Notes under the pieces: model-generated | Seen by the model: only the letters and a program-made list of their open reading frames with translations | What the model was told of the DNA's origin: nothing | The model's database searches: none | From: Mycobacteroides chelonae CCUG 47445 | Lineage (GTDB): Bacteria > Actinomycetota > Actinomycetes > Mycobacteriales > Mycobacteriaceae | Reading direction: 5' to 3' | Length of the DNA: 64,000 bases | Assembly: GCF_001632805.1 (NCBI RefSeq) | Contig: NZ_CP007220.1 | Span: 248,001-312,000 of the forward strand | Shown: in pieces, positions 1 to 64,000 of the stretch | Layout of the letters: each line of letters starts with the position of its first letter | Numbering within the stretch: position 1 is the first letter of the stretch | Position numbers and translations under genes: made by a program

Positions 1-846
1 CTGCTGGAGGGCGATATCCGGTCTGCGTTTTGTATGACGGAGCCCGATGTGGCTTCCTCTGATGCCACGAACATGGAGGCCACGGCCATCGTCGACGGCG
101 ACGAGGTGGTGATCAACGGCCGCAAGTGGTGGAGCACCGGCGTCGGTCATCCCGACTGCAAGGTGATCATTTTTATGGGGTTGACCGACCCGGACGCGCA
201 TCGATACGCGCGCCACTCGATGGTTCTCGTCCCGATGGATACTCCGGGCGTCACTGTGGAACGGATGCTGCCGACGATGGGGTTCTACGACGAGCCGGGC
301 GGACACGGCGTGGTGTCGTTCGAGGACGTACGGCTGCCCGTCGATGCCTTCATCGCGGGACAGGGCAAGGGATTCGAGATCGCCCAGGGGCGGTTGGGGC
401 CGGGCCGTGTGCATCATGCGATGCGCCTGATCGGCCTGGCCGAGGTGGCCCTCGAGCATGCGTGCCGACGGGGACTGGACCGCACCGCGTTCGGAAAACC
501 GTTGGTGAACCTGGGCGGAAACCGGGAGCGCATCGCTGACGCTCGCGTTGCCATCAACCAGACCCGGCTGCTGGTGCTGCATGCTGCCTGGCTGCTGGAC
601 ACCGTGGGCATCATGGGCGCGTTGTCGGCGGTATCCGAAATCAAGGTGGCCGCACCGAACATGGCTCAGCAGGTCATCGACATGGCGATCCAAATCCACG
701 GTGGTGGAGGGCTTTCTAACGATTTCCCGTTAGCGGCCGCGTGGGTCAATGCCCGCGCGCTGCGGCTGGCCGACGGCCCCGACGAGGTGCATCGCGGTGT
801 GGTGGCCCGGATCGAGCTGGCGAAATACGCTACCGACGGACGGTGA
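1..846 (+). CDS. Acyl-CoA dehydrogenase, 5' end outside the window
   Basis: The reading frame is open from base 1, so only the C-terminal part (about 281 residues) is present. It oxidises an acyl-CoA to the 2-enoyl-CoA with FAD. Soon after the window edge it shows the family's CMTEPDVASSDATN segment and then a G-R-KWW-S-TG stretch of the middle beta domain. The C-terminal helical domain includes R-T-AFGKPL and the IHGGGGLSNDFPLA segment. The layout fits the ACAD10/11-like FadE branch found in actinobacteria. Its last 17 bases overlap the convergent exporter gene. The substrate cannot be told from the sequence. Confidence 0.9.
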   Translation: MLEGDIRSAFCMTEPDVASSDATNMEATAIVDGDEVVINGRKWWSTGVGHPDCKVIIFMGLTDPDAHRYARHSMVLVPMDTPGVTVERMLPTMGFYDEPGGHGVVSFEDVRLPVDAFIAGQGKGFEIAQGRLGPGRVHHAMRLIGLAEVALEHACRRGLDRTAFGKPLVNLGGNRERIADARVAINQTRLLVLHAAWLLDTVGIMGALSAVSEIKVAAPNMAQQVIDMAIQIHGGGGLSNDFPLAAAWVNARALRLADGPDEVHRGVVARIELAKYATDGR

Positions 847-2131
847 GCGCGTAACGCATCCCACGGTGCAGGCTCGCCCCCACCAGAAGCCCCAGTGCGA
901 TCGAGAAGATCGCCATGCAGGTATCGAGCAGTGCGGTGAGGTTGGCATGTCCGGTGGCCGCGACCTCGCTGACGTTCACGAAGCTCAGCGCGCCGGGCAC
1001 CAGGCACCAGAAGGCGGCCAGTAGCAACACGATTGCCGAAGGCGCCCCCTTGAAGCGTGCCGCGAACAGGGCGAAGGGAACGACGGCGACCGCTCCGATG
1101 AAGCCCGTCATGGCGGGTGCCAGAAAGAGACCGCCGAGGCGTTGTCCCAGCATGGCGACCCCGATCGCCAGCACCAACCAGATCAGTGATCCGCGTGGCG
1201 CGGACTTGTACAGGTAAAACCCCACCGCTATTACCGGTACGGCCAGGGCGATTGTCCAGCTGCCCAGCGGCGGTCCCAGTGGTGAGGGCTCCGGCGGACC
1301 AGCGACTTTCACGCCGATCACCACCCCGAATGCCAGCAGCATCAGTTGTGCGATGCCGTACACAATGCGCGTGGACCCGGCCATCAGCTGGGTGCTCGTC
1401 AGCTCCAACGCCCCGATGGTGAGGGTCACCCCGGGCAGCACGGCGATCAGGGCGGGCGCCACCACGCGGGCAAGCCCCTCGCTGGGCACGTTCGCGACGA
1501 TGAATGTGCTGATGACCGTCACCACGAAGGCGGCGACCGCGGGCATGGTGGCGGCCAGGGTGGGCATGGGGTTGGTGGCCAACATCAGGATGCCGACGAT
1601 CAGGCCCAGCACCAGATAGGCGGGTAACGCCGAGGAGGTCGGTGCCAGCGCGAGCCCGAAGCCGAGGGTCAAGATGGTGTGTCCGATGACGGTGACGACC
1701 GTACCGAAACGTGGTTTCAAACAGCGGATCTCGTAGATTCGTGCGATCGCCTCGGCCGGTGCGATCGCCCCGGCGACGGCCATGTCGGCGATGGTGTCGA
1801 TGTGGCCGGCCTGGTCCAACTGTGCTGTGCTGCGGGTGGATTCCTCCACTTCCAGCTGACCGGTGACGCCGTCGATCTGGATGATCAGCACCGTCGGCAA
1901 CACAACGGCGCGCAGTTCTTTGTCGGTGTACTGCGGTGCGATGTCATGCAACTTGGCCAATACCAGGTTGGTGGGCTGACCGACTTCCAGCATCGCGATA
2001 CCGAGCATGCGCAGCATCGTGACAATCTCGGCGTCATCGAAGTGCTTGGCGTCAGCCAGGGGTATGGGCTTGTCCTTGAGAGCCTTCCGGACAAGCGTTC
2101 GTACCCGTCCACGCCCGGTCAGCGCCGTCAT
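830..2131 (-). CDS. thrE: ThrE-type threonine/serine exporter
   Basis: A 433-residue membrane protein of the ThrE family, which exports threonine and serine by proton-motive force in actinobacteria. The soluble N-terminal third carries the typical LGIAMLEVGQPTN and IQIDG stretches. After about residue 130 come roughly ten hydrophobic segments, such as the one around GHTILTLGFGLALA and the glycine-rich GVTLTIGALELTS region. Length and two-part layout match the family (ThrE N-terminal domain plus a C-terminal integral domain). The ATG lies 21 bases beyond the stop of the upstream LapA-like gene, so the two may be co-transcribed. Substrate is inferred from the family only. Confidence 0.85.
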   Translation of the reverse strand: MTALTGRGRVRTLVRKALKDKPIPLADAKHFDDAEIVTMLRMLGIAMLEVGQPTNLVLAKLHDIAPQYTDKELRAVVLPTVLIIQIDGVTGQLEVEESTRSTAQLDQAGHIDTIADMAVAGAIAPAEAIARIYEIRCLKPRFGTVVTVIGHTILTLGFGLALAPTSSALPAYLVLGLIVGILMLATNPMPTLAATMPAVAAFVVTVISTFIVANVPSEGLARVVAPALIAVLPGVTLTIGALELTSTQLMAGSTRIVYGIAQLMLLAFGVVIGVKVAGPPEPSPLGPPLGSWTIALAVPVIAVGFYLYKSAPRGSLIWLVLAIGVAMLGQRLGGLFLAPAMTGFIGAVAVVPFALFAARFKGAPSAIVLLLAAFWCLVPGALSFVNVSEVAATGHANLTALLDTCMAIFSIALGLLVGASLHRGMRYALTVRR

Positions 2132-2152
2132 GCGCCGAACTGTAGTCGGGTG

Positions 2153-2521
2153 TCAGGCCTTCAGGTTCTTCTTCGCCGCGCGCCGCAGCTGGATGATTCG
2201 CACGCCACCGACCAGGGCGGTGAGCGCTGCACCGGTGATGGCCGCGAACAACACCGTGATGCCCAGAGGCATCTGGATCTCCCACGAGAGGAAGTGGGTG
2301 GTCGTGTCCGTCAGGTTCTGCAGAATGAACACCAGCAGCAGAATCAGGATCAGCAGGCCAAGGATGACGCCGGTCCAGGTCGCCGCCGCGCGGGTCCGCT
2401 TGACCGCATCTTCCTTCTTGACGGCCTTCGCGGGGGGCAGAGGTGCCTGCTCTCCAACGGGGACGTCGATGGATGTGTCGGCAACCGGAGAGTCCGGAGT
2501 CGTACCGGGGTCACTGGTCAT
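2153..2521 (-). CDS. LapA-domain (DUF1049) membrane protein
   Basis: A 122-residue protein with a charged, proline-rich N-terminal tail (about 45 residues) followed by two hydrophobic helices, near residues 50-68 (TGVILGLLILILLLVFILQN) and 86-106. It ends in a basic RRAAKKNLKA tail. This is the layout of the lipopolysaccharide-assembly LapA domain (DUF1049), widespread in actinobacteria that have no LPS. Its role there is unknown. It sits just upstream of the ThrE-like gene on the same strand. Confidence 0.75.
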   Translation of the reverse strand: MTSDPGTTPDSPVADTSIDVPVGEQAPLPPAKAVKKEDAVKRTRAAATWTGVILGLLILILLLVFILQNLTDTTTHFLSWEIQMPLGITVLFAAITGAALTALVGGVRIIQLRRAAKKNLKA

Positions 2522-2567
2522 ATGTTCATCATTTGCTACATAGGCGGTTATTGCAAGCGCCCACGGT

Positions 2568-2610
2568 CGGCTTTTCGCGGAAAACGCCCGGCGGATACCG
2601 CGAAAAGCCG
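2568..2610 (-). terminator. Strong hairpin, probable intrinsic terminator
   Basis: A perfect 13-bp inverted repeat (arms 2568-2580 and 2598-2610, CGGCTTTTCGCGG and its complement) encloses a 17-base loop. It lies 15 bases past the stop of the dihydrodipicolinate-reductase-like gene on the minus strand and upstream of the LapA-like gene. No U-tract follows, as is common for mycobacterial terminators. It would separate the oxidoreductase operon from the lapA-like/thrE genes. Confidence 0.6.
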
Positions 2611-2624
2611 CCGCTTGGCGCAGG

Positions 2625-3707
2625 TCAGGCGCGGATAGTTCCTTGGCCCGCGATCAACGGCAAATCCAGTGGCGTCAGGAAGCCCGGTTTAGCGTCGATG
2701 ACCGCTGGTATGGCGTTGATGGCCCGCATCCCGGTGGCAAGGCAGCCACCGATCGCGCCGTCACCGGTGCGTTCGTCACGGAACACCGTCTCCTGGGTGA
2801 TGTTCGGACTGCCCTTGATCTCGATGCGGTAGGCGTCGTTGTCGACCGACTGGGCTCGCGGCCAATGCGGTGCGGTGTCATTGGTGATCCGGTTGACATG
2901 CTCGATGACGATCTTTGGCTTACCGCCCACCCAGCCACGGATCTCGAACCGCACCGCGGCACAGTGGCCCGCTTCGATGGTGCCGGTGTTGGGTTCCGCG
3001 CCGTAGGCGATCTCGGTTGGCGTCGCCCACTTTTCGTAGACGGTATCGATCTTGTCGAGTTTGACTCCAACGGCGTCGGCGATCATCGGAATGGTGTGGC
3101 CCCACGCGAGGATCAGCACCTCGGGGATTTCCAGTACTGCCGGTTGATCCATGGGCGCGCCCAGTCCCATCGGCATGCTGAAATCACCGTTGTAGTACTG
3201 GTAGTCGAGGAGTTCCTGTACCAGAACAGAATCCACCCGTCCGCCCACACCGAGCAGGGTCATGGGGAACAGATCGTTGGCGAAGCCGGGGTCGATGCCG
3301 GTGGTGAAACAGGAGGTCTGGCCGTCCTCGCAGGCCTGTTTGATATCGGCGAGCATCTCGGGTGGGCACACCTGCGGGTACACCCACGGTGTCATCGCGG
3401 TGGAGACGATGTTGTGCCCACTGCGCAGTGCCCGTGACATGTTGTCGATGTTCTCCAGCGCGTACTGTGCCGTCGGCCCGAAGTACGCGACCGTGCCCTT
3501 GGTGCCCAACGCGGCATCGATGTCGGTGGTGGCGGCCAGTCCGGTTGGATGGCTACCAACCAGTGTTCCGACGTCCACACCGTCCTTGGCCGGATCGTGC
3601 ACCAGCACGGCAGCCAGCTCGAATACCGGATGGTCCAATAGCTCGCGGATCACCAGTTTGCCGACAACTCCTGTGCCCCAAACGATGACGGGATACTTAT
3701 CACTCAT
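2625..3707 (-). CDS. DapB-like NAD(P)-dependent oxidoreductase
   Basis: A 360-residue protein opening with the Rossmann motif IVWGTGVVGK and a following VFELAAVLVHDPAKDG, the pattern of the dihydrodipicolinate reductase N-terminal-like/2,4-diaminopentanoate dehydrogenase family. It is much longer than true DapB (about 245 residues) and is not in a lysine context, so a lysine role is unlikely. Many mycobacteria carry several paralogues, often beside lipid or steroid catabolic genes. Its ATG overlaps the stop of the upstream SDR gene by 4 bp (ATGA), so the two form an operon, probably controlled by the divergent TetR gene. The substrate is unknown. Confidence 0.75.
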   Translation of the reverse strand: MSDKYPVIVWGTGVVGKLVIRELLDHPVFELAAVLVHDPAKDGVDVGTLVGSHPTGLAATTDIDAALGTKGTVAYFGPTAQYALENIDNMSRALRSGHNIVSTAMTPWVYPQVCPPEMLADIKQACEDGQTSCFTTGIDPGFANDLFPMTLLGVGGRVDSVLVQELLDYQYYNGDFSMPMGLGAPMDQPAVLEIPEVLILAWGHTIPMIADAVGVKLDKIDTVYEKWATPTEIAYGAEPNTGTIEAGHCAAVRFEIRGWVGGKPKIVIEHVNRITNDTAPHWPRAQSVDNDAYRIEIKGSPNITQETVFRDERTGDGAIGGCLATGMRAINAIPAVIDAKPGFLTPLDLPLIAGQGTIRA

Positions 3708-4486
3708 GCGAAAAACTCTCCTGCGTTGACGAACAAGGTCTGCCCGGTCACCATGCGGGCCCGGTCGGATGCGAAGAACACCACCGCATCGGCGACGTCT
3801 TCATCGGCGGGCATCTCGCCCAACGGGAATTTGGCCGTCAGTTCGGCGAGTACTTCCTCTTGCGTGATGCCGCGCTGTTGGGCGACCAGACCGATGTACA
3901 GCTGAATCGGCGGGCCATACATCCACGTCGGCACCACCATGTTGAGACGAATCTTGTGTGGCCCCAGCTCCTTCGCGAGCTGATACATGGCGTTCTGCAA
4001 CGCCCCCTTGGATGTCGCATATGCGGACTGGGGTAGCTGAGGATGGAACGCCGACTGCGATCCGATGAAGACCACCGATCCACCGTTCTTCTTCAGCTGC
4101 GGCACGGCCACCTGAACGAGTTGAAGCGTGCCCACCACATTCGTGCTGAGCATCGCCTGCCACTGGGACAGATCCGCGCCCTCGATACCGCCGAACACGT
4201 CCTCTTTTGCGGCGACATTGACCAGTGCGTCCACCGTGCCGAACCGCTCGACGGCGGTGTCGATAAGGCCCTGGCACGCCGAGGCATCGGTGATGTCGGT
4301 GACCGCCCAGGCAGCGGTGCCGCCCGAATCGTCGAGTTCGGCGGAGAGCTTTTCGAGGTTTTCCCGGGTCCGCGCGCCGAGCACCACCTTCGCGCCGTCC
4401 TGGTGCGCCTTGAGCGCGACCTCCCGGCCCAATCCGGTGCCTACACCGGATATCACCACCGTTTTTCCGGAAAGAAGTCCTGTCAT
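3704..4486 (-). CDS. Short-chain dehydrogenase/reductase
   Basis: A classical SDR of 260 residues. The cofactor motif GVGTGLGRE is near residues 15-23, an NVAAKED segment stands where NNAG is usual, and the catalytic serine is in FIGSQS. The YATSK motif supplies the active-site Tyr and Lys. It ends VTGQTLFVNAGEFFA, the usual family close. It is the first gene of the two-gene minus-strand operon and faces the TetR gene across 71 bases. The substrate is not predictable. Confidence 0.85.
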   Translation of the reverse strand: MTGLLSGKTVVISGVGTGLGREVALKAHQDGAKVVLGARTRENLEKLSAELDDSGGTAAWAVTDITDASACQGLIDTAVERFGTVDALVNVAAKEDVFGGIEGADLSQWQAMLSTNVVGTLQLVQVAVPQLKKNGGSVVFIGSQSAFHPQLPQSAYATSKGALQNAMYQLAKELGPHKIRLNMVVPTWMYGPPIQLYIGLVAQQRGITQEEVLAELTAKFPLGEMPADEDVADAVVFFASDRARMVTGQTLFVNAGEFFA

Positions 4487-4557
4487 CGGCTGCCTTTCTC
4501 TCTGTGACCCACGCCACCATCCTTCTTAATACGTAACATGGTGTACCGTTATTTGCA

Positions 4558-5178
4558 ATGACTACTGACGAGTTACCCGTAGGCAGGGGGCGCCGCCGCA
4601 GTTCCGATATCGACACCAAGGCGCTTGCTGCCGCGCGTGAGCTCCTGGTGGAGCAGGGGTGGGATGCCACCACCATGGTTGCGATCGCCGAGCGGGCCGG
4701 CGTGGGAAAGCCCGCGCTGTACCGGCGGTGGCCCTCCCGTGCGCACCTGGTCTTCGAGGCGGTGTTCGGTTGGACCGCACCCACCCGGGAGATGAGCGCC
4801 GCGGCAGGAGTGGGCGACTGGGTACGCCAATCCTGCTCGTACACAGCGGAACTCTTTGAACGACCAGATGTCATCGCGGCCGCCCCCGCCCTTCTTGGCC
4901 AGATGCGTACCGACCCCGAGCTAGGGCAGGCGCTGTGGGCAAGCTTCGGCGAGACGGGTGCCGAATTGCTGTCGCAGGTGATGCGCGCACAGCGTCCGGA
5001 CGTTGGTCAGCAGGAGGCCCACGATCGGGCCAACGCCACCATGTTGATGATCATCGGAGCGAATGTCCTCGCGCGCCAGCTGCTACCCGACGACCAGGCG
5101 GAGGCGGTTATCAAATATTTGCCAGAGCTCCTGGCGGGCTCGGGCGAAGGTACCGCGGCGACGGCGTCCCCAGGTTAG
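4558..5178 (+). CDS. TetR-family transcriptional regulator
   Basis: A 206-residue TetR-type repressor. The N-terminal helix-turn-helix is clear: ARELLVEQGWDATTMVAIAERAGVGKPALYRRWPSR in segments, residues about 22-60. The C-terminal ligand domain is poorly conserved, as expected. It is divergent from the SDR/DapB-like operon with an AT-richer 71-bp gap (4487-4557), the usual arrangement for local repression. I saw only imperfect symmetry in that gap, so no operator is called. No clear ribosome site precedes the ATG. Confidence 0.85.
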   Translation: MTTDELPVGRGRRRSSDIDTKALAAARELLVEQGWDATTMVAIAERAGVGKPALYRRWPSRAHLVFEAVFGWTAPTREMSAAAGVGDWVRQSCSYTAELFERPDVIAAAPALLGQMRTDPELGQALWASFGETGAELLSQVMRAQRPDVGQQEAHDRANATMLMIIGANVLARQLLPDDQAEAVIKYLPELLAGSGEGTAATASPG

Positions 5179-5241
5179 CCACCGGAATCTTCCTGACGCT
5201 AAAGCCGGGCATGACGGCGGTTGCCCGGTTACTGTCGGAGG

Positions 5242-6174
5242 ATGCGCAGGGCCGCACGACTCTTCGCTGCCGTCATGGCAGCGGTTGTCTTCAGTGGCTG
5301 TGGCAGCGCCAATCCCCTGGGCGGAGGCCCGCTTTCGGGTGACCTCAATACCCTGATCGTCGGCTCGGCCGACTTCCCCGAATCTAAGACCGTGGCCGAG
5401 CTGTATACACAGATATTGCAGACCAATGGTTTTGACATCACCAGGCAGCTGGGCATCGGTAGCCGCGAGACCTACATCCCGGCGGTTAAAGACCATTCGA
5501 TCGACCTGATCGCCGATTACACCGGAAATCTGCTGCGCTACTTCGATCCTGAGGCCACCGCCACCAGGCCCGATGATGTCGAGCTGGCGCTGCTGCGCAA
5601 GCTCGATGGCGATCTGGACATTCTGTCCCCATCACCGGCCTCGGACGCCGACACGCTGTGCGTCACCAGAGCCACCGCCGACCGATGGAATCTGCACTCC
5701 ATCGCCGACCTCGCCGCGCACTCGGAGGAGGTAACAGTCGGTGCACCTTCGGAGTTCCTGCACCGCAGTGTCGGGTTGGCCGGCCTCAAGGCCAATTACG
5801 GCCTGGATGTTCCGGAATCGCGATTCGTGGCGATCAGCGATGGTGGCGGACCGGCGACGGTGCGGGCGCTGTTGGACGGAACGATCACCGCGGCCAACAT
5901 ATTCAGCACCTCGCCGGCCATCGCCGAGCATGACCTGGTGGTGCTCGAGGACCCCAAGTTCACCTTCCCGGCGGGCAATCTGGTGCCGTTGGTCAACGCG
6001 CAGAAGAAATCCGAGAGACTAAAGAAGGTGCTCGACGCGCTCTCCGCGCGTTTGACGACGGAGGATCTCACCAGGCTCAATGCCGAAGTCTCTGGTAACA
6101 ACGGTGTCGACCCCAAGGAAGCTGCGCAGAAGTGGTTGACGGACAAAGGTTTCGACAAACCGATAGGGAACTGA
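5242..6174 (+). CDS. proX: Osmoprotectant ABC transporter, substrate-binding lipoprotein
   Basis: The binding protein of a glycine betaine/carnitine/choline (OpuAC-family) importer. With the ATG at 5242 the protein is 310 residues and begins with a basic n-region, a hydrophobic stretch and a lipobox ending FSGC, so it should be a membrane-anchored lipoprotein. The mature part has the family opening LIVGSADFPES-KTVAELY and DLIADYTGNLL. A TTG at 5221 is in frame but adds an unlikely leader. The GGAGG just before 5242 sits too close to serve as a normal ribosome site, so the start is not fully certain. It heads a four-gene operon and corresponds to M. tuberculosis proX. Confidence 0.9.
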   Translation: MRRAARLFAAVMAAVVFSGCGSANPLGGGPLSGDLNTLIVGSADFPESKTVAELYTQILQTNGFDITRQLGIGSRETYIPAVKDHSIDLIADYTGNLLRYFDPEATATRPDDVELALLRKLDGDLDILSPSPASDADTLCVTRATADRWNLHSIADLAAHSEEVTVGAPSEFLHRSVGLAGLKANYGLDVPESRFVAISDGGGPATVRALLDGTITAANIFSTSPAIAEHDLVVLEDPKFTFPAGNLVPLVNAQKKSERLKKVLDALSARLTTEDLTRLNAEVSGNNGVDPKEAAQKWLTDKGFDKPIGN

Positions 6175-6178
6175 TCGC

Positions 6179-7285
6179 GTGATCACCTTTGAGAGCGTCA
6201 CCAAGAAGTACCCCGATGGGACCACCGCTGTCGATGATCTCACCATGCATGTTGACGAGGGTTCGTTCACGGTGTTCGTGGGGCCGTCGGGCTGCGGCAA
6301 GACCACCTCGATGCGGATGATCAACCGGATGACCGACCCGACGTCCGGGGTACTGACTGTCGACGGGGCAGATGTCCGCACCGTGGATCCGGTCAAACTG
6401 CGGTTGGGCATCGGCTATGTCATTCAGAACGCGGGCCTGATGCCGCACCAGCGCGTCGTCGACAATGTGGCGACGGTGCCGGTGTTGCGCGGCGAATCCC
6501 GGCGTGCTGCACGCAAGGCGGCTCTTGATGTTCTGGCACGGGTGGGGCTCGATCCAAAATTGGCCAGTCGTTACCCGGCACAGCTCTCGGGAGGTCAACA
6601 ACAACGTGTCGGTGTGGCGCGTGCCCTCGCTGCCGATCCGCCGATCCTGTTGATGGATGAGCCATTTAGCGCCGTCGACCCGAATGTGCGTGATGACCTG
6701 CAGGCCGAGATGCAGCGCCTGCAGGCCGAACTCAACAAGACCATCGTCTTCGTGACGCACGATATCGACGAGGCCGTCAAGCTCGGGGACAAGGTGGCGG
6801 TTTTCGGGCCGGGCGGCGTGCTGCAGCAGTATGACGAGCCAGAAAGGGTGTTATCCAACCCGGCAAGCGATTTCGTCGCCGGCTTCATCGGCCGTGACCG
6901 TGGCTATCGAGGCCTGCAGTTTCGTGAGGCGGGCGATCTGCCGTTGTACGAGATCAGGCAGATCTTTGAATCGGAGGTCCATGACCTCATTCTCGCTCCG
7001 CGCAGCTGGGTGCTTGTCTGCAATCCCGACGGCACGCCGTTCGGCTGGATGGACGACGCTGGGGCAGAGGTCTATCGGTCCGGAAAATCTTTGTACGACA
7101 GCGTGATCGCTGGAGGATCGTTGTTCGGACCGGACGGGACGTTGCGGCAGGCACTGGATGCTGCCCTGTCCTCGCCGTCGGGATTTGGTGTGGCCACCGA
7201 TGAAGACGGCCGCGTTCGCGGCGGCGTCCGCGGGGATGACGTGCTCATCGCGCTGGATAGGCAACGCCGTACCGGGCAGCGGTGA
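6179..7285 (+). CDS. proV: Osmoprotectant ABC transporter, ATPase subunit
   Basis: A 368-residue ABC ATPase that energises betaine-type osmoprotectant uptake. Walker A is GPSGCGKTTS, the signature is LSGGQQQRVGVARAL, Walker B is ILLMDEPFSAVD, and the switch histidine is in FVTHDIDEA. The C-terminal extension of about 110 residues is longer than in a bare ATPase and holds a divergent CBS-like region. GTG start, four bases after the proX stop. The stop is followed one base later by the first permease. Confidence 0.92.
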   Translation: MITFESVTKKYPDGTTAVDDLTMHVDEGSFTVFVGPSGCGKTTSMRMINRMTDPTSGVLTVDGADVRTVDPVKLRLGIGYVIQNAGLMPHQRVVDNVATVPVLRGESRRAARKAALDVLARVGLDPKLASRYPAQLSGGQQQRVGVARALAADPPILLMDEPFSAVDPNVRDDLQAEMQRLQAELNKTIVFVTHDIDEAVKLGDKVAVFGPGGVLQQYDEPERVLSNPASDFVAGFIGRDRGYRGLQFREAGDLPLYEIRQIFESEVHDLILAPRSWVLVCNPDGTPFGWMDDAGAEVYRSGKSLYDSVIAGGSLFGPDGTLRQALDAALSSPSGFGVATDEDGRVRGGVRGDDVLIALDRQRRTGQR

Positions 7286-7286
7286 G

Positions 7287-7940
7287 ATGCGTTATCTCTT
7301 TACTCATCTCGGCGATGCCTGGCAGCTGTCACTGATTCATATGCGGCTGTCATTGGTCCCCATTCTCATCGGATTGGCCATCGCGATTCCGTGCGGCGCA
7401 CTGATTCACCGGCACCGGGCGGTGCGGCGGGTTACCACGGTGATCGCCAGCATTGTGTTCACCATTCCCTCACTGGCGCTGTTCGTGGCGTTGCCGCTCA
7501 TCATTCCCACCCGGATCCTCGACGAGGCCAACGTGATGGTGGCGCTGACCCTGTACACCACGGCGCTGCTCATTCGGGCCGTGCCCGAAGCGCTCGACGC
7601 TATTGCTCCCCAGGTACGTGACGCGGCCACCGCGGTGGGGTACCGCCCGCTGGCACGCCTCGTCCGCGTCGAACTCCCGCTGTCGATTCCGGTTCTTGTT
7701 GCAGGCCTGAGAGTTGTTGCTGTCACCAATATTTCGATGGTCTCGGTAGGGTCGGTAATCGGCATCGGCGGCCTGGGCACCTGGTTCACCGAGGGCTACC
7801 AGGCCAACAAGAGCAGCCAGATCATCGCCGGAATCGTTGCGATCTTCCTGCTGGCGGTCATCGTGGATTCACTCCTGGTTGTTCTCGGCCGCGCTGCCAC
7901 GCCGTGGACCAGAGCGGCGAAAGTCGTGGGTGCACGATGA
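7287..7940 (+). CDS. proW: Osmoprotectant ABC transporter, permease 1
   Basis: A 217-residue inner-membrane permease with about five or six hydrophobic segments and the cytoplasmic EAA-type loop (IAPQVRDAATAVGYRPLARL) that docks onto the ATPase. The ATG at 7287 follows the proV stop by one base. A longer frame exists upstream but would run inside proV. The gene overlaps the second permease by 4 bp (ATGA). Assignment to ProW rather than ProZ follows gene order and is only nominal. Confidence 0.9.
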   Translation: MRYLFTHLGDAWQLSLIHMRLSLVPILIGLAIAIPCGALIHRHRAVRRVTTVIASIVFTIPSLALFVALPLIIPTRILDEANVMVALTLYTTALLIRAVPEALDAIAPQVRDAATAVGYRPLARLVRVELPLSIPVLVAGLRVVAVTNISMVSVGSVIGIGGLGTWFTEGYQANKSSQIIAGIVAIFLLAVIVDSLLVVLGRAATPWTRAAKVVGAR

Positions 7941-8695
7941 ACTTTCTCTCCGATGCGCTCGGCTACATATTCACCGCATCCCATTGGACGGGCCACAGTG
8001 GGCTGGGCGTGCGGATCGGTGAGCACCTGCAGTACACCGTGATCGCGGTGCTGGCCGCGGTCATCATCGCGGTGCCGATAGGTCTGATCATCGGGCACAC
8101 GGGCCGCGGCACCTTTCTGGTGGTCAGCGCGGTGAATGCGCTGCGCGCGCTGCCGACACTGGGCGTGCTGCTGCTGGGTGTGTTGCTGTGGGGCCTGGGT
8201 TTGGTGCCGCCCACCGTCGCGCTGCTCCTGCTCGGGGTGCCGCCGCTGCTGGCAGGAACCTATTCCGGCATCGCGAACGTGGACCGCACGGTGGTGCAGG
8301 CCGCGCGGGCCATGGGGATGACGGAACGTCAGGTGCTCTTCGGTGTCGAGCTACCCAATGCGCTACCGCTCATTCTGTCGGGCTTGCGGACGGCGACCCT
8401 GCAGATCGTCGCGACGGCAACCGTCGCGGCCTATGCCAGCCTCGGCGGGCTGGGCCGGTACCTCATCGACGGCATCAAGGTGCGGCAGTTCCACTTGGCA
8501 TTGGTCGGCGCCCTTTTGGTGACCGCGCTGGCGCTGCTGCTGGATGCGTTCCTTGCCTTGGCGGTGTGGCTGTCCGCTCCCGGTACGGGGCGGCTGCGCT
8601 GGGCGCCGCGCGATCTCGGTGGTGACTCAGGGGCGGGGGACAGCGGCGTAGAGGGGCGGGTCGAACCACGTCGGCAGGCCGCGACACAACCGTGA
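7937..8695 (+). CDS. proZ: Osmoprotectant ABC transporter, permease 2
   Basis: A 252-residue permease paralogous to its neighbour, with the EAA-type loop VVQAARAMGMTERQVLF and five to six hydrophobic segments. The C-terminal 35 residues are polar and Gly/Arg-rich and run 69 bases into the convergent HxlR gene, so both genes share sequence at their 3' ends. It should pair with ProW as a heterodimer in the membrane. Start chosen at the ATGA overlap with proW. Confidence 0.9.
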   Translation: MNFLSDALGYIFTASHWTGHSGLGVRIGEHLQYTVIAVLAAVIIAVPIGLIIGHTGRGTFLVVSAVNALRALPTLGVLLLGVLLWGLGLVPPTVALLLLGVPPLLAGTYSGIANVDRTVVQAARAMGMTERQVLFGVELPNALPLILSGLRTATLQIVATATVAAYASLGGLGRYLIDGIKVRQFHLALVGALLVTALALLLDAFLALAVWLSAPGTGRLRWAPRDLGGDSGAGDSGVEGRVEPRRQAATQP

Positions 8696-9289
8696 CGGCC
8701 CGCTGAAGGCCACCTCACCGGAGCGCAACGCATCCGACCACGCGGAGTCTCCGCGCCACACTCGAGTCAGGCTGCGGAGCTGAGCCGTCACGCCGATGTT
8801 CGCGTCGAAGCCCGGGTCGGCATCGCAAAGGTCGGCAGCCTCGGGCGTGATGATGAGCCACCAGTGCCGCTTGTCGGCGGTGACGTCGCCGAAGCGGAAG
8901 TGCAGCACGGTGCGGCCCTCGGGGACCGCGCTGCCGATGACGTGACGGCGCATATCCCAGAGCAGCAGCTTGGGGTCCAGATCCTCGTCCCCGATCTCAC
9001 CGATCCACCGGATCCCCCACTGGCTCAACATCTCGACGATGGGGCGCAGCTCACGGCCAGCGTCCGTGGGTACGTAGCGGTTGTCGTGACGTTCGGCGAT
9101 CCCGGCGCGCACCAGCCGGTCCAGCCTCTTGGACAGCAGGGTCGGGGACATGCGGGGCACTCCGCGCCGAATATCGTTGAAATGCTCACTGCCGAGGAGT
9201 AATTCACGCACGATCAGCAGAGTCCAGCGCTCGTCGAGCAGCTCCATAGCCTTGGCGACGGGGCAGAATTGGTAATACGACGCACCCAT
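8627..9289 (-). CDS. HxlR-family transcriptional regulator
   Basis: A winged-helix regulator of the HxlR family. The diagnostic N-terminal stretch CPVAKAMELLDERWTLLIVREL is followed by the recognition helix region MSPTLLSKRLDRLV. The C-terminal half (about 110 residues) is longer than in minimal HxlR proteins and may hold a ligand or SCP2-like fold. The ATG at 9289 gives 220 residues; an in-frame GTG at 9316 is an alternative. It is divergent from a methyltransferase gene, and a perfect palindrome lies between them. The family often senses reactive electrophiles; a Cys is present at the start of the motif. Confidence 0.85.
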   Translation of the reverse strand: MGASYYQFCPVAKAMELLDERWTLLIVRELLLGSEHFNDIRRGVPRMSPTLLSKRLDRLVRAGIAERHDNRYVPTDAGRELRPIVEMLSQWGIRWIGEIGDEDLDPKLLLWDMRRHVIGSAVPEGRTVLHFRFGDVTADKRHWWLIITPEAADLCDADPGFDANIGVTAQLRSLTRVWRGDSAWSDALRSGEVAFSGPSRLCRGLPTWFDPPLYAAVPRP

Positions 9290-9329
9290 GGATGAACGGT
9301 AGGCCGCCGACGTCACGGTGAACAGCCCC

Positions 9330-9346
9330 AGTACAGATCTTGTACT
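9330..9346. promoter_or_regulatory. Palindromic operator candidate (HxlR/methyltransferase)
   Basis: AGTACA and TGTACT flank a 5-base spacer, a perfect 6-bp inverted repeat in the gap between the divergent HxlR and methyltransferase genes. AGTA/TACT half-sites resemble those bound by several HxlR/YodB-type regulators. The position suits control of both genes. Binding is inferred. Confidence 0.5.
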
Positions 9347-9382
9347 AGCCCAGGTGCGGCGATCTGCCTAGCGTCTATATGT

Positions 9383-10192
9383 ATGAACACAGAAACAGCC
9401 CAAAGAGTTTCGCTGTGGGCCTTGGGTAACTACGCGGCGGTGGCCTCTGAGGTGATCGCACCGCTGGGCCCGGTCCTCGTCGAGGAGTCCGGCGTCGTCC
9501 CCGGCGTTCGGGTGTTGGATGTCGCGGCCGGATCCGGGAATGCGGCAGTTCCCGCCGCTGGTGCGGGTGCGAAGGTGGTGGCCTCCGACCTGACGCCCGA
9601 GCTGCTGGAGGTGGGGCGGGCCGTGGCGGCCAGCGCGGGTGCCGAAATCGATTGGCAGGTCGCGGACGCGCAGGCGCTCCCGTTTGGCGACGATGAGTTC
9701 GACGTCGTGATGTCCTGCGTCGGGGTGATGTTCGCTCCGCGGCATCAGGACAGCGCCGATGAACTGATCCGCGTCTGCCGGCCGGGCGGAACCATCGGTC
9801 TGATCAACTGGACACCGCAGGGGTTCGTCGGCCAGATGTTCGCGACCATGAAACCGTTCGCCGCTCCTGCGGCGCCCGGTGCGCAACCGCCGCCCTTGTG
9901 GGGAGACCCGGCTCATGTGCGCGCACTGCTGGCGGACAGAGTCACCGAGGTCACCGTGGAGCCACGGACGTTGGTGGTGGACCGATTCGCCACCGCCGAG
10001 GAGTTCCGCGACTTCTTCAAGGCCTGTTACGGGCCGACGATCACCGTCTACGCCGGTATCGCCGGTGACGCGGATAAGACCGCCGAGCTTGACGATGCGC
10101 TTGTCGAACTGGCGCGACGGCACGATCGTGGCGACGGTCGACTGTCGATGGACTGGGAGTACCTGCTGTACGTCGCGCACACGAGGAAGTGA
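9383..10192 (+). CDS. Class I SAM-dependent methyltransferase
   Basis: A 269-residue UbiE/COQ5-like methyltransferase. Motif I is VLDVAAGSGNAA (residues about 40-52), followed by an acidic ASDLTPELLEVG loop, then DAQALPFGDDEFDVV, the typical motif II region. It transfers methyl from S-adenosylmethionine; the acceptor is unknown. The divergent HxlR gene and shared palindrome suggest it is the regulator's target, a common pairing in actinobacteria. Confidence 0.85.
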   Translation: MNTETAQRVSLWALGNYAAVASEVIAPLGPVLVEESGVVPGVRVLDVAAGSGNAAVPAAGAGAKVVASDLTPELLEVGRAVAASAGAEIDWQVADAQALPFGDDEFDVVMSCVGVMFAPRHQDSADELIRVCRPGGTIGLINWTPQGFVGQMFATMKPFAAPAAPGAQPPPLWGDPAHVRALLADRVTEVTVEPRTLVVDRFATAEEFRDFFKACYGPTITVYAGIAGDADKTAELDDALVELARRHDRGDGRLSMDWEYLLYVAHTRK

Positions 10193-10250
10193 TTCGGAGG
10201 CGCCAAGGGCTCACGAGGGATCAATTTGCGCGGTCGCCTACGGTAGACGG

Positions 10251-10841
10251 GTGAGTAACCCCAGCCCGATGGACCCGGCGACTGGGCCCGCCGTGCTGAC
10301 CTGGCGTGCCCACGACGCGTCGCGCATGGAATCCACCCGGGTTCAACTATCGGGTCGGCGCATCCGCGCACACGGTCGTTTTGTGGCCGGTGCATCCGAG
10401 GCGCACCCCGCGTTCAGTGCCTCGTACGACCTGGTGACCGACGAGACGGGATCCACCAATCGGTTGTCCCTGTCGACCACCGTGGCCGAGCGGGAGCGGC
10501 AGCTGTCGATCGCCCGGGACGAAGAGGGCATGTGGACCGTGCAGAACCACGAGGGCGCGACACGCTCGGCCTTTGACGGCGCATTGGACGTCGACGTGGT
10601 GTTCAGCCCCTTCTTCAACGCGCTTCCGATCCGTCGCACGGGCCTTTACCAGCAAGAAGGCAGCACTGTGCTGCCGGTTGTCTACGTGACCCTGCCGGAT
10701 TTGGTCGTCAGCCCCGCCACCATCAGCTACCGCAACGACGGTAAGGGCATCAAGGTGGTCTCGCCGGTCGCAGACACCACTGTCACCGTCGATGACGAGG
10801 GATTCCTGCTGGAGTACCCGGGGCTTGCTGTCCGGATTTAA
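10251..10841 (+). CDS. Putative glycolipid-binding protein (DUF1089)
   Basis: A 196-residue protein of the putative glycolipid-binding family. It opens with the characteristic [13 protein letters not shown] and has [16 protein letters not shown] and FFNALPIRR blocks, with a C-terminal [13 protein letters not shown]. No signal peptide is visible. Starts with GTG at 10251, 58 bases after the methyltransferase stop; the longer open frame upstream only shadows that gene. It ends 4 bases inside the convergent tyrA gene. Function in mycobacteria is not established. Confidence 0.7.
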
Positions 10842-11800
10842 GGGACGAGCCGCAGCACTCCACCCTGCCGTCCGGCCTCGGCGAGCCGCTCACGCCAGTC
10901 GGCGTCCGCTCGGCTGACGCCGCTGATGTCGAACCGCGTGTGCGCCTCGTAGCGTTGCCGCGCGGCGTAGCCCGCCTCCACCAGCAGCTCGACCGAATTC
11001 TCCGCGTTTAGGGTGTTCCACGTCGCCGCCAGCAGCGCCATGGCCTCCTCCAGGGCCGGCAGCACGCCGTGCGGATTCGATTCACACATGGCGCGTACCA
11101 GTGACGGGTCGGTGGCGGCGACCCGCGTGCCGTCCCGGAAGGATCCGGCGGCCAGTGAGTAGGCCAGCGGCACCCCGTCGGCGGTGACGGCCAGGGCTTC
11201 GGCGAGCAGGTGTGGCAGGTGTGAGATGGCCGCGGCGGCCGCATCGTGCTCATCCGAGCGGGCCGGAACCACCACCGACCCGCAGTCCAGGGCCAGCCGA
11301 GTCACCTGTGCGAACACCTGCGGATCGACGTCGTCGTCAACGCTGACGACCCATGTCGCGTCGCGGAAAAGTTTGGCGTCTCCGGCGCCCCAGCCCGACT
11401 CTGTTGTGCCTGCCATGGGATGGCCACCGACGAATCGCTGTGCCAAACCGTGCTCGGATACCTGTTGCAGTACAGCCGATTTCACGCTGGTGACATCAGT
11501 GAGCGGACATTCCGGGGCCAGCTCTGCGATGCGGCTCAGCAGCGCAGACAGGGCCGGAACCGGCACCGCGAGCACGATGAGTGCCTGGGCGTTGCGCGCG
11601 CGCCGCAGCGCCAGGCCCAGGTCGGTGGTGGCATCGAAACCGGCCGCCCGCGCGGCCTCGGTGCCCTCGGCGGAGCGGTTGTACCCCCATACGTGGCGCC
11701 CCGCGGCGGTGGCCGCGCGGACCAGGGATCCGCCGATGAGCCCGAGGCCAAGTACGCAGATCGGGGGGTGTTGGTGGTCGTGTTCGGCGGCGTTCACCAC
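10838..11800 (-). CDS. tyrA: Prephenate dehydrogenase
   Basis: Converts prephenate to 4-hydroxyphenylpyruvate for tyrosine synthesis. The N-terminal Rossmann fold reads [14 protein letters not shown]. Then come VTSVKSAV, the substrate-domain [15 protein letters not shown] and the [12 protein letters not shown] helix, all typical of monofunctional TyrA. The 320-residue length matches M. tuberculosis Rv3754. It is divergent from the tadA pair, as in M. tuberculosis. An inverted repeat lies 16-38 bases upstream. Confidence 0.93.
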
Positions 11801-11815
11801 ACCAGGTTGGCATAC

Positions 11816-11838
11816 GTGACCAAGTTGTTTGTGGTCAC
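11816..11838. promoter_or_regulatory. Inverted repeat upstream of tyrA
   Basis: GTGACCA and TGGTCAC, perfect 7-bp arms around a 9-base spacer, lie in the 68-bp gap between tyrA and the divergent tadA-partner gene. It could be an operator or a hairpin in the tyrA leader. No matching regulator is visible nearby. Confidence 0.4.
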
Positions 11839-11868
11839 AACACAGGTTGGGGCATTACCGTATTGCCC

Positions 11869-12399
11869 ATGGACGCACAACGTGCCAAGGCCGCAGGGCC
11901 CAGCGCCGAAAGCCTGGAGGGCTTCGGCGTGGCCGTCGTTCGTGAAGAGGGCCGCTGGCGGGTGACATCGTTGAAGGCTGGGGCGCTTACCGATTTGGCG
12001 GCGGCGGAAACCGAGTTACGTGAATTGCGCAGCGCTGGTGCAGTGTTCGGCCTGCTGGATGTTGACGAGGAATTCTTCATCATCATCCGCCCGGCGCCTT
12101 CGGGAACGCACCTGCTGATTTCGGACGCCACGGCGGCGGTTGACTATGACATTGCCGTCGAGGTGCTCGACAGGCTGAATATTCCTGTCCCGGAGCTCGA
12201 TTCCGATGAGCTGGACGAAGTCGATCCGTGGGAGGAAGGCGATTTGGGCCTGCTCTCCGATATCGGGCTGCCCGAGCCGGTGCTCAGTGTGATTCTCAGC
12301 GAGACCGATCTTTACCCCGATGAGCAGCTCGGCATGATCGCCGCACGTATGGGCTTTGCCGATGAGTTCGGTGCGGTGCTCGACAAGCTGGATCGGTGA
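11869..12399 (+). CDS. tRNA adenosine deaminase-associated protein
   Basis: A 176-residue acidic protein matching the actinobacterial family found immediately upstream of tadA (M. tuberculosis Rv3753c). It contains GFGVAVVREEGRW near the start and repeated acidic blocks such as DSDELDEVDPWEEGD. Its function is not known; constant linkage suggests a link with TadA. ATG at 11869 preferred over a TTG at 11863. The stop overlaps the GTG of tadA. Confidence 0.8.
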   Translation: MDAQRAKAAGPSAESLEGFGVAVVREEGRWRVTSLKAGALTDLAAAETELRELRSAGAVFGLLDVDEEFFIIIRPAPSGTHLLISDATAAVDYDIAVEVLDRLNIPVPELDSDELDEVDPWEEGDLGLLSDIGLPEPVLSVILSETDLYPDEQLGMIAARMGFADEFGAVLDKLDR

Positions 12400-12854
12400 C
12401 GTTTCCCGATGACGAGGCGCTGATTCGCGCCGCATTGGTGGCCGCCGGACAGGCCGGTGCTGATGATGTGCCGATCGGTGCGGTGATCTACGCCGCGGAC
12501 GGTACCGAATTGGCGCGCGCCGCCAATGCTCGTGAACGCCTGGGTGATCCGACGGCGCATGCGGAGGTTCTCGCCCTGCGTGAGGCCGCCGCGAAACATG
12601 GCGACGGCTGGCGGCTGGAGGGCTCGACGCTGGCGGTGACCGTTGAACCGTGCACCATGTGCGCGGGGGCCTTGGTGCTGGCGCGCGTCGGCCGGGTGGT
12701 GTTCGGGGCGTGGGAGCCCAAAACCGGGGCCGTGGGATCGCTGTGGGATGTGGTGCGTGACCGGCGCCAGGCCCATCGTCCCGAGGTGCGCGGCGGCGTG
12801 CTTGCCGAGGAATGCGCGGCCCTGCTCGAGAACTTCTTCGCGGCTAAAAGGTAA
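12396..12854 (+). CDS. tadA: tRNA(adenine34) deaminase
   Basis: Deaminates adenosine 34 of tRNA-Arg(ACG) to inosine. The zinc/deaminase motifs are complete: HAEV, with His as ligand and Glu as proton shuttle, and PCTMCAGA, with the two Cys ligands. The 152-residue length is normal. GTG start overlaps the previous stop by 4 bp, so the two genes are co-translated. A 3' hairpin at 12857-12903 follows directly. Confidence 0.93.
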   Translation: MTFPDDEALIRAALVAAGQAGADDVPIGAVIYAADGTELARAANARERLGDPTAHAEVLALREAAAKHGDGWRLEGSTLAVTVEPCTMCAGALVLARVGRVVFGAWEPKTGAVGSLWDVVRDRRQAHRPEVRGGVLAEECAALLENFFAAKR

Positions 12855-12856
12855 GT

Positions 12857-12903
12857 GGCCCGCCCGGCGCTGTGAGTGGTCGGGGTCGCGCGCCGGACGG
12901 GCC
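12857..12903. terminator. Bidirectional hairpin terminator
   Basis: Arms 12857-12870 and 12890-12903 form a 14-bp GC-rich stem with one mismatch and a 19-base loop. It begins two bases after the tadA stop and ends 12 bases before the end of the convergent secreted-protein gene, so it can serve both directions. No U-tract is present. Confidence 0.6.
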
Positions 12904-12915
12904 GATTCGGGAGGC

Positions 12916-13248
12916 TTACCGGTGCCAGTCGTTGCCGGGTCCGCGGTCCGGGCCGCGATCGGGTCCACGGTCAGGTCCGCGGTTGTCACCTGGGCCGGGG
13001 CCGTTGTTGCGCCAGCGACCGTCGTCGCCGCGCCAGTCGCCGGGACGGTCGCGGTCCAGGATGCCGTCGGCGTGGCACTCGCCCCAGTTCATGTTGAAGC
13101 CCCAGATCGGGTTCCAGAACTCGCCGGGGCACCAGTGGTAGGTGGGCGCCGGAAGCTCTGGAGCCGGAGCGGCATTGGCGGTGGCGGCGAGGCCGAGCCC
13201 GCCGGCGGCTATGGCAGCGGAAGCGGCAATTCCAACGAGAATTTTCAT
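12916..13248 (-). CDS. Small secreted protein with WCPG core and GPDR repeats
   Basis: A 110-residue exported protein of unknown function. Start is the ATG at 13248, giving MKILVGIAASAAIAAG, a clear Sec signal peptide ending near ANAAPA. A core of about 30 residues (YHWCPGEFWNPIWGFN, then WGECH) has two cysteines and five tryptophans. The tail is low-complexity, with GPDR repeated three times. It is a tandem paralogue of the next gene: signal peptides and cores are nearly identical while the tails differ. Small mycobacterial secreted proteins with this core recur in the genus; no activity is known to me. Confidence 0.75.
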   Translation of the reverse strand: MKILVGIAASAAIAAGGLGLAATANAAPAPELPAPTYHWCPGEFWNPIWGFNMNWGECHADGILDRDRPGDWRGDDGRWRNNGPGPGDNRGPDRGPDRGPDRGPGNDWHR

Positions 13249-13440
13249 AAAGAAAGCAAAGCATGCAAGGCTGGCAATATCTGGCCACACTGCGTACAGT
13301 GCGCTGTAAAACTGCTGTCAATCAATATATTTGGTTGCCAGACAGTCGTGTGCGTTCCTGGCCCAGTCATTTCATGGCAAACAACACCGACCGCCAGAAT
13401 TGATCCGGCGGGCGGGGTTGTTTATCAGCGAAAAGGGGGG

Positions 13441-13737
13441 TTACGGCCTCCAGTCGCGGTCGTGGCCACGTCCCCAGTCGCCGCGGTCGTGGTCATGCCA
13501 ATCGCCACGGTCTCCGTGCCAATCACGGTCGTGCCAGTCGCCGTCGCGGTCGCGGTGCCAGTCGTCGTGGCATTCGCCGAATTCCCAGTTGAATCCCCAG
13601 ATGGGATTCCAGAACTCGCCCGGGCACCAGTGGTAGTTGGGGGCGGGGACTGCCGGTGCTGCATTGGCTGTTGCCGCCAAGCCGAGCGCGCTCGCGGCAA
13701 TGGCGGCGGATGCCGCGATTCCTACAAGAATCTTCAT
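13441..13737 (-). CDS. Small secreted protein with WCPG core and His/Asp/Arg/Trp-rich tail
   Basis: A 98-residue paralogue of the adjacent gene. It shares the MKILVGIAASAAIAA signal peptide and the YHWCPGEFWNPIWGFN core with GECH. The last 45 residues are a biased run of D, H, R, W and G (for example DWHDRDWHGDRGDWHD), unlike the GPDR tail of the neighbour. The tail could bind metal or be a flexible surface-interacting segment; this is a guess. Each gene appears to have its own promoter, as about 190 bases separate them. Confidence 0.75.
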   Translation of the reverse strand: MKILVGIAASAAIAASALGLAATANAAPAVPAPNYHWCPGEFWNPIWGFNWEFGECHDDWHRDRDGDWHDRDWHGDRGDWHDHDRGDWGRGHDRDWRP

Positions 13738-14095
13738 TGGTCAGGGCCTTCCACACTTGATGGTGTTGATCTCAGATGTGCCGATCCCCGATGTGGTGTC
13801 GACCGCCCGACGGCGCCCGCCCGCCCCGACGAGGCGGATGCCGCGAGATGCCAACAAGGAACCTGCACATGCTTGATGGAAAACCACTTTCCTTGGAGCC
13901 GCGCCGCCGAATTCGTACAGCACGCTGGGAGTTTCCTGCCAGCCATGCGACTTCACGCATATGGACAGCACATTGCTAACACTGTCGGGTGATGGCGCGA
14001 TAAAGCACGCTCACCCGTGGCGATGGGCTTTCCATCGTCAGTAGTCGAGTCAACCGATTGGGGGATCGGGCCCGGGGGCCTGTAGTCTCTTCGGC
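13738..14095. other. Intergenic region, no gene seen
   Basis: 358 bases between the second secreted-protein gene and tRNA-Ser. It must hold the minus-strand promoter of the secreted-protein gene and the tRNA promoter. The open frames here are short, overlap each other on both strands and show no family signature, so I do not call them. Confidence 0.6.
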
Positions 14096-14186
14096 GGTGG
14101 CGTGTCCGAGCGGCCTAAGGAGCACGCCTCGAAAGCGTGTGACGGGTAACCCCCGTCCGAGGGTTCAAATCCCTCCGCCACCGCCA
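14096..14186 (+). tRNA. serU: tRNA-Ser(CGA), with encoded CCA
   Basis: The acceptor stem GGTGGCG (14096-14102) pairs with CGCCACC (14176-14182), with discriminator G and CCA encoded to 14186. The anticodon CGA is at 14130-14132 in an ACGC/GCGT stem. A long variable arm marks it as a class II tRNA, and the T-loop reads TTCAAAT. It decodes UCG. The symbol is a guess. Confidence 0.95.
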
Positions 14187-14626
14187 TATTCTTCGCCGGG
14201 TATCCGGTAGCGATCCGCAAGCCACTCTTCGAGCAGGTGCGCGGATCGCGCCGTACTGTCGGCCACGATGCGCATCAGCACCTTCTCGGAGTGATCGTTG
14301 ATATCGACCCCCTTGAGGTATGTCGTGAGGGTGGTCCCGTGCTCGGCGGCGGTGAGACGGTGACTGATGGTCCAGCGGGCCGGATCGCCCTCGCGCACCG
14401 TGCCGACGAAGTCCACCGACAGCAGTTCGCCGGGATCCGCGGCGACGACCGTGCAGTCCCCGGTGCCGAGCAGCCGCGTGCCCAGGATGGCTGGGTGGGT
14501 GATGCGGTACCGGCAACCGACTTCGGGCCGGAACCCGGTGGTCTGAAGGGACCACAGATCGGGATCGACCATCACACGCCACACCTGAAGCGGCACGTAG
14601 GCGAAAGACCGCTCCAACAAGATCAT
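14165..14626 (-). CDS. SRPBCC-family protein
   Basis: A 153-residue protein of the START/polyketide-cyclase-like fold. It begins ILLERSFAYVPLQVWRVMVDPDLW, the usual first strand-helix pair, and ends in a long amphipathic helix (EKVLMRIVADSTARSAHLLEEWL). The ligand is unknown. The stop codon and the last residues (EEYGGGGGI) are read from the antisense strand of the tRNA-Ser 3' half, so the protein's C-terminus is set by the tRNA sequence. The glycine run is therefore unlikely to be functional. Confidence 0.65.
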   Translation of the reverse strand: MILLERSFAYVPLQVWRVMVDPDLWSLQTTGFRPEVGCRYRITHPAILGTRLLGTGDCTVVAADPGELLSVDFVGTVREGDPARWTISHRLTAAEHGTTLTTYLKGVDINDHSEKVLMRIVADSTARSAHLLEEWLADRYRIPGEEYGGGGGI

Positions 14627-14679
14627 TTTGGCGCCCTCACCCGCGCAGCTTAGACGGCGGCGATGGTGGGCAACCGCGT

Positions 14680-15231
14680 TCAGTCTCGGCGCAACGTAAA
14701 GAAGTACGGCTGGTCCATGTCCCGCAGGTCCATGATGCCCAGCAGTGTGTCGTCATCCACCTTGCGGAAATGATCGATGATCGCCTTGTGGTCGTAGACC
14801 ATGGCCGCGCTGACGGCGCCACGGAACTCGATATTGCGCAGCCGGGCGCGGTGCTTGTTGGTCCGGATCAGCGGCTTGAGCGCCGACAACGCGGTCGGCG
14901 ACGTCCGCTTCACCATGGGGGATTCGGTCAGCCCGCTGATCCGGCCCGCGAGCCCCATCGGCGCCAGCATCGGATCGACCGCGAAAATATCGCCGCCACC
15001 ATCGCTGAACAGCAGCGGATGCACGTGATCCACATCGTCGAACTGCTTGCCGTACCAGCCGGACACCGTCAGGATGCCGTCCATCGAATGCCCGGTGGGC
15101 ACCTCACCGCCATGCCATCGCTGACCGACCAGCTCCTCTGCTCGTACCGGCTCCAGATTGTCGAAAAAGGCCAGTGCCTCCGGCGTGGTGGTGCCATGTT
15201 CCAGCGCGAGAAGATCCGACGTCGATGTCAT
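14680..15231 (-). CDS. DUF4334 (GXWXG-domain) protein
   Basis: A 183-residue protein with the N-terminal GXWXG domain (L-VGQRWHGGEVPTGH) and the C-terminal DUF4334 domain (LRNIEFRGAVSAAMVYDHKAIIDHFRK). It ends with DMDQPYFFTLRRD, the usual close. The family is common in mycobacteria and may bind a small lipid or ligand; function is unknown. It is divergent from tgt across 53 bases. Confidence 0.8.
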   Translation of the reverse strand: MTSTSDLLALEHGTTTPEALAFFDNLEPVRAEELVGQRWHGGEVPTGHSMDGILTVSGWYGKQFDDVDHVHPLLFSDGGGDIFAVDPMLAPMGLAGRISGLTESPMVKRTSPTALSALKPLIRTNKHRARLRNIEFRGAVSAAMVYDHKAIIDHFRKVDDDTLLGIMDLRDMDQPYFFTLRRD

Positions 15232-15233
15232 GA

Positions 15234-16520
<1,287 letters not shown>

Positions 16521-16583
16521 ATCCCGACGGCCGGAGCGCCTGCGGTTCGGGCGCATCTCCAGATCCAGGCGCACACTGGACAC

Positions 16584-17813
16584 ATGCCTACTACGACTGA
16601 CCCGGGCACCCTGCTACTTCAGGTGCTCGACCCGGCCAATCGTGCCAATCCATACCCGGTGTACCGCCAGCTGGTCGAGCAGACGCAGGCCGGCCCGGTG
16701 CACCCGCCGGGCATGGACGTGAGCGTGCTGGCGACCTTCGCCGACTGCAACGCCGTGCTGCGCCACCCGCAGGCGTCTTCGGATCGCCGTAAGTCGAAGA
16801 TCGTCCAGCGGCAGCTTGCACAGAATCCCAACCTGATCGCCAGGCCCTCATTCTTGGGGCTGGACGCCCCCGATCACACCCGGCTGCGCAAGCTGGCTGC
16901 GAAAGCGTTCGCACCCAAGGTGATCAACGCGATGGCCGAAGACGTGCAGGGCCTCGTCGATCAGCTTCTGGACGACATCGCGCGGCGCGGCACCGTCAAC
17001 CTCGTCACGGATTTCGCCTATCCGCTGCCTGTCGCGGTGATCTGCCGGATGCTGGGGGTACCGATCGAAGACGAGCCCGAATTCGGCAGGGCCTCAGCGC
17101 TGCTGGGTCAAGGGCTGGATCCGGTTTTCGCATTGACCGGTCAGGCGCCCGCCAACGTGAACGAACGATTCCAGGCGGCCCATTGGATGTGGGATTACTT
17201 CGCCAATCTCATCGCGGCCCGCCGGCGCAACCTCGGCGATGATCTGTTGTCGGCCCTGATCCAGGTCGAGGAGGCCGGTGACCAGCTCACCGAGGAAGAG
17301 ATCATCTCCACCTGCACGCTGCTGCTCATCGCCGGACACGAGACCACCGTCAACCTGATCGCCAACGCGTCGCTCGCTATGCTGCAGACCCCGGAGCAGT
17401 GGAAACTGTTGGGGCAGAACGCTGATCGCGCGGCGGCAGTCATCGAGGAGACGCTGCGCTATGACCCGCCCGTGCATATGGTGGCCCGCGTCGCGGACGG
17501 TGATATGACTGTTGGTGGCTCCACCTTCCCCAGCGGAGAGTGGGTGCTGTTGATGCTTGCTGCCGCGCAACGTGATCCGGAGATCGGCCCGGATTTGGAC
17601 GTCTTCGATCCGGATCGCGCCGAGATCAAACACCTGGCCTTCGGGCACGGCCCGCACTTCTGCCTGGGCGCTCCGCTGGCGCGGTTGGAGGCCAAGCTGG
17701 CGTTGAGCTCGATCACCGCACGGTTCCCTGATGTGCGGTTGACCGGTGAGCCCAGCTACAAGCCGAACGTCACGCTCCGCGGGCTGGCCGACCTTCCGGT
17801 ACGCATCATCTAG
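16584..17813 (+). CDS. Cytochrome P450
   Basis: A soluble bacterial P450 of 409 residues. The I-helix oxygen-binding motif is AGHETT, the ExxR motif is in EETLRYDPP, and the heme-ligand loop is FGHGPHFCLGAPLAR, with Cys as axial ligand. It is closest in style to the CYP107/CYP140-like actinobacterial group. No ferredoxin or reductase is adjacent. It overlaps the convergent transporter gene by 4 bp. The substrate cannot be inferred. Confidence 0.9.
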   Translation: MPTTTDPGTLLLQVLDPANRANPYPVYRQLVEQTQAGPVHPPGMDVSVLATFADCNAVLRHPQASSDRRKSKIVQRQLAQNPNLIARPSFLGLDAPDHTRLRKLAAKAFAPKVINAMAEDVQGLVDQLLDDIARRGTVNLVTDFAYPLPVAVICRMLGVPIEDEPEFGRASALLGQGLDPVFALTGQAPANVNERFQAAHWMWDYFANLIAARRRNLGDDLLSALIQVEEAGDQLTEEEIISTCTLLLIAGHETTVNLIANASLAMLQTPEQWKLLGQNADRAAAVIEETLRYDPPVHMVARVADGDMTVGGSTFPSGEWVLLMLAAAQRDPEIGPDLDVFDPDRAEIKHLAFGHGPHFCLGAPLARLEAKLALSSITARFPDVRLTGEPSYKPNVTLRGLADLPVRII

Positions 17814-19264
17814 TGGGCAACAGACCTGGCTAGACGTTCCTCGACGCGATCCTGCACCACGGACATCACCATGCAGACCACCCAGTAATAGATGCCTGCG
17901 GTCAGATAGAGCGTGAAGAACTGGAAGGTGGGGGCTGCGGCAACCTGCGCCGTGCGCATCACATCGGTCACCAGGATTGCCGATGCCAGCGAGGTGTCCT
18001 TCACCAGAGAGATCAGCGTGTTGGACAACGGGGGCACCGCGACCCGACTGGCCTGCGGAATGACGATGCGCCATAACGTGGTGCGGTAACTCATGCCCAG
18101 GCTTGAGGCAGCCTCCCATTGCCCGCGGGGGATGCTCAGGATGGACGACCGGATGATCTCGGCGGCGTAGCCGCCCACGTTGAGGCTGAAAGCGATGACC
18201 GCGGCGGGAAACGGACTGATCTTCACCCCGAATTCGGGCAGCGCGAAGAAGATCAGAAACAACTGAAGCAGCAGCGGGGTCCCCCGGATGATCGAGATGT
18301 AGATGCGGGCAAGACCGGAGAGCACCCGGCGATCGGACATGCGGGCCAGCGCCACCCCGAGGGCGATGACCAGCCCGATCGTAAAGCTGATGGCGGTCAG
18401 CGGAAGGGTGACCGTGAGCATGGCCCGCGCCATCGGCCACAGGTTGTGCAGGACCAGTTGGGTGTTGGATCTTCCTTCGCCAGGGTCACCCTGGGCTGCT
18501 TGTGATTTCGTGCCGCTGGCCGTCCCGCTTACGTTGGCCTTGAGATACTTCTCGGAGATGCGGGTCAGTGTGCCGTCGGCTGACAATTGATCCAGCGCCT
18601 TGTTCAGCTCGGGCAGTAGACCGCTGTTCTTGCGGGCCGCGAACCCCTGCTCGCTGCGTTCACCGGTGCTCCCGGCGATCTTCACCGCGGGGTCACCGGT
18701 GCTGGCCAGGTAGGCGTAGACCGCGATGCTGTCGTTGACCACGACATCGACCCGGCCCTGGCTCAACAGCGTGATGGATTGGGTGAAGCCCTCGACGGCC
18801 TCCACCCGGGCGCCGGCGTCGCGGGCGATCTGGGACCAGTTGCTCGTGGCATTCTCGGCTGCCACCTTGCCGCGGATATCGGCGAGGCTGTGAATGGTGT
18901 TGTCGTTGGCCCGGGTGACGATCACCCCTTCGCCCACCGCATACGGCGTGGACAGGTCGTACTTGGCCTTACGTTCCGGGGTGATGGTCACCTGATTGGC
19001 CACCACGTCGAACCGCTCGGCGTCCAACCCGGCGAAGATCGCGTCCCACGGTATCTCGACGAACTCCACGGGTCGGCCAAGTTTCTCGCCGACGGCGCGA
19101 GCGACATCCACGTCGTATCCGGTCAGCTCCCCGGTGCGCTCATCGTGGAAACTGAATGGCGCGTAGACGCCCTCGGTGCCGACCCGCAGCGATTCCTGTG
19201 CCTGGCCTCCGCACCCGGCTACTGCCAGCAGTGTTAGAAGTGCGAGCGCGAGGGCACGAAACAC
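17810..19264 (-). CDS. Fused amino-acid ABC binding protein and permease
   Basis: One 484-residue chain joins two subunits that are usually separate. Residues 1-245 form a periplasmic binding protein with a lipobox (AVAGC), the GVYAPFSF and YDVDVARAVGEKLGRP motifs of the polar amino-acid family. Residues about 270-484 form a HisM/GlnP-type permease with the EAA loop AAEIIRSSILSIPRGQWEAASSLG. The lipid-anchored domain would hang outside the membrane, tethered to its channel. No ATPase gene is adjacent, so it must use one encoded elsewhere. Substrate is probably glutamine, glutamate or arginine. Confidence 0.88.
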   Translation of the reverse strand: MFRALALALLTLLAVAGCGGQAQESLRVGTEGVYAPFSFHDERTGELTGYDVDVARAVGEKLGRPVEFVEIPWDAIFAGLDAERFDVVANQVTITPERKAKYDLSTPYAVGEGVIVTRANDNTIHSLADIRGKVAAENATSNWSQIARDAGARVEAVEGFTQSITLLSQGRVDVVVNDSIAVYAYLASTGDPAVKIAGSTGERSEQGFAARKNSGLLPELNKALDQLSADGTLTRISEKYLKANVSGTASGTKSQAAQGDPGEGRSNTQLVLHNLWPMARAMLTVTLPLTAISFTIGLVIALGVALARMSDRRVLSGLARIYISIIRGTPLLLQLFLIFFALPEFGVKISPFPAAVIAFSLNVGGYAAEIIRSSILSIPRGQWEAASSLGMSYRTTLWRIVIPQASRVAVPPLSNTLISLVKDTSLASAILVTDVMRTAQVAAAPTFQFFTLYLTAGIYYWVVCMVMSVVQDRVEERLARSVAH

Positions 19265-19308
19265 CGCGGGAGGCTAACACAGTTCCGGTGTAGGGAGGCT
19301 GCTTCGGA

Positions 19309-20184
19309 TCAGCCCGGGTATATCCACGGGTCGTGTGGGATGCGCCGCGCGTCGAACTGTCCCAGTAGTTCCGCGGCACTGGCGGCCTGGTATCCGAGTG
19401 AGTCGCATATCAAATCGAAGGTCCGCTGCGCACCCAGATCGGCGACGGTCACCGCGCCATCGCGTTTGGCCAGCCGCGCGCCCCTGGTGTTCAAAACCAG
19501 CGGAACATGGGCGTACGCCGGCACCGGGTAGCCCAGCAGCGCAGCAAGGTAGGCCTGGCGGGGCGCGGAGGTCAGCAGATCATCGCCGCGCACCACCTGA
19601 TCGATGCCCTGGGCGTGGTCGTCGATCACCACCGCGACGTTGTAGGCGATCACACCGTCGCCGCGGCGTACCACGAAATCGTCTACCAGGCCGGTGTATT
19701 CACCATGTAGCGCATCCTGCACGGTGACGGCAGAGCTCTCCGCGCGTAGTCGAAGTGCGGGTGGGCGTTCGGAGCGGGCCACGCGGCGCTGTGCGCGCTG
19801 AGATTCCGAGAGGTTTCGGCAGGTGCCCGGGTATGCGCCGGGTGGCGAGTGTGGTGCCGTGGGCGCCTGGGCGATATCTTTTCTGCTGCAATAACATTCG
19901 TATAGTTGACCGCGAGATTGCAGTTCCGCCAACACCGCGTCGTAGGCGGTGTTTCGATCCGACTGCCAGACCACGGGTACATCCCACTCCAGACCGATCG
20001 CGGCGAGGTCGGCCAGTTGGCGCTGCGCCACGGTGGAGCTGGTACGGGTGTCCAGGTCTTCCACCCGCATGAGGAACCTGCGGCCGGTCGAGCGTGCCAG
20101 TAACCACGCCAACAATGCCGTGCGCAGGTTGCCTATGTGTAGGTCACCGGAAGGGCTCGGCGCGAATCGTCCGGCGCCGATCAC
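19309..20184 (-). CDS. gluQ: Glutamyl-Q tRNA(Asp) synthetase
   Basis: A 291-residue truncated glutamyl-tRNA synthetase paralogue. It has the catalytic core but no anticodon-binding domain. The HIGH equivalent is in FAPSPSGDLHIGNLRTA, and the KMSKS equivalent is RLAKRDG. A CYCSR-type cysteine pair and a later CRNL cysteine mark the zinc site. The family attaches glutamate to the queuosine base of tRNA-Asp rather than to the tRNA 3' end. GTG start overlaps the ligC stop by 4 bp, so it is read from the ligC transcript. Confidence 0.9.
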   Translation of the reverse strand: MIGAGRFAPSPSGDLHIGNLRTALLAWLLARSTGRRFLMRVEDLDTRTSSTVAQRQLADLAAIGLEWDVPVVWQSDRNTAYDAVLAELQSRGQLYECYCSRKDIAQAPTAPHSPPGAYPGTCRNLSESQRAQRRVARSERPPALRLRAESSAVTVQDALHGEYTGLVDDFVVRRGDGVIAYNVAVVIDDHAQGIDQVVRGDDLLTSAPRQAYLAALLGYPVPAYAHVPLVLNTRGARLAKRDGAVTVADLGAQRTFDLICDSLGYQAASAAELLGQFDARRIPHDPWIYPG

Positions 20185-21251
20185 ACCAGGCCCGGAACAA
20201 TCTCGTTGAGACTAAACGCAACTGGCCGTTCGAGCTGTTCATAGGTGCAGGAAGACGGATCGCGATCCGGGCGCCAGCGGTTGAATTGGGCGGTGTGGCG
20301 AAACCGCACGCCCTCCATGTGGTCATAGCGGACCTCCACCACCCGTTCGGGGCGCAGCGCGACAAACGAGAGGTCCTTGCCGGCATTCCAGCGTGAGCCG
20401 GCGTTCTTCTGCGGAGTGCGTTCACCGGCCTGATGAGCCGCCCAGTTCCAGGGGTGATCCTCCAGGGCAGTGACGAGCGGTTGCAGCTCGTGGAAGAGCC
20501 GCTTGCGTTCGGCCATCGGAAACGCGCCGATCACACCGACCGAGGCCAACACACCGTCGTCCTGGTACAGGCCGAGCAGCAGCGATCCGATGGCGTCATC
20601 ACCGGACTTGTGCACCCGATATCCGGCCACCACGCAATCGGCGGTGCGCTCGGGTTTGATCTTGAACATCACCCGTTTGTCGGGCTGGTAGGCGATCGCC
20701 AGTGGTTTCGCGATGAGGCCGTCGGTTCCGGCACCCTCGAACTCCTCGAACCAGCGCTGTGCCGTGTCGGGATCGGTGGTGGCGGGGGTGAGATGAATCG
20801 AGGTGCCGGCCCCGGACAGCGCATCCGTCAGGGCGGCACGGCGCTCGCTGAACGGTCGTCCGGTGAAGTCCTCGTCACCCAGCGCGAGCAGGTCGAAAGC
20901 GATGAATGAGGCGGGCGTCTGCTCAGCCAGCAGCCGCACCCGGGAATCGGCCGGATGAATCCGCTGCTGCAGCGCCTCGAAGTCCAGCCCGGATTCGGTG
21001 GCGATCACGATCTCCCCGTCGACAACGCACCGCGGCGGCAGCTCGGCCAGCACGGCTGCCACCAGCTCCGGGAAGTACCGGGTTAGCGGCTTTTCGTTGC
21101 GACTGCCCAGCTCCACCTCGTTGCCGTCGCGAAAGACGATCGACCTGAACCCATCCCACTTGGGCTCGTATGACGCGTCGGCCGGGATTTTCGCGACAGG
21201 TTTCGCAAGCATTGGCGCGATAGGAGGAATGACGGGCAGGTCCATTCCCAT
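20181..21251 (-). CDS. ligC: ATP-dependent DNA ligase C
   Basis: A 356-residue nucleotidyltransferase/OB-fold ligase. The adenylated lysine is in the EPKWDGFR motif near residue 30, followed by VVDGEIVI, the EGTDGLIAKP-like motif (AGTDGLIAKPL) and MFKIKPERTADCVV. It seals nicks, and in mycobacteria acts with Prim-PolC in short-gap base-excision repair. It matches M. tuberculosis Rv3731. Start is the ATG at 21251 or an in-frame ATG at 21245. A longer frame upstream runs inside the divergent polymerase gene and is rejected. Its start codon directly abuts that of the neighbour. Confidence 0.92.
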   Translation of the reverse strand: MGMDLPVIPPIAPMLAKPVAKIPADASYEPKWDGFRSIVFRDGNEVELGSRNEKPLTRYFPELVAAVLAELPPRCVVDGEIVIATESGLDFEALQQRIHPADSRVRLLAEQTPASFIAFDLLALGDEDFTGRPFSERRAALTDALSGAGTSIHLTPATTDPDTAQRWFEEFEGAGTDGLIAKPLAIAYQPDKRVMFKIKPERTADCVVAGYRVHKSGDDAIGSLLLGLYQDDGVLASVGVIGAFPMAERKRLFHELQPLVTALEDHPWNWAAHQAGERTPQKNAGSRWNAGKDLSFVALRPERVVEVRYDHMEGVRFRHTAQFNRWRPDRDPSSCTYEQLERPVAFSLNEIVPGLV

Positions 21252-22292
21252 ATGATGACGGTAATGCCCACGCCCGCCGAGGAACTGGATGTCGACGGCA
21301 TCGCCGTCCGGCTGAGCAACCCTGACAAGGTGTACTTCCCTCAGTTGGGGGCTGATGGCGGCACCAAGCGGCATCTCGCCGAGTACTACCGCACGGTCGC
21401 GCTCGGCCCGATGATGAACGCGGTGCGGGAGCGTCCCACGCATCTGCAGCGCTTCCCCGACGGCATCGATGGCGAGGAGATCTACCAAAAGCGCCTGCCC
21501 AAGCACTATCCGGATTACCTGGACAGCTGTGAGGTGACGTTTCCGTCCGGCCGCACCGCCGAGGTCCTGCGGGTGACCACGCCCGCCGCGATCGTGTGGG
21601 CGGCGCAGATGGGCACGGTGACGTTGCATCCGTGGCAGGTGCGATATCCCGATCTTGACCACCCGGACGAGCTGCGTATCGATTTGGACCCGCAGCCGGG
21701 TACCGGATTCGACGAAGCCAAGTCGGTGGCGCTTGATGTGCTGCGTCCACTACTGGATGAGCTGGGGTTTGTCGCCTATCCGAAAACTTCCGGCGGCCGC
21801 GGCATCCATATCTATCTGCGCATCGAGACCCGCTGGGATTTCATCGAGGTGCGCCGTGCCGGAATCGCGCTGGCCCGTGAGGTGGAACGGCGCGCACCCC
21901 GGCAGGTGACAACCTCGTGGTGGAAGGAAGAACGCGGCGAGCGCATCTTCATCGACTTCAATCAGAACGCGCGTGATCGCACCATGGCATCGGCCTACTC
22001 GGTGCGGCGCACGCCGATCGCCACCGTTTCCACGCCGTTGACGTGGGAAGAACTCGCCGACGCCGAGCCCGACGACTTCACCATCGCGACCGTGCCCGAC
22101 CTGCTCCGGAAACGTCCGGACCCCATGTCGGATATGGATGATGCGCCGCAGTCCATCGAGCCGCTGCTTGAGATGGTAGAACGGGACGAGGCAAACGGAC
22201 TGGGCGATATGCCCTACCCGCCGAACTACCCGAAGATGCCGGGAGAACCGAAACGCGTTCAGCCGTCCCGGGATACCGATAGGAAGCAGTAG
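21252..22292 (+). CDS. Prim-PolC, LigD-type primase-polymerase
   Basis: A 346-residue archaeo-eukaryotic primase superfamily polymerase, as in the LigD polymerase domain. It has the metal-binding DLDPQPG (DxD) motif and the SGGRGIHIYL motif, with the conserved histidine. The opening LSNPDKVYFP is typical of the family. It fills one- to few-base gaps with ribonucleotides; the M. tuberculosis equivalent is Rv3730c, next to ligC. ATG at 21252, 21255 or 21264 are all in frame. The stop overlaps the GTG of the glycosyltransferase gene. Confidence 0.9.
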   Translation: MMTVMPTPAEELDVDGIAVRLSNPDKVYFPQLGADGGTKRHLAEYYRTVALGPMMNAVRERPTHLQRFPDGIDGEEIYQKRLPKHYPDYLDSCEVTFPSGRTAEVLRVTTPAAIVWAAQMGTVTLHPWQVRYPDLDHPDELRIDLDPQPGTGFDEAKSVALDVLRPLLDELGFVAYPKTSGGRGIHIYLRIETRWDFIEVRRAGIALAREVERRAPRQVTTSWWKEERGERIFIDFNQNARDRTMASAYSVRRTPIATVSTPLTWEELADAEPDDFTIATVPDLLRKRPDPMSDMDDAPQSIEPLLEMVERDEANGLGDMPYPPNYPKMPGEPKRVQPSRDTDRKQ

Positions 22293-23548
22293 TGACGGTC
22301 CGCAGGATGTTGTGGCGGGCGGCTGGCCTGTGGCTGGCGGTCGGCGTGGTGGCGGTGCTGCTACAGCATTGGCTGATACCGCTGAACGCCCCGAACAGCT
22401 TCGGACTGTTCAGCAATGGTGGCGATCTGATGACCTACCGGTTCGGGGGTCTGCGGGTTCTGCACGGTGAGCCGTTGTATGCCACAGAGATTCCGGATGC
22501 CGGATGGTTCACGTACACCCCGTTCGCAGGATTACTCTTCGCCCCTCTGGGTTTCGTGCCGTTGGGGACGGCGAAGGTTATCTGGTTCCTGGTGAATCTG
22601 GGGGCGCTGTTCGCCATCATCTGGCGGTGCTGGCGGGTTCTTGGATTCTCGGCCGATGGTCCGTTGGCTGTCGCATGTGTGGGAATGAACTTGGTGGCCT
22701 GGGATATTCAGCCAGTCCATGGAACCTTGTGGCAGGGGCAGGTCAATCTCGTGCTGGCCGCGCTCATCATCTGGGATCTCACGAGGCCGGCGGGTGCGCG
22801 GTGGCGTGGTTGGTCGGTGGGTGTGGCCTCGGGGGTCAAACTCACGGCTATCATTTTCGTTCCTTACCTGCTGATCTCCCGGCAGTGGCGGGCGGCGGTG
22901 ACGGCCATGGTCACGGCGGTGGGTACCGTGGTGCTGGGATGGATTGTGCTGCCTTCGGATTCGTCCGATTACTGGCTGGGTGCGGTGCGTACCACCGGCC
23001 ACATCGGCTCCCTGGACCATCCTGCCAATGCATCGATAGGTGGTGCACTGTCGAATATCTATGCACCGCAATCGATGCCGACGTGGTTGTGGGTGCTGCT
23101 CGCGGGCGGAGCCGCGCTGCTGGGAATGGCCGCCGCCCGCAGAGCACACGGAGACGGGCGGGAGCTACTGGCCGTCACGGTCGTCGGCATGGTCGGCTGT
23201 GTGGTGTCTCCGTTGGCATGGGGCCATCACTGGGTGTGGACGGTGCCGTTGATGGTGTTGTTGGTGAACCAGATCCTGATCACTCGTGGTGCCCAGCGGT
23301 GGCGGTGGGCGGCGGTGACGGGTGTGATCGCGGCGATCGTGTCTATGTGGTGGTACCTGGTGCTGTACGTCCGCGCGATGCGGATAAACCCCGATTTCGG
23401 GTCCTATATCACCGCGTGGGACGCCGTGATCGCACAGATGTCGCGTGGTGAAAGAGTTTTCGACTCGGCCTTCTTTCCGTTGCTGTTCCTTGCGGTGGCC
23501 ATTTGGATACTGGCAACGCGATCTCGTCCTGCCGGTACCGTGCAGTAA
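22292..23548 (+). CDS. GT87-family (DUF2029) polyprenol-dependent mannosyltransferase
   Basis: A 418-residue polytopic membrane protein of the GT-C type, with about ten hydrophobic segments. The first large external loop carries an acidic GGDLMTYRFGG motif, the usual catalytic site of the family. The FTYTPFAGLLFAPL segment is a DUF2029 hallmark. In mycobacteria these enzymes add alpha-1,2 mannose to PIM, LM or LAM using polyprenyl-phosphomannose. Which product this one serves is not clear. GTG start overlaps the Prim-PolC stop. Confidence 0.85.
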   Translation: MTVRRMLWRAAGLWLAVGVVAVLLQHWLIPLNAPNSFGLFSNGGDLMTYRFGGLRVLHGEPLYATEIPDAGWFTYTPFAGLLFAPLGFVPLGTAKVIWFLVNLGALFAIIWRCWRVLGFSADGPLAVACVGMNLVAWDIQPVHGTLWQGQVNLVLAALIIWDLTRPAGARWRGWSVGVASGVKLTAIIFVPYLLISRQWRAAVTAMVTAVGTVVLGWIVLPSDSSDYWLGAVRTTGHIGSLDHPANASIGGALSNIYAPQSMPTWLWVLLAGGAALLGMAAARRAHGDGRELLAVTVVGMVGCVVSPLAWGHHWVWTVPLMVLLVNQILITRGAQRWRWAAVTGVIAAIVSMWWYLVLYVRAMRINPDFGSYITAWDAVIAQMSRGERVFDSAFFPLLFLAVAIWILATRSRPAGTVQ

Positions 23549-24054
23549 TGAAACGTTGGGCCGTGGCCTGTGCCGTAGCGCTTTTCGCGGTGGGCGGCTG
23601 CTCGGCCTGGGACGAGCCCAAGTCCACCCAGACCTCGTACACGCCGCAAAAGACTGGAGCGTCGCCGATCCGCTACGACTCCGAACCCTTGGAGCAGCGT
23701 TTCTCGAAATTGCCGCAGCCGGTGACCGGTGAGTGGGTCCAGGGCTTCTTCGGCGACGAGCCCCTGCCCGGTCCGAACACCACGTATTGGGTGGACGCCA
23801 TCATCGAAATGCCGCCCCAGCAGTTGGCCGCGTACGTGGCACCCTTCCGCTCCAGCATGGTCCTGGCCACCAGGCCACGTCTGTGGAAGACACTCGATGC
23901 GGGTGTGCCGTCCTCCGCGCAGTTCGAACGCAGCGATGAGCTTGATCGAATGTTGTCCACCAACACCGCGAAGGGCGGATGGGAGGTCAAAGCGTTCGCG
24001 CCTAGGGACGGTTCGGTGCTCGTCTTGTCCGCCCAAGGGAAGGACGCGATCTAG
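23548..24054 (+). CDS. Putative lipoprotein
   Basis: 168 residues with a signal peptide and lipobox ending VGGC at about residue 18. The mature part is mixed alpha/beta and contains IIEMPPQQLAAYVAPF and a C-terminal VKAFAPRDGSVLVLSAQ. No family is recognised. The ATG overlaps the stop of the glycosyltransferase (TAATG), suggesting co-translation and perhaps a shared role in envelope glycan assembly. It ends 4 bases inside the convergent membrane-protein gene. Confidence 0.7.
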   Translation: MKRWAVACAVALFAVGGCSAWDEPKSTQTSYTPQKTGASPIRYDSEPLEQRFSKLPQPVTGEWVQGFFGDEPLPGPNTTYWVDAIIEMPPQQLAAYVAPFRSSMVLATRPRLWKTLDAGVPSSAQFERSDELDRMLSTNTAKGGWEVKAFAPRDGSVLVLSAQGKDAI

Positions 24055-24740
24055 GACCTGCGGGTGCGACGGTTCCGTAGACCGCGTGCCGGTTCGAGCG
24101 CTTCCCCGTCCTCGATGTCCGGGGTGGCTTCGGTGTCCTCGGTGGTCTCGGTGTCCTGAGTGGCAGCGTCGGCTGCCTCGTCAACCGCAGACTCCTCGGC
24201 AGGGGGTTCGTCGGCGTTGGCGGTCTCGTCCGTGTCCAGTGTGGGCTCGGTGACCTCGGTGGGCTTCTTCTTGGCCGGACGGGGCTTGCGTTCCTTTTCC
24301 GGGCTTTCGGCCACGAATGCCAGGTGATAGGCCGCGAAGGCCAGGATTCCGATCGCCCCGGCCGCGCCGTACGCACCGAACTCCCAGATGCCGAACCGAT
24401 CCAGGCTCAACCAGATCTCGGCGGTCGCCGTACCGATGATCAGCGCCCCGGCCAGGAAATGGCCGATGAAGGCCGCCGCGCGCAGTGTGAGCGCGAGCTG
24501 CGGTGTCGCGAACTCGGGCCGGCGGGTCTGTCGCCACCGGATCAGGGCGGGGACACCGGCGGCCGCCAGCAGTACCCCGGCGAGGATGCGCAGCCCGGTA
24601 CCTAAGGCGTGACTGGTGGCCCCGTTCAGTTCGGGCCAGCGGGGCAGCACGAAAAAGAAAAAAAGCAGTCCCGCGATCAAGGAGAGAGCGGCATGGCTGC
24701 TGGTCAGAACGATGGTCGCCGTCCGGCGTCCGGCAGCCAT
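24051..24740 (-). CDS. Membrane protein with acidic C-terminal tail
   Basis: A 229-residue protein with four hydrophobic helices in its first 145 residues. An abrupt highly charged cytoplasmic tail follows: a Lys/Arg/Pro segment (KERKPRPAKKKP), then about 60 residues rich in Glu, Asp, Thr and Ala, ending in RNRRTRRS. The ATG at 24740 is fixed by an AGGAGG site six bases upstream. A longer frame runs into tRNA-Ser and is rejected. Function unknown. Confidence 0.75.
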   Translation of the reverse strand: MAAGRRTATIVLTSSHAALSLIAGLLFFFFVLPRWPELNGATSHALGTGLRILAGVLLAAAGVPALIRWRQTRRPEFATPQLALTLRAAAFIGHFLAGALIIGTATAEIWLSLDRFGIWEFGAYGAAGAIGILAFAAYHLAFVAESPEKERKPRPAKKKPTEVTEPTLDTDETANADEPPAEESAVDEAADAATQDTETTEDTEATPDIEDGEALEPARGLRNRRTRRS

Positions 24741-24765
24741 TGCCCTCCTTGATGCGGTCCTGCAG

Positions 24766-24854
24766 TGGCGGAGGATAGGGGATTTGAACCCCTGAGGGCT
24801 ATTAACCCAACCCGCGTTCCAGGCGAGCGCCATAGGCCACTAGGCGAATCCTCC
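24766..24854 (-). tRNA. serT: tRNA-Ser(GGA), with encoded CCA
   Basis: Minus-strand class II tRNA. The 5' GGAGGAT stem (24854 down) pairs with ATCCTCC (24776-24770), followed by G and encoded CCA (24768-24766). Anticodon GGA lies in a long-arm serine tRNA, with T-loop GTTCAAAT. It decodes UCU/UCC. It stands at the edge of the accessory region that follows. The symbol is a guess. Confidence 0.95.
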
Positions 24855-24859
24855 GTCGG

Positions 24860-26041
24860 TCATGGTAGCGGACTGCGCTGGGTGCCTATGTCCACCGTCG
24901 TCTTGACCGGCCCCGATGCATTCCGTCGTGAGCTCGCGACGAGCACTGCTCCGCCGATCAGCGCCGCCACCAGCACCCCGAGCAGGGGCCGGAATCCGAG
25001 GGCATGGGCGAGGTAGGGCGCAGCGCTGGCGCCGAGAAAAACCGTGAAGCCGTACAGGGCGGTACCGGCACCGCGCCGGGGCGCCGCCCGATCGCCGAAC
25101 ATGGTGACCATCGCCGTCGATGCGATGGCGATACCGGCGACGAAGATATTGCTGCCCACGATGATGACGGGAACGGAGTCGGCCCCCAGGGCTTCCACCG
25201 CAAGGCCGACGGCGGCCAGCGAGTACCCGACCAACGCACCGGTTTCGGTGCCGACCTTGCCCACCCACGAGCCGACGAACGGGGCGACCAGCATCCCGGG
25301 AATGCCTGCCAGTCGAATGGTGGTGCCCATGGATTCAGGCAAGTGCAACGCATCCACCAACTGGGTCGCCAGGCTGGTGTACATCGCCACGAACGACAAC
25401 ATCAGCACGAACACCGCGGCCAGCGGTACCGCGATGTCTCGGCGGGTGAGTAGACGGGCTTGCGCGGCGAAACCGGATACCACCCGTGCCGAGGGATCGC
25501 CGCTGCTCTGCTCCCGCATGACGAACGCCAGCGGTAGGACATTCAGCGCGAGTCCGGCCGCACCGACCCAGAAGACCCATTGCCAGCCCCACGTGTGGGT
25601 GATAAGGGATGCCATCACCTGCCCGAGCACCCCGGCCATCAGATACGCGGTAGATACCGCACCGATCGCGGTCGTTGCCGTTCGGCGGGGCAGCGCCTCT
25701 CCGAGGTAGCTCAGCGCGGACGGAGAAAACGCGCCACCCGCAAAACCCTGCAGCACGCGGATCAATCCGAGCAGCACAGGTGTGGGGGCCCACGGCACCA
25801 GAAGGGTGAGCAAGGCCATCACCGGCACCCCGGCGATCAGCACACGTCGACGTCCGAACCGATCGGTGACGGGACCAAACAGCAGGAATCCGGCCGCGTA
25901 ACCGAAGAGAGCCGAGGACAGGGCGGGCGTCATGTCGTGCCCGCCGTAGGACGCCGATACGGCATCGTGGATCGGAATCCACACGTAGAGCTGCATGGTG
26001 ACCTGTAGCGCGCACAGCACGATCAGGACAACCCGCGTCAT
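24860..26041 (-). CDS. MFS transporter
   Basis: A 393-residue major facilitator with about 12 hydrophobic segments. Motif A between helices 2 and 3 is GPVTDRFGRRRVLI, and helix 4 contains RVLQGFAGGAFSPSALSYLGE, as in drug/proton antiporters. It resembles arabinose-efflux-like exporters (AraJ/YdhP type). ATG at 26041 chosen because the longer frame has a cysteine-rich non-membrane leader that overlaps the next promoter. It starts five bases from the 3' side of tRNA-Ser. A drug or metabolite export role is possible. Confidence 0.85.
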   Translation of the reverse strand: MTRVVLIVLCALQVTMQLYVWIPIHDAVSASYGGHDMTPALSSALFGYAAGFLLFGPVTDRFGRRRVLIAGVPVMALLTLLVPWAPTPVLLGLIRVLQGFAGGAFSPSALSYLGEALPRRTATTAIGAVSTAYLMAGVLGQVMASLITHTWGWQWVFWVGAAGLALNVLPLAFVMREQSSGDPSARVVSGFAAQARLLTRRDIAVPLAAVFVLMLSFVAMYTSLATQLVDALHLPESMGTTIRLAGIPGMLVAPFVGSWVGKVGTETGALVGYSLAAVGLAVEALGADSVPVIIVGSNIFVAGIAIASTAMVTMFGDRAAPRRGAGTALYGFTVFLGASAAPYLAHALGFRPLLGVLVAALIGGAVLVASSRRNASGPVKTTVDIGTQRSPLP

Positions 26042-26178
26042 TTCTGCACTATTTGTCGGGCGGGGGTTCACCGGCAACCACCATCGGCATTGTCCGTCAC
26101 GTCCAGGATTCGGCGATTCCCAGCAATTCTCCAGAATGCGCGGAACCTTCTTACAGGAAGGGCACCGACAATCATGGC

Positions 26179-27558
26179 GTGCCGCCGTCGGGGACATGGG
26201 TACTGGCCGAGTTGCCTGATTACGCGCGGAACAATCCGCTGTACGCGGGCCCCTCTCTGATCCATGGCTGGTTTCCGGCGGCGATTCAGGTCGTGGCGGC
26301 GCTGGCCTTGGTGGTGGGGCTCTATCGCCGACCGCGCAGTTGGCTGCGGGTGTGGGTTCCGGGCGCCGCCCTATGCGGTGCGGGCACAGGCGCGCTGGCG
26401 TACTGGTACATCACCTCGCAGGGGATGGCGGATAACCCGCCTCCGCTCATGTTGTGGATCTGGATCGGTTTTGCCGCAGCGGCTTTGGTCGTCACGTTCG
26501 TCGGCTGGGTGGGCGCGCGATGGCTGCGCCGCGGAGTGATGGTGCTGGCCGCTCCACTGTGCCTGCTGGCCGCGTTGACCGTACTGAATCAGTGGATCGA
26601 CTACTACGACACGTTGCGTCTTGCGTGGGCCGCGGTGACCGCCGGTCCATTGCCCGGTGAGACCGATATGGCTGCGGTACAGGATCTGAAGGGTAAGGGC
26701 CTCACGGCAACGGGGCGGGTGGTTCCGGTCGACATCCCGGAGGATGTTGCGGGCTTCCAACACCGAACCGAGTACGTCTATCTGCCGCCCGCCTGGTTCG
26801 CGAGTCCCGCGCCGCCGAAACTTCCCGTGCTGGTCATGATTTCCGGGGCGTGGTCGACACCGGCCGACTGGGTACGTCAGGGGAACGCCGCCGGAGCCAT
26901 GGACCGCTTCGCGCAGTCTCATGACGGAGTCAGCCCGGTACTGGTCTTCGTTGATACCGGTGGAACCTTCAACAATGACACCGAATGTGTGGACGGTCCG
27001 CGTGGAAACGTGGCCGCTCACGTCACCAAAGAAGTTATTCCATACGTGAATTCGGAATTCGAGACGAGTTCAAACCCTGAGAACTGGGGCGTCGCCGGGT
27101 GGTCGATGGGCGGCACGTGCGCGGCCGATCTGGTCATCACCCACCCGGAGCTGTTTCACTCCTTCATCGATATGGCCGGTGACCTCACCCCGAATGCGGG
27201 CACCAAGGAGCAGACCGTGGAGCGGCTCTACGGCGGCGACGAAAGGCAATGGGCACTGTTCGACACGCTCACGGCCTTACACAGTCACCGTCGATACCAG
27301 GACGTGGCGGGGTGGCTGGACGTCTCGACAACCGCGAAGATCTGGGCGGGGCAGGAGCAGCTCACCGGCCCGATCGCGGCGGCCCGGCTGTGCGACGCGG
27401 CGGCGCCCGCGGGGATCGACTGCGCGGTGGTGAGGCGCACCGGCAACCACGATTGGGCGTATGCGCAGGAGGCGTTTGCCGAGGCGTTTCCATGGATCGC
27501 CGGTAGGCTCGGAACTCCCGGGGTGCCACGGGCCCCGCTGCCCGCACCTAACATGTGA
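26179..27558 (+). CDS. Membrane-anchored esterase (antigen 85/esterase D-like fold)
   Basis: About 459 residues from the GTG at 26179; the frame is open further upstream (26053), so the start is uncertain. Three to four hydrophobic helices span about residues 20-145. They are followed by an extracellular alpha/beta hydrolase domain of the esterase/mycolyltransferase type. The nucleophile is in GVAGWSMGGTCA, and the catalytic His is probably in TGNHDWAYA. Similar membrane-anchored esterases occur across mycolate-containing actinobacteria. The substrate could be an acylated envelope glycan, but this is not shown. Confidence 0.75.
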   Translation: MPPSGTWVLAELPDYARNNPLYAGPSLIHGWFPAAIQVVAALALVVGLYRRPRSWLRVWVPGAALCGAGTGALAYWYITSQGMADNPPPLMLWIWIGFAAAALVVTFVGWVGARWLRRGVMVLAAPLCLLAALTVLNQWIDYYDTLRLAWAAVTAGPLPGETDMAAVQDLKGKGLTATGRVVPVDIPEDVAGFQHRTEYVYLPPAWFASPAPPKLPVLVMISGAWSTPADWVRQGNAAGAMDRFAQSHDGVSPVLVFVDTGGTFNNDTECVDGPRGNVAAHVTKEVIPYVNSEFETSSNPENWGVAGWSMGGTCAADLVITHPELFHSFIDMAGDLTPNAGTKEQTVERLYGGDERQWALFDTLTALHSHRRYQDVAGWLDVSTTAKIWAGQEQLTGPIAAARLCDAAAPAGIDCAVVRRTGNHDWAYAQEAFAEAFPWIAGRLGTPGVPRAPLPAPNM

Positions 27559-27624
27559 ATAGCAAGCATTGGCAACGTAATCCGTCACATTGTGGGCGCG
27601 CGAGACATACCGCAAGATGTGTGC

Positions 27625-28599
27625 ATGCGCGCCGCCTACATCGAGCAGCGGGGACCAGCCGAGAACATCCGGTACGGCACGCTTCCCGAACCCGTCATCT
27701 CGCCCGATGAAGTGCTCGTCAAGGTCGACGCGGTTGCGGTCAACCCAGTAGATACCTTTGTGCGTTCGGGCTCGTACCCCACCGTGATTCCACTGCCGTT
27801 TGTGGTGGGACGCGACCTGGTGGGTACGGTCGCGCAGCCGTCCGGGGGATTTCGGGCCGGTGATCGGGTGTGGTGCACAAGCCTCGGATATGACGGACGG
27901 CAAGGTGCCACAGCGGAATTCGCCGCAGTTCCAGTGGACAGGTTGTACGGGTTACCCGCGGATGTAGACCCGCTGGCGGCCGTCGCGGTGGCACACCCCG
28001 CCTCTACCGCCTACCTGGCGACCGCCGAGTACGGCGAGATCAAGGCAGGGGAGACGGTGCTTATCGTCGGCGCCGGGGGAAACGTGGGGTCCGCGGCCGT
28101 CGCCCTGGCGGCGCGATCCGGCGCCACAGTGATCGCGGTGGCATCGTCGCGGAGCCGGGACAGATGCCTGCAACTGGGCGCACACGAGGTGCATGACTAC
28201 GCCGCCGACTGGGTACCGCTGGTCAGCAAGACCCATCACGGCGCGATCGACATCTACGTTGACACCTCGGGTGTCAACGACGTTGTCGCGGCGGTGGATC
28301 TGCTTGCACCGCATGGTCGAATCGTCCTGATATCGGGTGATGGAACTCCGCAGACACAGCGGCCAGTCCCACTCGGGCCGCTGTACCGCAAGAGTGGGTC
28401 CATTCGCGGGTTTGTCATGTCCAGGGCCTCGACCCACCAACTCGCCACCGCGGCCCAACGCATGGCCGACTTGCTCACCGAGGGCGAGCTTGTTCCGAAT
28501 GCCATTGACTTGATGCAATTTTCGGAGGCCGCGAGGGCTCATCGGCGTATCGAGACCGAAGTCATGGGCGGCACCCGCCTCGTTTTGCTTCCTGCCTGA
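27625..28599 (+). CDS. Zinc-independent MDR-family oxidoreductase (quinone reductase-like)
   Basis: A 324-residue medium-chain dehydrogenase/reductase. It has the quinone-oxidoreductase layout: MRAAYIEQRGPAENIRYG opening, VDAVAVNPVDTFVRSG, then the nucleotide-binding VGAGGNVGSAAVALA motif. The catalytic zinc ligands of alcohol dehydrogenases are absent, as is usual in this branch. ATG at 27625 chosen over a GTG at 27592. It may belong to the biosynthetic locus downstream, but a separate promoter motif lies between them, so membership is unproven. Confidence 0.8.
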   Translation: MRAAYIEQRGPAENIRYGTLPEPVISPDEVLVKVDAVAVNPVDTFVRSGSYPTVIPLPFVVGRDLVGTVAQPSGGFRAGDRVWCTSLGYDGRQGATAEFAAVPVDRLYGLPADVDPLAAVAVAHPASTAYLATAEYGEIKAGETVLIVGAGGNVGSAAVALAARSGATVIAVASSRSRDRCLQLGAHEVHDYAADWVPLVSKTHHGAIDIYVDTSGVNDVVAAVDLLAPHGRIVLISGDGTPQTQRPVPLGPLYRKSGSIRGFVMSRASTHQLATAAQRMADLLTEGELVPNAIDLMQFSEAARAHRRIETEVMGGTRLVLLPA

Positions 28600-28641
28600 T
28601 TCCCGGCCACGACCAGGCGTTTGCTTCTATCCGGCTCCTGG

Positions 28642-28673
28642 ACTTGACGGACCCGAAAACCAACTTGACGGAC
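28642..28673 (+). promoter_or_regulatory. Direct repeat ACTTGACGGAC, candidate promoter/operator of operon 1
   Basis: Two perfect copies of the 11-mer ACTTGACGGAC (28642-28652 and 28663-28673) lie 21 bp apart, two helical turns, in the 124-bp gap before the SRPBCC gene. A matching CTTGACGG occurs upstream of the PucR-like gene and of the carboxylesterase gene. The motif includes TTGACG, close to a -35 hexamer, so it may be a promoter element, an activator site, or both. Confidence 0.55.
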
Positions 28674-28723
28674 CTTCCGTGGATACATCGCTGCCCCCTA
28701 CCGCCGGTGCCAGCCTTTGATGC

Positions 28724-29272
28724 GTGAGCCTCTTCGAAATCGAAACCAGCGCCTTCTGCACCGCCTCCCCCGACGAGCTGTACGCATTGGTCAGTGACCT
28801 CCCCGAGAGTGGTCGCTGGAGCCCTGAATGCATTGGTGGACAATGGATATCAGGCGAGCCGGGCCAGGTTGGCGCCCGCTTCCGTGGAAACAACAACCGT
28901 GCGACCGACGTCGTCGCCTGGGCGCCCGTAGTGCGCGGCGGTTGGCAGACCGAAAGCGAGATTGTGGCGGCCGAAGCGCCGAAGCAATTCAGCTGGTCGA
29001 TCCTGAACCGTTCCGGTGAGCTACAGGAGAGCGTCTGGAGCTACTTCGTCGACGCTGCCGAGGGCGGATCGATCCTGCGGCACCACTACCGGATGGGCAG
29101 GCCCACCGAGGGCATCACCGAAATCATGTCGCACCTCGACGAAGAGGGTAAGGAACGCTTTGTCCGCGAATGGGGCGACAAACTCCGTGTCGATATGCAG
29201 GCCACCGTGGACGCCATCTCGCGTATCACCGAGGAAGCCAGTATTACCCAGAAAGCCGGAGTATCCCAATGA
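28724..29272 (+). CDS. SRPBCC (polyketide cyclase/dehydrase-like) protein
   Basis: A 182-residue START-fold protein. FEIETSAFCTASPDELYALVSDLPESGRWSP (in two parts) is the usual first strand plus helix pair, and the C-terminal helix is RFVREWGDKLRVDMQATVDAI. Members bind hydrophobic small molecules, and some act as cyclases or dehydratases in aromatic metabolite pathways. It is the first gene after the repeated motif, starts with GTG, and overlaps the AMP-ligase gene by 4 bp. I infer a ligand-binding or cyclase role in the cluster. Confidence 0.75.
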   Translation: MSLFEIETSAFCTASPDELYALVSDLPESGRWSPECIGGQWISGEPGQVGARFRGNNNRATDVVAWAPVVRGGWQTESEIVAAEAPKQFSWSILNRSGELQESVWSYFVDAAEGGSILRHHYRMGRPTEGITEIMSHLDEEGKERFVREWGDKLRVDMQATVDAISRITEEASITQKAGVSQ

Positions 29273-30834
29273 TTCTGCAGCGCATCGGAAACCGCGGTAT
29301 CAAGCTCGGTGCGCTCTTCGAGCGCGCGGCACGTAAGCATCCCTCCAACACGCTGACCCTGGACCATCGACCTTCGCTGGCCCCGCAACTGGAAGGCACG
29401 TCGACCATCGCTCAGGTGGCGGCGGCTGTTGACGACATCGGCCGGCGGCTACGTGCCGCCGGTGTCGCGCCGGGAGACAAGCTGGTTATCCATAAGTCCG
29501 ACGGTTTCGACATCACACTGGCGGCCTGTGCCGCGGCCCGCATCGGTGCGGTGCCGGTTCTGTTGTCCCCCAAACTCGATGGCCCGACGGTAGCGACCCT
29601 CATTGGCCGCGTCGGCAATCCCACCCTGCTTACCGATGCCGCCAAACTGGATGGCGACTTGGCGGGGCAGCCCATCGCCGAGCTCACCTCCCGCGTGCTG
29701 CTCGCCGAAGGCGAGCATCCCCAGGCTGTGACGCTGTCGGGACTCACACCCGCCGCGGCCGCACCCGCCGTCGTACCCAGCCCGCACGACCCCGCACTCA
29801 TCACCCACACCTCCGGCACCACCGGGGTGCCAAAGCTTGCCGTGCACACCAACTTCACCTTCGAGGCGCGGTATCGGCCACAGGCCGCCGTGGCGGCCCT
29901 GGTACGCCGCCGCGAACCCCTGGTCATTCATGTTTCCTTCGTACATTCACGCCTGGTGACGGCGCTGGCCATCGCGATTCTTCGCGGCTTCCCCGTGGTG
30001 GTGCTGGTCGACGACGAACCCGAGCACGCCGCGGAGATCTTCCTGCGGGTAAAGCCGGGAATCCTTGAGGCCCACCCGAACACATTTATCAACTGGGAAG
30101 TGCTGGCCGACGATCCGCGGCGGCCGCTGGCCTCGGTCAAGTACTTCAGCAGCACCTTCGATGCCATTCACCCGCGCACCGTGCGTACCCTGCTGGCGGC
30201 TACGCAGCGCCGGCGCCCGCTCTTCGGGCAGCTCTACGGTCAAAGTGAGGTGGGGCCGATCGTCGCACGTGGCTTCAGTCGCCTGCGCTCTGCCGATTCC
30301 GATGGACGGTGCGTTGGCTACCCGTTCCCGGGCATGACCGATGTGCGGATCGTGTCGCGCAATGGGCAGCCGCCTTCAGCGGAGAACCCCGGTTACATCG
30401 AGGTGCGCACCGATGGGCGAATCCGTACTTACCTCGGCGAGCAAGATCGTTACGACAAGCAACTCGACGACGGTTGGTGGCGGATGGGCGATGTCGGCTA
30501 CCGCACCCGTTGGGGCTGCATCCACCTACTGGACCGTGAGGTCGACCTCATCGACGGCTTCGGCAGCACCCTGGCCGCCGAGGATCGCCTGTTCCTGGCG
30601 GTGGATGAACTCACCGAGGTAATCATCGTCGCCGGCCCCGGCGGGCTCGCGCAACCGGTCGTGTGCACGAAAAACGATGTGCCACTTAACCTTAATGCAT
30701 GGGACGCGGCAGCGGCTCAGTTACCGCCGATGGCTCCGCCGTTGCATCTGCGTCTTGACGAGCTGCCGCAAACAGCGACCACCAAAATCAAGAGACTGGA
30801 ATTGTCGGCGCGGATCGGCGCGGGGGCCATCTGA
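29269..30834 (+). CDS. AMP-forming acid ligase (FadD-like; possible diazotase)
   Basis: A 521-residue ANL-superfamily enzyme. The ATP loop is THTSGTTGVPKLAVH, A5 is YGQSEVGP, A7 is WWRMGDVGYR, A8 is LLDREVDLIDGFG, and the catalytic A10 lysine is near the end in ATTKIKRLEL. It should adenylate a carboxylic acid and join it to CoA or another acceptor. In this operon, beside nitrous-acid-type genes, it may instead act like CreM/CmaA6, ligase homologues that use ATP to activate nitrite and diazotise an aromatic amine. The sequence alone does not separate these roles. It overlaps both neighbours. Confidence 0.85.
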   Translation: MILQRIGNRGIKLGALFERAARKHPSNTLTLDHRPSLAPQLEGTSTIAQVAAAVDDIGRRLRAAGVAPGDKLVIHKSDGFDITLAACAAARIGAVPVLLSPKLDGPTVATLIGRVGNPTLLTDAAKLDGDLAGQPIAELTSRVLLAEGEHPQAVTLSGLTPAAAAPAVVPSPHDPALITHTSGTTGVPKLAVHTNFTFEARYRPQAAVAALVRRREPLVIHVSFVHSRLVTALAIAILRGFPVVVLVDDEPEHAAEIFLRVKPGILEAHPNTFINWEVLADDPRRPLASVKYFSSTFDAIHPRTVRTLLAATQRRRPLFGQLYGQSEVGPIVARGFSRLRSADSDGRCVGYPFPGMTDVRIVSRNGQPPSAENPGYIEVRTDGRIRTYLGEQDRYDKQLDDGWWRMGDVGYRTRWGCIHLLDREVDLIDGFGSTLAAEDRLFLAVDELTEVIIVAGPGGLAQPVVCTKNDVPLNLNAWDAAAAQLPPMAPPLHLRLDELPQTATTKIKRLELSARIGAGAI

Positions 30835-32039
30835 TGTCGCGGCTCGTTGTGGTCGGCGGCGGTATCGGCGGCCTTGCCATTGCCTTGAGTGCCGCAGCCT
30901 CCGGTAACGACGTGGTCGTGTTGGAGAGGGCGCGCGAGTTCGCCGAGATCGGTGCTGGTATCCAGCTTGCACCCAATGGATTACGCGCTCTCAGCCTGCT
31001 CGGTGTAGGTGACAAGATTGAGCGCATCGGAGTCCAGGTCGATTCGTTGCGGCTCTTCGACGCCACCGTCGATCGGTTGATCAACACGATGAGCCTGGGT
31101 GCGGACTACCAGCATCGCTTCGACAGCCCCTACCTGGTCGTGCACCGCGCCGAGCTGCACCGCATCCTGGTGGAGGCGTGCGCCTCGGATCCACGTATCG
31201 AACTACGCAGCCGTAGTGAGGTATTCGGATACCAACAGGATGCCGGGGGAGTGCGCGCACTGCTCGCCGACGGCACCAGCGTGGACGGCGATGGTCTCAT
31301 CGGCGCCGACGGCATCAACTCGTCAATCCGGCGGGCACTGCTCGACGACGGTGAACCGCGAGTCGCCGGTATCACGGTGTACCGCACCACGGTGCCCATC
31401 GACCAGGTTGACGAGAGCCTGCAATCCAACTCGGTCACCTGGTGGACCGGGCCCGGGTGCCATCTGGTGACCTATCCCATCGCGGGGGGCTCACTGCTGA
31501 ATCTGGCGGCAAGCCGTACCGATGGCGTCACACAGGCGTTTTCAGGCGTCGAAGTCAGTGAGGCGCGTGTGTTGCGGGAGCTGGCGCCGTTGCGTGGAAC
31601 GGCCCGCAGCCTGCTCGAACTGGGGCGGGAATGGAGATCCTGGGCGCTCGTGGACCGCGACCCGGTGCGGCAGTGGTCGGATGGCCGCGTCGTGTTGCTG
31701 GGCGATGCGGCGCATCCCATGCTGCACTACGCGGCGCAGGGTGCCAGCCAGGCACTGGAGGACGCGGTGGTTCTCGGCGCGCTCATCGGCGCGGACCCAG
31801 ACAGGCTGCCCGGCAGATTCACCAGGTACGTCGAGGCGCGGCGTGACCGCACCGCCGATGTGACACTCGCGGCGCGGGACAGCATCGGCATCTGGCATGC
31901 GGCGGGCGACGCCGCCGTCGAACGTAACGAGAAATTGGGTGCCATGCGTGATTCCGATCTGCATGACGAGTTGGCCTGGATGCATGGTGACACCGATTTC
32001 GGGCTAGCGGCAGTCACCTCGGCGGTAGGGGCGCGATAA
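30834..32039 (+). CDS. Class A FAD-dependent aromatic monooxygenase
   Basis: A 401-residue single-component flavin hydroxylase of the salicylate/3-hydroxybenzoate hydroxylase group. The three fingerprints are complete: GGGIGGLAIALS near the N-terminus, the middle GADGINSSIR segment, and LLGDAAHPMLHYAAQGASQALED. It uses NAD(P)H and oxygen to hydroxylate an electron-rich ring, sometimes with loss of a carboxylate. The product of the second operon (3-hydroxyanthranilate or a derivative) is a plausible substrate. It starts one base inside the ligase stop. Confidence 0.88.
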   Translation: MSRLVVVGGGIGGLAIALSAAASGNDVVVLERAREFAEIGAGIQLAPNGLRALSLLGVGDKIERIGVQVDSLRLFDATVDRLINTMSLGADYQHRFDSPYLVVHRAELHRILVEACASDPRIELRSRSEVFGYQQDAGGVRALLADGTSVDGDGLIGADGINSSIRRALLDDGEPRVAGITVYRTTVPIDQVDESLQSNSVTWWTGPGCHLVTYPIAGGSLLNLAASRTDGVTQAFSGVEVSEARVLRELAPLRGTARSLLELGREWRSWALVDRDPVRQWSDGRVVLLGDAAHPMLHYAAQGASQALEDAVVLGALIGADPDRLPGRFTRYVEARRDRTADVTLAARDSIGIWHAAGDAAVERNEKLGAMRDSDLHDELAWMHGDTDFGLAAVTSAVGAR

Positions 32040-33980
32040 ATGTCGAACCAACAGATATGCATCATCGGTGCGGGACCGCGCGGTCTGGCGGTGCTGGAGC
32101 GTCTGTGCGCCAACGAGCGTCAAGCGCCCAGCGCGGACCGAATCGTCGTGCACGTTGTCGATCCCTACTCCCCGGGCGCCGGATCCGTCTGGCGCACCGA
32201 TCAGTCCTGGCATCTGTTGATGAACACCGTGGCATCACAAATCACCGTGTTCACCGACGACAGCGTGGCCATCGAGGGGCCCATCGAACCGGGGCCAACG
32301 CTCTACGAGTGGGCACAGAGCCTTGCCCTGCTGGGTGATCCGTCCCGCAGCGGTGAGAAGGCCATCGCGGAGGCACGCACGCTGCGATCCAACTCCTATC
32401 CCACGCGCGCCCTCTACGGGCATTACCTCAGCGACAGTTTCGCCCGTGTCGTCGGGTGGGCGCCCGAGCATCTGACGGTGCGGGTGCATCGATCCCGTGC
32501 GGTGGCGTTGGCAGACACCCACGGTGATATCGATGGGCCGCAGGGGGTTCGGCTGGAGGATGGGACCAGGTTGCATGACCTCAGTGCCGTTATTCTCGCC
32601 GTCGGTCATGTGCCCGCGGGTCTGCGTCCCGGCGAGGCGCGAGCAGCTTCCCTAGCCCGTATCCACGGGCTGACCTACGTCACACCGGCGAACCCAGCCG
32701 ATATCGATCTGTCCTCCATCAAAGCCGGTGAGCCCGTGGCGGTTCGGGGTCTGGGTCTGAACTTCTTCGACTATATGGCGTTGTTGACGGTAGGTCGGGG
32801 CGGAAAGTTTCTCCGGGACAACGGCGATGAAGGAGGGCGACTGGTGTATCGCCCGTCGGGGCAGGAACCGATTCTGTACGCCAGCTCGCGCCGGGGGATC
32901 CCCTATCACGCACGCGGTGAGAATCAGAAGGGATCCTCGGGTCGTTATTTCCCGCGGTTGCTCACGGTGGAGCGCATCGCTCAGCTTCGCGAGAATCTCG
33001 GCGGTCTCCTACAGTTCCGCCGTGACCTGTGGCCGCTCATCGCGCGAGAGGTGGAATGCGTCTACTACGAAGGGCATCTGACGCAGCGGGGGCTGCCGGT
33101 GCAAGCCTTTTCCGAGCGGTACCTGAACGCTGACGAGAGCGAACTACACGCAATCTTGTCCGATCATGACCTGCTCGAGATCGCGTGGGAATGGGACGAC
33201 CTCGATCGCCCGTGGGGGAAGCGCACGTTCAGCGGCCCGGACGAATTCACCGCATGGATTCTCGAGCACCTGCGTGCCGATGTGGTGATGGCCCGCGAGG
33301 GCAATGTCGACGGTCCGGTGAAGGCCGCACTGGATGTGTTGCGGGACCTGCGCAATGAGATTCGGCTCGCGGTGGACCACGGTGGGCTCGACGGTAAGTC
33401 GTACCGGGATGAGTTGGAGAGCTGGTACACCCCGTTGAATGCCTTCCTGTCTATCGGCCCTCCGGCCCAGCGGATTGAAGAGATCATCGCGCTGGTGGAG
33501 GCCGGGGTCATGCATCTGGTGGGACCACAGATGCAGGTGCGCTTCGACACTCATGATCCGGCTGTGGTCATCGAGTCACCCCTGGTGCCGGGGTCGGCCG
33601 TCAGGACGCGCAGTCTCATCGAGGCGCGATTGCATGAGCCGGATCTGCGCCGCAGCAGTGACCCCTTGCTGATGTTCCTGCAGGAGACCGGGCAATGCCG
33701 CCCTTACGAGATTCCCACCGATGATCACAAGGCCTACCAGACAAAGGGACTGGCGGTGACCGAGCGTCCTTATCGTTTGATCGGCGCCGACGGAAGAGTT
33801 CACCCGCGCCGGTTCGCCTACGGAGTTCCCACCGAGTCGGTGCACTGGGTCACCGCGGCGGGTATCAGGCCGGGAGTGGATTCGGTGACCCTGGGCGACG
33901 CCGATGCCATTGCGCGCGCCGCCTTGGCCAGCGCACCCAGCCCAGTCGCGGATGTGGGTGATCACGGAGTGTTGGTGTGA
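32040..33980 (+). CDS. Large FAD/NAD(P)-binding protein, candidate aspartate N-oxygenase (CreE-like)
   Basis: A 646-residue flavoprotein with an N-terminal Rossmann motif IIGAGPRGLAVLERL and a W-x-L-LMNTVASQITVFTD block, the FAD_NAD_binding_9 pattern. A second nucleotide-binding region is near residues 215-260 (VAVRGLGLNFFDYM). CreE and FzmM, which oxidise L-aspartate stepwise to nitrosuccinate, belong to flavoproteins of this kind and are encoded beside a fumarase-superfamily lyase. The next gene here is such a lyase and overlaps by 4 bp. The N-oxygenase role is therefore inferred from family and pairing, not from defined active-site residues. Confidence 0.7.
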   Translation: MSNQQICIIGAGPRGLAVLERLCANERQAPSADRIVVHVVDPYSPGAGSVWRTDQSWHLLMNTVASQITVFTDDSVAIEGPIEPGPTLYEWAQSLALLGDPSRSGEKAIAEARTLRSNSYPTRALYGHYLSDSFARVVGWAPEHLTVRVHRSRAVALADTHGDIDGPQGVRLEDGTRLHDLSAVILAVGHVPAGLRPGEARAASLARIHGLTYVTPANPADIDLSSIKAGEPVAVRGLGLNFFDYMALLTVGRGGKFLRDNGDEGGRLVYRPSGQEPILYASSRRGIPYHARGENQKGSSGRYFPRLLTVERIAQLRENLGGLLQFRRDLWPLIAREVECVYYEGHLTQRGLPVQAFSERYLNADESELHAILSDHDLLEIAWEWDDLDRPWGKRTFSGPDEFTAWILEHLRADVVMAREGNVDGPVKAALDVLRDLRNEIRLAVDHGGLDGKSYRDELESWYTPLNAFLSIGPPAQRIEEIIALVEAGVMHLVGPQMQVRFDTHDPAVVIESPLVPGSAVRTRSLIEARLHEPDLRRSSDPLLMFLQETGQCRPYEIPTDDHKAYQTKGLAVTERPYRLIGADGRVHPRRFAYGVPTESVHWVTAAGIRPGVDSVTLGDADAIARAALASAPSPVADVGDHGVLV

Positions 33981-35359
33981 GCGGTTTCCTGGAGACCGGG
34001 CTGCTCTCACCCGTCAGTGCCGGCACCGTCGCCGAGGCTGAACTGACGGATGCCGCGTGGCTGCAGGCGATGCTCGACGCGGAAGCCGCGCTGGCTGCCG
34101 CGCAGGCCGATATCGGAGTTCTGCCCAGGAGCGCAGCGGATGTCATCGCCAAGGCCGTGGCCACCCACGATATCGACGTCCGCGCCGTGGCACTGTCCGC
34201 GAGGGAGACGGCTAATCCCGTTGTGGGTCTGATCAAGGAACTGACCCGAGTGGTGGGTGAAATCGATCCGAGTGCAACCGATTACGTACACCGCGGGTCG
34301 ACCAGCCAGGACATCCTCGATACCGGTGCCATGATCCTGACCAAGCGCCTACTGGGACTCGTTGCCACGGACCTGGGATATGTGGCCGAGGCACTCGCCG
34401 TCCTGGCGGTCGAGCACAGGGACACCGTCATGGCCGCTCGCACACTGGCGGTGCAGGCAGTGCCGACGACATTCGGGCTCAAGGCATCTGGCTGGCGTGA
34501 GCTCGTTCTCGAGGCACGTACACGTGTGCTCGCGGTGGCCGGTGCCCTTCCGGTATCGCTCGGGGGCGCGGCGGGCACCCTGGCGGGGTACCTCGAATAC
34601 GCTGGACCGCAGGGCGCCGAACCCGGGGCGTTCGTCGAAAAGCTGAACGCCGCCTTCGCAACCCGGACCGGACTGGCCCCGTCTGGGTTGCCGTGGCACG
34701 CGTTACGCAGTCCGATAGCCGATATCGGTAGCACCACGGCGTTTGTGGCGGGTGCTCTCGGCAAGTTCGCCATCGACGTTCTGACGTTGAGTCGCACCGA
34801 GATCGCCGAAGTCGCCGAGCCGGCACCACCGGGGCGCGGGGTTTCCTCAGCCATGCCGCATAAGCGGAACCCGGTGTTGGCCACGATGATCCGATCGGCC
34901 GCACTACAGGTTCCGGCGCTGAGCATCATTCTCACGAACTCGTTGCTCAGTGAGGACGAACGGTCCGCAGGGGGGTGGCATGCGGAGTGGCTGGCTTTGC
35001 GTGAATGTCTGCGTCTCACCGGAGGCGCGGCACAGACGGCTGTCGATCTGAGCCGCGGACTGCAGGTACGTGCGCAGCGGATGTCGGACAACCTTGCGTT
35101 GCTCGGTGGACAGCCCTCGGCCGAGCGGCTGTCGGCGGCGCTATCCCCGAGACTGGGCAAGGGCGGTGCGAAGGCCGCCGTCTCCGCTGTGGTCGACGCG
35201 GCAGTCGCGCGCGGCGTGAGTTTGCGTGAGGTGGCTGTTGCCCAGCCCGAGATCACCGCGTGGTTGAGCGAGACCGAGATCGATGAACTGTTGGACCCGG
35301 TCACCTATGTCGGAGCTGCAGGTCAATTGGTTGAGGGGGTCATCGAGCGCCAATTCTGA
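33977..35359 (+). CDS. Fumarase/adenylosuccinate lyase-superfamily lyase, candidate nitrosuccinate lyase (CreD-like)
   Basis: A 460-residue lyase of the superfamily that includes 3-carboxy-cis,cis-muconate cycloisomerase (PcaB). The signature loop reads VSSAMPHKRNPV, and DYVHRGSTSQDILDT carries the first conserved block. No other beta-ketoadipate genes are nearby, so a protocatechuate role is unlikely. CreD/FzmL-type nitrosuccinate lyases have this ancestry and release nitrous acid plus fumarate from nitrosuccinate. GTG start overlaps the stop of the preceding flavoprotein, which suggests a tight functional pair. Last gene of operon 1. Confidence 0.75.
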   Translation: MSGFLETGLLSPVSAGTVAEAELTDAAWLQAMLDAEAALAAAQADIGVLPRSAADVIAKAVATHDIDVRAVALSARETANPVVGLIKELTRVVGEIDPSATDYVHRGSTSQDILDTGAMILTKRLLGLVATDLGYVAEALAVLAVEHRDTVMAARTLAVQAVPTTFGLKASGWRELVLEARTRVLAVAGALPVSLGGAAGTLAGYLEYAGPQGAEPGAFVEKLNAAFATRTGLAPSGLPWHALRSPIADIGSTTAFVAGALGKFAIDVLTLSRTEIAEVAEPAPPGRGVSSAMPHKRNPVLATMIRSAALQVPALSIILTNSLLSEDERSAGGWHAEWLALRECLRLTGGAAQTAVDLSRGLQVRAQRMSDNLALLGGQPSAERLSAALSPRLGKGGAKAAVSAVVDAAVARGVSLREVAVAQPEITAWLSETEIDELLDPVTYVGAAGQLVEGVIERQF

Positions 35360-35400
35360 GGTAGCCACCTGCGGGAATTTTCCCTCACGTCGATTCTTTG

Positions 35401-35431
35401 CGAACTGTTCGCGCGCAAGAGTCTTGACGGT
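35401..35431 (+). promoter_or_regulatory. CTTGACGG motif and CGAAC-T-GTTCG palindrome upstream of the PucR-like gene
   Basis: In the 120-bp gap before the regulator, a perfect CGAAC/GTTCG palindrome (35401-35411) is followed by CTTGACGGT (35423-35431). The second element matches the motif before operon 1 and before the esterase gene. It lies about 50 bp from the regulator start. This would allow autoregulation together with the cluster. Confidence 0.45.
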
Positions 35432-35479
35432 GCCATAGCCCGCCCTTACCGTTGCCACGCACACACGGCAGACGGGTAG

Positions 35480-37327
35480 TTGGTATTGACTGACATACAG
35501 GTGAGTGGGGCGCGCGAAGGGGGCCCCACCGCGTTAGCCGTGCTGCGGTTGTTGGCATCGGGAACCGCGCCCGATGTCTTCGAAGCACGGCTCAAGGAGA
35601 TCGCCCGGGAATCCTCGCCGCCGTGGAGTGCTGCGGATTTGCACCGCGCCCGTGGATACGCCGAACGCATCTACGGGCTCATCGAGACACAGAATCAACG
35701 TGAGGCCCGGCTGTCCAACCTGGTCGGCGTGGCCATCGAATTGCTCGGATGCCACGATATCGACGAGGCCTCGACCACCCTGGTGAAGCGGGCACGGATC
35801 ATGCTCGACGCCGACTTCGCGTTCATCTCGGTGCGCGATGACTCCGGACCCGAGGTACGACACCATGTCCGTTATGTCGATGGATCTACCACCGCGATCA
35901 ATCGAAGCCTGTACTTCCCGATCGGTGACGACATCGGATTGGTGAGTCAGTATCGGCCCGGCCACGGTCCGGTGTGGACCGCCGATTACCCGTCCGACAC
36001 CCGATTCAGCCGGGCCAGCGACGGTGACGCCGCTATGCGCTCCGAAGGTGTGCACAGTCTGATGATCATGCCGATGGAGCACGAGGGTCAGCACTTCGGC
36101 AACCTCTATGTCGGTTCACGGACGGTGCGCAGCTTCACCGCCGCCGAGCGGTCCCTCTTCGTGAGTCTCTGCTCGTTCGCGGGTATCGCGCTGGCGCGCG
36201 CCGACGAATTCTCCAGCAATACAGCGCAAATCAGTGAATTGGAGCAGCGGATCGAGCTGCGGACCAAGCTTCTGGATGCCGGAGCCGGCCCCGGTGGCAT
36301 GGACAGCTTTGTCCTTGCGGCATCGGAACGCCTAGGAGTCGCGATACGGGTGACCGGGCATGACGGCGCGGAGATCGCCTCGTACAAATGGGAATCCGAC
36401 CCCGAAGACTATGTGACGACCGCGCTCACGGTGGGCGATGACTACCACGGCGAGCTGTCGGTGGCCAGCCTGGACGACGCGCCCGTCTCGGTGTATCCGC
36501 TGAAGCTACAAGATCTCGCCACCACGGCCGCAGTGGTCATGTCCGGCGATAATCGGATGTCGTTGTCGGTGGCCCAGTTGCGTGACGACCTGCTCCATGA
36601 CGTATTGGATTCACGTCAGCGCGACAATCGATTGGTTCAAACCTACGCCCGCCGTTTGTCTTTGGACCTCAACCAGCCGCATATCGTGGTGATCGTTCGA
36701 CCCGAACGTGGTGGACTGGACCGCGCAGCACTGTGGTCGGCGTCATTCGCCTCTCGGGTGGGTGGATTACGAGCCACCCAGGACGAGGTGGTAGTGCTGC
36801 TTGTTCCGGGATCTGATCCGGGCCGCACCGCACAGGCGGTATGGGACGAGACCACCACGCACCTGCGCATGCCGGTCACGGTGTCCTCCGCAGGGCCCTC
36901 GGACCGCGTCGAGTCCATCGAGGAGACCTATCAGGACGCATTGCGCTGTATGGACGCCATGAGCGCCCTGGGGGCGCTCGGAACGGCGGCCGCCGCAAAC
37001 GAACTCGGGTTCCTGGGGGTGCTGTTGTCGCGCCACCAGGACGTGGAGGGATTCGTCAGGTCCATGGTCGGTCCCGTCATCGACTATGACGACGAACGTG
37101 ACACCGACCTGCTCCAGACGCTCGATGTGTACTTCACGGTCGGCGCCAGCCCCACCCGCGCCGCCAAGATCCTGCACACACATCCCAACACGGTGGTGCG
37201 CCGGCTGGACCGGGTGAACGAACTACTGGGTGACGGTTGGCAGGATGCCGAGCGCCTCCTGGACACGCAGCTCGCCATCAAGCTGTGGAAAGTTCGTGGT
37301 TCGCTGCTCACTCGCCAGACCGGGTGA
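35480..37327 (+). CDS. GAF-domain PucR/CdaR-type transcriptional regulator
   Basis: A 615-residue regulator. A GAF sensor lies at about residues 75-245 (from VAIELLGCHDIDEAS to the FVSLCSFAGIALARA helix). A linker domain leads to a PucR-type C-terminal helix-turn-helix (TLDVYFTVGASPTRAAKILHTHPNTVVRRLDR in segments). Such proteins usually activate nearby catabolic or secondary-metabolite genes when a small aromatic or metabolic ligand binds GAF. It sits between the two operons and is the best candidate for binding the shared motif. TTG at 35480 is uncertain; TTG 35486 or GTG 35501 are alternatives. It overlaps the convergent gene by 105 bp. Confidence 0.85.
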   Translation: MVLTDIQVSGAREGGPTALAVLRLLASGTAPDVFEARLKEIARESSPPWSAADLHRARGYAERIYGLIETQNQREARLSNLVGVAIELLGCHDIDEASTTLVKRARIMLDADFAFISVRDDSGPEVRHHVRYVDGSTTAINRSLYFPIGDDIGLVSQYRPGHGPVWTADYPSDTRFSRASDGDAAMRSEGVHSLMIMPMEHEGQHFGNLYVGSRTVRSFTAAERSLFVSLCSFAGIALARADEFSSNTAQISELEQRIELRTKLLDAGAGPGGMDSFVLAASERLGVAIRVTGHDGAEIASYKWESDPEDYVTTALTVGDDYHGELSVASLDDAPVSVYPLKLQDLATTAAVVMSGDNRMSLSVAQLRDDLLHDVLDSRQRDNRLVQTYARRLSLDLNQPHIVVIVRPERGGLDRAALWSASFASRVGGLRATQDEVVVLLVPGSDPGRTAQAVWDETTTHLRMPVTVSSAGPSDRVESIEETYQDALRCMDAMSALGALGTAAAANELGFLGVLLSRHQDVEGFVRSMVGPVIDYDDERDTDLLQTLDVYFTVGASPTRAAKILHTHPNTVVRRLDRVNELLGDGWQDAERLLDTQLAIKLWKVRGSLLTRQTG

Positions 37328-38509
37328 CACCAGGCATCCGACCGTAGCGGCGATCGACACCAGGGTTGCGTGGCGGTGCCATCCGGTGAACGAGCGCCCC
37401 GCGAAGTCCTGCATGCCCATGCGGTTCGCCAGGTGCAGGTATCCCTGCTGCACGTGATCGGCCAGTGCCACCTGGTGTGCCTGAGACGAGGTGGAGAACT
37501 CGGGGTCGTTGGTCAGCCAGAGTTCGGTACGAGCCCGCGAATGATCCAGTGGCGTCATGCCGACGAGGGTCAACGGTGTCCGTGAACGAGCCGCGGACGG
37601 GTCGGCCAGCTGCACCTTCGCGATGCTGATCAGGTGGCGACGCCCCTGGTAGACGTACTGTTCGGTGCGTCGCGAGCCCTTCGTGGCCTGCACGATTTGT
37701 GCTGCCGGAAGTACGCGGCCCTGATAGCCCACGAACGCCGGGTCGACAATCTGCAGTTGCAGGTCGCCCGATACTCGTGAGGTCGCGACCTGGTGGGTCA
37801 AGCTGCCGAACAGCTGGGTCAGATCCGCGCCGTTGGCGCCCAGCAGGTCGAAGACCACCGGGGCATTCGACGGTCGGGCCACCTTGAGAAACTCCTGGAA
37901 AGCCGAGAGTGCGCATCCGCTGACAGATTCCAAGGGGTAGTCCTCGGGGATCGAGGTCTTGGATTTCTTGGTGGCCGATTCCAGCCAGGGCTGCGAGAGA
38001 TGCAGACGCCAGCTGACGGGCACCGCGAATCCGTCGGCCGCCAGCCACACACTGAGCGCCAGCTGACCATTGACAGCACGCCCGGCGCGGGGGCAGTAGC
38101 GGCGGTCCACTCCCACCGAGTGCACTCCGGCCTTGGGAATCAGCATCGGCGTGACCACCCAGGCGGCGGGGTGATAGGCGCTGGTGAGGTAGCTCGTCAG
38201 ATCTCGACGGACCGACCACCAATCCCACGTGGAGCTATTGACGAAGTGATGCAGGTTCTGCTCACTCACCTCGCGCCCCATGGACTGCCCCATGGTGGCT
38301 GCCATGTTCCGAGCGGACTTGCGGCCGCGGACCTTCAGCAGGCCGGTGACATAGTCCTCACCCTTGGCCCGCTGGTCGCACCGTGGCAGTGATCGCAGCA
38401 CGTCGGGGCACACGTGCGCCGCCACCGACGCCATGGCGTCGACCGGAGAAACACGAGGACGCGTGTCGAATAGTTCGGGTGCGGCCTGCACCTTGGTCGC
38501 AGATGTCAT
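37223..38509 (-). CDS. IS701-like transposase-derived protein, probably inactive as a transposase
   Basis: A 428-residue protein aligning by eye with IS701-type DDE proteins: an RGRKSARNMA segment, LHHFVNSSTWDWW, then PKAGVHSVGVDRRYC and AGRSFTGWHRHATLVS. The first catalytic Asp, normally just before GFPK/GFLK, is replaced in WVVTPMLIPK. The late Glu of the F-E-GRSW-type motif is Ala in DFAGRSF. No terminal inverted repeats or target duplications are visible. It is intact with no stops, so I infer a domesticated DNA-binding protein, perhaps a regulator of the cluster. The 3' end overlaps the PucR-like gene by 105 bp. Confidence 0.75.
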   Translation of the reverse strand: MTSATKVQAAPELFDTRPRVSPVDAMASVAAHVCPDVLRSLPRCDQRAKGEDYVTGLLKVRGRKSARNMAATMGQSMGREVSEQNLHHFVNSSTWDWWSVRRDLTSYLTSAYHPAAWVVTPMLIPKAGVHSVGVDRRYCPRAGRAVNGQLALSVWLAADGFAVPVSWRLHLSQPWLESATKKSKTSIPEDYPLESVSGCALSAFQEFLKVARPSNAPVVFDLLGANGADLTQLFGSLTHQVATSRVSGDLQLQIVDPAFVGYQGRVLPAAQIVQATKGSRRTEQYVYQGRRHLISIAKVQLADPSAARSRTPLTLVGMTPLDHSRARTELWLTNDPEFSTSSQAHQVALADHVQQGYLHLANRMGMQDFAGRSFTGWHRHATLVSIAATVGCLVSPGLASEQRTTNFPQLDGELRVQEALGILPTVTQ

Positions 38510-38603
38510 GTCTGGAGCACCTCAATGAATTAGCGGGTGATCGATGTCGACCTCAGAATGGGCGAGATGCGTCCTGGGGAACAGGTATTGGCACCACACA
38601 AAG

Positions 38604-38773
38604 TGACGGACTATGCGTGTGGCCCGCTACACCCATCGCGGTGGACGAATAGGTGATGACAGATATGTGAACAACCCCGTGACCAGCGAATGGTTAGCCG
38701 CATCCTGAGTCGCTAGGTGGCGCAATGGGGCGCCTGGGGGGTCAACTTGACGGATTGTCTCCGAACTGACGAA
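38604..38773 (+). promoter_or_regulatory. TGACGGA motifs upstream of esterase and transposase-like gene
   Basis: The 314-bp gap 38510-38823 has no gene. It holds TGACGGAC (38604-38611), ACTTGACGGAT (38745-38755) and a weaker ACTGACGAAT copy (38765-38774) about 20 bp on. This mirrors the paired arrangement before operon 1. The site at 38745 is about 70 bp before the esterase start. Nothing else is recognised in the gap. Confidence 0.45.
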
Positions 38774-38823
38774 TTGAATTCGCGATTGTTTGGTGCGCGA
38801 CGCCCCATCTCGAAGATAGAGAG

Positions 38824-40449
38824 GTGATTACCCGGCGGGCGTTGCTAGGCACGACATTTGCGTTGGCTGGGGCGGCCGCACTAGCGGGCTGTGGCTCGCA
38901 GGCCAGTGCGGCGGATCCGCAAGTTTCGGTCACCGGTGGCGCGATCCGCGGGGGAACGGCGGGAAAGGTCCACGTCTTCCGCGGCATTCCCTACGCACAG
39001 CCGCCGACCGGGGAGAACCGTTTTCGTTCCCCCCGTCCGGCGGTTCCGTGGCGAAATACTTTGAACACCACACGGTTCGGACCTGACTTCATCCAACCGG
39101 CCGGTGGTGACCCGGTGCGCCAGGAAGACGCGTTGTATGCCAACGTCTGGACGCCCACGGTGGACGCGGGAGCCAAGCTGCCCGTCATCGTCTACATCCA
39201 TGGTGGCGGCTGGTCCCGGGGAGCGGGCAGTCTCCCGGTGTACGACGGGGCGGCGCTCGCCGAGCGCGTCGGAGCAGTCGTCGTCAACTTCAATTACCGG
39301 CTGGGTGCCTTCGGCTTCTGCGGTCATCCCGCGCTCGAAGATCCCGACACCGGACTGCACACCAACTGGGGTCTGCAGGACCAGATCGCACTGTTGCGGT
39401 GGGTTAGTGAGAATGCCAAGGCTTTTGGTGGTGACCCGGGCAACATCACGCTCGTCGGCACCTCGGCGGGCGGCGCCAGCACCTGGCAATTGGCCCTGCA
39501 CCCGCAGACCAGGCCGCTGCTGCGCCGAATCATCAGCATCAGCCAGGCCCATGTCTGGAGTCCGTATCTGAGCTTGACGCCCGACGATGCCACGGCGGTG
39601 TTCGACGCACTGGCCGCCGCGCAGGGGGTTTCGGTCAAGAACCTGAAAGAGGTCCCCGCCGATCGGATCCGCGACTGGTGGGTGGCGCAGTTCGCCCTGC
39701 CGAGGTCGCAGCGTGTGGCCAAGAGCGGTCGGCAGTATCGCGGACCGGTTCTGGATCCGGTGTTGCTCCCGGCCTTCGACGTCAATCAACCGATACCGGA
39801 TATCCCCACCATCTCCATCTACACCAGCACGGAGGGTTCGTTCTTCACCGGACCCAACGCGCCTGACCCGCAACCGCAGCCGACCGATGCGGCGTCACTG
39901 CACGCTGCCTTCCGCGACATCCTCGAGCAGGGCGTATCGCCGTTATCCGACGCGACCGTTGCCGATGCTGTTGCCGTCTATACGGATTCGGCACGACAGG
40001 ATGGCCGCCCAACCGATCCGCTGTCGTTGTGGACCGAACTGTGGGGCGATGCGCTGATCCGGCACGACATCCTTGCCTTCACCCGCCGCGCGACGGTCGA
40101 GCGGCGCGCGCCGCTGTATCTGATGGAGTACGCACACCCGGTACAGCCTCCGTATTTCGGCGTACCGCACGAATCGACATCACCTTTCCTCTTCGGCACC
40201 TACGCGCATCCTTCCAATGTGGCCAAGTTCGGAGACGGGCCGAAGGAGCGTGAAACCTCCGCCGCTTTCATGGATCTGGTAGCGGAGTTCGCACATGGCC
40301 GCGCACCGGCAAGTCCGCGGCTTCCGCAATGGGATCCGGTTGGCCAGGACTTGCGGCAGCTCGTGCTTCGCGACGGTGCCGGAACAATCGCCACCCCTAC
40401 CAAGACCACACAGCTGGGCGTTCTTGACGCAGTCCAGTGGGGCAAGTGA
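38824..40449 (+). CDS. Exported type B carboxylesterase (Tat/lipoprotein signal)
   Basis: A 541-residue carboxylesterase of the cholinesterase-like family. The start region has twin arginines (TRRALLGT), a hydrophobic stretch and a lipobox-like ALAGC, so it may leave by Tat and be lipidated. The oxyanion motif is IHGGGWSRG, the nucleophile elbow is GTSAGGAS, and RGIPYAQPP is typical. It would hydrolyse esters outside the cytoplasm, for example releasing or detoxifying a cluster product. GTG start; it is followed 31 bases on by the DAHP synthase gene, so it probably leads operon 2. Confidence 0.85.
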   Translation: MITRRALLGTTFALAGAAALAGCGSQASAADPQVSVTGGAIRGGTAGKVHVFRGIPYAQPPTGENRFRSPRPAVPWRNTLNTTRFGPDFIQPAGGDPVRQEDALYANVWTPTVDAGAKLPVIVYIHGGGWSRGAGSLPVYDGAALAERVGAVVVNFNYRLGAFGFCGHPALEDPDTGLHTNWGLQDQIALLRWVSENAKAFGGDPGNITLVGTSAGGASTWQLALHPQTRPLLRRIISISQAHVWSPYLSLTPDDATAVFDALAAAQGVSVKNLKEVPADRIRDWWVAQFALPRSQRVAKSGRQYRGPVLDPVLLPAFDVNQPIPDIPTISIYTSTEGSFFTGPNAPDPQPQPTDAASLHAAFRDILEQGVSPLSDATVADAVAVYTDSARQDGRPTDPLSLWTELWGDALIRHDILAFTRRATVERRAPLYLMEYAHPVQPPYFGVPHESTSPFLFGTYAHPSNVAKFGDGPKERETSAAFMDLVAEFAHGRAPASPRLPQWDPVGQDLRQLVLRDGAGTIATPTKTTQLGVLDAVQWGK

Positions 40450-40480
40450 ATCAGAAATCAATCGAATGGAGATCACGAGA

Positions 40481-41647
40481 ATGACTGCGCCATCACTGCT
40501 GCTCGACACCGGACGTGCGGTACAACAGCCGGTCTGGGAGAACCACGCACATCTGGAACGTGTGCGTGCCGAACTCAGCGAGCTGCCCGCATTGATCGGG
40601 GCCGACGAGATCAGGACTCTGCGCACGCTGCTGAGCACCGTCGCTCAGGGCCGCGCCACCATCATTCAGGCGGGCGACTGCGCGGAGGATCCGCAGGAGT
40701 CGACCAACGCGCACGTGGCCCGCAAGGTAGCGCTGCTCAACGTACTCGCCGGCACGATGCGGATGAAGACTCACCGGCCGGTGCTGCGGGTCGGACGCAT
40801 CGGCGGCCAATACGCGAAGCCGAGGTCTAAGCCCACCGAGACGATCGATGGCGTCGAACTTCCCTCTTTCCGTGGGCATCTCGTCAATGGTCCGCAGCCT
40901 CATCCGGTGCATCGGCGTGCCAATCCGGATCGGATGCTCGCCGGTTATTGGGCCGCGAACCGGGTGATGGGTCATCTGGGTTGGCGGGTGCCGTCCTCGC
41001 TCTCGGTCATCGAGCCGCCGGTGTGGACGTCCCACGAGGCGCTGCTGCTGGACTACGAGGCGCCGCAGCTGCGTCGCGACGGCGAGAACCGCATGGTGCT
41101 CACGTCCACGCACTGGCCCTGGATCGGTGACCGGACCCGCCATCTGGACGGGCCGCATGTCGAATTGTTCTCGCGCATCGCCAATCCTGTGGCATGCAAG
41201 GTGGGCCCGTCGATGACGACCGAGGATCTCCTCGCGCTGTGCGACAAGCTGGATCCGGAGCACGAGAGTGGGCGGTTGACGCTGATCGCGCGGTTGGGTG
41301 CGTCGGCTGTACGCGACAAGCTGCCGGAATTGGTTGCCGCAGTGCGTGAATCCGGACACCCCGTGATCTGGCTGTGCGATCCGCTGCACGCCAATACCGT
41401 GTCCACCGAGTCCGGGTACAAGACGAGGCACGTCCAGACGGCCATCGATGAGGTCCGCGGCTTCCGTGAGGTACTTGCCGAGGCGGGTGTGCACGCGGGT
41501 GGATTGCACCTGGAAGCCACGCCCGACGACGTCGTCGAGTGCGTCCTCGACGGCTCACAGAACCACGAGGTAGGTCAGCGGTATTCGACGCTGTGCGATC
41601 CGCGCCTCAATACGGCGCAGGCCACCGAAGTGGTGTCGGCATGGTAG
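40481..41647 (+). CDS. Class II DAHP synthase (PhzC-type)
   Basis: A 388-residue type II 3-deoxy-D-arabino-heptulosonate-7-phosphate synthase, the first step of the shikimate pathway. Family motifs: QAGDCAED (metal Cys), RVGRIGGQYAKPRS, the KVGP loop, WLCDPLHANT (metal His), HLEATPDDVVEC (metal Glu), and CDPRLNTAQA. It lacks the N-terminal extension used for aromatic feedback control in mycobacterial AroG (about 460 residues), as in PhzC of phenazine clusters. That would let it boost chorismate for a secondary pathway. ATG at 40481 with GGAG upstream. Overlaps the SDR gene by 7 bp. Confidence 0.92.
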   Translation: MTAPSLLLDTGRAVQQPVWENHAHLERVRAELSELPALIGADEIRTLRTLLSTVAQGRATIIQAGDCAEDPQESTNAHVARKVALLNVLAGTMRMKTHRPVLRVGRIGGQYAKPRSKPTETIDGVELPSFRGHLVNGPQPHPVHRRANPDRMLAGYWAANRVMGHLGWRVPSSLSVIEPPVWTSHEALLLDYEAPQLRRDGENRMVLTSTHWPWIGDRTRHLDGPHVELFSRIANPVACKVGPSMTTEDLLALCDKLDPEHESGRLTLIARLGASAVRDKLPELVAAVRESGHPVIWLCDPLHANTVSTESGYKTRHVQTAIDEVRGFREVLAEAGVHAGGLHLEATPDDVVECVLDGSQNHEVGQRYSTLCDPRLNTAQATEVVSAW

Positions 41648-42399
41648 CGGTGGTCACCGGCGCCGGCGGGGGAGTCGGATCTCGTGTGGTGACCACGTTG
41701 GCTCGTCGGGACGAGCGGGTTGTTGCGGTGGACGTCGATGAGGTCGCCATCAAACAGCTCGTCGAGTACGCCGCCGACGAGGGGCTGGACATCATCGGGC
41801 AGGTGCTCGACATCACCGACGACACCGCGGTGGCGGTCGGGGTATCGGACATCGAGTCTCGGATCGGACCGATCACCTCATTGGTGAATGGTGCGGGAGT
41901 GCTGAGAACAGGTGCAGCGGTGGAGTTCTCGGATGCCGACTGGGCGCGGACCTTCGACGTCAACGTGCGCGCTCCCTTTGTTCTGAGCCGCGAGGTGGCT
42001 CGATACATGATTCCCCGCCGCGCAGGGTCGATCGTGACGATCGCCTCTAATGCCGCTCTGGTGGCTCGCAAGGGGATGACGGCGTACGCCGCATCCAAGG
42101 CGGCCGCCAACGCGTTCACCAAGAGTCTGGGGCTCGAGCTCGCCGAGCATGGAATCCGATGCAACGTCGTGGCGCCCGGCTCGACGGACACTCCCATGCT
42201 GCGCGCCATGCTGGGCGATTCCTCGGACTCCGGATTGGTGGCCGGCAGCCTGGACGACTTCAAGCCGGGGATTCCCCTGGGGCGCATCGCACAACCACAA
42301 CACATCGCCGACGCTGTGGCTTTTCTTTCTTCCGACCAAGCTGCCCACATCACCATGCACACGCTGGTGGTCGATGGCGGCGCGACGTTAGGGGTTTGA
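41641..42399 (+). CDS. SDR, candidate 2,3-dihydro-3-hydroxyanthranilate dehydrogenase
   Basis: A 252-residue classical SDR in the style of EntA/DhbA. It has the cofactor motif TGAGGGVGS, the LVNGAG segment, catalytic Ser in IASNAA, and Tyr/Lys in YAASKAA. Placed between a PhzC-like and a PhzD-like gene, it should oxidise trans-2,3-dihydro-3-hydroxyanthranilate to aromatic 3-hydroxyanthranilate, as EntA does for the 2,3-dihydroxybenzoate series. The start overlaps the DAHP synthase stop. The exact substrate is inferred from context. Confidence 0.85.
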   Translation: MVAVVTGAGGGVGSRVVTTLARRDERVVAVDVDEVAIKQLVEYAADEGLDIIGQVLDITDDTAVAVGVSDIESRIGPITSLVNGAGVLRTGAAVEFSDADWARTFDVNVRAPFVLSREVARYMIPRRAGSIVTIASNAALVARKGMTAYAASKAAANAFTKSLGLELAEHGIRCNVVAPGSTDTPMLRAMLGDSSDSGLVAGSLDDFKPGIPLGRIAQPQHIADAVAFLSSDQAAHITMHTLVVDGGATLGV

Positions 42400-42402
42400 C
42401 CA

Positions 42403-43038
42403 ATGACCACTGCCACCCGCGGCATCCCGATCATCGCCGAGTACGACCTGCCGACCGTGGATCTACTGCCCGCCAACACGGCGACATGGCAGATCGATCC
42501 CGCACGCGCCGTATTGCTCATTCACGACATGCAGCGCTATTTCCTCGCACCGCTGCCGGTGTCGTTGCGTGATCAACTGGTGAGCAATGTCGCGGCCATC
42601 CGCGACAGGTCGGTGGCCGCGGGTATCCCGATCGCCTACACCGCTCAGCCCGGCAGCATGACCCAGGAGCAGCGTGGCCTGCTCAAGGACTTCTGGGGCC
42701 CCGGGATGCGGGTGGACGAGGAGCACCGTCAGATCGTCGATCCGATCGCACCCGACGCGGGTGACTGGGTCTTCACCAAATGGCGGTACAGCGCCTTTCA
42801 TCGTTCTGCGTTGTTGGAACGGATGCACGCAGCGGGACGCGACCAGTTGGTGATCTGCGGCGTGTACGCACATGTGGGCGTGTTGATGACCGCGGTGGAC
42901 GCGTTCACCCACGATATCGAGACCTTCCTGGTTGCCGATGCGATCGCCGATTTCGACGACGAATCACACTGGATGGCTTTGGAATACGCGGCACGGCGGT
43001 GCGCCGTGCTGACCGTCACGGACGAGGTGCTGACATGA
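42403..43038 (+). CDS. PhzD-type isochorismatase
   Basis: A 211-residue isochorismatase-fold hydrolase. It has [10 protein letters not shown] with the catalytic Asp, FTKWRYSAF with the catalytic Lys, and [11 protein letters not shown], where a Cys nucleophile of related amidases is absent, as in PhzD and EntB. It has no carrier domain, which favours PhzD over EntB. In a PhzE context it should cleave the enolpyruvyl group from 2-amino-2-deoxyisochorismate to give dihydro-3-hydroxyanthranilate and pyruvate. ATGA overlap with the next gene. Confidence 0.9.
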
Positions 43039-44891
43039 GCGATCTACTGGGACGTGTATTGGCGGGAGCAACCGGGCCATTTGCCCTGCTGTACCGCCCG
43101 GAATCCGGCGCACCCGATGCCGTCGACGTCGTCACCGGCACGGTGACATCTGTCGAGCGGATCGCCGACCTTCCGCTGCGTGACGGGCATAGTGGGCATG
43201 ACCTGCTGGCGTTGGTGCCGTACCGGCAGATCGCCGAGCGCGGATTTGTAGCGCCCGATGACGGTGCTCCGCTACTGGCGCTTGCCGTCGAGCAGCAGGA
43301 GTCGGCGCCGTTGTCGGAGGTGTTGGACCGAATTCCCGAGTATCCGGTGGTGGTGGGCCACAGCGATTTCGACATCGACGATGCGGAGTACGCGCGTCTG
43401 GCCTCGGGAATTATCTCCGAGGAGATCGGACAGGGGGCCGGAGCCAACTTCGTGCTCAAGCGGAACCTGTTGGTCCAGCTGCATGACTATTCGATCAACA
43501 CCGCGCTAACGCTCTTTCGGAGACTGCTGGAGCGGGAGAAGGGCGCGTACTGGACGTTCCTGGTGAGCACCGGCGAGCAGGTATTCATCGGCGCGACCCC
43601 CGAACGCCATATCAGCGTGCAGGATTCGTTGGCGGTGATGAATCCGATCAGCGGGACGTATCGATACGGTGCCAACGGCCCGAACCTGGATGCGGTGATG
43701 GAGTTCCTCGCCGACACCAAGGAATCCGACGAGCTCTACATGGTGGTCGATGAAGAGCTGAAGATGATGGCCCGAATCTGCCCCGATGGCGGGCAGGTGC
43801 AGGGACCGTACTTGAAGGAAATGGCGCGGCTCGCGCACACCGAGTATCTGATTTCCGGTGTTACTGATCGGGATCCGCGTGAGATCTTGGCCGAGACGAT
43901 GTTCGCGCCGACGGTGACGGGAAGCCCGCTGGAGAACGCGTGCCGTGTCATTCAACGGTATGAACCCAAGGGCCGCCGGTACTACAGCGGCGTTGCCGCA
44001 TTGATCAGCACAGACACGGCCGGTGTGCGGCAATTGGATTCGGCCATCTTGATCCGCACCGCGGAGATCGCACCAGGTGGCGCACTCACCGCGGGCACTG
44101 GCGCCACCATCGTTCGGCATTCCAACCCCGCGAGCGAGGCCGCCGAAACCCGTAGCAAGGCTGCCGGATTACTCTCTGCCTTGACGACACGTCGGGAGCT
44201 TCGCAGTCATCCCCGGGTGACGGAGGCTCTGGCCAGTCGCAACACCGGCATCGGGACCTTCTGGCTGGGACACGGATCGGGAGAGAACGCCGCGAATCTG
44301 GTGGGCCGCACCGCGCTGGTAGTCGACGCCGAGGACACGTTCACCTCGATGATCGGATTGCAATTGCGGGCCTTGGGTTTACGCGTAGACATCCGCCGAT
44401 TCGACGAGGATATCCAACCCGGCGCGCATGACATCCTGGTACTTGGCCCCGGCCCGGGCGATCCGACGGCCATCGATGTTCCGAAGATTGCGACACTGAC
44501 CGCTTTGACGAAGACCGCACTGACTCAGCGCATTCCGTTTCTATCGATCTGCCTGAGCCATCAGGTGCTGTGCCGGCAGTTGGGCCTGCCGGTTCGTCGT
44601 CGGGAGCAGCCCAATCAGGGCGTGCAGCGGCAGATCGATTTGTTCGGAACCGAGCGGCATGTCGGGTTCTACAACACCTTCGCCGCGGTGACGAGCGGGG
44701 AGTGGGTCGATACGCCCGCAGGGCGGGTGCAGATCAGTGCCGATGCCGTGACGGGTGAGGTTCATGCGGTGCGCGCCAAGCGGTTTGCATCCATCCAATT
44801 CCACGCAGAGTCCATCCTCACCCGCGATGGCGTGGGGATCTTCGGTGAGCTGCTCACGCCGCTGGCGACGGGTGTTCCGGTACTAGCATGA
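43035..44891 (+). CDS. PhzE-type 2-amino-2-deoxyisochorismate synthase
   Basis: A 618-residue fusion of a chorismate-utilising (anthranilate-synthase-like) domain, about residues 1-425, and a class I glutaminase domain, about 440-618. The first holds PISGTYRYG and the [15 protein letters not shown] stretch. The second has the nucleophile in ICLSHQVLC and the His-Glu pair in QFHAES. Length and fused order match PhzE (about 630), not the split TrpE/TrpG. It converts chorismate plus glutamine-derived ammonia to 2-amino-2-deoxyisochorismate. Anthranilate synthase is the alternative, but PhzD next door argues against it. Confidence 0.88.
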
Positions 44892-45847
44892 CAAGTGTGC
44901 GCATAGACATTCACGCTCACCTGTGGTCTGACGACTACCTGTCGTTACTCGACGAGTATGGGAGGGCCGGTACCGATGTCCATCGTGGCCTCGGTGCCGG
45001 GGCGACGCGTACCGATTTGGATGGGCGTTTCGCGCTGATGGATGAGGCGGGTGTCGACCTGCAGATCCTCTCGGCTACACCGGCATCACCTCATTTCGAG
45101 GACGAGACCGCCGCCGTCGAGAGCGCCCGGTTCATCAACGACGAGTACGCGAAGCTCGCCAGTGAGTATCCGGGGAGGTTCCGCGCGCTGGCGTCACTGC
45201 CGCTGCCGCACATCCCGGCCGCGTTGGAGGAGCTGAACCGTGCGATCGACGATCTGGGCATGTACGGCGCGTCGATCACGACCTCCGTACTTGGCCGGTC
45301 GATAGCCGATCCGATATTCGATCCGCTCTACGAGGAATTGAATAGCAGGGGCGCAATACTTTTCGTTCATCCGGCAGGATGCGGCGCGGATTCGTCCTTG
45401 ATCACCGATCACTCGCTCACCTGGTCGATCGGAGCGCCGATCGAGGACACGATCGCCATCATGCACCTCATTGTCGCGGGTATCCCATCGCGTTATCCGG
45501 ATATGAAGATCGTGACGTGTCATCTGGGCGGGGCCTTACCGATGGTGCTGGAGCGCGCGAACCGTCAGGTGACTGAATGGGAAGCGACCCATTGTCCGGA
45601 GGCGCCCAAGGATGCTGCCCGGCGGCTGTGGTTCGACACGGTGGGGCATGACCACACTCCGGCACTGCAGGCAGCTGTCGCATCGCTCGGTGCCGATCGG
45701 TTGGTGTTCGGCTCGGACTTCCCGTACCAGGGAGGTGCCAGGTACGTCAGTTCTGCGACGTACATCCAGGAGGGGCTGTCATCCGACGACGCTTCGTTGA
45801 TCCTGGACCGCAATGGGGCCGAGCTGCTGGGGTTGGACGGCGATTAG
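44888..45847 (+). CDS. Amidohydrolase-2 family protein (ACMSD-like)
   Basis: A 319-residue TIM-barrel metal hydrolase/decarboxylase. The metal ligands are visible: DIHAHLW (HxH) at the N-terminus, a His in FVHPAG, a His in VTCHLGG, and an Asp in FGSDFPYQGG. The family includes aminocarboxymuconate-semialdehyde and resorcylate decarboxylases. It is the last gene of operon 2 (ATGA overlap). It could decarboxylate 3-hydroxyanthranilate or a derivative. Another possibility is ring closure to a benzoxazole, since amidohydrolases paired with acid ligases do this in nataxazole and A33853 pathways. Confidence 0.82.
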   Translation: MTSVRIDIHAHLWSDDYLSLLDEYGRAGTDVHRGLGAGATRTDLDGRFALMDEAGVDLQILSATPASPHFEDETAAVESARFINDEYAKLASEYPGRFRALASLPLPHIPAALEELNRAIDDLGMYGASITTSVLGRSIADPIFDPLYEELNSRGAILFVHPAGCGADSSLITDHSLTWSIGAPIEDTIAIMHLIVAGIPSRYPDMKIVTCHLGGALPMVLERANRQVTEWEATHCPEAPKDAARRLWFDTVGHDHTPALQAAVASLGADRLVFGSDFPYQGGARYVSSATYIQEGLSSDDASLILDRNGAELLGLDGD

Positions 45848-46299
45848 GCGTTTGTATCGGAATGCGGTTGCGTTGCGCTATTCGATGCCGACTCGGAAAG
45901 GCGGGAGCGAACGCCCTCGGAGAATGGTGTCGAGAGGCGCGAGCTTTCATCCATCAAAACAATCACGGAGAGGGCTCGCGCGACACAACAATTTTCCTGA
46001 AAGATGGCTTGGCGAAGTTTGAGTGAACTGCGCCCGACGGAATCCACCGCTGTGCCGATAGTTACTTGGCCGGGCCACAGCATCTCGCCCAGGAAGTCGA
46101 TCTCCAAACGTGCGATGACAAACGCCCTGTTTGGCTCCAGAATTTGTCTGGTGCTGTCGTGTAGAAACTCCACTCGCCCGGTTTCCAGCAAGGTGGAGAA
46201 GACGGAATTGTTGACGTGCCCTTGCCGGTCTGTATCGGCATAACGCAGCTTATCGTGTGAATGCAGCGGAAACTCTGCAAGAGTTGGAATTTCAGCCAT
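45844..46299 (-). CDS. Hotdog-fold acyl-CoA thioesterase (YbgC/4HBT-like)
   Basis: A 151-residue thioesterase. RYADTDRQGHVNNSVFSTLLETGR contains the catalytic Asp region of the 4-hydroxybenzoyl-CoA thioesterase type and is followed by a central strand LEIDFLGEMLWPG. It would hydrolyse an acyl- or aroyl-CoA. It is convergent with operon 2 (4-bp overlap) and could release an acid activated by the ligase of operon 1, but it could equally be independent. Confidence 0.8.
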   Translation of the reverse strand: MAEIPTLAEFPLHSHDKLRYADTDRQGHVNNSVFSTLLETGRVEFLHDSTRQILEPNRAFVIARLEIDFLGEMLWPGQVTIGTAVDSVGRSSLKLRQAIFQENCCVARALSVIVLMDESSRLSTPFSEGVRSRLSESASNSATQPHSDTNA

Positions 46300-46423
46300 T
46301 CCCGCTGTTCCTTTCCTGTGCGAATTCGAGGGTACGGAGGGTATTGCCTCAATCCGATTTCACGATATCGGAAGGTAACACCCACCACGGTTCGAGGCGG
46401 GATGGCCCACCCACTAGACTGAT

Positions 46424-46516
46424 CGCTGGACCCCGCGCGGCGTCTATCCTGTGAACTCCCCCAGGGCTGGAAGGCAGCAAGGGTCAACGGGCTCTGTCGG
46501 GTGCGCGGGGTCCCCT
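46424..46516 (+). ncRNA. ffs: Signal recognition particle RNA, small (4.5S) type
   Basis: A long hairpin whose base pairs GGACCCCGCGC (46428-46438) with GCGCGGGGTCC (46503-46513). The apical part has the conserved SRP domain IV core, CAGGGCTGGAAGGCAGCAAGGG in two adjoining pieces, with the GGAA tetraloop. It lies just before aspB, as in M. tuberculosis. Ends are approximate. The preceding stretch 46300-46423 holds its promoter and the start region of the thioesterase gene. Confidence 0.92.
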
Positions 46517-46558
46517 TTCCGAAGATCGCGACCTCCAGATGCCCCGCAGGGCGAATAG

Positions 46559-48504
<1,946 letters not shown>

Positions 48505-48537
48505 GGGAGTTCCCCCATCCGTCTTGTGCGGATTCGC

Positions 48538-49263
48538 CTACGGCGCCTTGTTCACCTTGGCGATCTGCTTGTTGAGTAGATCCAACACCAGTGCGTCCTG
48601 CTCGGGAGTCCACGGCTCGATGAATCGGTCGACCTCGATCCGGACGGTCGTGCCCCGGGGATGCGCAATCGCGATATGCGACTCGACGCCGATCTGATCG
48701 CCCTCGGGTCCGAGAAGGCCGCCGACCTTCACCAACTTGGTCTCCTCGGAGGCACCGGGCAAATCGGCGATGGAGACGTGCGCCTTCATCGCCACCCCGT
48801 CACCCTCCATTTGGACGGACGCGCATTCCTGGGCGCGCTTGGCGAGGTCGTCGAATGATTGCTTGACGCCGAGCCCGACACTGCTCTCCGCCATCACGGT
48901 GTCCGAGTCGTACTTGGCGCGCGCCCTGTCGTAGTCGCCGTCTCCCTCGGAGATGAACTCGTAGCACCCGGGCGGGTTGACCTTCTCCGGCTTGGACTTG
49001 TCCGCCTTGTCCTTGTCGAGTTTGAGCTTGTCTTCGATGGTGAACGTCCCATTGCCGGCGGGGAAGTCCTCCCGGGTCAGCAAAAGTGCGGTTGCCGGAC
49101 CTTCGGGCAACTTCGCGGCCGGCTCGTCGGCCTTCTGGGTACTCGATGACGGCGCCGGTGACTCACTCGGCGATTCCTTGGAACAAGCGGAGGTGAACGC
49201 GAGTGCGATGACACTCGCGCCAACCGCCAACACAGTGTTCATATCAACGCGACGTGTCTTCAT
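48538..49263 (-). CDS. Putative lipoprotein, twin B
   Basis: 241 residues, with lipobox FTSAC near residue 27, then a Ser/Pro/Glu linker. It shares with twin A the LLLTREDFPAGNGTF, PPGCYEF and AHPRGTTVRIEV blocks and the same ending (LLNKQIAKVNKAP). A lysine/aspartate-rich insert (KLDKDKADKSKPEK) is unique to this copy. The two genes are 33 bases apart on the same strand and arose by tandem duplication. Function unknown; envelope location is likely. Confidence 0.72.
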   Translation of the reverse strand: MKTRRVDMNTVLAVGASVIALAFTSACSKESPSESPAPSSSTQKADEPAAKLPEGPATALLLTREDFPAGNGTFTIEDKLKLDKDKADKSKPEKVNPPGCYEFISEGDGDYDRARAKYDSDTVMAESSVGLGVKQSFDDLAKRAQECASVQMEGDGVAMKAHVSIADLPGASEETKLVKVGGLLGPEGDQIGVESHIAIAHPRGTTVRIEVDRFIEPWTPEQDALVLDLLNKQIAKVNKAP

Positions 49264-49358
49264 GCGCGGACTTTAGCGAACAAGATCACCCAATGTGGCG
49301 GTTTGTTCGTCAGGTGGCCCGCCAAGGTCGTCTGCGGTCGCCGGTACCCTTGCTCTCC

Positions 49359-51338
49359 GTGGCCCTGTACCGCAAGTATCGCCCGGCGACTTTCGCCGAA
49401 GTCATCGGCCAGGAGCACGTCACCGGACCGTTGACCACCGCGCTGGACGCGGGCCGCATCAACCACGCCTATCTGTTCTCGGGGCCCCGTGGCTGCGGTA
49501 AGACGTCCTCCGCCCGTATCCTGGCCCGCTCGCTGAACTGCGTGCAGGGGCCCACCTCGACGCCGTGCGGGATCTGTGATTCGTGTGTCGCGCTGGCGCC
49601 CAACGGATCGGGCAACGTCGATGTCATCGAACTGGACGCCGCCAGCCACGGTGGTGTGGACGACACCCGTGAACTGCGCGATCGCGCCTTCTACGCACCC
49701 GCGCAGTCGCGCTACCGCATCTTCATCATCGATGAAGCGCACATGGTCACCACCGCAGGTTTCAACGCGCTGCTCAAGATCGTCGAGGAGCCACCCGAGC
49801 ACCTGATCTTCGTCTTCGCCACTACCGAACCGGAGAAAGTGCTGCCGACCATCCGGTCGCGCACCCATCACTATCCGTTCCGCCTGCTGGCACCCAAGAC
49901 GATGCGGACGCTCGTCGAGGGCATCTGTGCGCAGGAGAACGTCGCCGTCGACGACCCGGTTTACCCGCTGGTGATCCGCGCCGGTGCCGGATCGCCTCGA
50001 GACACCCTGTCGGTACTGGACCAGTTGCTCGCCGGTGCGGACGAGGAACGCGTGACCTACCAGCGGGCTCTCGCGCTGCTGGGCGTTACCGATATCGCGC
50101 TGATCGACGATGCGGTGGACGCGCTCGCGGCCGGTGACGGCGCGGCGGTGTTCGGAGCCATCGAAGGCGTGATGGATGCCGGACACGACCCGCGTCGATT
50201 CGGCACCGACCTGCTTGAGCGTTTCCGCGATCTTATTGTCCTGCAAGCGGTTCCGGATGCAGTGGAGCGCGGTGTGGTCGATGCGCCACAGGATGTGTTG
50301 GAGCGGATGCGCGAGCAGGCCGAGCGCATCGGCCCCGCGACGTTGACCCGATATGCCGAGGTGCTGCACGCCGGGCTGGGGGAGATGCGGGGCGCGACGG
50401 CACCACGGCTGCTGCTGGAGGTGGTGTGCGCGCGGCTGCTGCTGCCCTCGGCCACTGACGCGGAATCTGCTGTGCTGCAACGCGTCGAGCGCATCGAGAA
50501 GCGTCTGGACATGTCGGTGCCCGAGTCCGGTGGGGCAAGCGCGTCGCCGCGCTTTGTCCGCAAGTCCCAGGCCCCCGCTGCTCCGGCTGCCGAAACAACC
50601 GCGCCGCCGGCTCCGGCGCCCGAGCCCCCCGCGCCGACTCCGCCTCCAGCACCCGCTCCGGCTCCGGCTCCCACCCCGGAACCGGAGCCAGCTCCAGCAC
50701 CAGAGCCTGAGCCAACCCCGACACCTGCTCCTACCCCCGAGCCCGAGCCCGAGCCTGCCCCGGAGCCGCCCCCACCACCGGTTCCAGAACCAGAACCAGA
50801 ACCTGCCCCCGAGCCTCGCCAGCCCGGGGCCCTTGACACTACTGCCGTGCGCAACGCCTGGGCCGAGATCCGATCCAAGGTCCGGGACCGCAGCCGGACC
50901 ACCGAGGTCATGCTTTCTGGTGCCACGGTGCGCGCCATCGAGGGCAAGACCCTGGTGTTGTCCCATGATTCGCCACCGTTGGCCAAGCGCATCACCGAGT
51001 CGCGTAACGCCGAGGTCATCCGGGAAGCGTTGAAGGATGCGCTCGGTGTGGACTGGGAGATCCGTTGCGAGGTGGGCAGTGCAGACGCCGGCGCCCCGGC
51101 CCAGGCACAGAAAGTCACCAAGGCCGCGCCGCGGGTCGTGACCCGGCCCAGCCGCCCGACACCCGAGCCCGAGCCGGCACCCGAGCCTGAACCGGAACCC
51201 ACGTCCCCGGAGGACGAGGAGGAGCAGATGCTCGCCGAGGCCGGGCAGGGCGAGGCCGGTCCGCGACGCGATCCCGAAGAGGTTGCGCTGGAACTACTTC
51301 AGAACGAGCTGGGCGCTCGCAAGATCGACCCCAGCTAG
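49359..51338 (+). CDS. dnaX: DNA polymerase III subunit gamma/tau
   Basis: A 659-residue clamp-loader ATPase. Walker A is FSGPRGCGKTSSARIL, the zinc module has C-x8-C-x2-C (CVQGPTSTPCGICDSC), Walker B is IIDEAHM, and the SRC-like arginine finger is in TIRSRTHHYPF. Between the ATPase (about 1-400) and the C-terminal tau domain (TEVMLSGATVRAIEGKTLVLS) is a very long Pro-Ala-Glu linker of about 110 residues, and a second such stretch is near the end. GTG at 49359 starts VALYRKYRP; the upstream frame is not needed. Matches Rv3721c. Confidence 0.93.
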   Translation: MALYRKYRPATFAEVIGQEHVTGPLTTALDAGRINHAYLFSGPRGCGKTSSARILARSLNCVQGPTSTPCGICDSCVALAPNGSGNVDVIELDAASHGGVDDTRELRDRAFYAPAQSRYRIFIIDEAHMVTTAGFNALLKIVEEPPEHLIFVFATTEPEKVLPTIRSRTHHYPFRLLAPKTMRTLVEGICAQENVAVDDPVYPLVIRAGAGSPRDTLSVLDQLLAGADEERVTYQRALALLGVTDIALIDDAVDALAAGDGAAVFGAIEGVMDAGHDPRRFGTDLLERFRDLIVLQAVPDAVERGVVDAPQDVLERMREQAERIGPATLTRYAEVLHAGLGEMRGATAPRLLLEVVCARLLLPSATDAESAVLQRVERIEKRLDMSVPESGGASASPRFVRKSQAPAAPAAETTAPPAPAPEPPAPTPPPAPAPAPAPTPEPEPAPAPEPEPTPTPAPTPEPEPEPAPEPPPPPVPEPEPEPAPEPRQPGALDTTAVRNAWAEIRSKVRDRSRTTEVMLSGATVRAIEGKTLVLSHDSPPLAKRITESRNAEVIREALKDALGVDWEIRCEVGSADAGAPAQAQKVTKAAPRVVTRPSRPTPEPEPAPEPEPEPTSPEDEEEQMLAEAGQGEAGPRRDPEEVALELLQNELGARKIDPS

Positions 51339-52645
51339 GGCCGCCACCACGGGCGTAGCGGCAGCGCGGACCCGCCCCGCGCGTCAAGTTTCGTGGCCAG
51401 CACCTGGTGCAGCTGAACGACGTTGCGCTCGAAGCCCAGTCGTGAACCAGCCATGTACAGGCCCCACACCTTCGCGGTGGCCTCGCCTACCTCGTCGACT
51501 GCCTCATCCCAGTGTTCGACGAGGTTGGCGCACCATTCCTTGAGGGTAAGTGCGTAATGGTGACGCAGATTCTCCTCGTGCAGCACCTCGAGGCCAACGT
51601 TCTGGATCTCGGTGATGATCTTCCCCGATCCGGTCAACTCCCCGTCGGGGAAGACGTAGCGGTCGATGAAATACCCCGCGACGGCCGAAGTTCGATTGTC
51701 TGGCCGGGTAATGCAGTGGTTGAGCAGCAGGCCACCGGTCTTCAGCCGCGACTGGAGGAACCGGAAGTAAGCGGGATAGTTCGCGATGCCGATGTGCTCG
51801 GTCAGTCCGATCGAGGAGACCGCATCGAACTCTCTTTCCGTGGTATCGCGATAATCCGCATGACGGACCTCCGCGAGATCCGAAAGACCTTCGTCGGCAA
51901 GGGCCTTCTGCGCCCAGGCGGCCTGCTCGGCCGACAATGTGACACCGGTGGCGTGTACGCCACGCCGTGCGGCGTACCTGACCATCGATCCCCAGCCGCA
52001 ACCCACGTCGAGCAGCCGGTCTCCGGGCTTGAGTGCCAGTTTCTCGAAAACCAGCCGGTACTTGTTCTCCTGCGCCTCTTCCAGCGTGGCTTCGGCGTTC
52101 GGATAGCACGCGCACGTGTAGGTCATGGACGGGCCGAGTACCCACTCGTAGAACGCGTTCGAGACGTCATAGTGATGATGGATGGCCTCGGAATCGCGGG
52201 TCTTACTGTGCCGGAATCCCTCGACGACCCGCCGCCAGCGGGGCAGTGCCTCCTGTGGCGGTGGTGCGATGGGCCGTAGATGTTCGAAACCGATCGACCT
52301 GACGATGTTCGCCAGCACGCGCGCCGGCGGTCGCTTGAAATCCAGCCTGTCGGCCATGGCCTTCAACAGTTCGTAAGGGTCGCCCGGGTGCACGCCCTGC
52401 ATTTCGATATCGCCGGAAACATACGCCCGTGCCAGCCCCAGGTCACCCGGTGCCGTCGCCAAATACGTTGTGCCGCGCGGCGTCAGTAGATCGAGCCCCA
52501 GCTCGGCGTTCTCCGGTCCGGCCTTGCTGCCGTCGTAGGCGCTGAAGCGCAGCGGCAGATCTCCGGCCGCCATGATTTCGAGAATCTCGGCCAGCGAGAG
52601 CTTGCCGTTCTCGCCCCGGTCGTTCTTGGCCTGAGTTGTCGTCAT
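51335..52645 (-). CDS. tmsB: SAM methyltransferase for 10-methyl fatty acids (cyclopropane-synthase-like)
   Basis: A 436-residue cyclopropane fatty acid synthase-family enzyme. It has an N-terminal domain and then the SAM fold with LLDVGCGWGSMVRYAA and the GVTLSAEQAAWAQ block. AVSSIGLTEHIG contains the family's bicarbonate/active-site region. With the FAD enzyme in the same operon (M. tuberculosis Rv3720/Rv3719, described as the tuberculostearate pair) it should methylate oleoyl chains to 10-methylene-stearate. It overlaps the convergent dnaX stop by 4 bp. Confidence 0.85.
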   Translation of the reverse strand: MTTTQAKNDRGENGKLSLAEILEIMAAGDLPLRFSAYDGSKAGPENAELGLDLLTPRGTTYLATAPGDLGLARAYVSGDIEMQGVHPGDPYELLKAMADRLDFKRPPARVLANIVRSIGFEHLRPIAPPPQEALPRWRRVVEGFRHSKTRDSEAIHHHYDVSNAFYEWVLGPSMTYTCACYPNAEATLEEAQENKYRLVFEKLALKPGDRLLDVGCGWGSMVRYAARRGVHATGVTLSAEQAAWAQKALADEGLSDLAEVRHADYRDTTEREFDAVSSIGLTEHIGIANYPAYFRFLQSRLKTGGLLLNHCITRPDNRTSAVAGYFIDRYVFPDGELTGSGKIITEIQNVGLEVLHEENLRHHYALTLKEWCANLVEHWDEAVDEVGEATAKVWGLYMAGSRLGFERNVVQLHQVLATKLDARGGSALPLRPWWRP

Positions 52646-54012
52646 TGTCGCCGTACCGCCTTCGCATAGAGATCCAGCAATCGGTTATCCGGGTCGTACG
52701 TCTTCTTCAACGTCCGATAGTGCTCGCCGCCGTAGAGAGCCTCGAACTCTTCACGCGGATAAAAGGATTCGGAGTACAGCGACTTGTGTCCGCCCAGCTC
52801 GCTGACCTTGTGCTCGATCCGCCGGTTGGTGGCTCCATCGCCGGCGCCGGCCGGCACAGAGGACCAAAAGCCGATGTTGACGTACGTCTGGCCCGACCGT
52901 ATCGGATACAGCGGCCAGCCTTCCTTGTCGCGTAACCGCAACGGACACAGCCATACCGGTTCAATGGGTACCTCGTCGAGGAACCACCGCAGAAAGTCTG
53001 CGGTGTGACCGATCGGGACCTCTACGTCCTGGACGACGCGTTCCCGGGCCGGGCGCCCGTTGAACCTCTCGATACGGTCGGCAATGTTGTAACGCTGGTC
53101 GAGGCCGATCATCTTCCAGTAGACGCTGCTGCGCCGGTACTTTCGCGGCCACAGCCTGCGGATGCGCGGATTTTGCGCGCCGAACGCGCGGGAACACCAG
53201 AACCAGTCAGTGTCCCAGCGCCACAGGTAGTCGTGAATGCTCAGCCGATCGTGGCCGGTGCCGTCCGCATGCTGGATCGAGCGGTAGTAGATCTGTTGTC
53301 CTGTGTAGTCGCTCACCGGGCCGGGCGCATCCGTCCGGGCGCCCAGGCACAGGTAAGACTCCTCGTCGGTGAACACCACCCCGTCCAGATAGTCCACTCG
53401 CTCACCCTGGAACGTCGCCGAGTCCACGATCGACTCCATCGCTGCCACAAGTTCAGCGAGGCTATGGAATCGGATGTGCCGCAGGGCAACGAACCGTTCG
53501 ACGGGCTCGAGCTCGATGCGCAGCCGCACCGAGTAGCCCAGTGTGCCGTACGAGTTGGGGAAGCCCCGATACAGATCTGCGTGGTCATGGGCCGATGCTG
53601 TGACGATCTCGCCCGCGCCGGTGAGGATGTCCATGTCGAGAACCGACTCATGCGGAAGCCCGTTGCGGAAGGACGCGGATTCGATTCCGAGCCCGGTCAC
53701 CGCGCCACCCAGTGTGATGGTCTTGAGCTGTGGCACCACGAGCGGTGCGAGCCCGTGGGGAAGGGTGGCCGCGACCAAGTCCTCGTAGGTACACATGCCG
53801 GCCACGTCGGCCGTGCGGTTGACGGTGTCCACGCTGATGACACCGGTGAGGCCCGAGGTATCCAGGCCCGGTGTAGTCGACTTTGCCCTTGCGCGGAACA
53901 GATTTGAGGTGGGCTTAGCCAAACGCACGGTCGCCGTCGTGGGAATGGCCCGGTAACTCCGTAGTAGCCGGTTCACTCCCTCGGCGTGCGCCGATCCTGA
54001 CGAGATAGGCAC
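52642..54012 (-). CDS. tmsA: FAD-dependent reductase for tuberculostearate synthesis
   Basis: A VAO-type FAD oxidoreductase, about 456 residues from a GTG at 54012 (TAGGA lies just upstream; the frame extends to a TTG at 54072). The FAD domain shows VDTVNRTADVAGMCTYEDLVAATLPHGLAPLVVPQLKTITLGGAVTGLGIES in consecutive blocks, like Delta24-sterol-reductase/DWARF1 relatives. It should reduce the 10-methylene intermediate to 10-methylstearate. It lies upstream of tmsB with a 4-bp overlap. Confidence 0.83.
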   Translation of the reverse strand: MPISSGSAHAEGVNRLLRSYRAIPTTATVRLAKPTSNLFRARAKSTTPGLDTSGLTGVISVDTVNRTADVAGMCTYEDLVAATLPHGLAPLVVPQLKTITLGGAVTGLGIESASFRNGLPHESVLDMDILTGAGEIVTASAHDHADLYRGFPNSYGTLGYSVRLRIELEPVERFVALRHIRFHSLAELVAAMESIVDSATFQGERVDYLDGVVFTDEESYLCLGARTDAPGPVSDYTGQQIYYRSIQHADGTGHDRLSIHDYLWRWDTDWFWCSRAFGAQNPRIRRLWPRKYRRSSVYWKMIGLDQRYNIADRIERFNGRPARERVVQDVEVPIGHTADFLRWFLDEVPIEPVWLCPLRLRDKEGWPLYPIRSGQTYVNIGFWSSVPAGAGDGATNRRIEHKVSELGGHKSLYSESFYPREEFEALYGGEHYRTLKKTYDPDNRLLDLYAKAVRRQ

Positions 54013-54088
54013 AATTCCTACGCTAGCCCGGTTCTGCGCGTGGCGCACCCGAGAACGCGATTCAGATGCCAAGCGCGACTATCGGAAA

Positions 54089-55363
54089 CTAACCCCGGGT
54101 CAATCGTCCTAGCCGAATCGCTGCTCCGCCAAGCTGTTCGTTGATGCGGAGCAGCTCATTCCATTTCGCGGTGCGTTCGGATCTGGTGATGGAGCCGACC
54201 TTGAGTTGCTCGGCACCCCAGCCGACCGCCAGGTGCGCGATGGTGACATCCTCGCTCTCACCTGATCGCGCAGACACGATGGTGTCCCATCCGCAGTCGT
54301 GAGCGGCATCGTGTGCCGACTTGGCGGCGCTGAGTGTGCCGGCCTGGTTGGGCTTCACCAATAACCCGTTACACGCTCCGGCTTCGGTTGCTCGGCGCAC
54401 GCGCTCGGCATTGGTGACGGTGAAATCGTCACCGACGACCAGGACGCGGTGTCCCACTGCCTGGGTGAATTCCGCCAGGGCAGCGGGATCGTCTTCGGCG
54501 AGCGGATCCTCGATGGAAGCGATCGGATACTTATCGATCCACCCGATCAGAACCTCGGCCCACGCATCGGAGTCGAGCTCGGTGCTGTCGAGCCCGAGAC
54601 GGTAGCGGCCGCCGCTGCCGAATTCGCTGGACGCGATGTCCAAGGCGATCGTGACCTGGGCTCCCGGCTGCAACCCGGCCCGCTCGATGGAGGCGACCAG
54701 CAGTTCCAGTGCGTCCTCGTTGGAGTCCACCACCGGCCACCATCCACCCTCATCTGCCACTCCGGCGAGCCGGCCTCGCTCGGAAAGTAAAGCCCCGCAA
54801 GCGCGATGAATTTCAGCCACCCAGTTGAGGCCCTGTTCGATGCTGTCGGCCGCCGCGGGCACCACCATGAAATCTTGAACATCGGTGCGGCGCGCGGCAT
54901 GGGCGCCCCCGCCGATCACCTGAATCTCAGGCAGCGGCATAGCGGCCGTTCGATCACCGATCAAATACCGCCACAACGGAATACCGTGCGATGTGGCGGC
55001 GGCGTGTGCGGCCGCCATCGACATGGCCACCGACGTGTTACCGCCGATGATCGCGAACGCGTCCGACCCGTCAGCCGCCGTGAGCGCCGTGTCAACGGCC
55101 TGTTGGTCGGTGGCATCGATGCCGACCAGATGCTCGGTCAGGTCACGGGCGGCTGCCACCGCAGCGGTCACGTCGTAACCGGCGAACGGGCTGCCGCCGT
55201 CCCGCAGATCGGCGGCCTCGCCGCTGCCCCGGGACGCACCTGCGGGAGCGATCGCCCGCCCGATGCTGCCATCGCCCAGCAGCAGCTCCGCCTCGACGGT
55301 CGGCCGCCCGCGTGAATCCCATACGCGTCGAGCGTGCACACCACTGATGTGTGTTCCGGTCAT
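54089..55363 (-). CDS. Enolase paralogue with altered active site
   Basis: A 424-residue enolase-fold protein: VWDSRGRPTVEAE at the start, GGGAHAARRTDVQDFM, ADEGGWWP, SIEDPLAEDD, GDDFTVTN and LLVKPNQAGTLSAA. Three positions differ from glycolytic enolase: the His of SHRSGE is Ala (SARSGE), the Glu of the MQEFM-type motif is Asp (VQDFM), and KVNQ is KPNQ. Metal-binding acids and the catalytic lysine remain. A changed substrate is likely. It is co-translated with a kinase gene (4-bp overlap), suggesting a kinase-then-lyase pathway. Confidence 0.85.
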   Translation of the reverse strand: MTGTHISGVHARRVWDSRGRPTVEAELLLGDGSIGRAIAPAGASRGSGEAADLRDGGSPFAGYDVTAAVAAARDLTEHLVGIDATDQQAVDTALTAADGSDAFAIIGGNTSVAMSMAAAHAAATSHGIPLWRYLIGDRTAAMPLPEIQVIGGGAHAARRTDVQDFMVVPAAADSIEQGLNWVAEIHRACGALLSERGRLAGVADEGGWWPVVDSNEDALELLVASIERAGLQPGAQVTIALDIASSEFGSGGRYRLGLDSTELDSDAWAEVLIGWIDKYPIASIEDPLAEDDPAALAEFTQAVGHRVLVVGDDFTVTNAERVRRATEAGACNGLLVKPNQAGTLSAAKSAHDAAHDCGWDTIVSARSGESEDVTIAHLAVGWGAEQLKVGSITRSERTAKWNELLRINEQLGGAAIRLGRLTRG

Positions 55364-56334
55364 GGTCCCTCTAACTGTTGTGCGACGGCCAGCGGATCGG
55401 TGGCCGATTCATGCAAGGCCTGCCCTGCGCGGGTGCGCAGTGAATCGCGTTGAGAAGCAGACAAATAGTCCACGGGCGAACGTCCGTCGACGCGGGCGAG
55501 AGCCAACGCGGGTAGGAGGCGCGCGGTCCGGGCGGCCACCGCATCCGGTGGCTCCCAGGACACGCCCGCCAAGTACGCGGTGCAGAGTCGGCGGCTCGTC
55601 TCCCACAACAGTTCGCGGTACTCGGGTTTCCATATCCGCTTGAGCAGAAGGTGATTAAGGCAGAACGCGAGATCGAAGGCGGGGTCTCCGTACCAGGCGC
55701 ATTCGGCATCGGTCAGCACCGGTCCGTCCGCGGTGACGATCACGTTCTTCGGACTCACATCCCCGTGCACCAATGCGATGTGCGTGCCAGCGAGGTCATC
55801 GGCCAGTTGGGACAAGGCGTCGGCGTGTTCCGGGAGGTGCTCTGCCGGATAGCGCAGATACGGTTCGATTCGCAATGCCTCGAACAACTCATTGGATGCG
55901 AATTCGCGTGCCGCCGTGTCATCCCCGGCCGTATGCGCATGCACGGCAACCAGGTGTGCGCCGAGTTCCCCGCCCACCTCCGGATCGATGCGCCCGTTCG
56001 CCAGATCTTCGCGCCAGGACGGAATGGGCCCCAGATCGGTCATCGCGAACGCGTGCAGATTGTCAACGGCCATAACAACCCGAGGCGTGAAAGACGGAAC
56101 GATCGCCGCCGCACGCATGAGATAGCGTGCCTCAAAGGTGTTGCGCTCCAAGGGAGCTACCCAGTGTGCCTGCACGCGAAGCCGCTCGATGGCCCGCTTG
56201 ACCACCACCGATTCGCCCGAACTCAGCCGAACACGCCACACGTCGGAGGACACCCCTCCGGTCAACGGTTGTGCCTCCACCGGCACGAGTTCGGCGTGGG
56301 AGAGAAGTTCGACCACCCAATCAGGTGGTGCCAT
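55360..56334 (-). CDS. APH-family small-molecule kinase
   Basis: A 324-residue aminoglycoside-phosphotransferase-fold kinase. SGESVVVKRA carries the ATP-binding lysine, VHGDVSPKNVIVT is the catalytic Brenner loop (Asp and Asn), and LTDAECAWYGDPAFDLA the metal-binding Asp. The family also covers choline, homoserine and sugar kinases. Being joined to an enolase-like gene argues for a metabolic rather than a resistance role. ATG at 56334 lies 14 bases inside the TetR gene. Confidence 0.82.
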   Translation of the reverse strand: MAPPDWVVELLSHAELVPVEAQPLTGGVSSDVWRVRLSSGESVVVKRAIERLRVQAHWVAPLERNTFEARYLMRAAAIVPSFTPRVVMAVDNLHAFAMTDLGPIPSWREDLANGRIDPEVGGELGAHLVAVHAHTAGDDTAAREFASNELFEALRIEPYLRYPAEHLPEHADALSQLADDLAGTHIALVHGDVSPKNVIVTADGPVLTDAECAWYGDPAFDLAFCLNHLLLKRIWKPEYRELLWETSRRLCTAYLAGVSWEPPDAVAARTARLLPALALARVDGRSPVDYLSASQRDSLRTRAGQALHESATDPLAVAQQLEGP

Positions 56335-56986
56335 GTGCACCTTCGGATTTCCACCACAGCGCGTTGAACCAGATGCGAGCGAGCGTGTCGATGGCCTCCT
56401 CGTCGGTGACCGAGCCGCGTCCGCTCTCCCCACCCTCGACCAGCCAGACATAACAGAAGTAGTCCATCATCGCCCCGATCGCCGACGCGGTGATATCAGG
56501 ATCCATCCCGGGGGAGTACTCGTGTTTCTGTAGTCGCCGAATGTTGTTGGCGATCATCGTGCGTGCCGGGGCGCGCAGATCTCGCCAGTACTCGACGAAT
56601 GTCGGGTCTATCTGTGCGGCCTGGAATACCCCGGAGAGTACGGGGGCATGGTCTCGATAGGTGGTCCAGTACACGGTGACGATGTCCCGGATCACGTCAT
56701 ACGGCGCGCGATCGCCCGTCTCGACGGTGTCACCGCGGGTGTAGGCCTCATCGCGGAACTCATCGACCATGGTGCGGAGTAGCTCGGCCTTGTCGGTGAA
56801 GTAGTTGTAGAAAACGCCGACGGATTTCCCGGCCTCGGTGGTGATGTCGACGACACGAGCCTCGGAGTACCCGACCCGGGAGATGACCTCACGCGCCGCA
56901 TCCATCAGGGCACGGCGCGTGCTGCGGCCACGTTGTGTCGAGGGCTGCTCGGCAGCCACGGGCCGGATCGCTGAATCGCTAGACAT
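56321..56986 (-). CDS. TetR-family regulator
   Basis: A 221-residue TetR protein. Helix-turn-helix: AAREVISRVGYSEARVVDITTEAGKSVGVFYNYFTDKAEL (in segments), followed by an all-helical ligand domain. It heads a minus-strand operon with the kinase and enolase-like genes and is divergent from the flavoenzyme gene. A perfect palindrome lies between them. ATG at 56986 chosen; GTG codons at 56989 and 56992 are alternatives. Confidence 0.85.
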   Translation of the reverse strand: MSSDSAIRPVAAEQPSTQRGRSTRRALMDAAREVISRVGYSEARVVDITTEAGKSVGVFYNYFTDKAELLRTMVDEFRDEAYTRGDTVETGDRAPYDVIRDIVTVYWTTYRDHAPVLSGVFQAAQIDPTFVEYWRDLRAPARTMIANNIRRLQKHEYSPGMDPDITASAIGAMMDYFCYVWLVEGGESGRGSVTDEEAIDTLARIWFNALWWKSEGAHGTT

Positions 56987-57012
56987 CACCACCCGCCAAG
57001 GCTACATTAAAC

Positions 57013-57028
57013 CTGAATCGAGATTCAG
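57013..57028. promoter_or_regulatory. TetR operator candidate CTGAATC-GA-GATTCAG
   Basis: A perfect 7-bp inverted repeat with a 2-base centre lies in the 96-bp gap between the TetR gene and the divergent flavoenzyme gene. It is 27 bases from the TetR start and 55 bases from the other. Size and place suit a TetR dimer controlling both directions. Confidence 0.6.
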
Positions 57029-57082
57029 TTTCAGTCCGATCGCGTGTCATTCCCTAATGATTGCGCAGGTTGCGAGGTTTTG

Positions 57083-58276
57083 ATGACGAGTTCGACAGCA
57101 GTGCAGGCCGATGCCGTTCAGCGAGCGCGTGACCTCGCACCCGCCATCGCCGCACGGGCGCTCGAGGCGGAGCGCCTGCGCCGGATGCCCGACGAGACCA
57201 TTGCCGAACTGTCCCAGTCGGGTCTGTTCAGCCTGATGGCGCCGCGCCGCTACGGGGGCGACGAGGCCAGCCTGGAAACCTTGGTCAGCGCGGTCATCGA
57301 GGTGGGCAAGGTCTGTGGATCGACCGCCTGGACCTTCTGTATCTACGGAATCCACAACTGGCTCGCCGGGTTGTTCCCCGAGGAGCTGCAGGACGAGATG
57401 TTCGGCTCGGTCTCGCCGGGATCTCCCTTGCTGTTTCCGGGCAGCTGGTCGCCATCGGGTATCGCCACTCCCGTTGAGGGCGGCTACAAGATAAGTGGGC
57501 GTTGGCAATTCGGCAGTGGTGTCTGGCACTCGTCGTGGGCATCGGTTGCCGCGGTGGTGCAGCATGATGAGCCGCCGAAGTATCCGGATCTGCGCACCTT
57601 CATGATTCCCAGGAACGACCTCGAGGTCATCGACACCTGGTACACCTCCGGTCTGCGGGGTACCGGGAGCATGGACATCGCCGTCAATGACGTTTTCGTC
57701 CCCGAGCATCGGGTGCAGGAGTTCGGTCCGCTGGCGCGCGGGCAGTCACCGTCGGCGGAACTACACGGGTCGGCCATCTATCGGATACCCCTGTTCTGCG
57801 CCCTTTCCAATGTCGCGGCCGCGCCGGCGGTAGGGATGGCGCTGGGGACGGTGGAGCTGTTCACCCAGAAGATCAAGACCCGGGTGATGCGGTACTCGAT
57901 GCAGGAGCAGTCCAAGCTGGCCACCGCGCACCGGCGCATGGGACATGTTGCCGCGCAGGCCGAGTCGGCACGTACCCTGCTGTTGCAGACGGTGCGTGAT
58001 GTGGAGGACAAGCTGCGCTCCGGCGAGGGGCTAGCAACCGAGGATCGGGTGGCGGTGCGCCGCAACTGTGCCTATGTCGTGGAAGTCTGCAAACAGGCCA
58101 TCGCCGAGGCAGTCGAGGCATGCGGCGCCTCCGCGCAATACGAGGACTCGCCGTTGCAGCGCCATCTACGCGATGTGAACACCTTGTCCACACACGTTGT
58201 CTACGACACGGATTCGGCCTACGAACTGTTCGGCCGGGTGGAATTGGGGCTGCCGCCGGGATCCGTCGCGTTCTGA
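57083..58276 (+). CDS. Acyl-CoA dehydrogenase-fold flavin monooxygenase (HsaA/HpaH-like)
   Basis: A 397-residue flavoprotein of the group D monooxygenase type (acyl-CoA dehydrogenase fold). FSLMAPRRYGGDEAS and CGSTAWTFCIYGIHNWL replace the dehydrogenase equivalents. GRWQFGSGVWHSSWA and GLRGTGSMDIAVNDVFVPEHR are typical of the oxygenase branch. The usual catalytic Glu of acyl-CoA dehydrogenases is not evident. It would need reduced flavin from a partner reductase not seen here. Start ATG at 57083. It is divergent from TetR and followed by a crotonase gene, so the two form a small catabolic unit. Confidence 0.78.
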   Translation: MTSSTAVQADAVQRARDLAPAIAARALEAERLRRMPDETIAELSQSGLFSLMAPRRYGGDEASLETLVSAVIEVGKVCGSTAWTFCIYGIHNWLAGLFPEELQDEMFGSVSPGSPLLFPGSWSPSGIATPVEGGYKISGRWQFGSGVWHSSWASVAAVVQHDEPPKYPDLRTFMIPRNDLEVIDTWYTSGLRGTGSMDIAVNDVFVPEHRVQEFGPLARGQSPSAELHGSAIYRIPLFCALSNVAAAPAVGMALGTVELFTQKIKTRVMRYSMQEQSKLATAHRRMGHVAAQAESARTLLLQTVRDVEDKLRSGEGLATEDRVAVRRNCAYVVEVCKQAIAEAVEACGASAQYEDSPLQRHLRDVNTLSTHVVYDTDSAYELFGRVELGLPPGSVAF

Positions 58277-58289
58277 TGAGCACTGGCTC

Positions 58290-59111
58290 GTGAATACCGA
58301 GACGCCCGAGCTCAACGGGTTGCGGTGTACGCGCGACGATCGTGTCCTGACTGTCCTGGTCGATCACGGTCCGCTCAATCTGCTGGACGGGCCACTCATG
58401 TCAAGCTTGTCACGGCTGGCTCGTTGGCTCGCCGATCGGGACGACGTGACGGTGGTGCTGTTCGGTAGCGCCAATCCCGACTTCTTCATCGCCCACCTGA
58501 ATGTCGAAATCCTGCAGACGGATTCGGCGCGTACTGCGGAGTCCGTCGAATCCTTCCAGCGGTTGGTCGGCAGGTTTCGCGCGCTGCGCCAGGCCACCAT
58601 CGCACTTGTTGAGGGCCGGGTTGCCGGCGGAGGAAGCGAGTTTCTCCTCAACCTGGACATGCGTTTCGCCGTCCGTGGCCGCGCCGTCTTCAATCAGGTG
58701 GAGACGGGTCTGGGCATCGTGCCGGCGGGTTCGGGCCCCCAGCACCTGGTCCAGGGCATGGGGCGGGCACGCGCGCTCGAGGTGATTTTGGGTCATGAGG
58801 ATTTCGATGCTGACCTGGCGGAGCGATACGGCTGGGTCAACCGTGCCCTGGACCCCGATGAGGGGTGGCGGTTCGTGAATCGGCTCGCCCGGCGTATCGC
58901 CGTCAATCCGCTCGAACTGATCGCCGGTGCCAAGAGCACGGTCGATGCGCTGGTCACCGACCTGGAGCCGGGGTTGGCCGCCGAGCGGGCAGCCATCGTT
59001 GCCGCGTTCGCTGACGTGCACAGCACCCAGAGAATCGCGCGCTTTCTGCAACGGGGAGGCCAGACGGTGGACGGCGAACGTCGCCTCGGCGATCTCGTGG
59101 GCGACCCTTAG
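58290..59111 (+). CDS. Enoyl-CoA hydratase/isomerase (crotonase) family protein
   Basis: A 273-residue crotonase-fold protein. It has LNLLDGPLMSSL, an FFIAHLNVE stretch in place of the usual A-G-x-D oxyanion segment, LVEGRVAGGGSEFLLNLDMRFA, and an FNQVETGLGIVPAGSG loop with the family's Glu-Gly-Pro-Gly pattern. The G-G-G-S-E motif supplies the second oxyanion NH. GTG start 13 bases after the flavoenzyme stop. The substrate is unknown; hydrolase or isomerase chemistry is also possible. Confidence 0.82.
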   Translation: MNTETPELNGLRCTRDDRVLTVLVDHGPLNLLDGPLMSSLSRLARWLADRDDVTVVLFGSANPDFFIAHLNVEILQTDSARTAESVESFQRLVGRFRALRQATIALVEGRVAGGGSEFLLNLDMRFAVRGRAVFNQVETGLGIVPAGSGPQHLVQGMGRARALEVILGHEDFDADLAERYGWVNRALDPDEGWRFVNRLARRIAVNPLELIAGAKSTVDALVTDLEPGLAAERAAIVAAFADVHSTQRIARFLQRGGQTVDGERRLGDLVGDP

Positions 59112-59160
59112 ACTGCGACTACAACCAGTAGTAGAACCAAGTCGTAGCGAGGGAGAACTC

Positions 59161-59604
59161 ATGGGTCAGGTCAGTGCGTCCAGTTCGGTGTTGATCAACG
59201 CGACGCCCGAGGCAGTGCTCGCCGCTGTTGCCGACTACCAGAATGTGCGCCCGCAGATCCTGTCCAGTCACTACCGCGACTACCAGGTGCTCGAGGGCGG
59301 TCAGGGTGAAGGCACCGTCGCGTCCTGGAAGCTTCAGGCCACCGAGTCGCGCGTGCGGGATATCAAGTCCAGCGTGAGTGTCGCCGGGCACACCGTCATC
59401 GAGAAGGATGCCAACTCCACGCTGGTGACCAGCTGGACCGTCGCACCTGCGGGAACCGGATCGACGGTCACCACCAAGACGGCGTGGACGGGCGGCGGCG
59501 GTATCAAGGGATTCTTCGAGAAGACCTTTGCGCCCCTGGGCCTCAAGAAGATTCAGGCCGAGGTGCTGGACAACCTGAAGAAGGTTGTGGAAGCCAAGTC
59601 GTAA
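59161..59604 (+). CDS. SRPBCC-family protein (Rv3718c type)
   Basis: A 147-residue START-like protein: VSASSSVLINATPEAVLAAVADYQNVRP, central TVASWKLQ and a C-terminal helix FAPLGLKKIQAEVLDNLKKVV. It is conserved beside the cell-wall amidase in mycobacteria. A GGGAG site seven bases before the ATG fixes the start. The upstream 49 bases hold a possible own promoter. Ligand unknown. Confidence 0.8.
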   Translation: MGQVSASSSVLINATPEAVLAAVADYQNVRPQILSSHYRDYQVLEGGQGEGTVASWKLQATESRVRDIKSSVSVAGHTVIEKDANSTLVTSWTVAPAGTGSTVTTKTAWTGGGGIKGFFEKTFAPLGLKKIQAEVLDNLKKVVEAKS

Positions 59605-59616
59605 CGGCCGGGCGGC

Positions 59617-60435
59617 TTAACCGCCGGGCGCAGGCGCCGCAGCCGGGTCTACCCCCGGCGCCGGTGCGGTGCCGCTGAGATAGGCCACGATGCCCTGAAC
59701 GACGGCCTGCGCGTATTTGGCGCGGCCCTCCGGGCTGGTCATCATCGCCGAGTCCTGGGCGTTCTTCATATTGCCGAGCTCGACGAGAACCTTCGGGTGC
59801 TGGGCAAGGTTGAGGCCCGCCAGGTCGGAGCGGCCATAGAGCCCGCCGGTGCCGATGTAGGTCGCCGGTGTCAGGCCGGCGGCTTGCAGGCTGTCGCGCA
59901 TGGTCTTGGCGAAGCGCAGCGTCGGCTCACCCTGCACCGCGTTTACCGGCGGGTTCGAGTAGTTGACATGGAAGCCGTGACCGCCGGCCGGACCGCCGTC
60001 GGCGTGGATACTCACGACGGCATCGGGGTTGAAGCTGTTCTCGATCTCCGCGCGTTTGTCGATGCACGGACCGAGTTTGTCGTCGTCGCCACGGGTCATC
60101 GCGGTGCGCACGCCGAGTTGGGTCAGCTGCTGACGGATGAGCAACACGGTGTTCCACGCGAAGGTGTGCTCCGGGTACCCGCCATCGCTCACGGTGCCGC
60201 TGGTCTGACAGCTCTTCGTGCCGCCCCGACCGTCGGGCACCTGGTTGTTGATCGAGCCGTCATTGGCCCCGTTGTGCCCGGGGTCCAGCACGACGATGCG
60301 TCCGGCGATGCCGGGTGCGGCCGCGGCGGTGGGGGCCGCCGGCGTGAGGATCGGCAGCACCGTGACCGATGCCGCCGTCAACAGGGCCGTTCCCGCCAGG
60401 CCCATGGCCCGACGGAGCGGCACGGCACGCGACAT
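59617..60435 (-). CDS. ami1: Secreted N-acetylmuramoyl-L-alanine amidase
   Basis: A 272-residue zinc amidase that cleaves the bond between peptide and MurNAc in peptidoglycan (M. tuberculosis Rv3717 equivalent). A signal peptide runs to about residue 35 (AAAAPG). Zinc ligands are His in LDPGHNG, Glu in YPEHTF and His in SIHADGG, and the catalytic Glu is in LVELGNMKN. The disulfide Cys in KSCQ and GPCID are conserved. It has no wall-binding domain and ends in a Pro-Ala tail. ATG at 60435 chosen; a GTG at 60453 is an alternative. Confidence 0.92.
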   Translation of the reverse strand: MSRAVPLRRAMGLAGTALLTAASVTVLPILTPAAPTAAAAPGIAGRIVVLDPGHNGANDGSINNQVPDGRGGTKSCQTSGTVSDGGYPEHTFAWNTVLLIRQQLTQLGVRTAMTRGDDDKLGPCIDKRAEIENSFNPDAVVSIHADGGPAGGHGFHVNYSNPPVNAVQGEPTLRFAKTMRDSLQAAGLTPATYIGTGGLYGRSDLAGLNLAQHPKVLVELGNMKNAQDSAMMTSPEGRAKYAQAVVQGIVAYLSGTAPAPGVDPAAAPAPGG

Positions 60436-60565
60436 CTGGTGTCCGAAACTCACTCGCACCTGGCCACGGTAGCCCGGACGGCGGCTACCCTTGTTGACGA
60501 CCCGCCGAGGCCCGGCGAGCGTGACCAAGTTGATACCCGGTCGTTTGAGGCGAGAAGGAGATTTC

Positions 60566-60910
60566 ATGCAACCCGGAGGCGCCCCGGATATGTCAGCCCT
60601 GCTCGCGCAGGCACAGCAGATGCAGCAGCAGCTGATGGCCGCTCAGGCGCAGATCGCGGCGGCCGAGGTCACCGGTGAGTCCGGTGGTGGCCTGGTGCGG
60701 ATTACCGGCAAGGGCAGTGGCGAAGTGATCAACGTGCAGATCGACCCGAAGATCGTCGATCCCGAAGATGTCGAGACACTGCAGGACCTGATTATCGGTG
60801 CGTTGGCCGATCTGACCTCGAAGACACAGGAACTGGCAAGCCAGCGGCTGGGCCCGCTTGCCGGTGGCCTCGGCGATCTTGGTGGAGGGCTGGGATTGCC
60901 CGGTGTTTGA
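60566..60910 (+). CDS. ybaB: YbaB/EbfC nucleoid-associated protein
   Basis: A 114-residue YbaB/EbfC protein: [19 protein letters not shown] helix, the central [20 protein letters not shown] sheet, and a glycine-rich C-terminal tail. It binds DNA as a dimer and is conserved directly upstream of recR. AAGGAG lies six bases before the ATG. The last 8 bases overlap recR. Confidence 0.92.
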
Positions 60911-61511
60911 GGGCCCGGTCCAGGACCTCATTGACGAGCTGGGCAAACTGCCCGGGGTTGGACCCAAGAGCGCACAGCGCATCGCCTTCCATCTTCTGGG
61001 CGTCGAGGCTCCCGATATCGATCGGCTGACCGCAGCCTTGACGCGGGTGCGCGATGGCGTTCAGTTCTGCGAGGTCTGCGGGAACGTCTCCGATAAGGAG
61101 CGCTGCCGGATCTGCTCGGACCCACGACGCGATCTCGCATTGGTCTGCGTTGTCGAGGAACCCAAGGATGTGCAGGCGGTCGAGCGCACCCGAGAGTTCC
61201 GCGGTCGCTATCACGTGCTCGGTGGCGCACTGGATCCGCTTTCGGGTGTCGGTCCTGACCAGCTGCGGATTCGGGAGCTGTTGACGCGCATTGGAACCGA
61301 CGAGGACGGCGTCTCCATTTCCGAGGTCATCATCGCCACCGACCCGAACACCGAAGGTGAGGCGACGGCCACCTACCTGGTCCGAATGCTGCGCGATTTC
61401 CCCGGACTGACCGTCACCCGTTTGGCGTCCGGCCTGCCGATGGGCGGGGACCTGGAGTTCGCGGACGAGCTGACCCTCGGACGCGCCCTCTCCGGCCGCC
61501 GCCCCCTCTGA
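60903..61511 (+). CDS. recR: Recombination mediator protein RecR
   Basis: A 202-residue RecR. It has the helix-hairpin-helix [20 protein letters not shown], a zinc finger with CEVCGN and CRICSD, and the Toprim domain from [12 protein letters not shown] to [16 protein letters not shown]. It loads RecA onto gaps with RecF/RecO. GTG at 60903 starts [10 protein letters not shown]; a longer frame upstream runs inside ybaB and is rejected. Confidence 0.94.
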
Positions 61512-61527
61512 ATTTCCCTGCTTACCT

Positions 61528-62229
61528 TCAGGGGACGATGAGGAATTGTGCTTGACCGGGGTTGCCTTGTGCTCCCGACACCGTCACCGACGTTCCCGGA
61601 TCGCCGGGTGCGCCCGGGTTCGGTTGAGGCCCCGGCCCGCTGCAGTCCGATGAGGACGAAAACACACCGGTGGTCGCGCCGTTAGCGCCCACCGATCCGC
61701 CCGGACCGTTACCGCCGCCGATCCCGCCGTTGCCACCAGTGCCCGCCGACACGTCCATCGGATGCGTGCCCAAGGACAGGTCGTGTTGGCATTTGACGAG
61801 AATGACGCCGCCGTTGCCGCCGGGACCGGCGAAGTTTCCGTCTCCGCCGCGACCCCCGGTACCGCCATTGCCGCCCGTTCTACCGAACTCGCAGTCGTCT
61901 CCATCGCCGCCTTTGCCTCCGGTGCCACCGGTTCCGCCGACTCCACCCTGCCCGCCGTTCCCGCCGCGGCCACCCTTGGCTTGAAGCGAGACTCCGTCCA
62001 TGAAGGTCTCTACCTCAAAGTCGATGACGCCGCCGTGACCGCCCGGACCACCAGGACCGCCGGCTCCACCGTTGCCTCCGGTTCCTCCGGTCCCGCCCCG
62101 GGTGGCGCAGTCGTCGTCGATCCAATTGCAGTTCGCCATGGTCCCCGCCGCGCCGGTGGGACCTTGGGTGCCCGGTGCACCCGTCGCTCCGGCGTCGCCG
62201 TTCGGACCATTGCTGATGATGTTCGCCAT
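61528..62229 (-). CDS. Glycine-rich repeat protein (collagen-like/PGRS-like)
   Basis: A 233-residue protein that is about half glycine. The N-terminal segment has collagen-like G-x-x turns (GDAGATGAPGTQGPTG), then long GGTGG/GGNGG runs interrupted by two short hydrophobic strands (GVIDFEVETF and GVILVKCQHDL). It ends with a non-repetitive QGNPGQAQFLIVP. The runs resemble PE_PGRS glycine domains but there is no PE domain and no clear signal peptide. It follows the next gene by 32 bases and is probably co-transcribed. Function unknown. Confidence 0.7.
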   Translation of the reverse strand: MANIISNGPNGDAGATGAPGTQGPTGAAGTMANCNWIDDDCATRGGTGGTGGNGGAGGPGGPGGHGGVIDFEVETFMDGVSLQAKGGRGGNGGQGGVGGTGGTGGKGGDGDDCEFGRTGGNGGTGGRGGDGNFAGPGGNGGVILVKCQHDLSLGTHPMDVSAGTGGNGGIGGGNGPGGSVGANGATTGVFSSSSDCSGPGPQPNPGAPGDPGTSVTVSGAQGNPGQAQFLIVP

Positions 62230-62261
62230 GGTGCTTACTCCTTCTTATGCCAGATCGCCGT

Positions 62262-62936
62262 TTATGCCAGGTTGCCGCGGACGGATGTCGCGCGAATCTT
62301 GATGTAACTGGAGGTGATAACGAGTCGCCCCCCGGTATGAATGCGGATGTCGTTGGCCCACAAACTCTTCGCTTTCGACCCCAGGGTCAACGTGGCGTTC
62401 CTGCCGATCTCGATATCTTTGAACAGCACGAGAACCAGGGGTATTCGGGTGACATGTGCGGCATACCGCTGGGTGAACGAATGGGTGATCTTCACTTCGA
62501 GGCTGTCGGCCTCCAGTGGTACTCCTAGTGCATCACTCACTGCGCGTGAAAGATTCGTGTGCATGGCCGGGCGTATCTCGCGGTAGAGCCGGCTGAGCCG
62601 CCCCGGGTAACCGACTCGCCGCTCGCTCTTGCTCGCGCATGGCGTGCAGCACGAATCCTCTGCGTCGGGGTGTTCGGCGATACTTTCGGCCATGCGGCGG
62701 GCGATCTCACGCACTGCGAGGTCGTCCTCCGCTATGGCTTGGCGTGCAACGCGTTCCTCCAAACGCTCGGGGACCAGGCGCAGGGTCTGAAGATCGTCGA
62801 ATCCGGCGATGTCCAGGCGATGTGTCACCTCCGCCCATTCGCGATCGCTGGGATCAACGATCACCGACTTCTCTTCTGGCACAGACAGACTGCGCCGCTC
62901 GGCCTTTAAGAACCGCGCTACAGAATCACTGGTCAC
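62262..62936 (-). CDS. Hypothetical protein partnered with the glycine-rich protein
   Basis: 224 residues with no family I recognise. The first 90 residues are helical and charged (LEERVARQAIAEDDLAVREIARRMAES). A Cys pair SCCTPC is central. The last 70 residues look like short parallel strands (FKDIEIGRNATLTLGSKAK, then GRLVITSSYIKIRA), as in beta-helix or solenoid folds. No signal peptide is visible. It lies upstream of the glycine-rich gene, which contains similar short strand units. Possibly a structural or surface pair. Confidence 0.6.
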   Translation of the reverse strand: MTSDSVARFLKAERRSLSVPEEKSVIVDPSDREWAEVTHRLDIAGFDDLQTLRLVPERLEERVARQAIAEDDLAVREIARRMAESIAEHPDAEDSCCTPCASKSERRVGYPGRLSRLYREIRPAMHTNLSRAVSDALGVPLEADSLEVKITHSFTQRYAAHVTRIPLVLVLFKDIEIGRNATLTLGSKAKSLWANDIRIHTGGRLVITSSYIKIRATSVRGNLA

Positions 62937-63067
62937 AATCGCTCCTTTGGGCGTTCGGCATGGAACTTGAATGCCAACGGAACGTATTGCGCGTACGGCC
63001 GGGCCTGCGTGAGTAATCGACTACTCGAATTCGGTACCGGCGCGGCCCATCAGGGGGCAGAGGAAGG

Positions 63068-63781
63068 CTAGCGGGCGGACACGCGCTCTCGGCGCAGCCG
63101 CGCCACCTCGTCCAGGTCCAGCGGGGTCAGTTGCGGCACATTCATGGCGCGGGCAAGTAACAGGTCGGCGAGCTCGGGATTGCGTGCCAGGCACGGGCCG
63201 TGCATGTAGGTAGCGATCACGCTGCCCTGTACGACACCGTCGGTACCGTCACCGGCGCGATTCCCGGCGCCTCGGCCGACCTTGGACAACGGGGCCGCTG
63301 CGGGCCCCAAAACTGTTCCACCGCGGTGGTTCTCGAACCCGGTCAGGGTGTCCTCGAGCTCGTCCATGATGGGCACGCCGGCCAATTCGCCGATGGTGCG
63401 CTTGTCCTGCGGGCTGGTGGTGACATCGAGCAGGCCGACGCCTTCGACGCGCTCCCCGGATGACGTTTCGTACCAATGCCCGAGCACCTGGATGGCCGCG
63501 CAGATCGCCAGCACCGGTGCACCGCGTTCGGCGGCGCGCTGCAGTCCCGGATGCGCGATGAGATGGCGGGTGGCAAGCCGTTGTGCGTAGTCTTCGGCCC
63601 CGCCCAGCGTGTACACGTCCAGGGAGTCGGGGACGGGATCGGCCAGGGTGATCTCCACGATCTCGGCGTCGATTCCGCGCATCCGCAGCCGTTGCCGCAG
63701 CACCACGGCATTTCCCGAATCGCCGTAGGTACCCATGACGTCGGGGAGTACCAGGCCGACTCGAACGGTGGATTCGCTCAT
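63068..63781 (-). CDS. gatD: Lipid II glutamine amidotransferase subunit GatD
   Basis: A 237-residue class I glutaminase (CobB/CobQ-like) that feeds ammonia to MurT to amidate D-Glu in lipid II. LPDVMGTYGDSGN opens it, the nucleophile is in LAICAAIQVLG, and the His is in YMHGPCLARNPELAD. Matches M. tuberculosis Rv3713 (cobQ2). Its ATG overlaps the murT stop by 4 bp. Confidence 0.92.
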   Translation of the reverse strand: MSESTVRVGLVLPDVMGTYGDSGNAVVLRQRLRMRGIDAEIVEITLADPVPDSLDVYTLGGAEDYAQRLATRHLIAHPGLQRAAERGAPVLAICAAIQVLGHWYETSSGERVEGVGLLDVTTSPQDKRTIGELAGVPIMDELEDTLTGFENHRGGTVLGPAAAPLSKVGRGAGNRAGDGTDGVVQGSVIATYMHGPCLARNPELADLLLARAMNVPQLTPLDLDEVARLRRERVSAR

Positions 63782-64000
63782 GCCGCACCACCTTTGGCCA
63801 GCGCGCGGTTGAGGTTGAGGAACGCCGTGTAGTTGGCGATCACGTCGACCTTGCCGGACGGACAGGCCCTGATGGCCTGAACAGGGTCGTGGTGCAAGGT
63901 GTGTGTGACGCTGGCATAGGTCAGCCGCACCGCGAGATCGGTGCCGCGTTCCCCCGAGGCGACGACGGGAGGCACGGTGGTCTGCGGGTTATCGCACGCG
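63778..64000 (-). CDS. murT: Lipid II isoglutaminyl synthase subunit MurT, C-terminal end only
   Basis: The last 73 residues of a frame open to the window edge, ending VDVIANYTAFLNLNRALAKGGAA. This is the DUF1727 C-terminal close of the MurT Mur-ligase-like subunit, and the gene position before gatD is the conserved one. The catalytic domain lies outside the window. Confidence 0.88.
   Translation of the reverse strand, partial: ACDNPQTTVPPVVASGERGTDLAVRLTYASVTHTLHHDPVQAIRACPSGKVDVIANYTAFLNLNRALAKGGAA

Follow-up and report, generated by a model that had tools for sequence, protein, structure and literature searches.

We analyzed a stretch of 64,000 nucleotides of Mycobacteroides chelonae CCUG 47445 (hereafter the window, in whose numbering all coordinates are given). 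Sequence searches revealed that it carries a CreE/CreD nitrite pair alongside a complete 3-hydroxyanthranilate (3-HAA) gene set. Unless stated otherwise, genes lie on the plus strand. A quinone-oxidoreductase-like reductase of the StnH1/NybC/Pzm13 type (27592..28599; TIGR02824, 144 bits, below the cut-off of 296.8) precedes operon 1, which encodes an SRPBCC (START/Bet v1 fold) protein of the StnI/NybN/Pzm19 type (28724..29272; PF10604), an ATP-dependent ANL ligase of the StnJ/NybO/Pzm18 type (29269..30834; PF00501), a class A flavin monooxygenase of the StnH2/NybP type (30834..32039), a CreE-type L-aspartate N-hydroxylase (nitrosuccinate synthase, 32040..33980) and a CreD-type nitrosuccinate lyase with predicted nitrite release (33977..35359). 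The monooxygenase scores 388 bits against NF006021, a 3-hydroxybenzoate 6-monooxygenase model whose cut-off of 459 bits it does not reach. A PucR/CdaR-type regulator with a GAF domain follows (35480..37327; PF13556, PF17853, PF01590). Operon 2 encodes an exported type B carboxylesterase with a twin-arginine and lipobox-like N terminus (38824..40449; PF00135), a PhzC-like class II DAHP synthase (40481..41647; PF01474), an SDR of the 2,3-dihydro-2,3-dihydroxybenzoate dehydrogenase type (41641..42399; TIGR04316, 294.7 bits against a cut-off of 300), a PhzD-like isochorismatase (42403..43038; PF00857), a PhzE-like 2-amino-2-deoxyisochorismate synthase with chorismate-binding and glutamine amidotransferase parts (43035..44891; PF00425, PF00117) and an Amidohydro_2 aryl-decarboxylase-type enzyme that overlaps the phzE stop (44888..45847; PF04909). 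Every gene that the initial annotation had named in the two operons was found, in the order it gave. Absent from it were the quinone reductase and an IS701-family transposase-like gene on the minus strand between the operons (37223..38509; NF033540, above cut-off). An MFS transporter, the counterpart of MAB_0284c/StnG and a probable exporter, lies at 24860..26197 on the minus strand (PF07690).

Sequence and homologue lengths placed the start of the ligase at 29269 (521 aa, with an ATGA overlap with the SRPBCC stop), that of the DAHP synthase at 40481 and that of the SDR at 41641. The PhzE start was revised to 43035, which gives a protein of 618 aa and an ATGA overlap with phzD. In the longer, 703-aa ORF the initial 85 codons overlie phzD, and in the six nearest relatives TGA codons occur across the 703-aa alignment and none across the 618-aa gene.

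The genes of both operons are retained in all six other close genomes examined (three Mycobacteroides, three Mycobacterium sp.), with mean Ka/Ks values of 0.033-0.128 and no stops, a degree of conservation beyond chance. The co-occurrence of the two operons, on which the initial annotation had staked its proposal, thus holds throughout this set. The MFS transporter gene, which has been counted as a cluster member (PMC11206028 Table 1), also adjoins the operon in 6/6 of these relatives. In Segniliparus, a regulator counterpart (47% identical) sits after CreD, and operon 2 is headed by a carboxylesterase counterpart (51% identical) with an IS701-like gene ahead of it. The M. chelonae IS701-like gene is present in one copy in the genome, occupies the same site in all six close relatives and has the same Ka/Ks as CreE (0.057); flanking inverted repeats are imperfect only. 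A recent insertion was rejected on shared position, single copy, the Segniliparus counterpart and Ka/Ks, and the gene is probably domesticated. At the level of sequence, the genes of the locus, their families, their conservation and their linkage are demonstrated. The original annotation in M. abscessus was that of a phenazine or plain 3-HAA pathway, which would make CreE and CreD incidental. This has the PhzC/D/E homology in its favor (PMC2694998, in the part accessible), but the cluster parts stay together under purifying selection, and we regard it as highly improbable. No PhzF-family protein was found among 20 proteins scanned at the locus, the only genome-wide match being a distant one at 3.04 Mb, and a phenazine pathway was rejected on the missing match at the locus.

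In the PDB the CreE protein matches a single entry, 8cp2, a proven aspartate N-hydroxylase to which it aligns end to end (626 bits, residues 6-631), and creE overlaps creD by 4 bases. CreD exceeds the cut-off of the nitrosuccinate lyase model NF052556 by a small margin (654.4 against 650 bits); its best PDB match is CreD 5xny (492 bits), ahead of CMLE at 264 bits. The nitrite fingerprint of ScCreD consists of E49, H118, D125, H253 and R341 together with an SSxMPxKRNP loop (PMC13411527). Placed by hand via the alignment to the 5xny match, all five residues are present in the window protein (E36, H105, D112, H241 and R329), and the loop reads SSAMPHKRNP. Both proteins therefore belong to the families to which they had initially been assigned, and the proposed pairing of 3-HAA genes with a CreE/CreD-type nitrite supply is upheld. 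Judged by homology, CreE and CreD probably yield nitrite from aspartate. Among plasmid-borne CreD relatives we observed two CreE/CreD clusters with other partners, ligases at 46-47% identity and no SRPBCC match, and in addition one unannotated record; these relatives were left out of the comparisons below.

The P-loop, YGQSE, GD, R423 and K506 of the ligase are invariant in 17 aligned homologues. The enzyme is CreM-related, as had been suggested. Against the AvaA6 diazotase model NF058622 it scored 72.9 bits (cut-off 975), a weak test of diazotase identity because the model is an equivalog for one substrate. A plain fatty-acid or aryl-CoA ligase was rejected on weak PDB and NCBIfam scores as against 60-68% identity to a family linked to nitrite sources, although the enzyme may have an extra acid-activating role. 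Searching genome contigs with the ligase gave 384 matching stretches, of which 80 were retained as loci; counts were made with tblastn because ORF calls in these loci include antisense artefacts. The SRPBCC protein was present at 74/80 ligase loci and the quinone reductase at 61/80, compared with 0/40 control stretches for the latter. Foldseek matches of the SRPBCC AlphaFold2 model (mean pLDDT 95) were SRPBCC folds including aromatase/cyclases, which suggests a generic START/Bet v1 fold without functional pointer.

A likely nitrite source lay within 10 kb at 60 of the 80 ligase loci and in none of 40 control stretches. CreE/CreD was found at 47/80 and a nitrate-reductase-like enzyme at 28/80, with both at 15, CreE/CreD only at 32, a NasC-like nitrate reductase only at 13 and neither in the stretch at 20; nitrate-reductase and NarK assignments denote the best model only, both scoring below their cut-offs. 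Four of the 20 sourceless stretches (L038, L041, L045, L070) have an above-cut-off CreD 3.6-6.2 kb beyond the stretch and L046 has a NasC-like match 11.9 kb beyond it, leaving 15/80 loci without a nearby nitrite source, among them four on contigs shorter than 9 kb (L014, L044, L057, L069). The genomes of L012, L024 and L031 gave no CreD-family match at E <= 1e-60, and each has a NasC-family match elsewhere; in that of L013 the best CreD match (551 bits) stays below the cut-off and NasC is not matched. On the ligase tree, switching between CreE/CreD only and nitrate reductase only requires at least five changes. Since the nitrite sources are exchangeable, these sequence patterns argue that the ligase/SRPBCC/quinone-reductase module uses nitrite as a substrate.

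We lean towards the view that the locus, which belongs to a cluster conserved in rapidly growing mycobacteria, encodes a nitrite-fed ring amination with 2,6-diaminohydroquinone/-benzoquinone, and not a diazo compound, as end product. Such a small, reactive aminoquinone would be related to the core of the antibiotics streptonigrin and diazaquinomycin. PhzC, PhzE and PhzD together with the SDR, which would take DHHA to 3-HAA, would convert chorismate to 3-HAA, and CreE followed by CreD would turn aspartate into nitrite. We infer that nitrite is a co-substrate of the ligase, which, with SRPBCC as partner, would activate it with ATP; the nitrite-derived nitrogen would enter 3-HAA at the C4 position, which is ortho to the phenol, and electrophilic C-nitrosation would be the simplest way for it to do so. 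Reduction of the nitrosophenol/quinone oxime by the quinone reductase would give the amine 2,4-diamino-3-hydroxybenzoate. In the step order we infer, the monooxygenase would then hydroxylate the ring at C6, which is para to O3. The amidohydrolase would next remove the carboxyl group, by then ortho to the C6 hydroxyl, to yield 2,6-diaminohydroquinone. Air would oxidize this to 2,6-diamino-1,4-benzoquinone, and the MFS pump would export the aminoquinone. The same net outcome, C4 amination, could arise by azo coupling, in which diazotised 3-HAA couples to C4 of another 3-HAA and the quinone reductase splits the azo bond. Quinone reductases are able to work as azoreductases. Such a route relies on known CreM-type activity and is no less compatible with the genomic data than C-nitrosation, but it requires two substrate molecules in sequence and the data do not call for it, so that we deem it quite unlikely. 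Returning to direct amination, the wider proposal that the ligase module performs new aromatic C-amination chemistry in many actinobacterial clusters, fed interchangeably by CreE/CreD or by a dedicated nitrate transporter and reductase, and makes a bare 2,6-diaminoquinone in an opportunistic mycobacterium is more tentative, and we hold it plausible rather than probable.

The ligase module is common to four clusters of known product, namely nyb, stn, pzm and the daq-type locus L058 of the diazaquinomycin producer Streptomyces sp. F001. Penzonemycin carries nitrogen at C4 of 3-HAA in its X-ray structure, nybomycin has been proposed to originate from 2,6-diaminophenol and, in the accessible part of PMC11213898, diazaquinomycin from 2,6-diaminohydroquinone. 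In all three cores the 3-HAA oxygen is flanked by nitrogen on either side; an N-N bond occurs in penzonemycin alone. Deamination via diazotisation in the style of avenalumic or p-coumaric acid, which would remove the amino group and not keep the nitrite nitrogen in the product, has already been described for CreE/CreD working with an ANL ligase (PMC10777205 and PMC11705231, in the parts accessible); since the known products of this cluster family retain two ring nitrogens, we consider it very unlikely here. For an amination, the nyb gene table is informative: it lists no aminotransferase and four hypothetical genes, and only PhzE (NybD) has a known amidotransferase role, which makes nitrite the best listed candidate for the second nitrogen of nybomycin. 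The open-licence literature searched does not link nitrite to nyb, stn or daq amination, a link that may still be published. The tailoring enzymes match the product structures and thus count in favor of the amination pathway: the amidohydrolase occurs in the nyb and daq-type clusters (cores without a carboxyl group) and is absent from the pzm table (product keeps it), and the monooxygenase occurs in the daq locus (core with a second oxygen) and is absent from the pzm table (product without it). The C6 role of the monooxygenase fails for nyb, as the nybomycin structure, which we take to lack an extra ring oxygen, comes from a cluster with this enzyme. Nor does the 3-HAA-first order fit streptonigrin, whose producer yielded 4-aminoanthranilate, without the 3-hydroxyl, that was isolated and incorporated (PMC6265801). 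Also counting against the amination reading are the 15 loci with no nearby nitrite source, the nyb table without a DhbA-type SDR and the distance of the window ligase from the AvaA6 diazotase model. The window amidohydrolase is 29-31% identical to the nyb and daq-type enzymes and far closer to a wide family of proteins from other bacteria, and its best PDB match is ACMSD (98 bits). It was therefore rejected as a NybL orthologue; sequence comparison suggests the same role for a different gene.

The initial annotation had favored an ortho-quinone diazide or related N-N compound as end product, which is not the likeliest outcome given that nybomycin and diazaquinomycin are without a module-made N-N bond. 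In this main rival reading, the CreM-related ligase would diazotise an amino group of 3-HAA, or of 3-HAA carrying a further amino group at C4, and the product would be an ortho-quinone diazide or a hydrazone. In its favor, CreM and Pzm18 share 48% identity (PMC9323291 Table 3), the L035 match of Pzm18 places it in one family with the window ligase, and penzonemycin has its N-N bond at C4. However, nyb and daq share this ligase and give cores without N-N. The pzm-type locus L035 has a second ligase in a clade of its own (support 100, seen in seven of the 80 loci), whereas the window genome has a single ligase of the family at E <= 1e-100. The monooxygenase, present in the window, occurs in 0/7 second-ligase loci and 43/73 remaining loci, a comparison that covers few independent events because the primary ligases of the seven loci are, with one exception, closely related. 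Altogether we judge a diazo product unlikely and prefer the nitrite-fed amination to an aminoquinone.

The locus is in print as MAB_0284c-0305, described as streptonigrin/nybomycin-like, with the CreD/CreE pair named 'PcaB' and 'hydroxylase/monooxygenase'; the M. abscessus phz locus influences Xenopus infection, and phzC deletion attenuates (PMC11206028). The earlier statement that no such mycobacterial product is known needs the addition that the locus has already been published as a putative metabolite cluster (PMC11206028). The term 'mycobacter' is absent from the accessible text of the diazo/N-N papers PMC10777205, PMC11705231, PMC11429834 and PMC13061610. Our proposal gives the M. abscessus phz locus a small, concrete and testable product candidate. 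If it is true, 2,6-diaminoquinone, a reactive core shared with streptonigrin, could account for the attenuation of the phzC mutant. Should the second ring nitrogen indeed derive from nitrite, its origin would be explained for nybomycin, streptonigrin and diazaquinomycin, the printed labels 'PcaB', 'acyl-CoA synthetase' and 'ammonia supply' would be corrected, and C-amination would join the uses of the aspartate-nitrosuccinate pathway, to date mainly N-N bonds. The exchange between CreE/CreD and a clustered nitrate-reductase-like enzyme offers a new handle for cluster mining.

The window carries in a single locus the gene combination that defines nyb, stn, daq and pzm: ligase, SRPBCC, quinone reductase, CreE, CreD and PhzC/D/E. 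As far as the accessible part of PMC11705231 goes, cremeomycin-type systems (CreE/CreD/CreM) share aspartate-derived nitrite and a CreM-related ANL ligase with it, but use another aminohydroxybenzoate and end in a diazo group. The pzm cluster shares PhzC/D/E, SDR, CreD, CreE, quinone reductase, ligase, SRPBCC and a transposase (PMC9323291). It differs in that its relative L035 has two ligases of the family, its table lists neither this monooxygenase type nor an amidohydrolase, and its product is N-N bonded and keeps the carboxyl group. In the accessible part of PMC11206028, stn has twelve genes in common with the window, including StnJ, StnI, StnH1, StnH2, StnK1 and StnL (Table 1), but comprises 48 genes for a large alkaloid product and has no amidohydrolase counterpart. 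In nyb, nybA/B/C/D/E/F/N/O/P correspond to CreD/CreE/quinone reductase/PhzE/PhzD/DAHP synthase/SRPBCC/ligase/monooxygenase, and the NybL-like amidohydrolase is 31% identical; its table is without a DhbA-type SDR and contains an acyltransferase, ketosynthase, methyltransferase and oxygenases. The Discussion of the nybomycin paper has NybL providing ammonia to anthranilate synthase and leaves nitrite unmentioned. The daq-type cluster of F001 (L058 with L138) has, unlike the window, ketosynthase genes and tandem arylamine N-acyltransferases, which we take to be daqS/daqT; the window cluster has the exported carboxylesterase and PucR regulator instead. Both share quinone reductase, SRPBCC, ligase, monooxygenase, CreE and CreD, as well as DAHP synthase, SDR, PhzD, PhzE, Amidohydro_2 and an IS701-like gene.

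The window comprises bases 248001-312000 of a single-contig genome of 5,029,817 bases and carries two operons. Operon 1 (27592-35359) encodes a quinone reductase, an SRPBCC protein, an ANL ligase, a monooxygenase, CreE and CreD, followed by a PucR regulator. Operon 2 (38824-45847) encodes an exported carboxylesterase, a DAHP synthase, an SDR, PhzD, PhzE and an amidohydrolase. An IS701-type transposase-like gene sits between them on the minus strand (37223-38509). Relative to the original calls, the revised start positions are 29269 for the ligase gene, 40481 for DAHP synthase, 41641 for SDR and 43035 for PhzE. ATGA overlaps at the SRPBCC/ligase, PhzD/PhzE and PhzE/amidohydrolase junctions show tight coupling of these genes. 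The gene order is near that of M. abscessus MAB_0284c-0305 (PMC11206028, table). A PF00756 esterase gene (26053-27558, plus strand) between an MFS gene and the quinone reductase gene is absent from that published table and, among six close relatives, L009 gave no match to it; it possibly lies outside the pathway. In ATCC 19977 the quinolone-degradation genes aqdRABC are located after MAB_0299 (PMC11206028, figure legend), whereas the window has only ~720 bases (45847-46568) between the amidohydrolase and aminotransferase genes, a gap holding a 4HBT thioesterase ORF (45844-46299, minus strand).

CreE and CreD correspond to the pair that makes nitrite from L-aspartate. CreE aligns along its whole length with 8cp2, an aspartate N-hydroxylase of solved structure (described in PMC10404684), and CreD scores 654.4 bits against the nitrosuccinate-lyase model (cut-off 650). 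Nitrite-using members are described as marked by E49, H118, D125, H253 and R341 plus an SSxMPxKRNP loop (PMC13411527); the window CreD has E36, H105, D112, H241 and R329 and the same loop. The M. abscessus counterparts are labelled PcaB and hydroxylase/monooxygenase, and nitrite is mentioned nowhere in the full text of that report (PMC11206028). The pair in the nybomycin (nyb) cluster is labelled 3-carboxymuconate cycloisomerase and FAD-binding protein; nitrite is not named in the Discussion of that report or among its term matches, where the lone 'nitr' word concerns nitrogen methylation (PMC6265801).

A ligase alignment of 17 sequences, used to scan named genomes, yielded 384 matching stretches; we kept the best 80 (numbered L, at most 10 kb each side) and counted their partner genes by tblastn. 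Among these best 80 of 384 loci, an SRPBCC gene was present in 74, a quinone reductase in 61, CreE in 47 and CreD in 45 (CreE without CreD in L054 and L061). Unexpectedly, 28 of the 80 carried a NasC-like molybdopterin oxidoreductase, accompanied by a NarK-like transporter in 27 (the exception being L071), and L056 had a NarK-like fragment alone; these names come from one representative each, scoring 738 bits with the NasC model (cut-off 1100) and 267.5 with the NarK family (cut-off 311.7). None of forty 20-kb control stretches, drawn from fixed positions in five of the ligase-locus genomes (13,128 masked bases), matched CreE, CreD, NarK, NasC, SRPBCC, quinone reductase or ligase; one NirB-like match was seen.

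By nitrite source, the best 80 loci divide into 32 with just CreE/CreD, 13 with just nitrate reductase, 15 with both types and 20 with neither type. Within the last group, an above-cut-off CreD lay 3.6-6.2 kb outside the stretch in L038, L041, L045 and L070, and a NasC-like match 11.9 kb outside in L046, leaving 15 of 80 sourceless, four of them on contigs below 9 kb. Seven others (L042, L049, L059, L063, L064, L075 and L081) had a CreD-family match elsewhere in the genome, that of L075 being below cut-off. The genomes of L012, L024 and L031 gave no CreD-family match at E <= 1e-60 and had a NasC-family match elsewhere; in that of L013 neither source was found, the top CreD match (551 bits) being below cut-off. 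CreD was absent from 35 loci; of the 34 genomes searched for these, eight lacked any CreD-family match, and in four of these eight (L027, L043, L053, L055) a nitrate-reductase-like enzyme was clustered at the ligase locus. On a FastTree ligase tree, the CreE/CreD-only and nitrate-reductase-only labels require at least five changes. These data are read most simply as a module of ligase, SRPBCC protein and quinone reductase that consumes nitrite, with interchangeable sources supplying it.

Stretches carrying a nitrate-reductase-like gene but lacking CreE/CreD are L016, L027, L043, L050, L052, L053, L055, L066, L067, L071, L073, L074 and L083; 11 of 12 such genomes searched held one or more additional matches to that gene family. 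Seven (L050, L052, L053, L066, L067, L074 and L083) form a Streptomyces cluster type whose common layout includes the module together with nitrate-reductase-like, old-yellow-enzyme-type reductase and asparagine-synthase-like genes, and a carboxylesterase 47-50% identical to that of the window.

All 14 genes from quinone reductase through amidohydrolase were found in six of six other close genomes (L004-L009; three titled Mycobacteroides, three Mycobacterium sp.). Their aligned parts contained zero stops, and mean Ka/Ks against the window ranged from 0.033 to 0.128 across the genes, compared with 0.036 for a nearby aspartate aminotransferase (five genomes). TGA codons in the relatives' PhzE vanish once the gene is read from 43035. 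The window ligase and its Mycobacteroides franklinii counterpart share 96% identity. In Segniliparus rugosus the SRPBCC-to-PucR and IS701-like-to-PhzE blocks retain their order at two separate genome places; the stretches examined showed neither the quinone reductase nor the amidohydrolase. The ligase family occurred at E <= 1e-100 in 3 of 301 sampled Mycobacteriaceae genomes and in 3 of 61 genomes of a second sample of relatives, the window's own genome counted both times; therefore, the cluster is rare beyond its close kin. Two Gordonia amidohydrolases (P0133, P0134) are 83% identical to that of the window, so the cluster may be present in Gordonia too.

In Segniliparus, nyb- and diazaquinomycin (daq)-type clusters and the close relatives of the window, the IS701-like gene is retained inside the cluster, present once and subject to purifying selection. 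It has printed counterparts in stnO and pzm10 and lies inside 17 of the best 80 of 384 stretches; it looks domesticated. Outside the window it maps to L095 (444-1625), L096 (3972-5072) and L138 (17414-18517), the last a stretch of Streptomyces sp. F001.

Products are known for four clusters of this family: penzonemycin (pzm), nybomycin, diazaquinomycin and streptonigrin. Their extra nitrogen corresponds to C4 of 3-hydroxyanthranilate (3-HAA), ortho to the phenol. Streptonigrin is an aminoquinone. Chemically, C4 is activated toward electrophilic attack in 3-HAA and not in anthranilate. We infer that the ligase acts as proposed, in a nitrite-fed amination at this carbon. L058 comes from the diazaquinomycin strain Streptomyces sp. 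F001, and the contig bearing it also holds ketosynthase-like genes, an amidohydrolase, an IS701-like gene and a tandem pair of arylamine N-acyltransferases (NATs), which we take to be daqS/daqT. The F001 NATs are described as using 2,6-diaminohydroquinone (PMC11213898). The X-ray structure of penzonemycin A has C1 COOH, C2 acetamide, C3 OH and a C4 hydrazone nitrogen (PMC9323291, section 5). 4-Aminoanthranilate is given as the streptonigrin precursor, and the Discussion of the same report proposes a nybomycin route via 2,6-diaminophenol; its nyb gene table lists no aminotransferase, four hypothetical genes and a single ligase of this kind (PMC6265801).

The F001 stretches and the window's genome likewise have one ligase. 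Streptomyces halstedii L035, which fits the pzm gene sizes (180, 527, 161, 334 and 406 aa), has two of the window ligase's family in tandem. The second forms a separate clade at seven loci (L024, L027, L032, L035, L039, L040, L046), where the monooxygenase is in 0 of 7 stretches versus 43 of the 73 others among the best 80 of 384. We read the first ligase as serving the ring nitrogen and the second the N-N bond, a reading based on a small number of independent events and a single known product with an N-N bond. The second-clade paralogue is a diazotase candidate in N-N natural product pathways.

The window monooxygenase is nearest to 3-hydroxybenzoate 6-hydroxylase (388 bits, below the 459 cut-off), an enzyme that hydroxylates para to an OH. 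A role in C6 hydroxylation does not fit nybomycin. The amidohydrolase sits in a decarboxylase-rich family, some relatives being named 6-methylsalicylate decarboxylase or the like in their source; in that substrate the carboxyl group is ortho to a hydroxyl. Genes resembling the amidohydrolase (29-31%) lie inside four of the best 80 of 384 stretches (L030, L041, L045, L070) and farther out in daq-type L058, L033 and L062. All seven loci have arylamine NATs, and 11 further loci have a NAT and no such gene within the stretch. No metabolite of the window locus is described in the open-licence literature searched, and for the phzC deletion complementation is not reported in the text of PMC11206028. 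The published pzm table lacks this amidohydrolase and monooxygenase, and penzonemycin retains COOH and has no C6 oxygen (PMC9323291); the window has both genes, from which its product is predicted to be 2,6-diaminohydroquinone or the quinone thereof.
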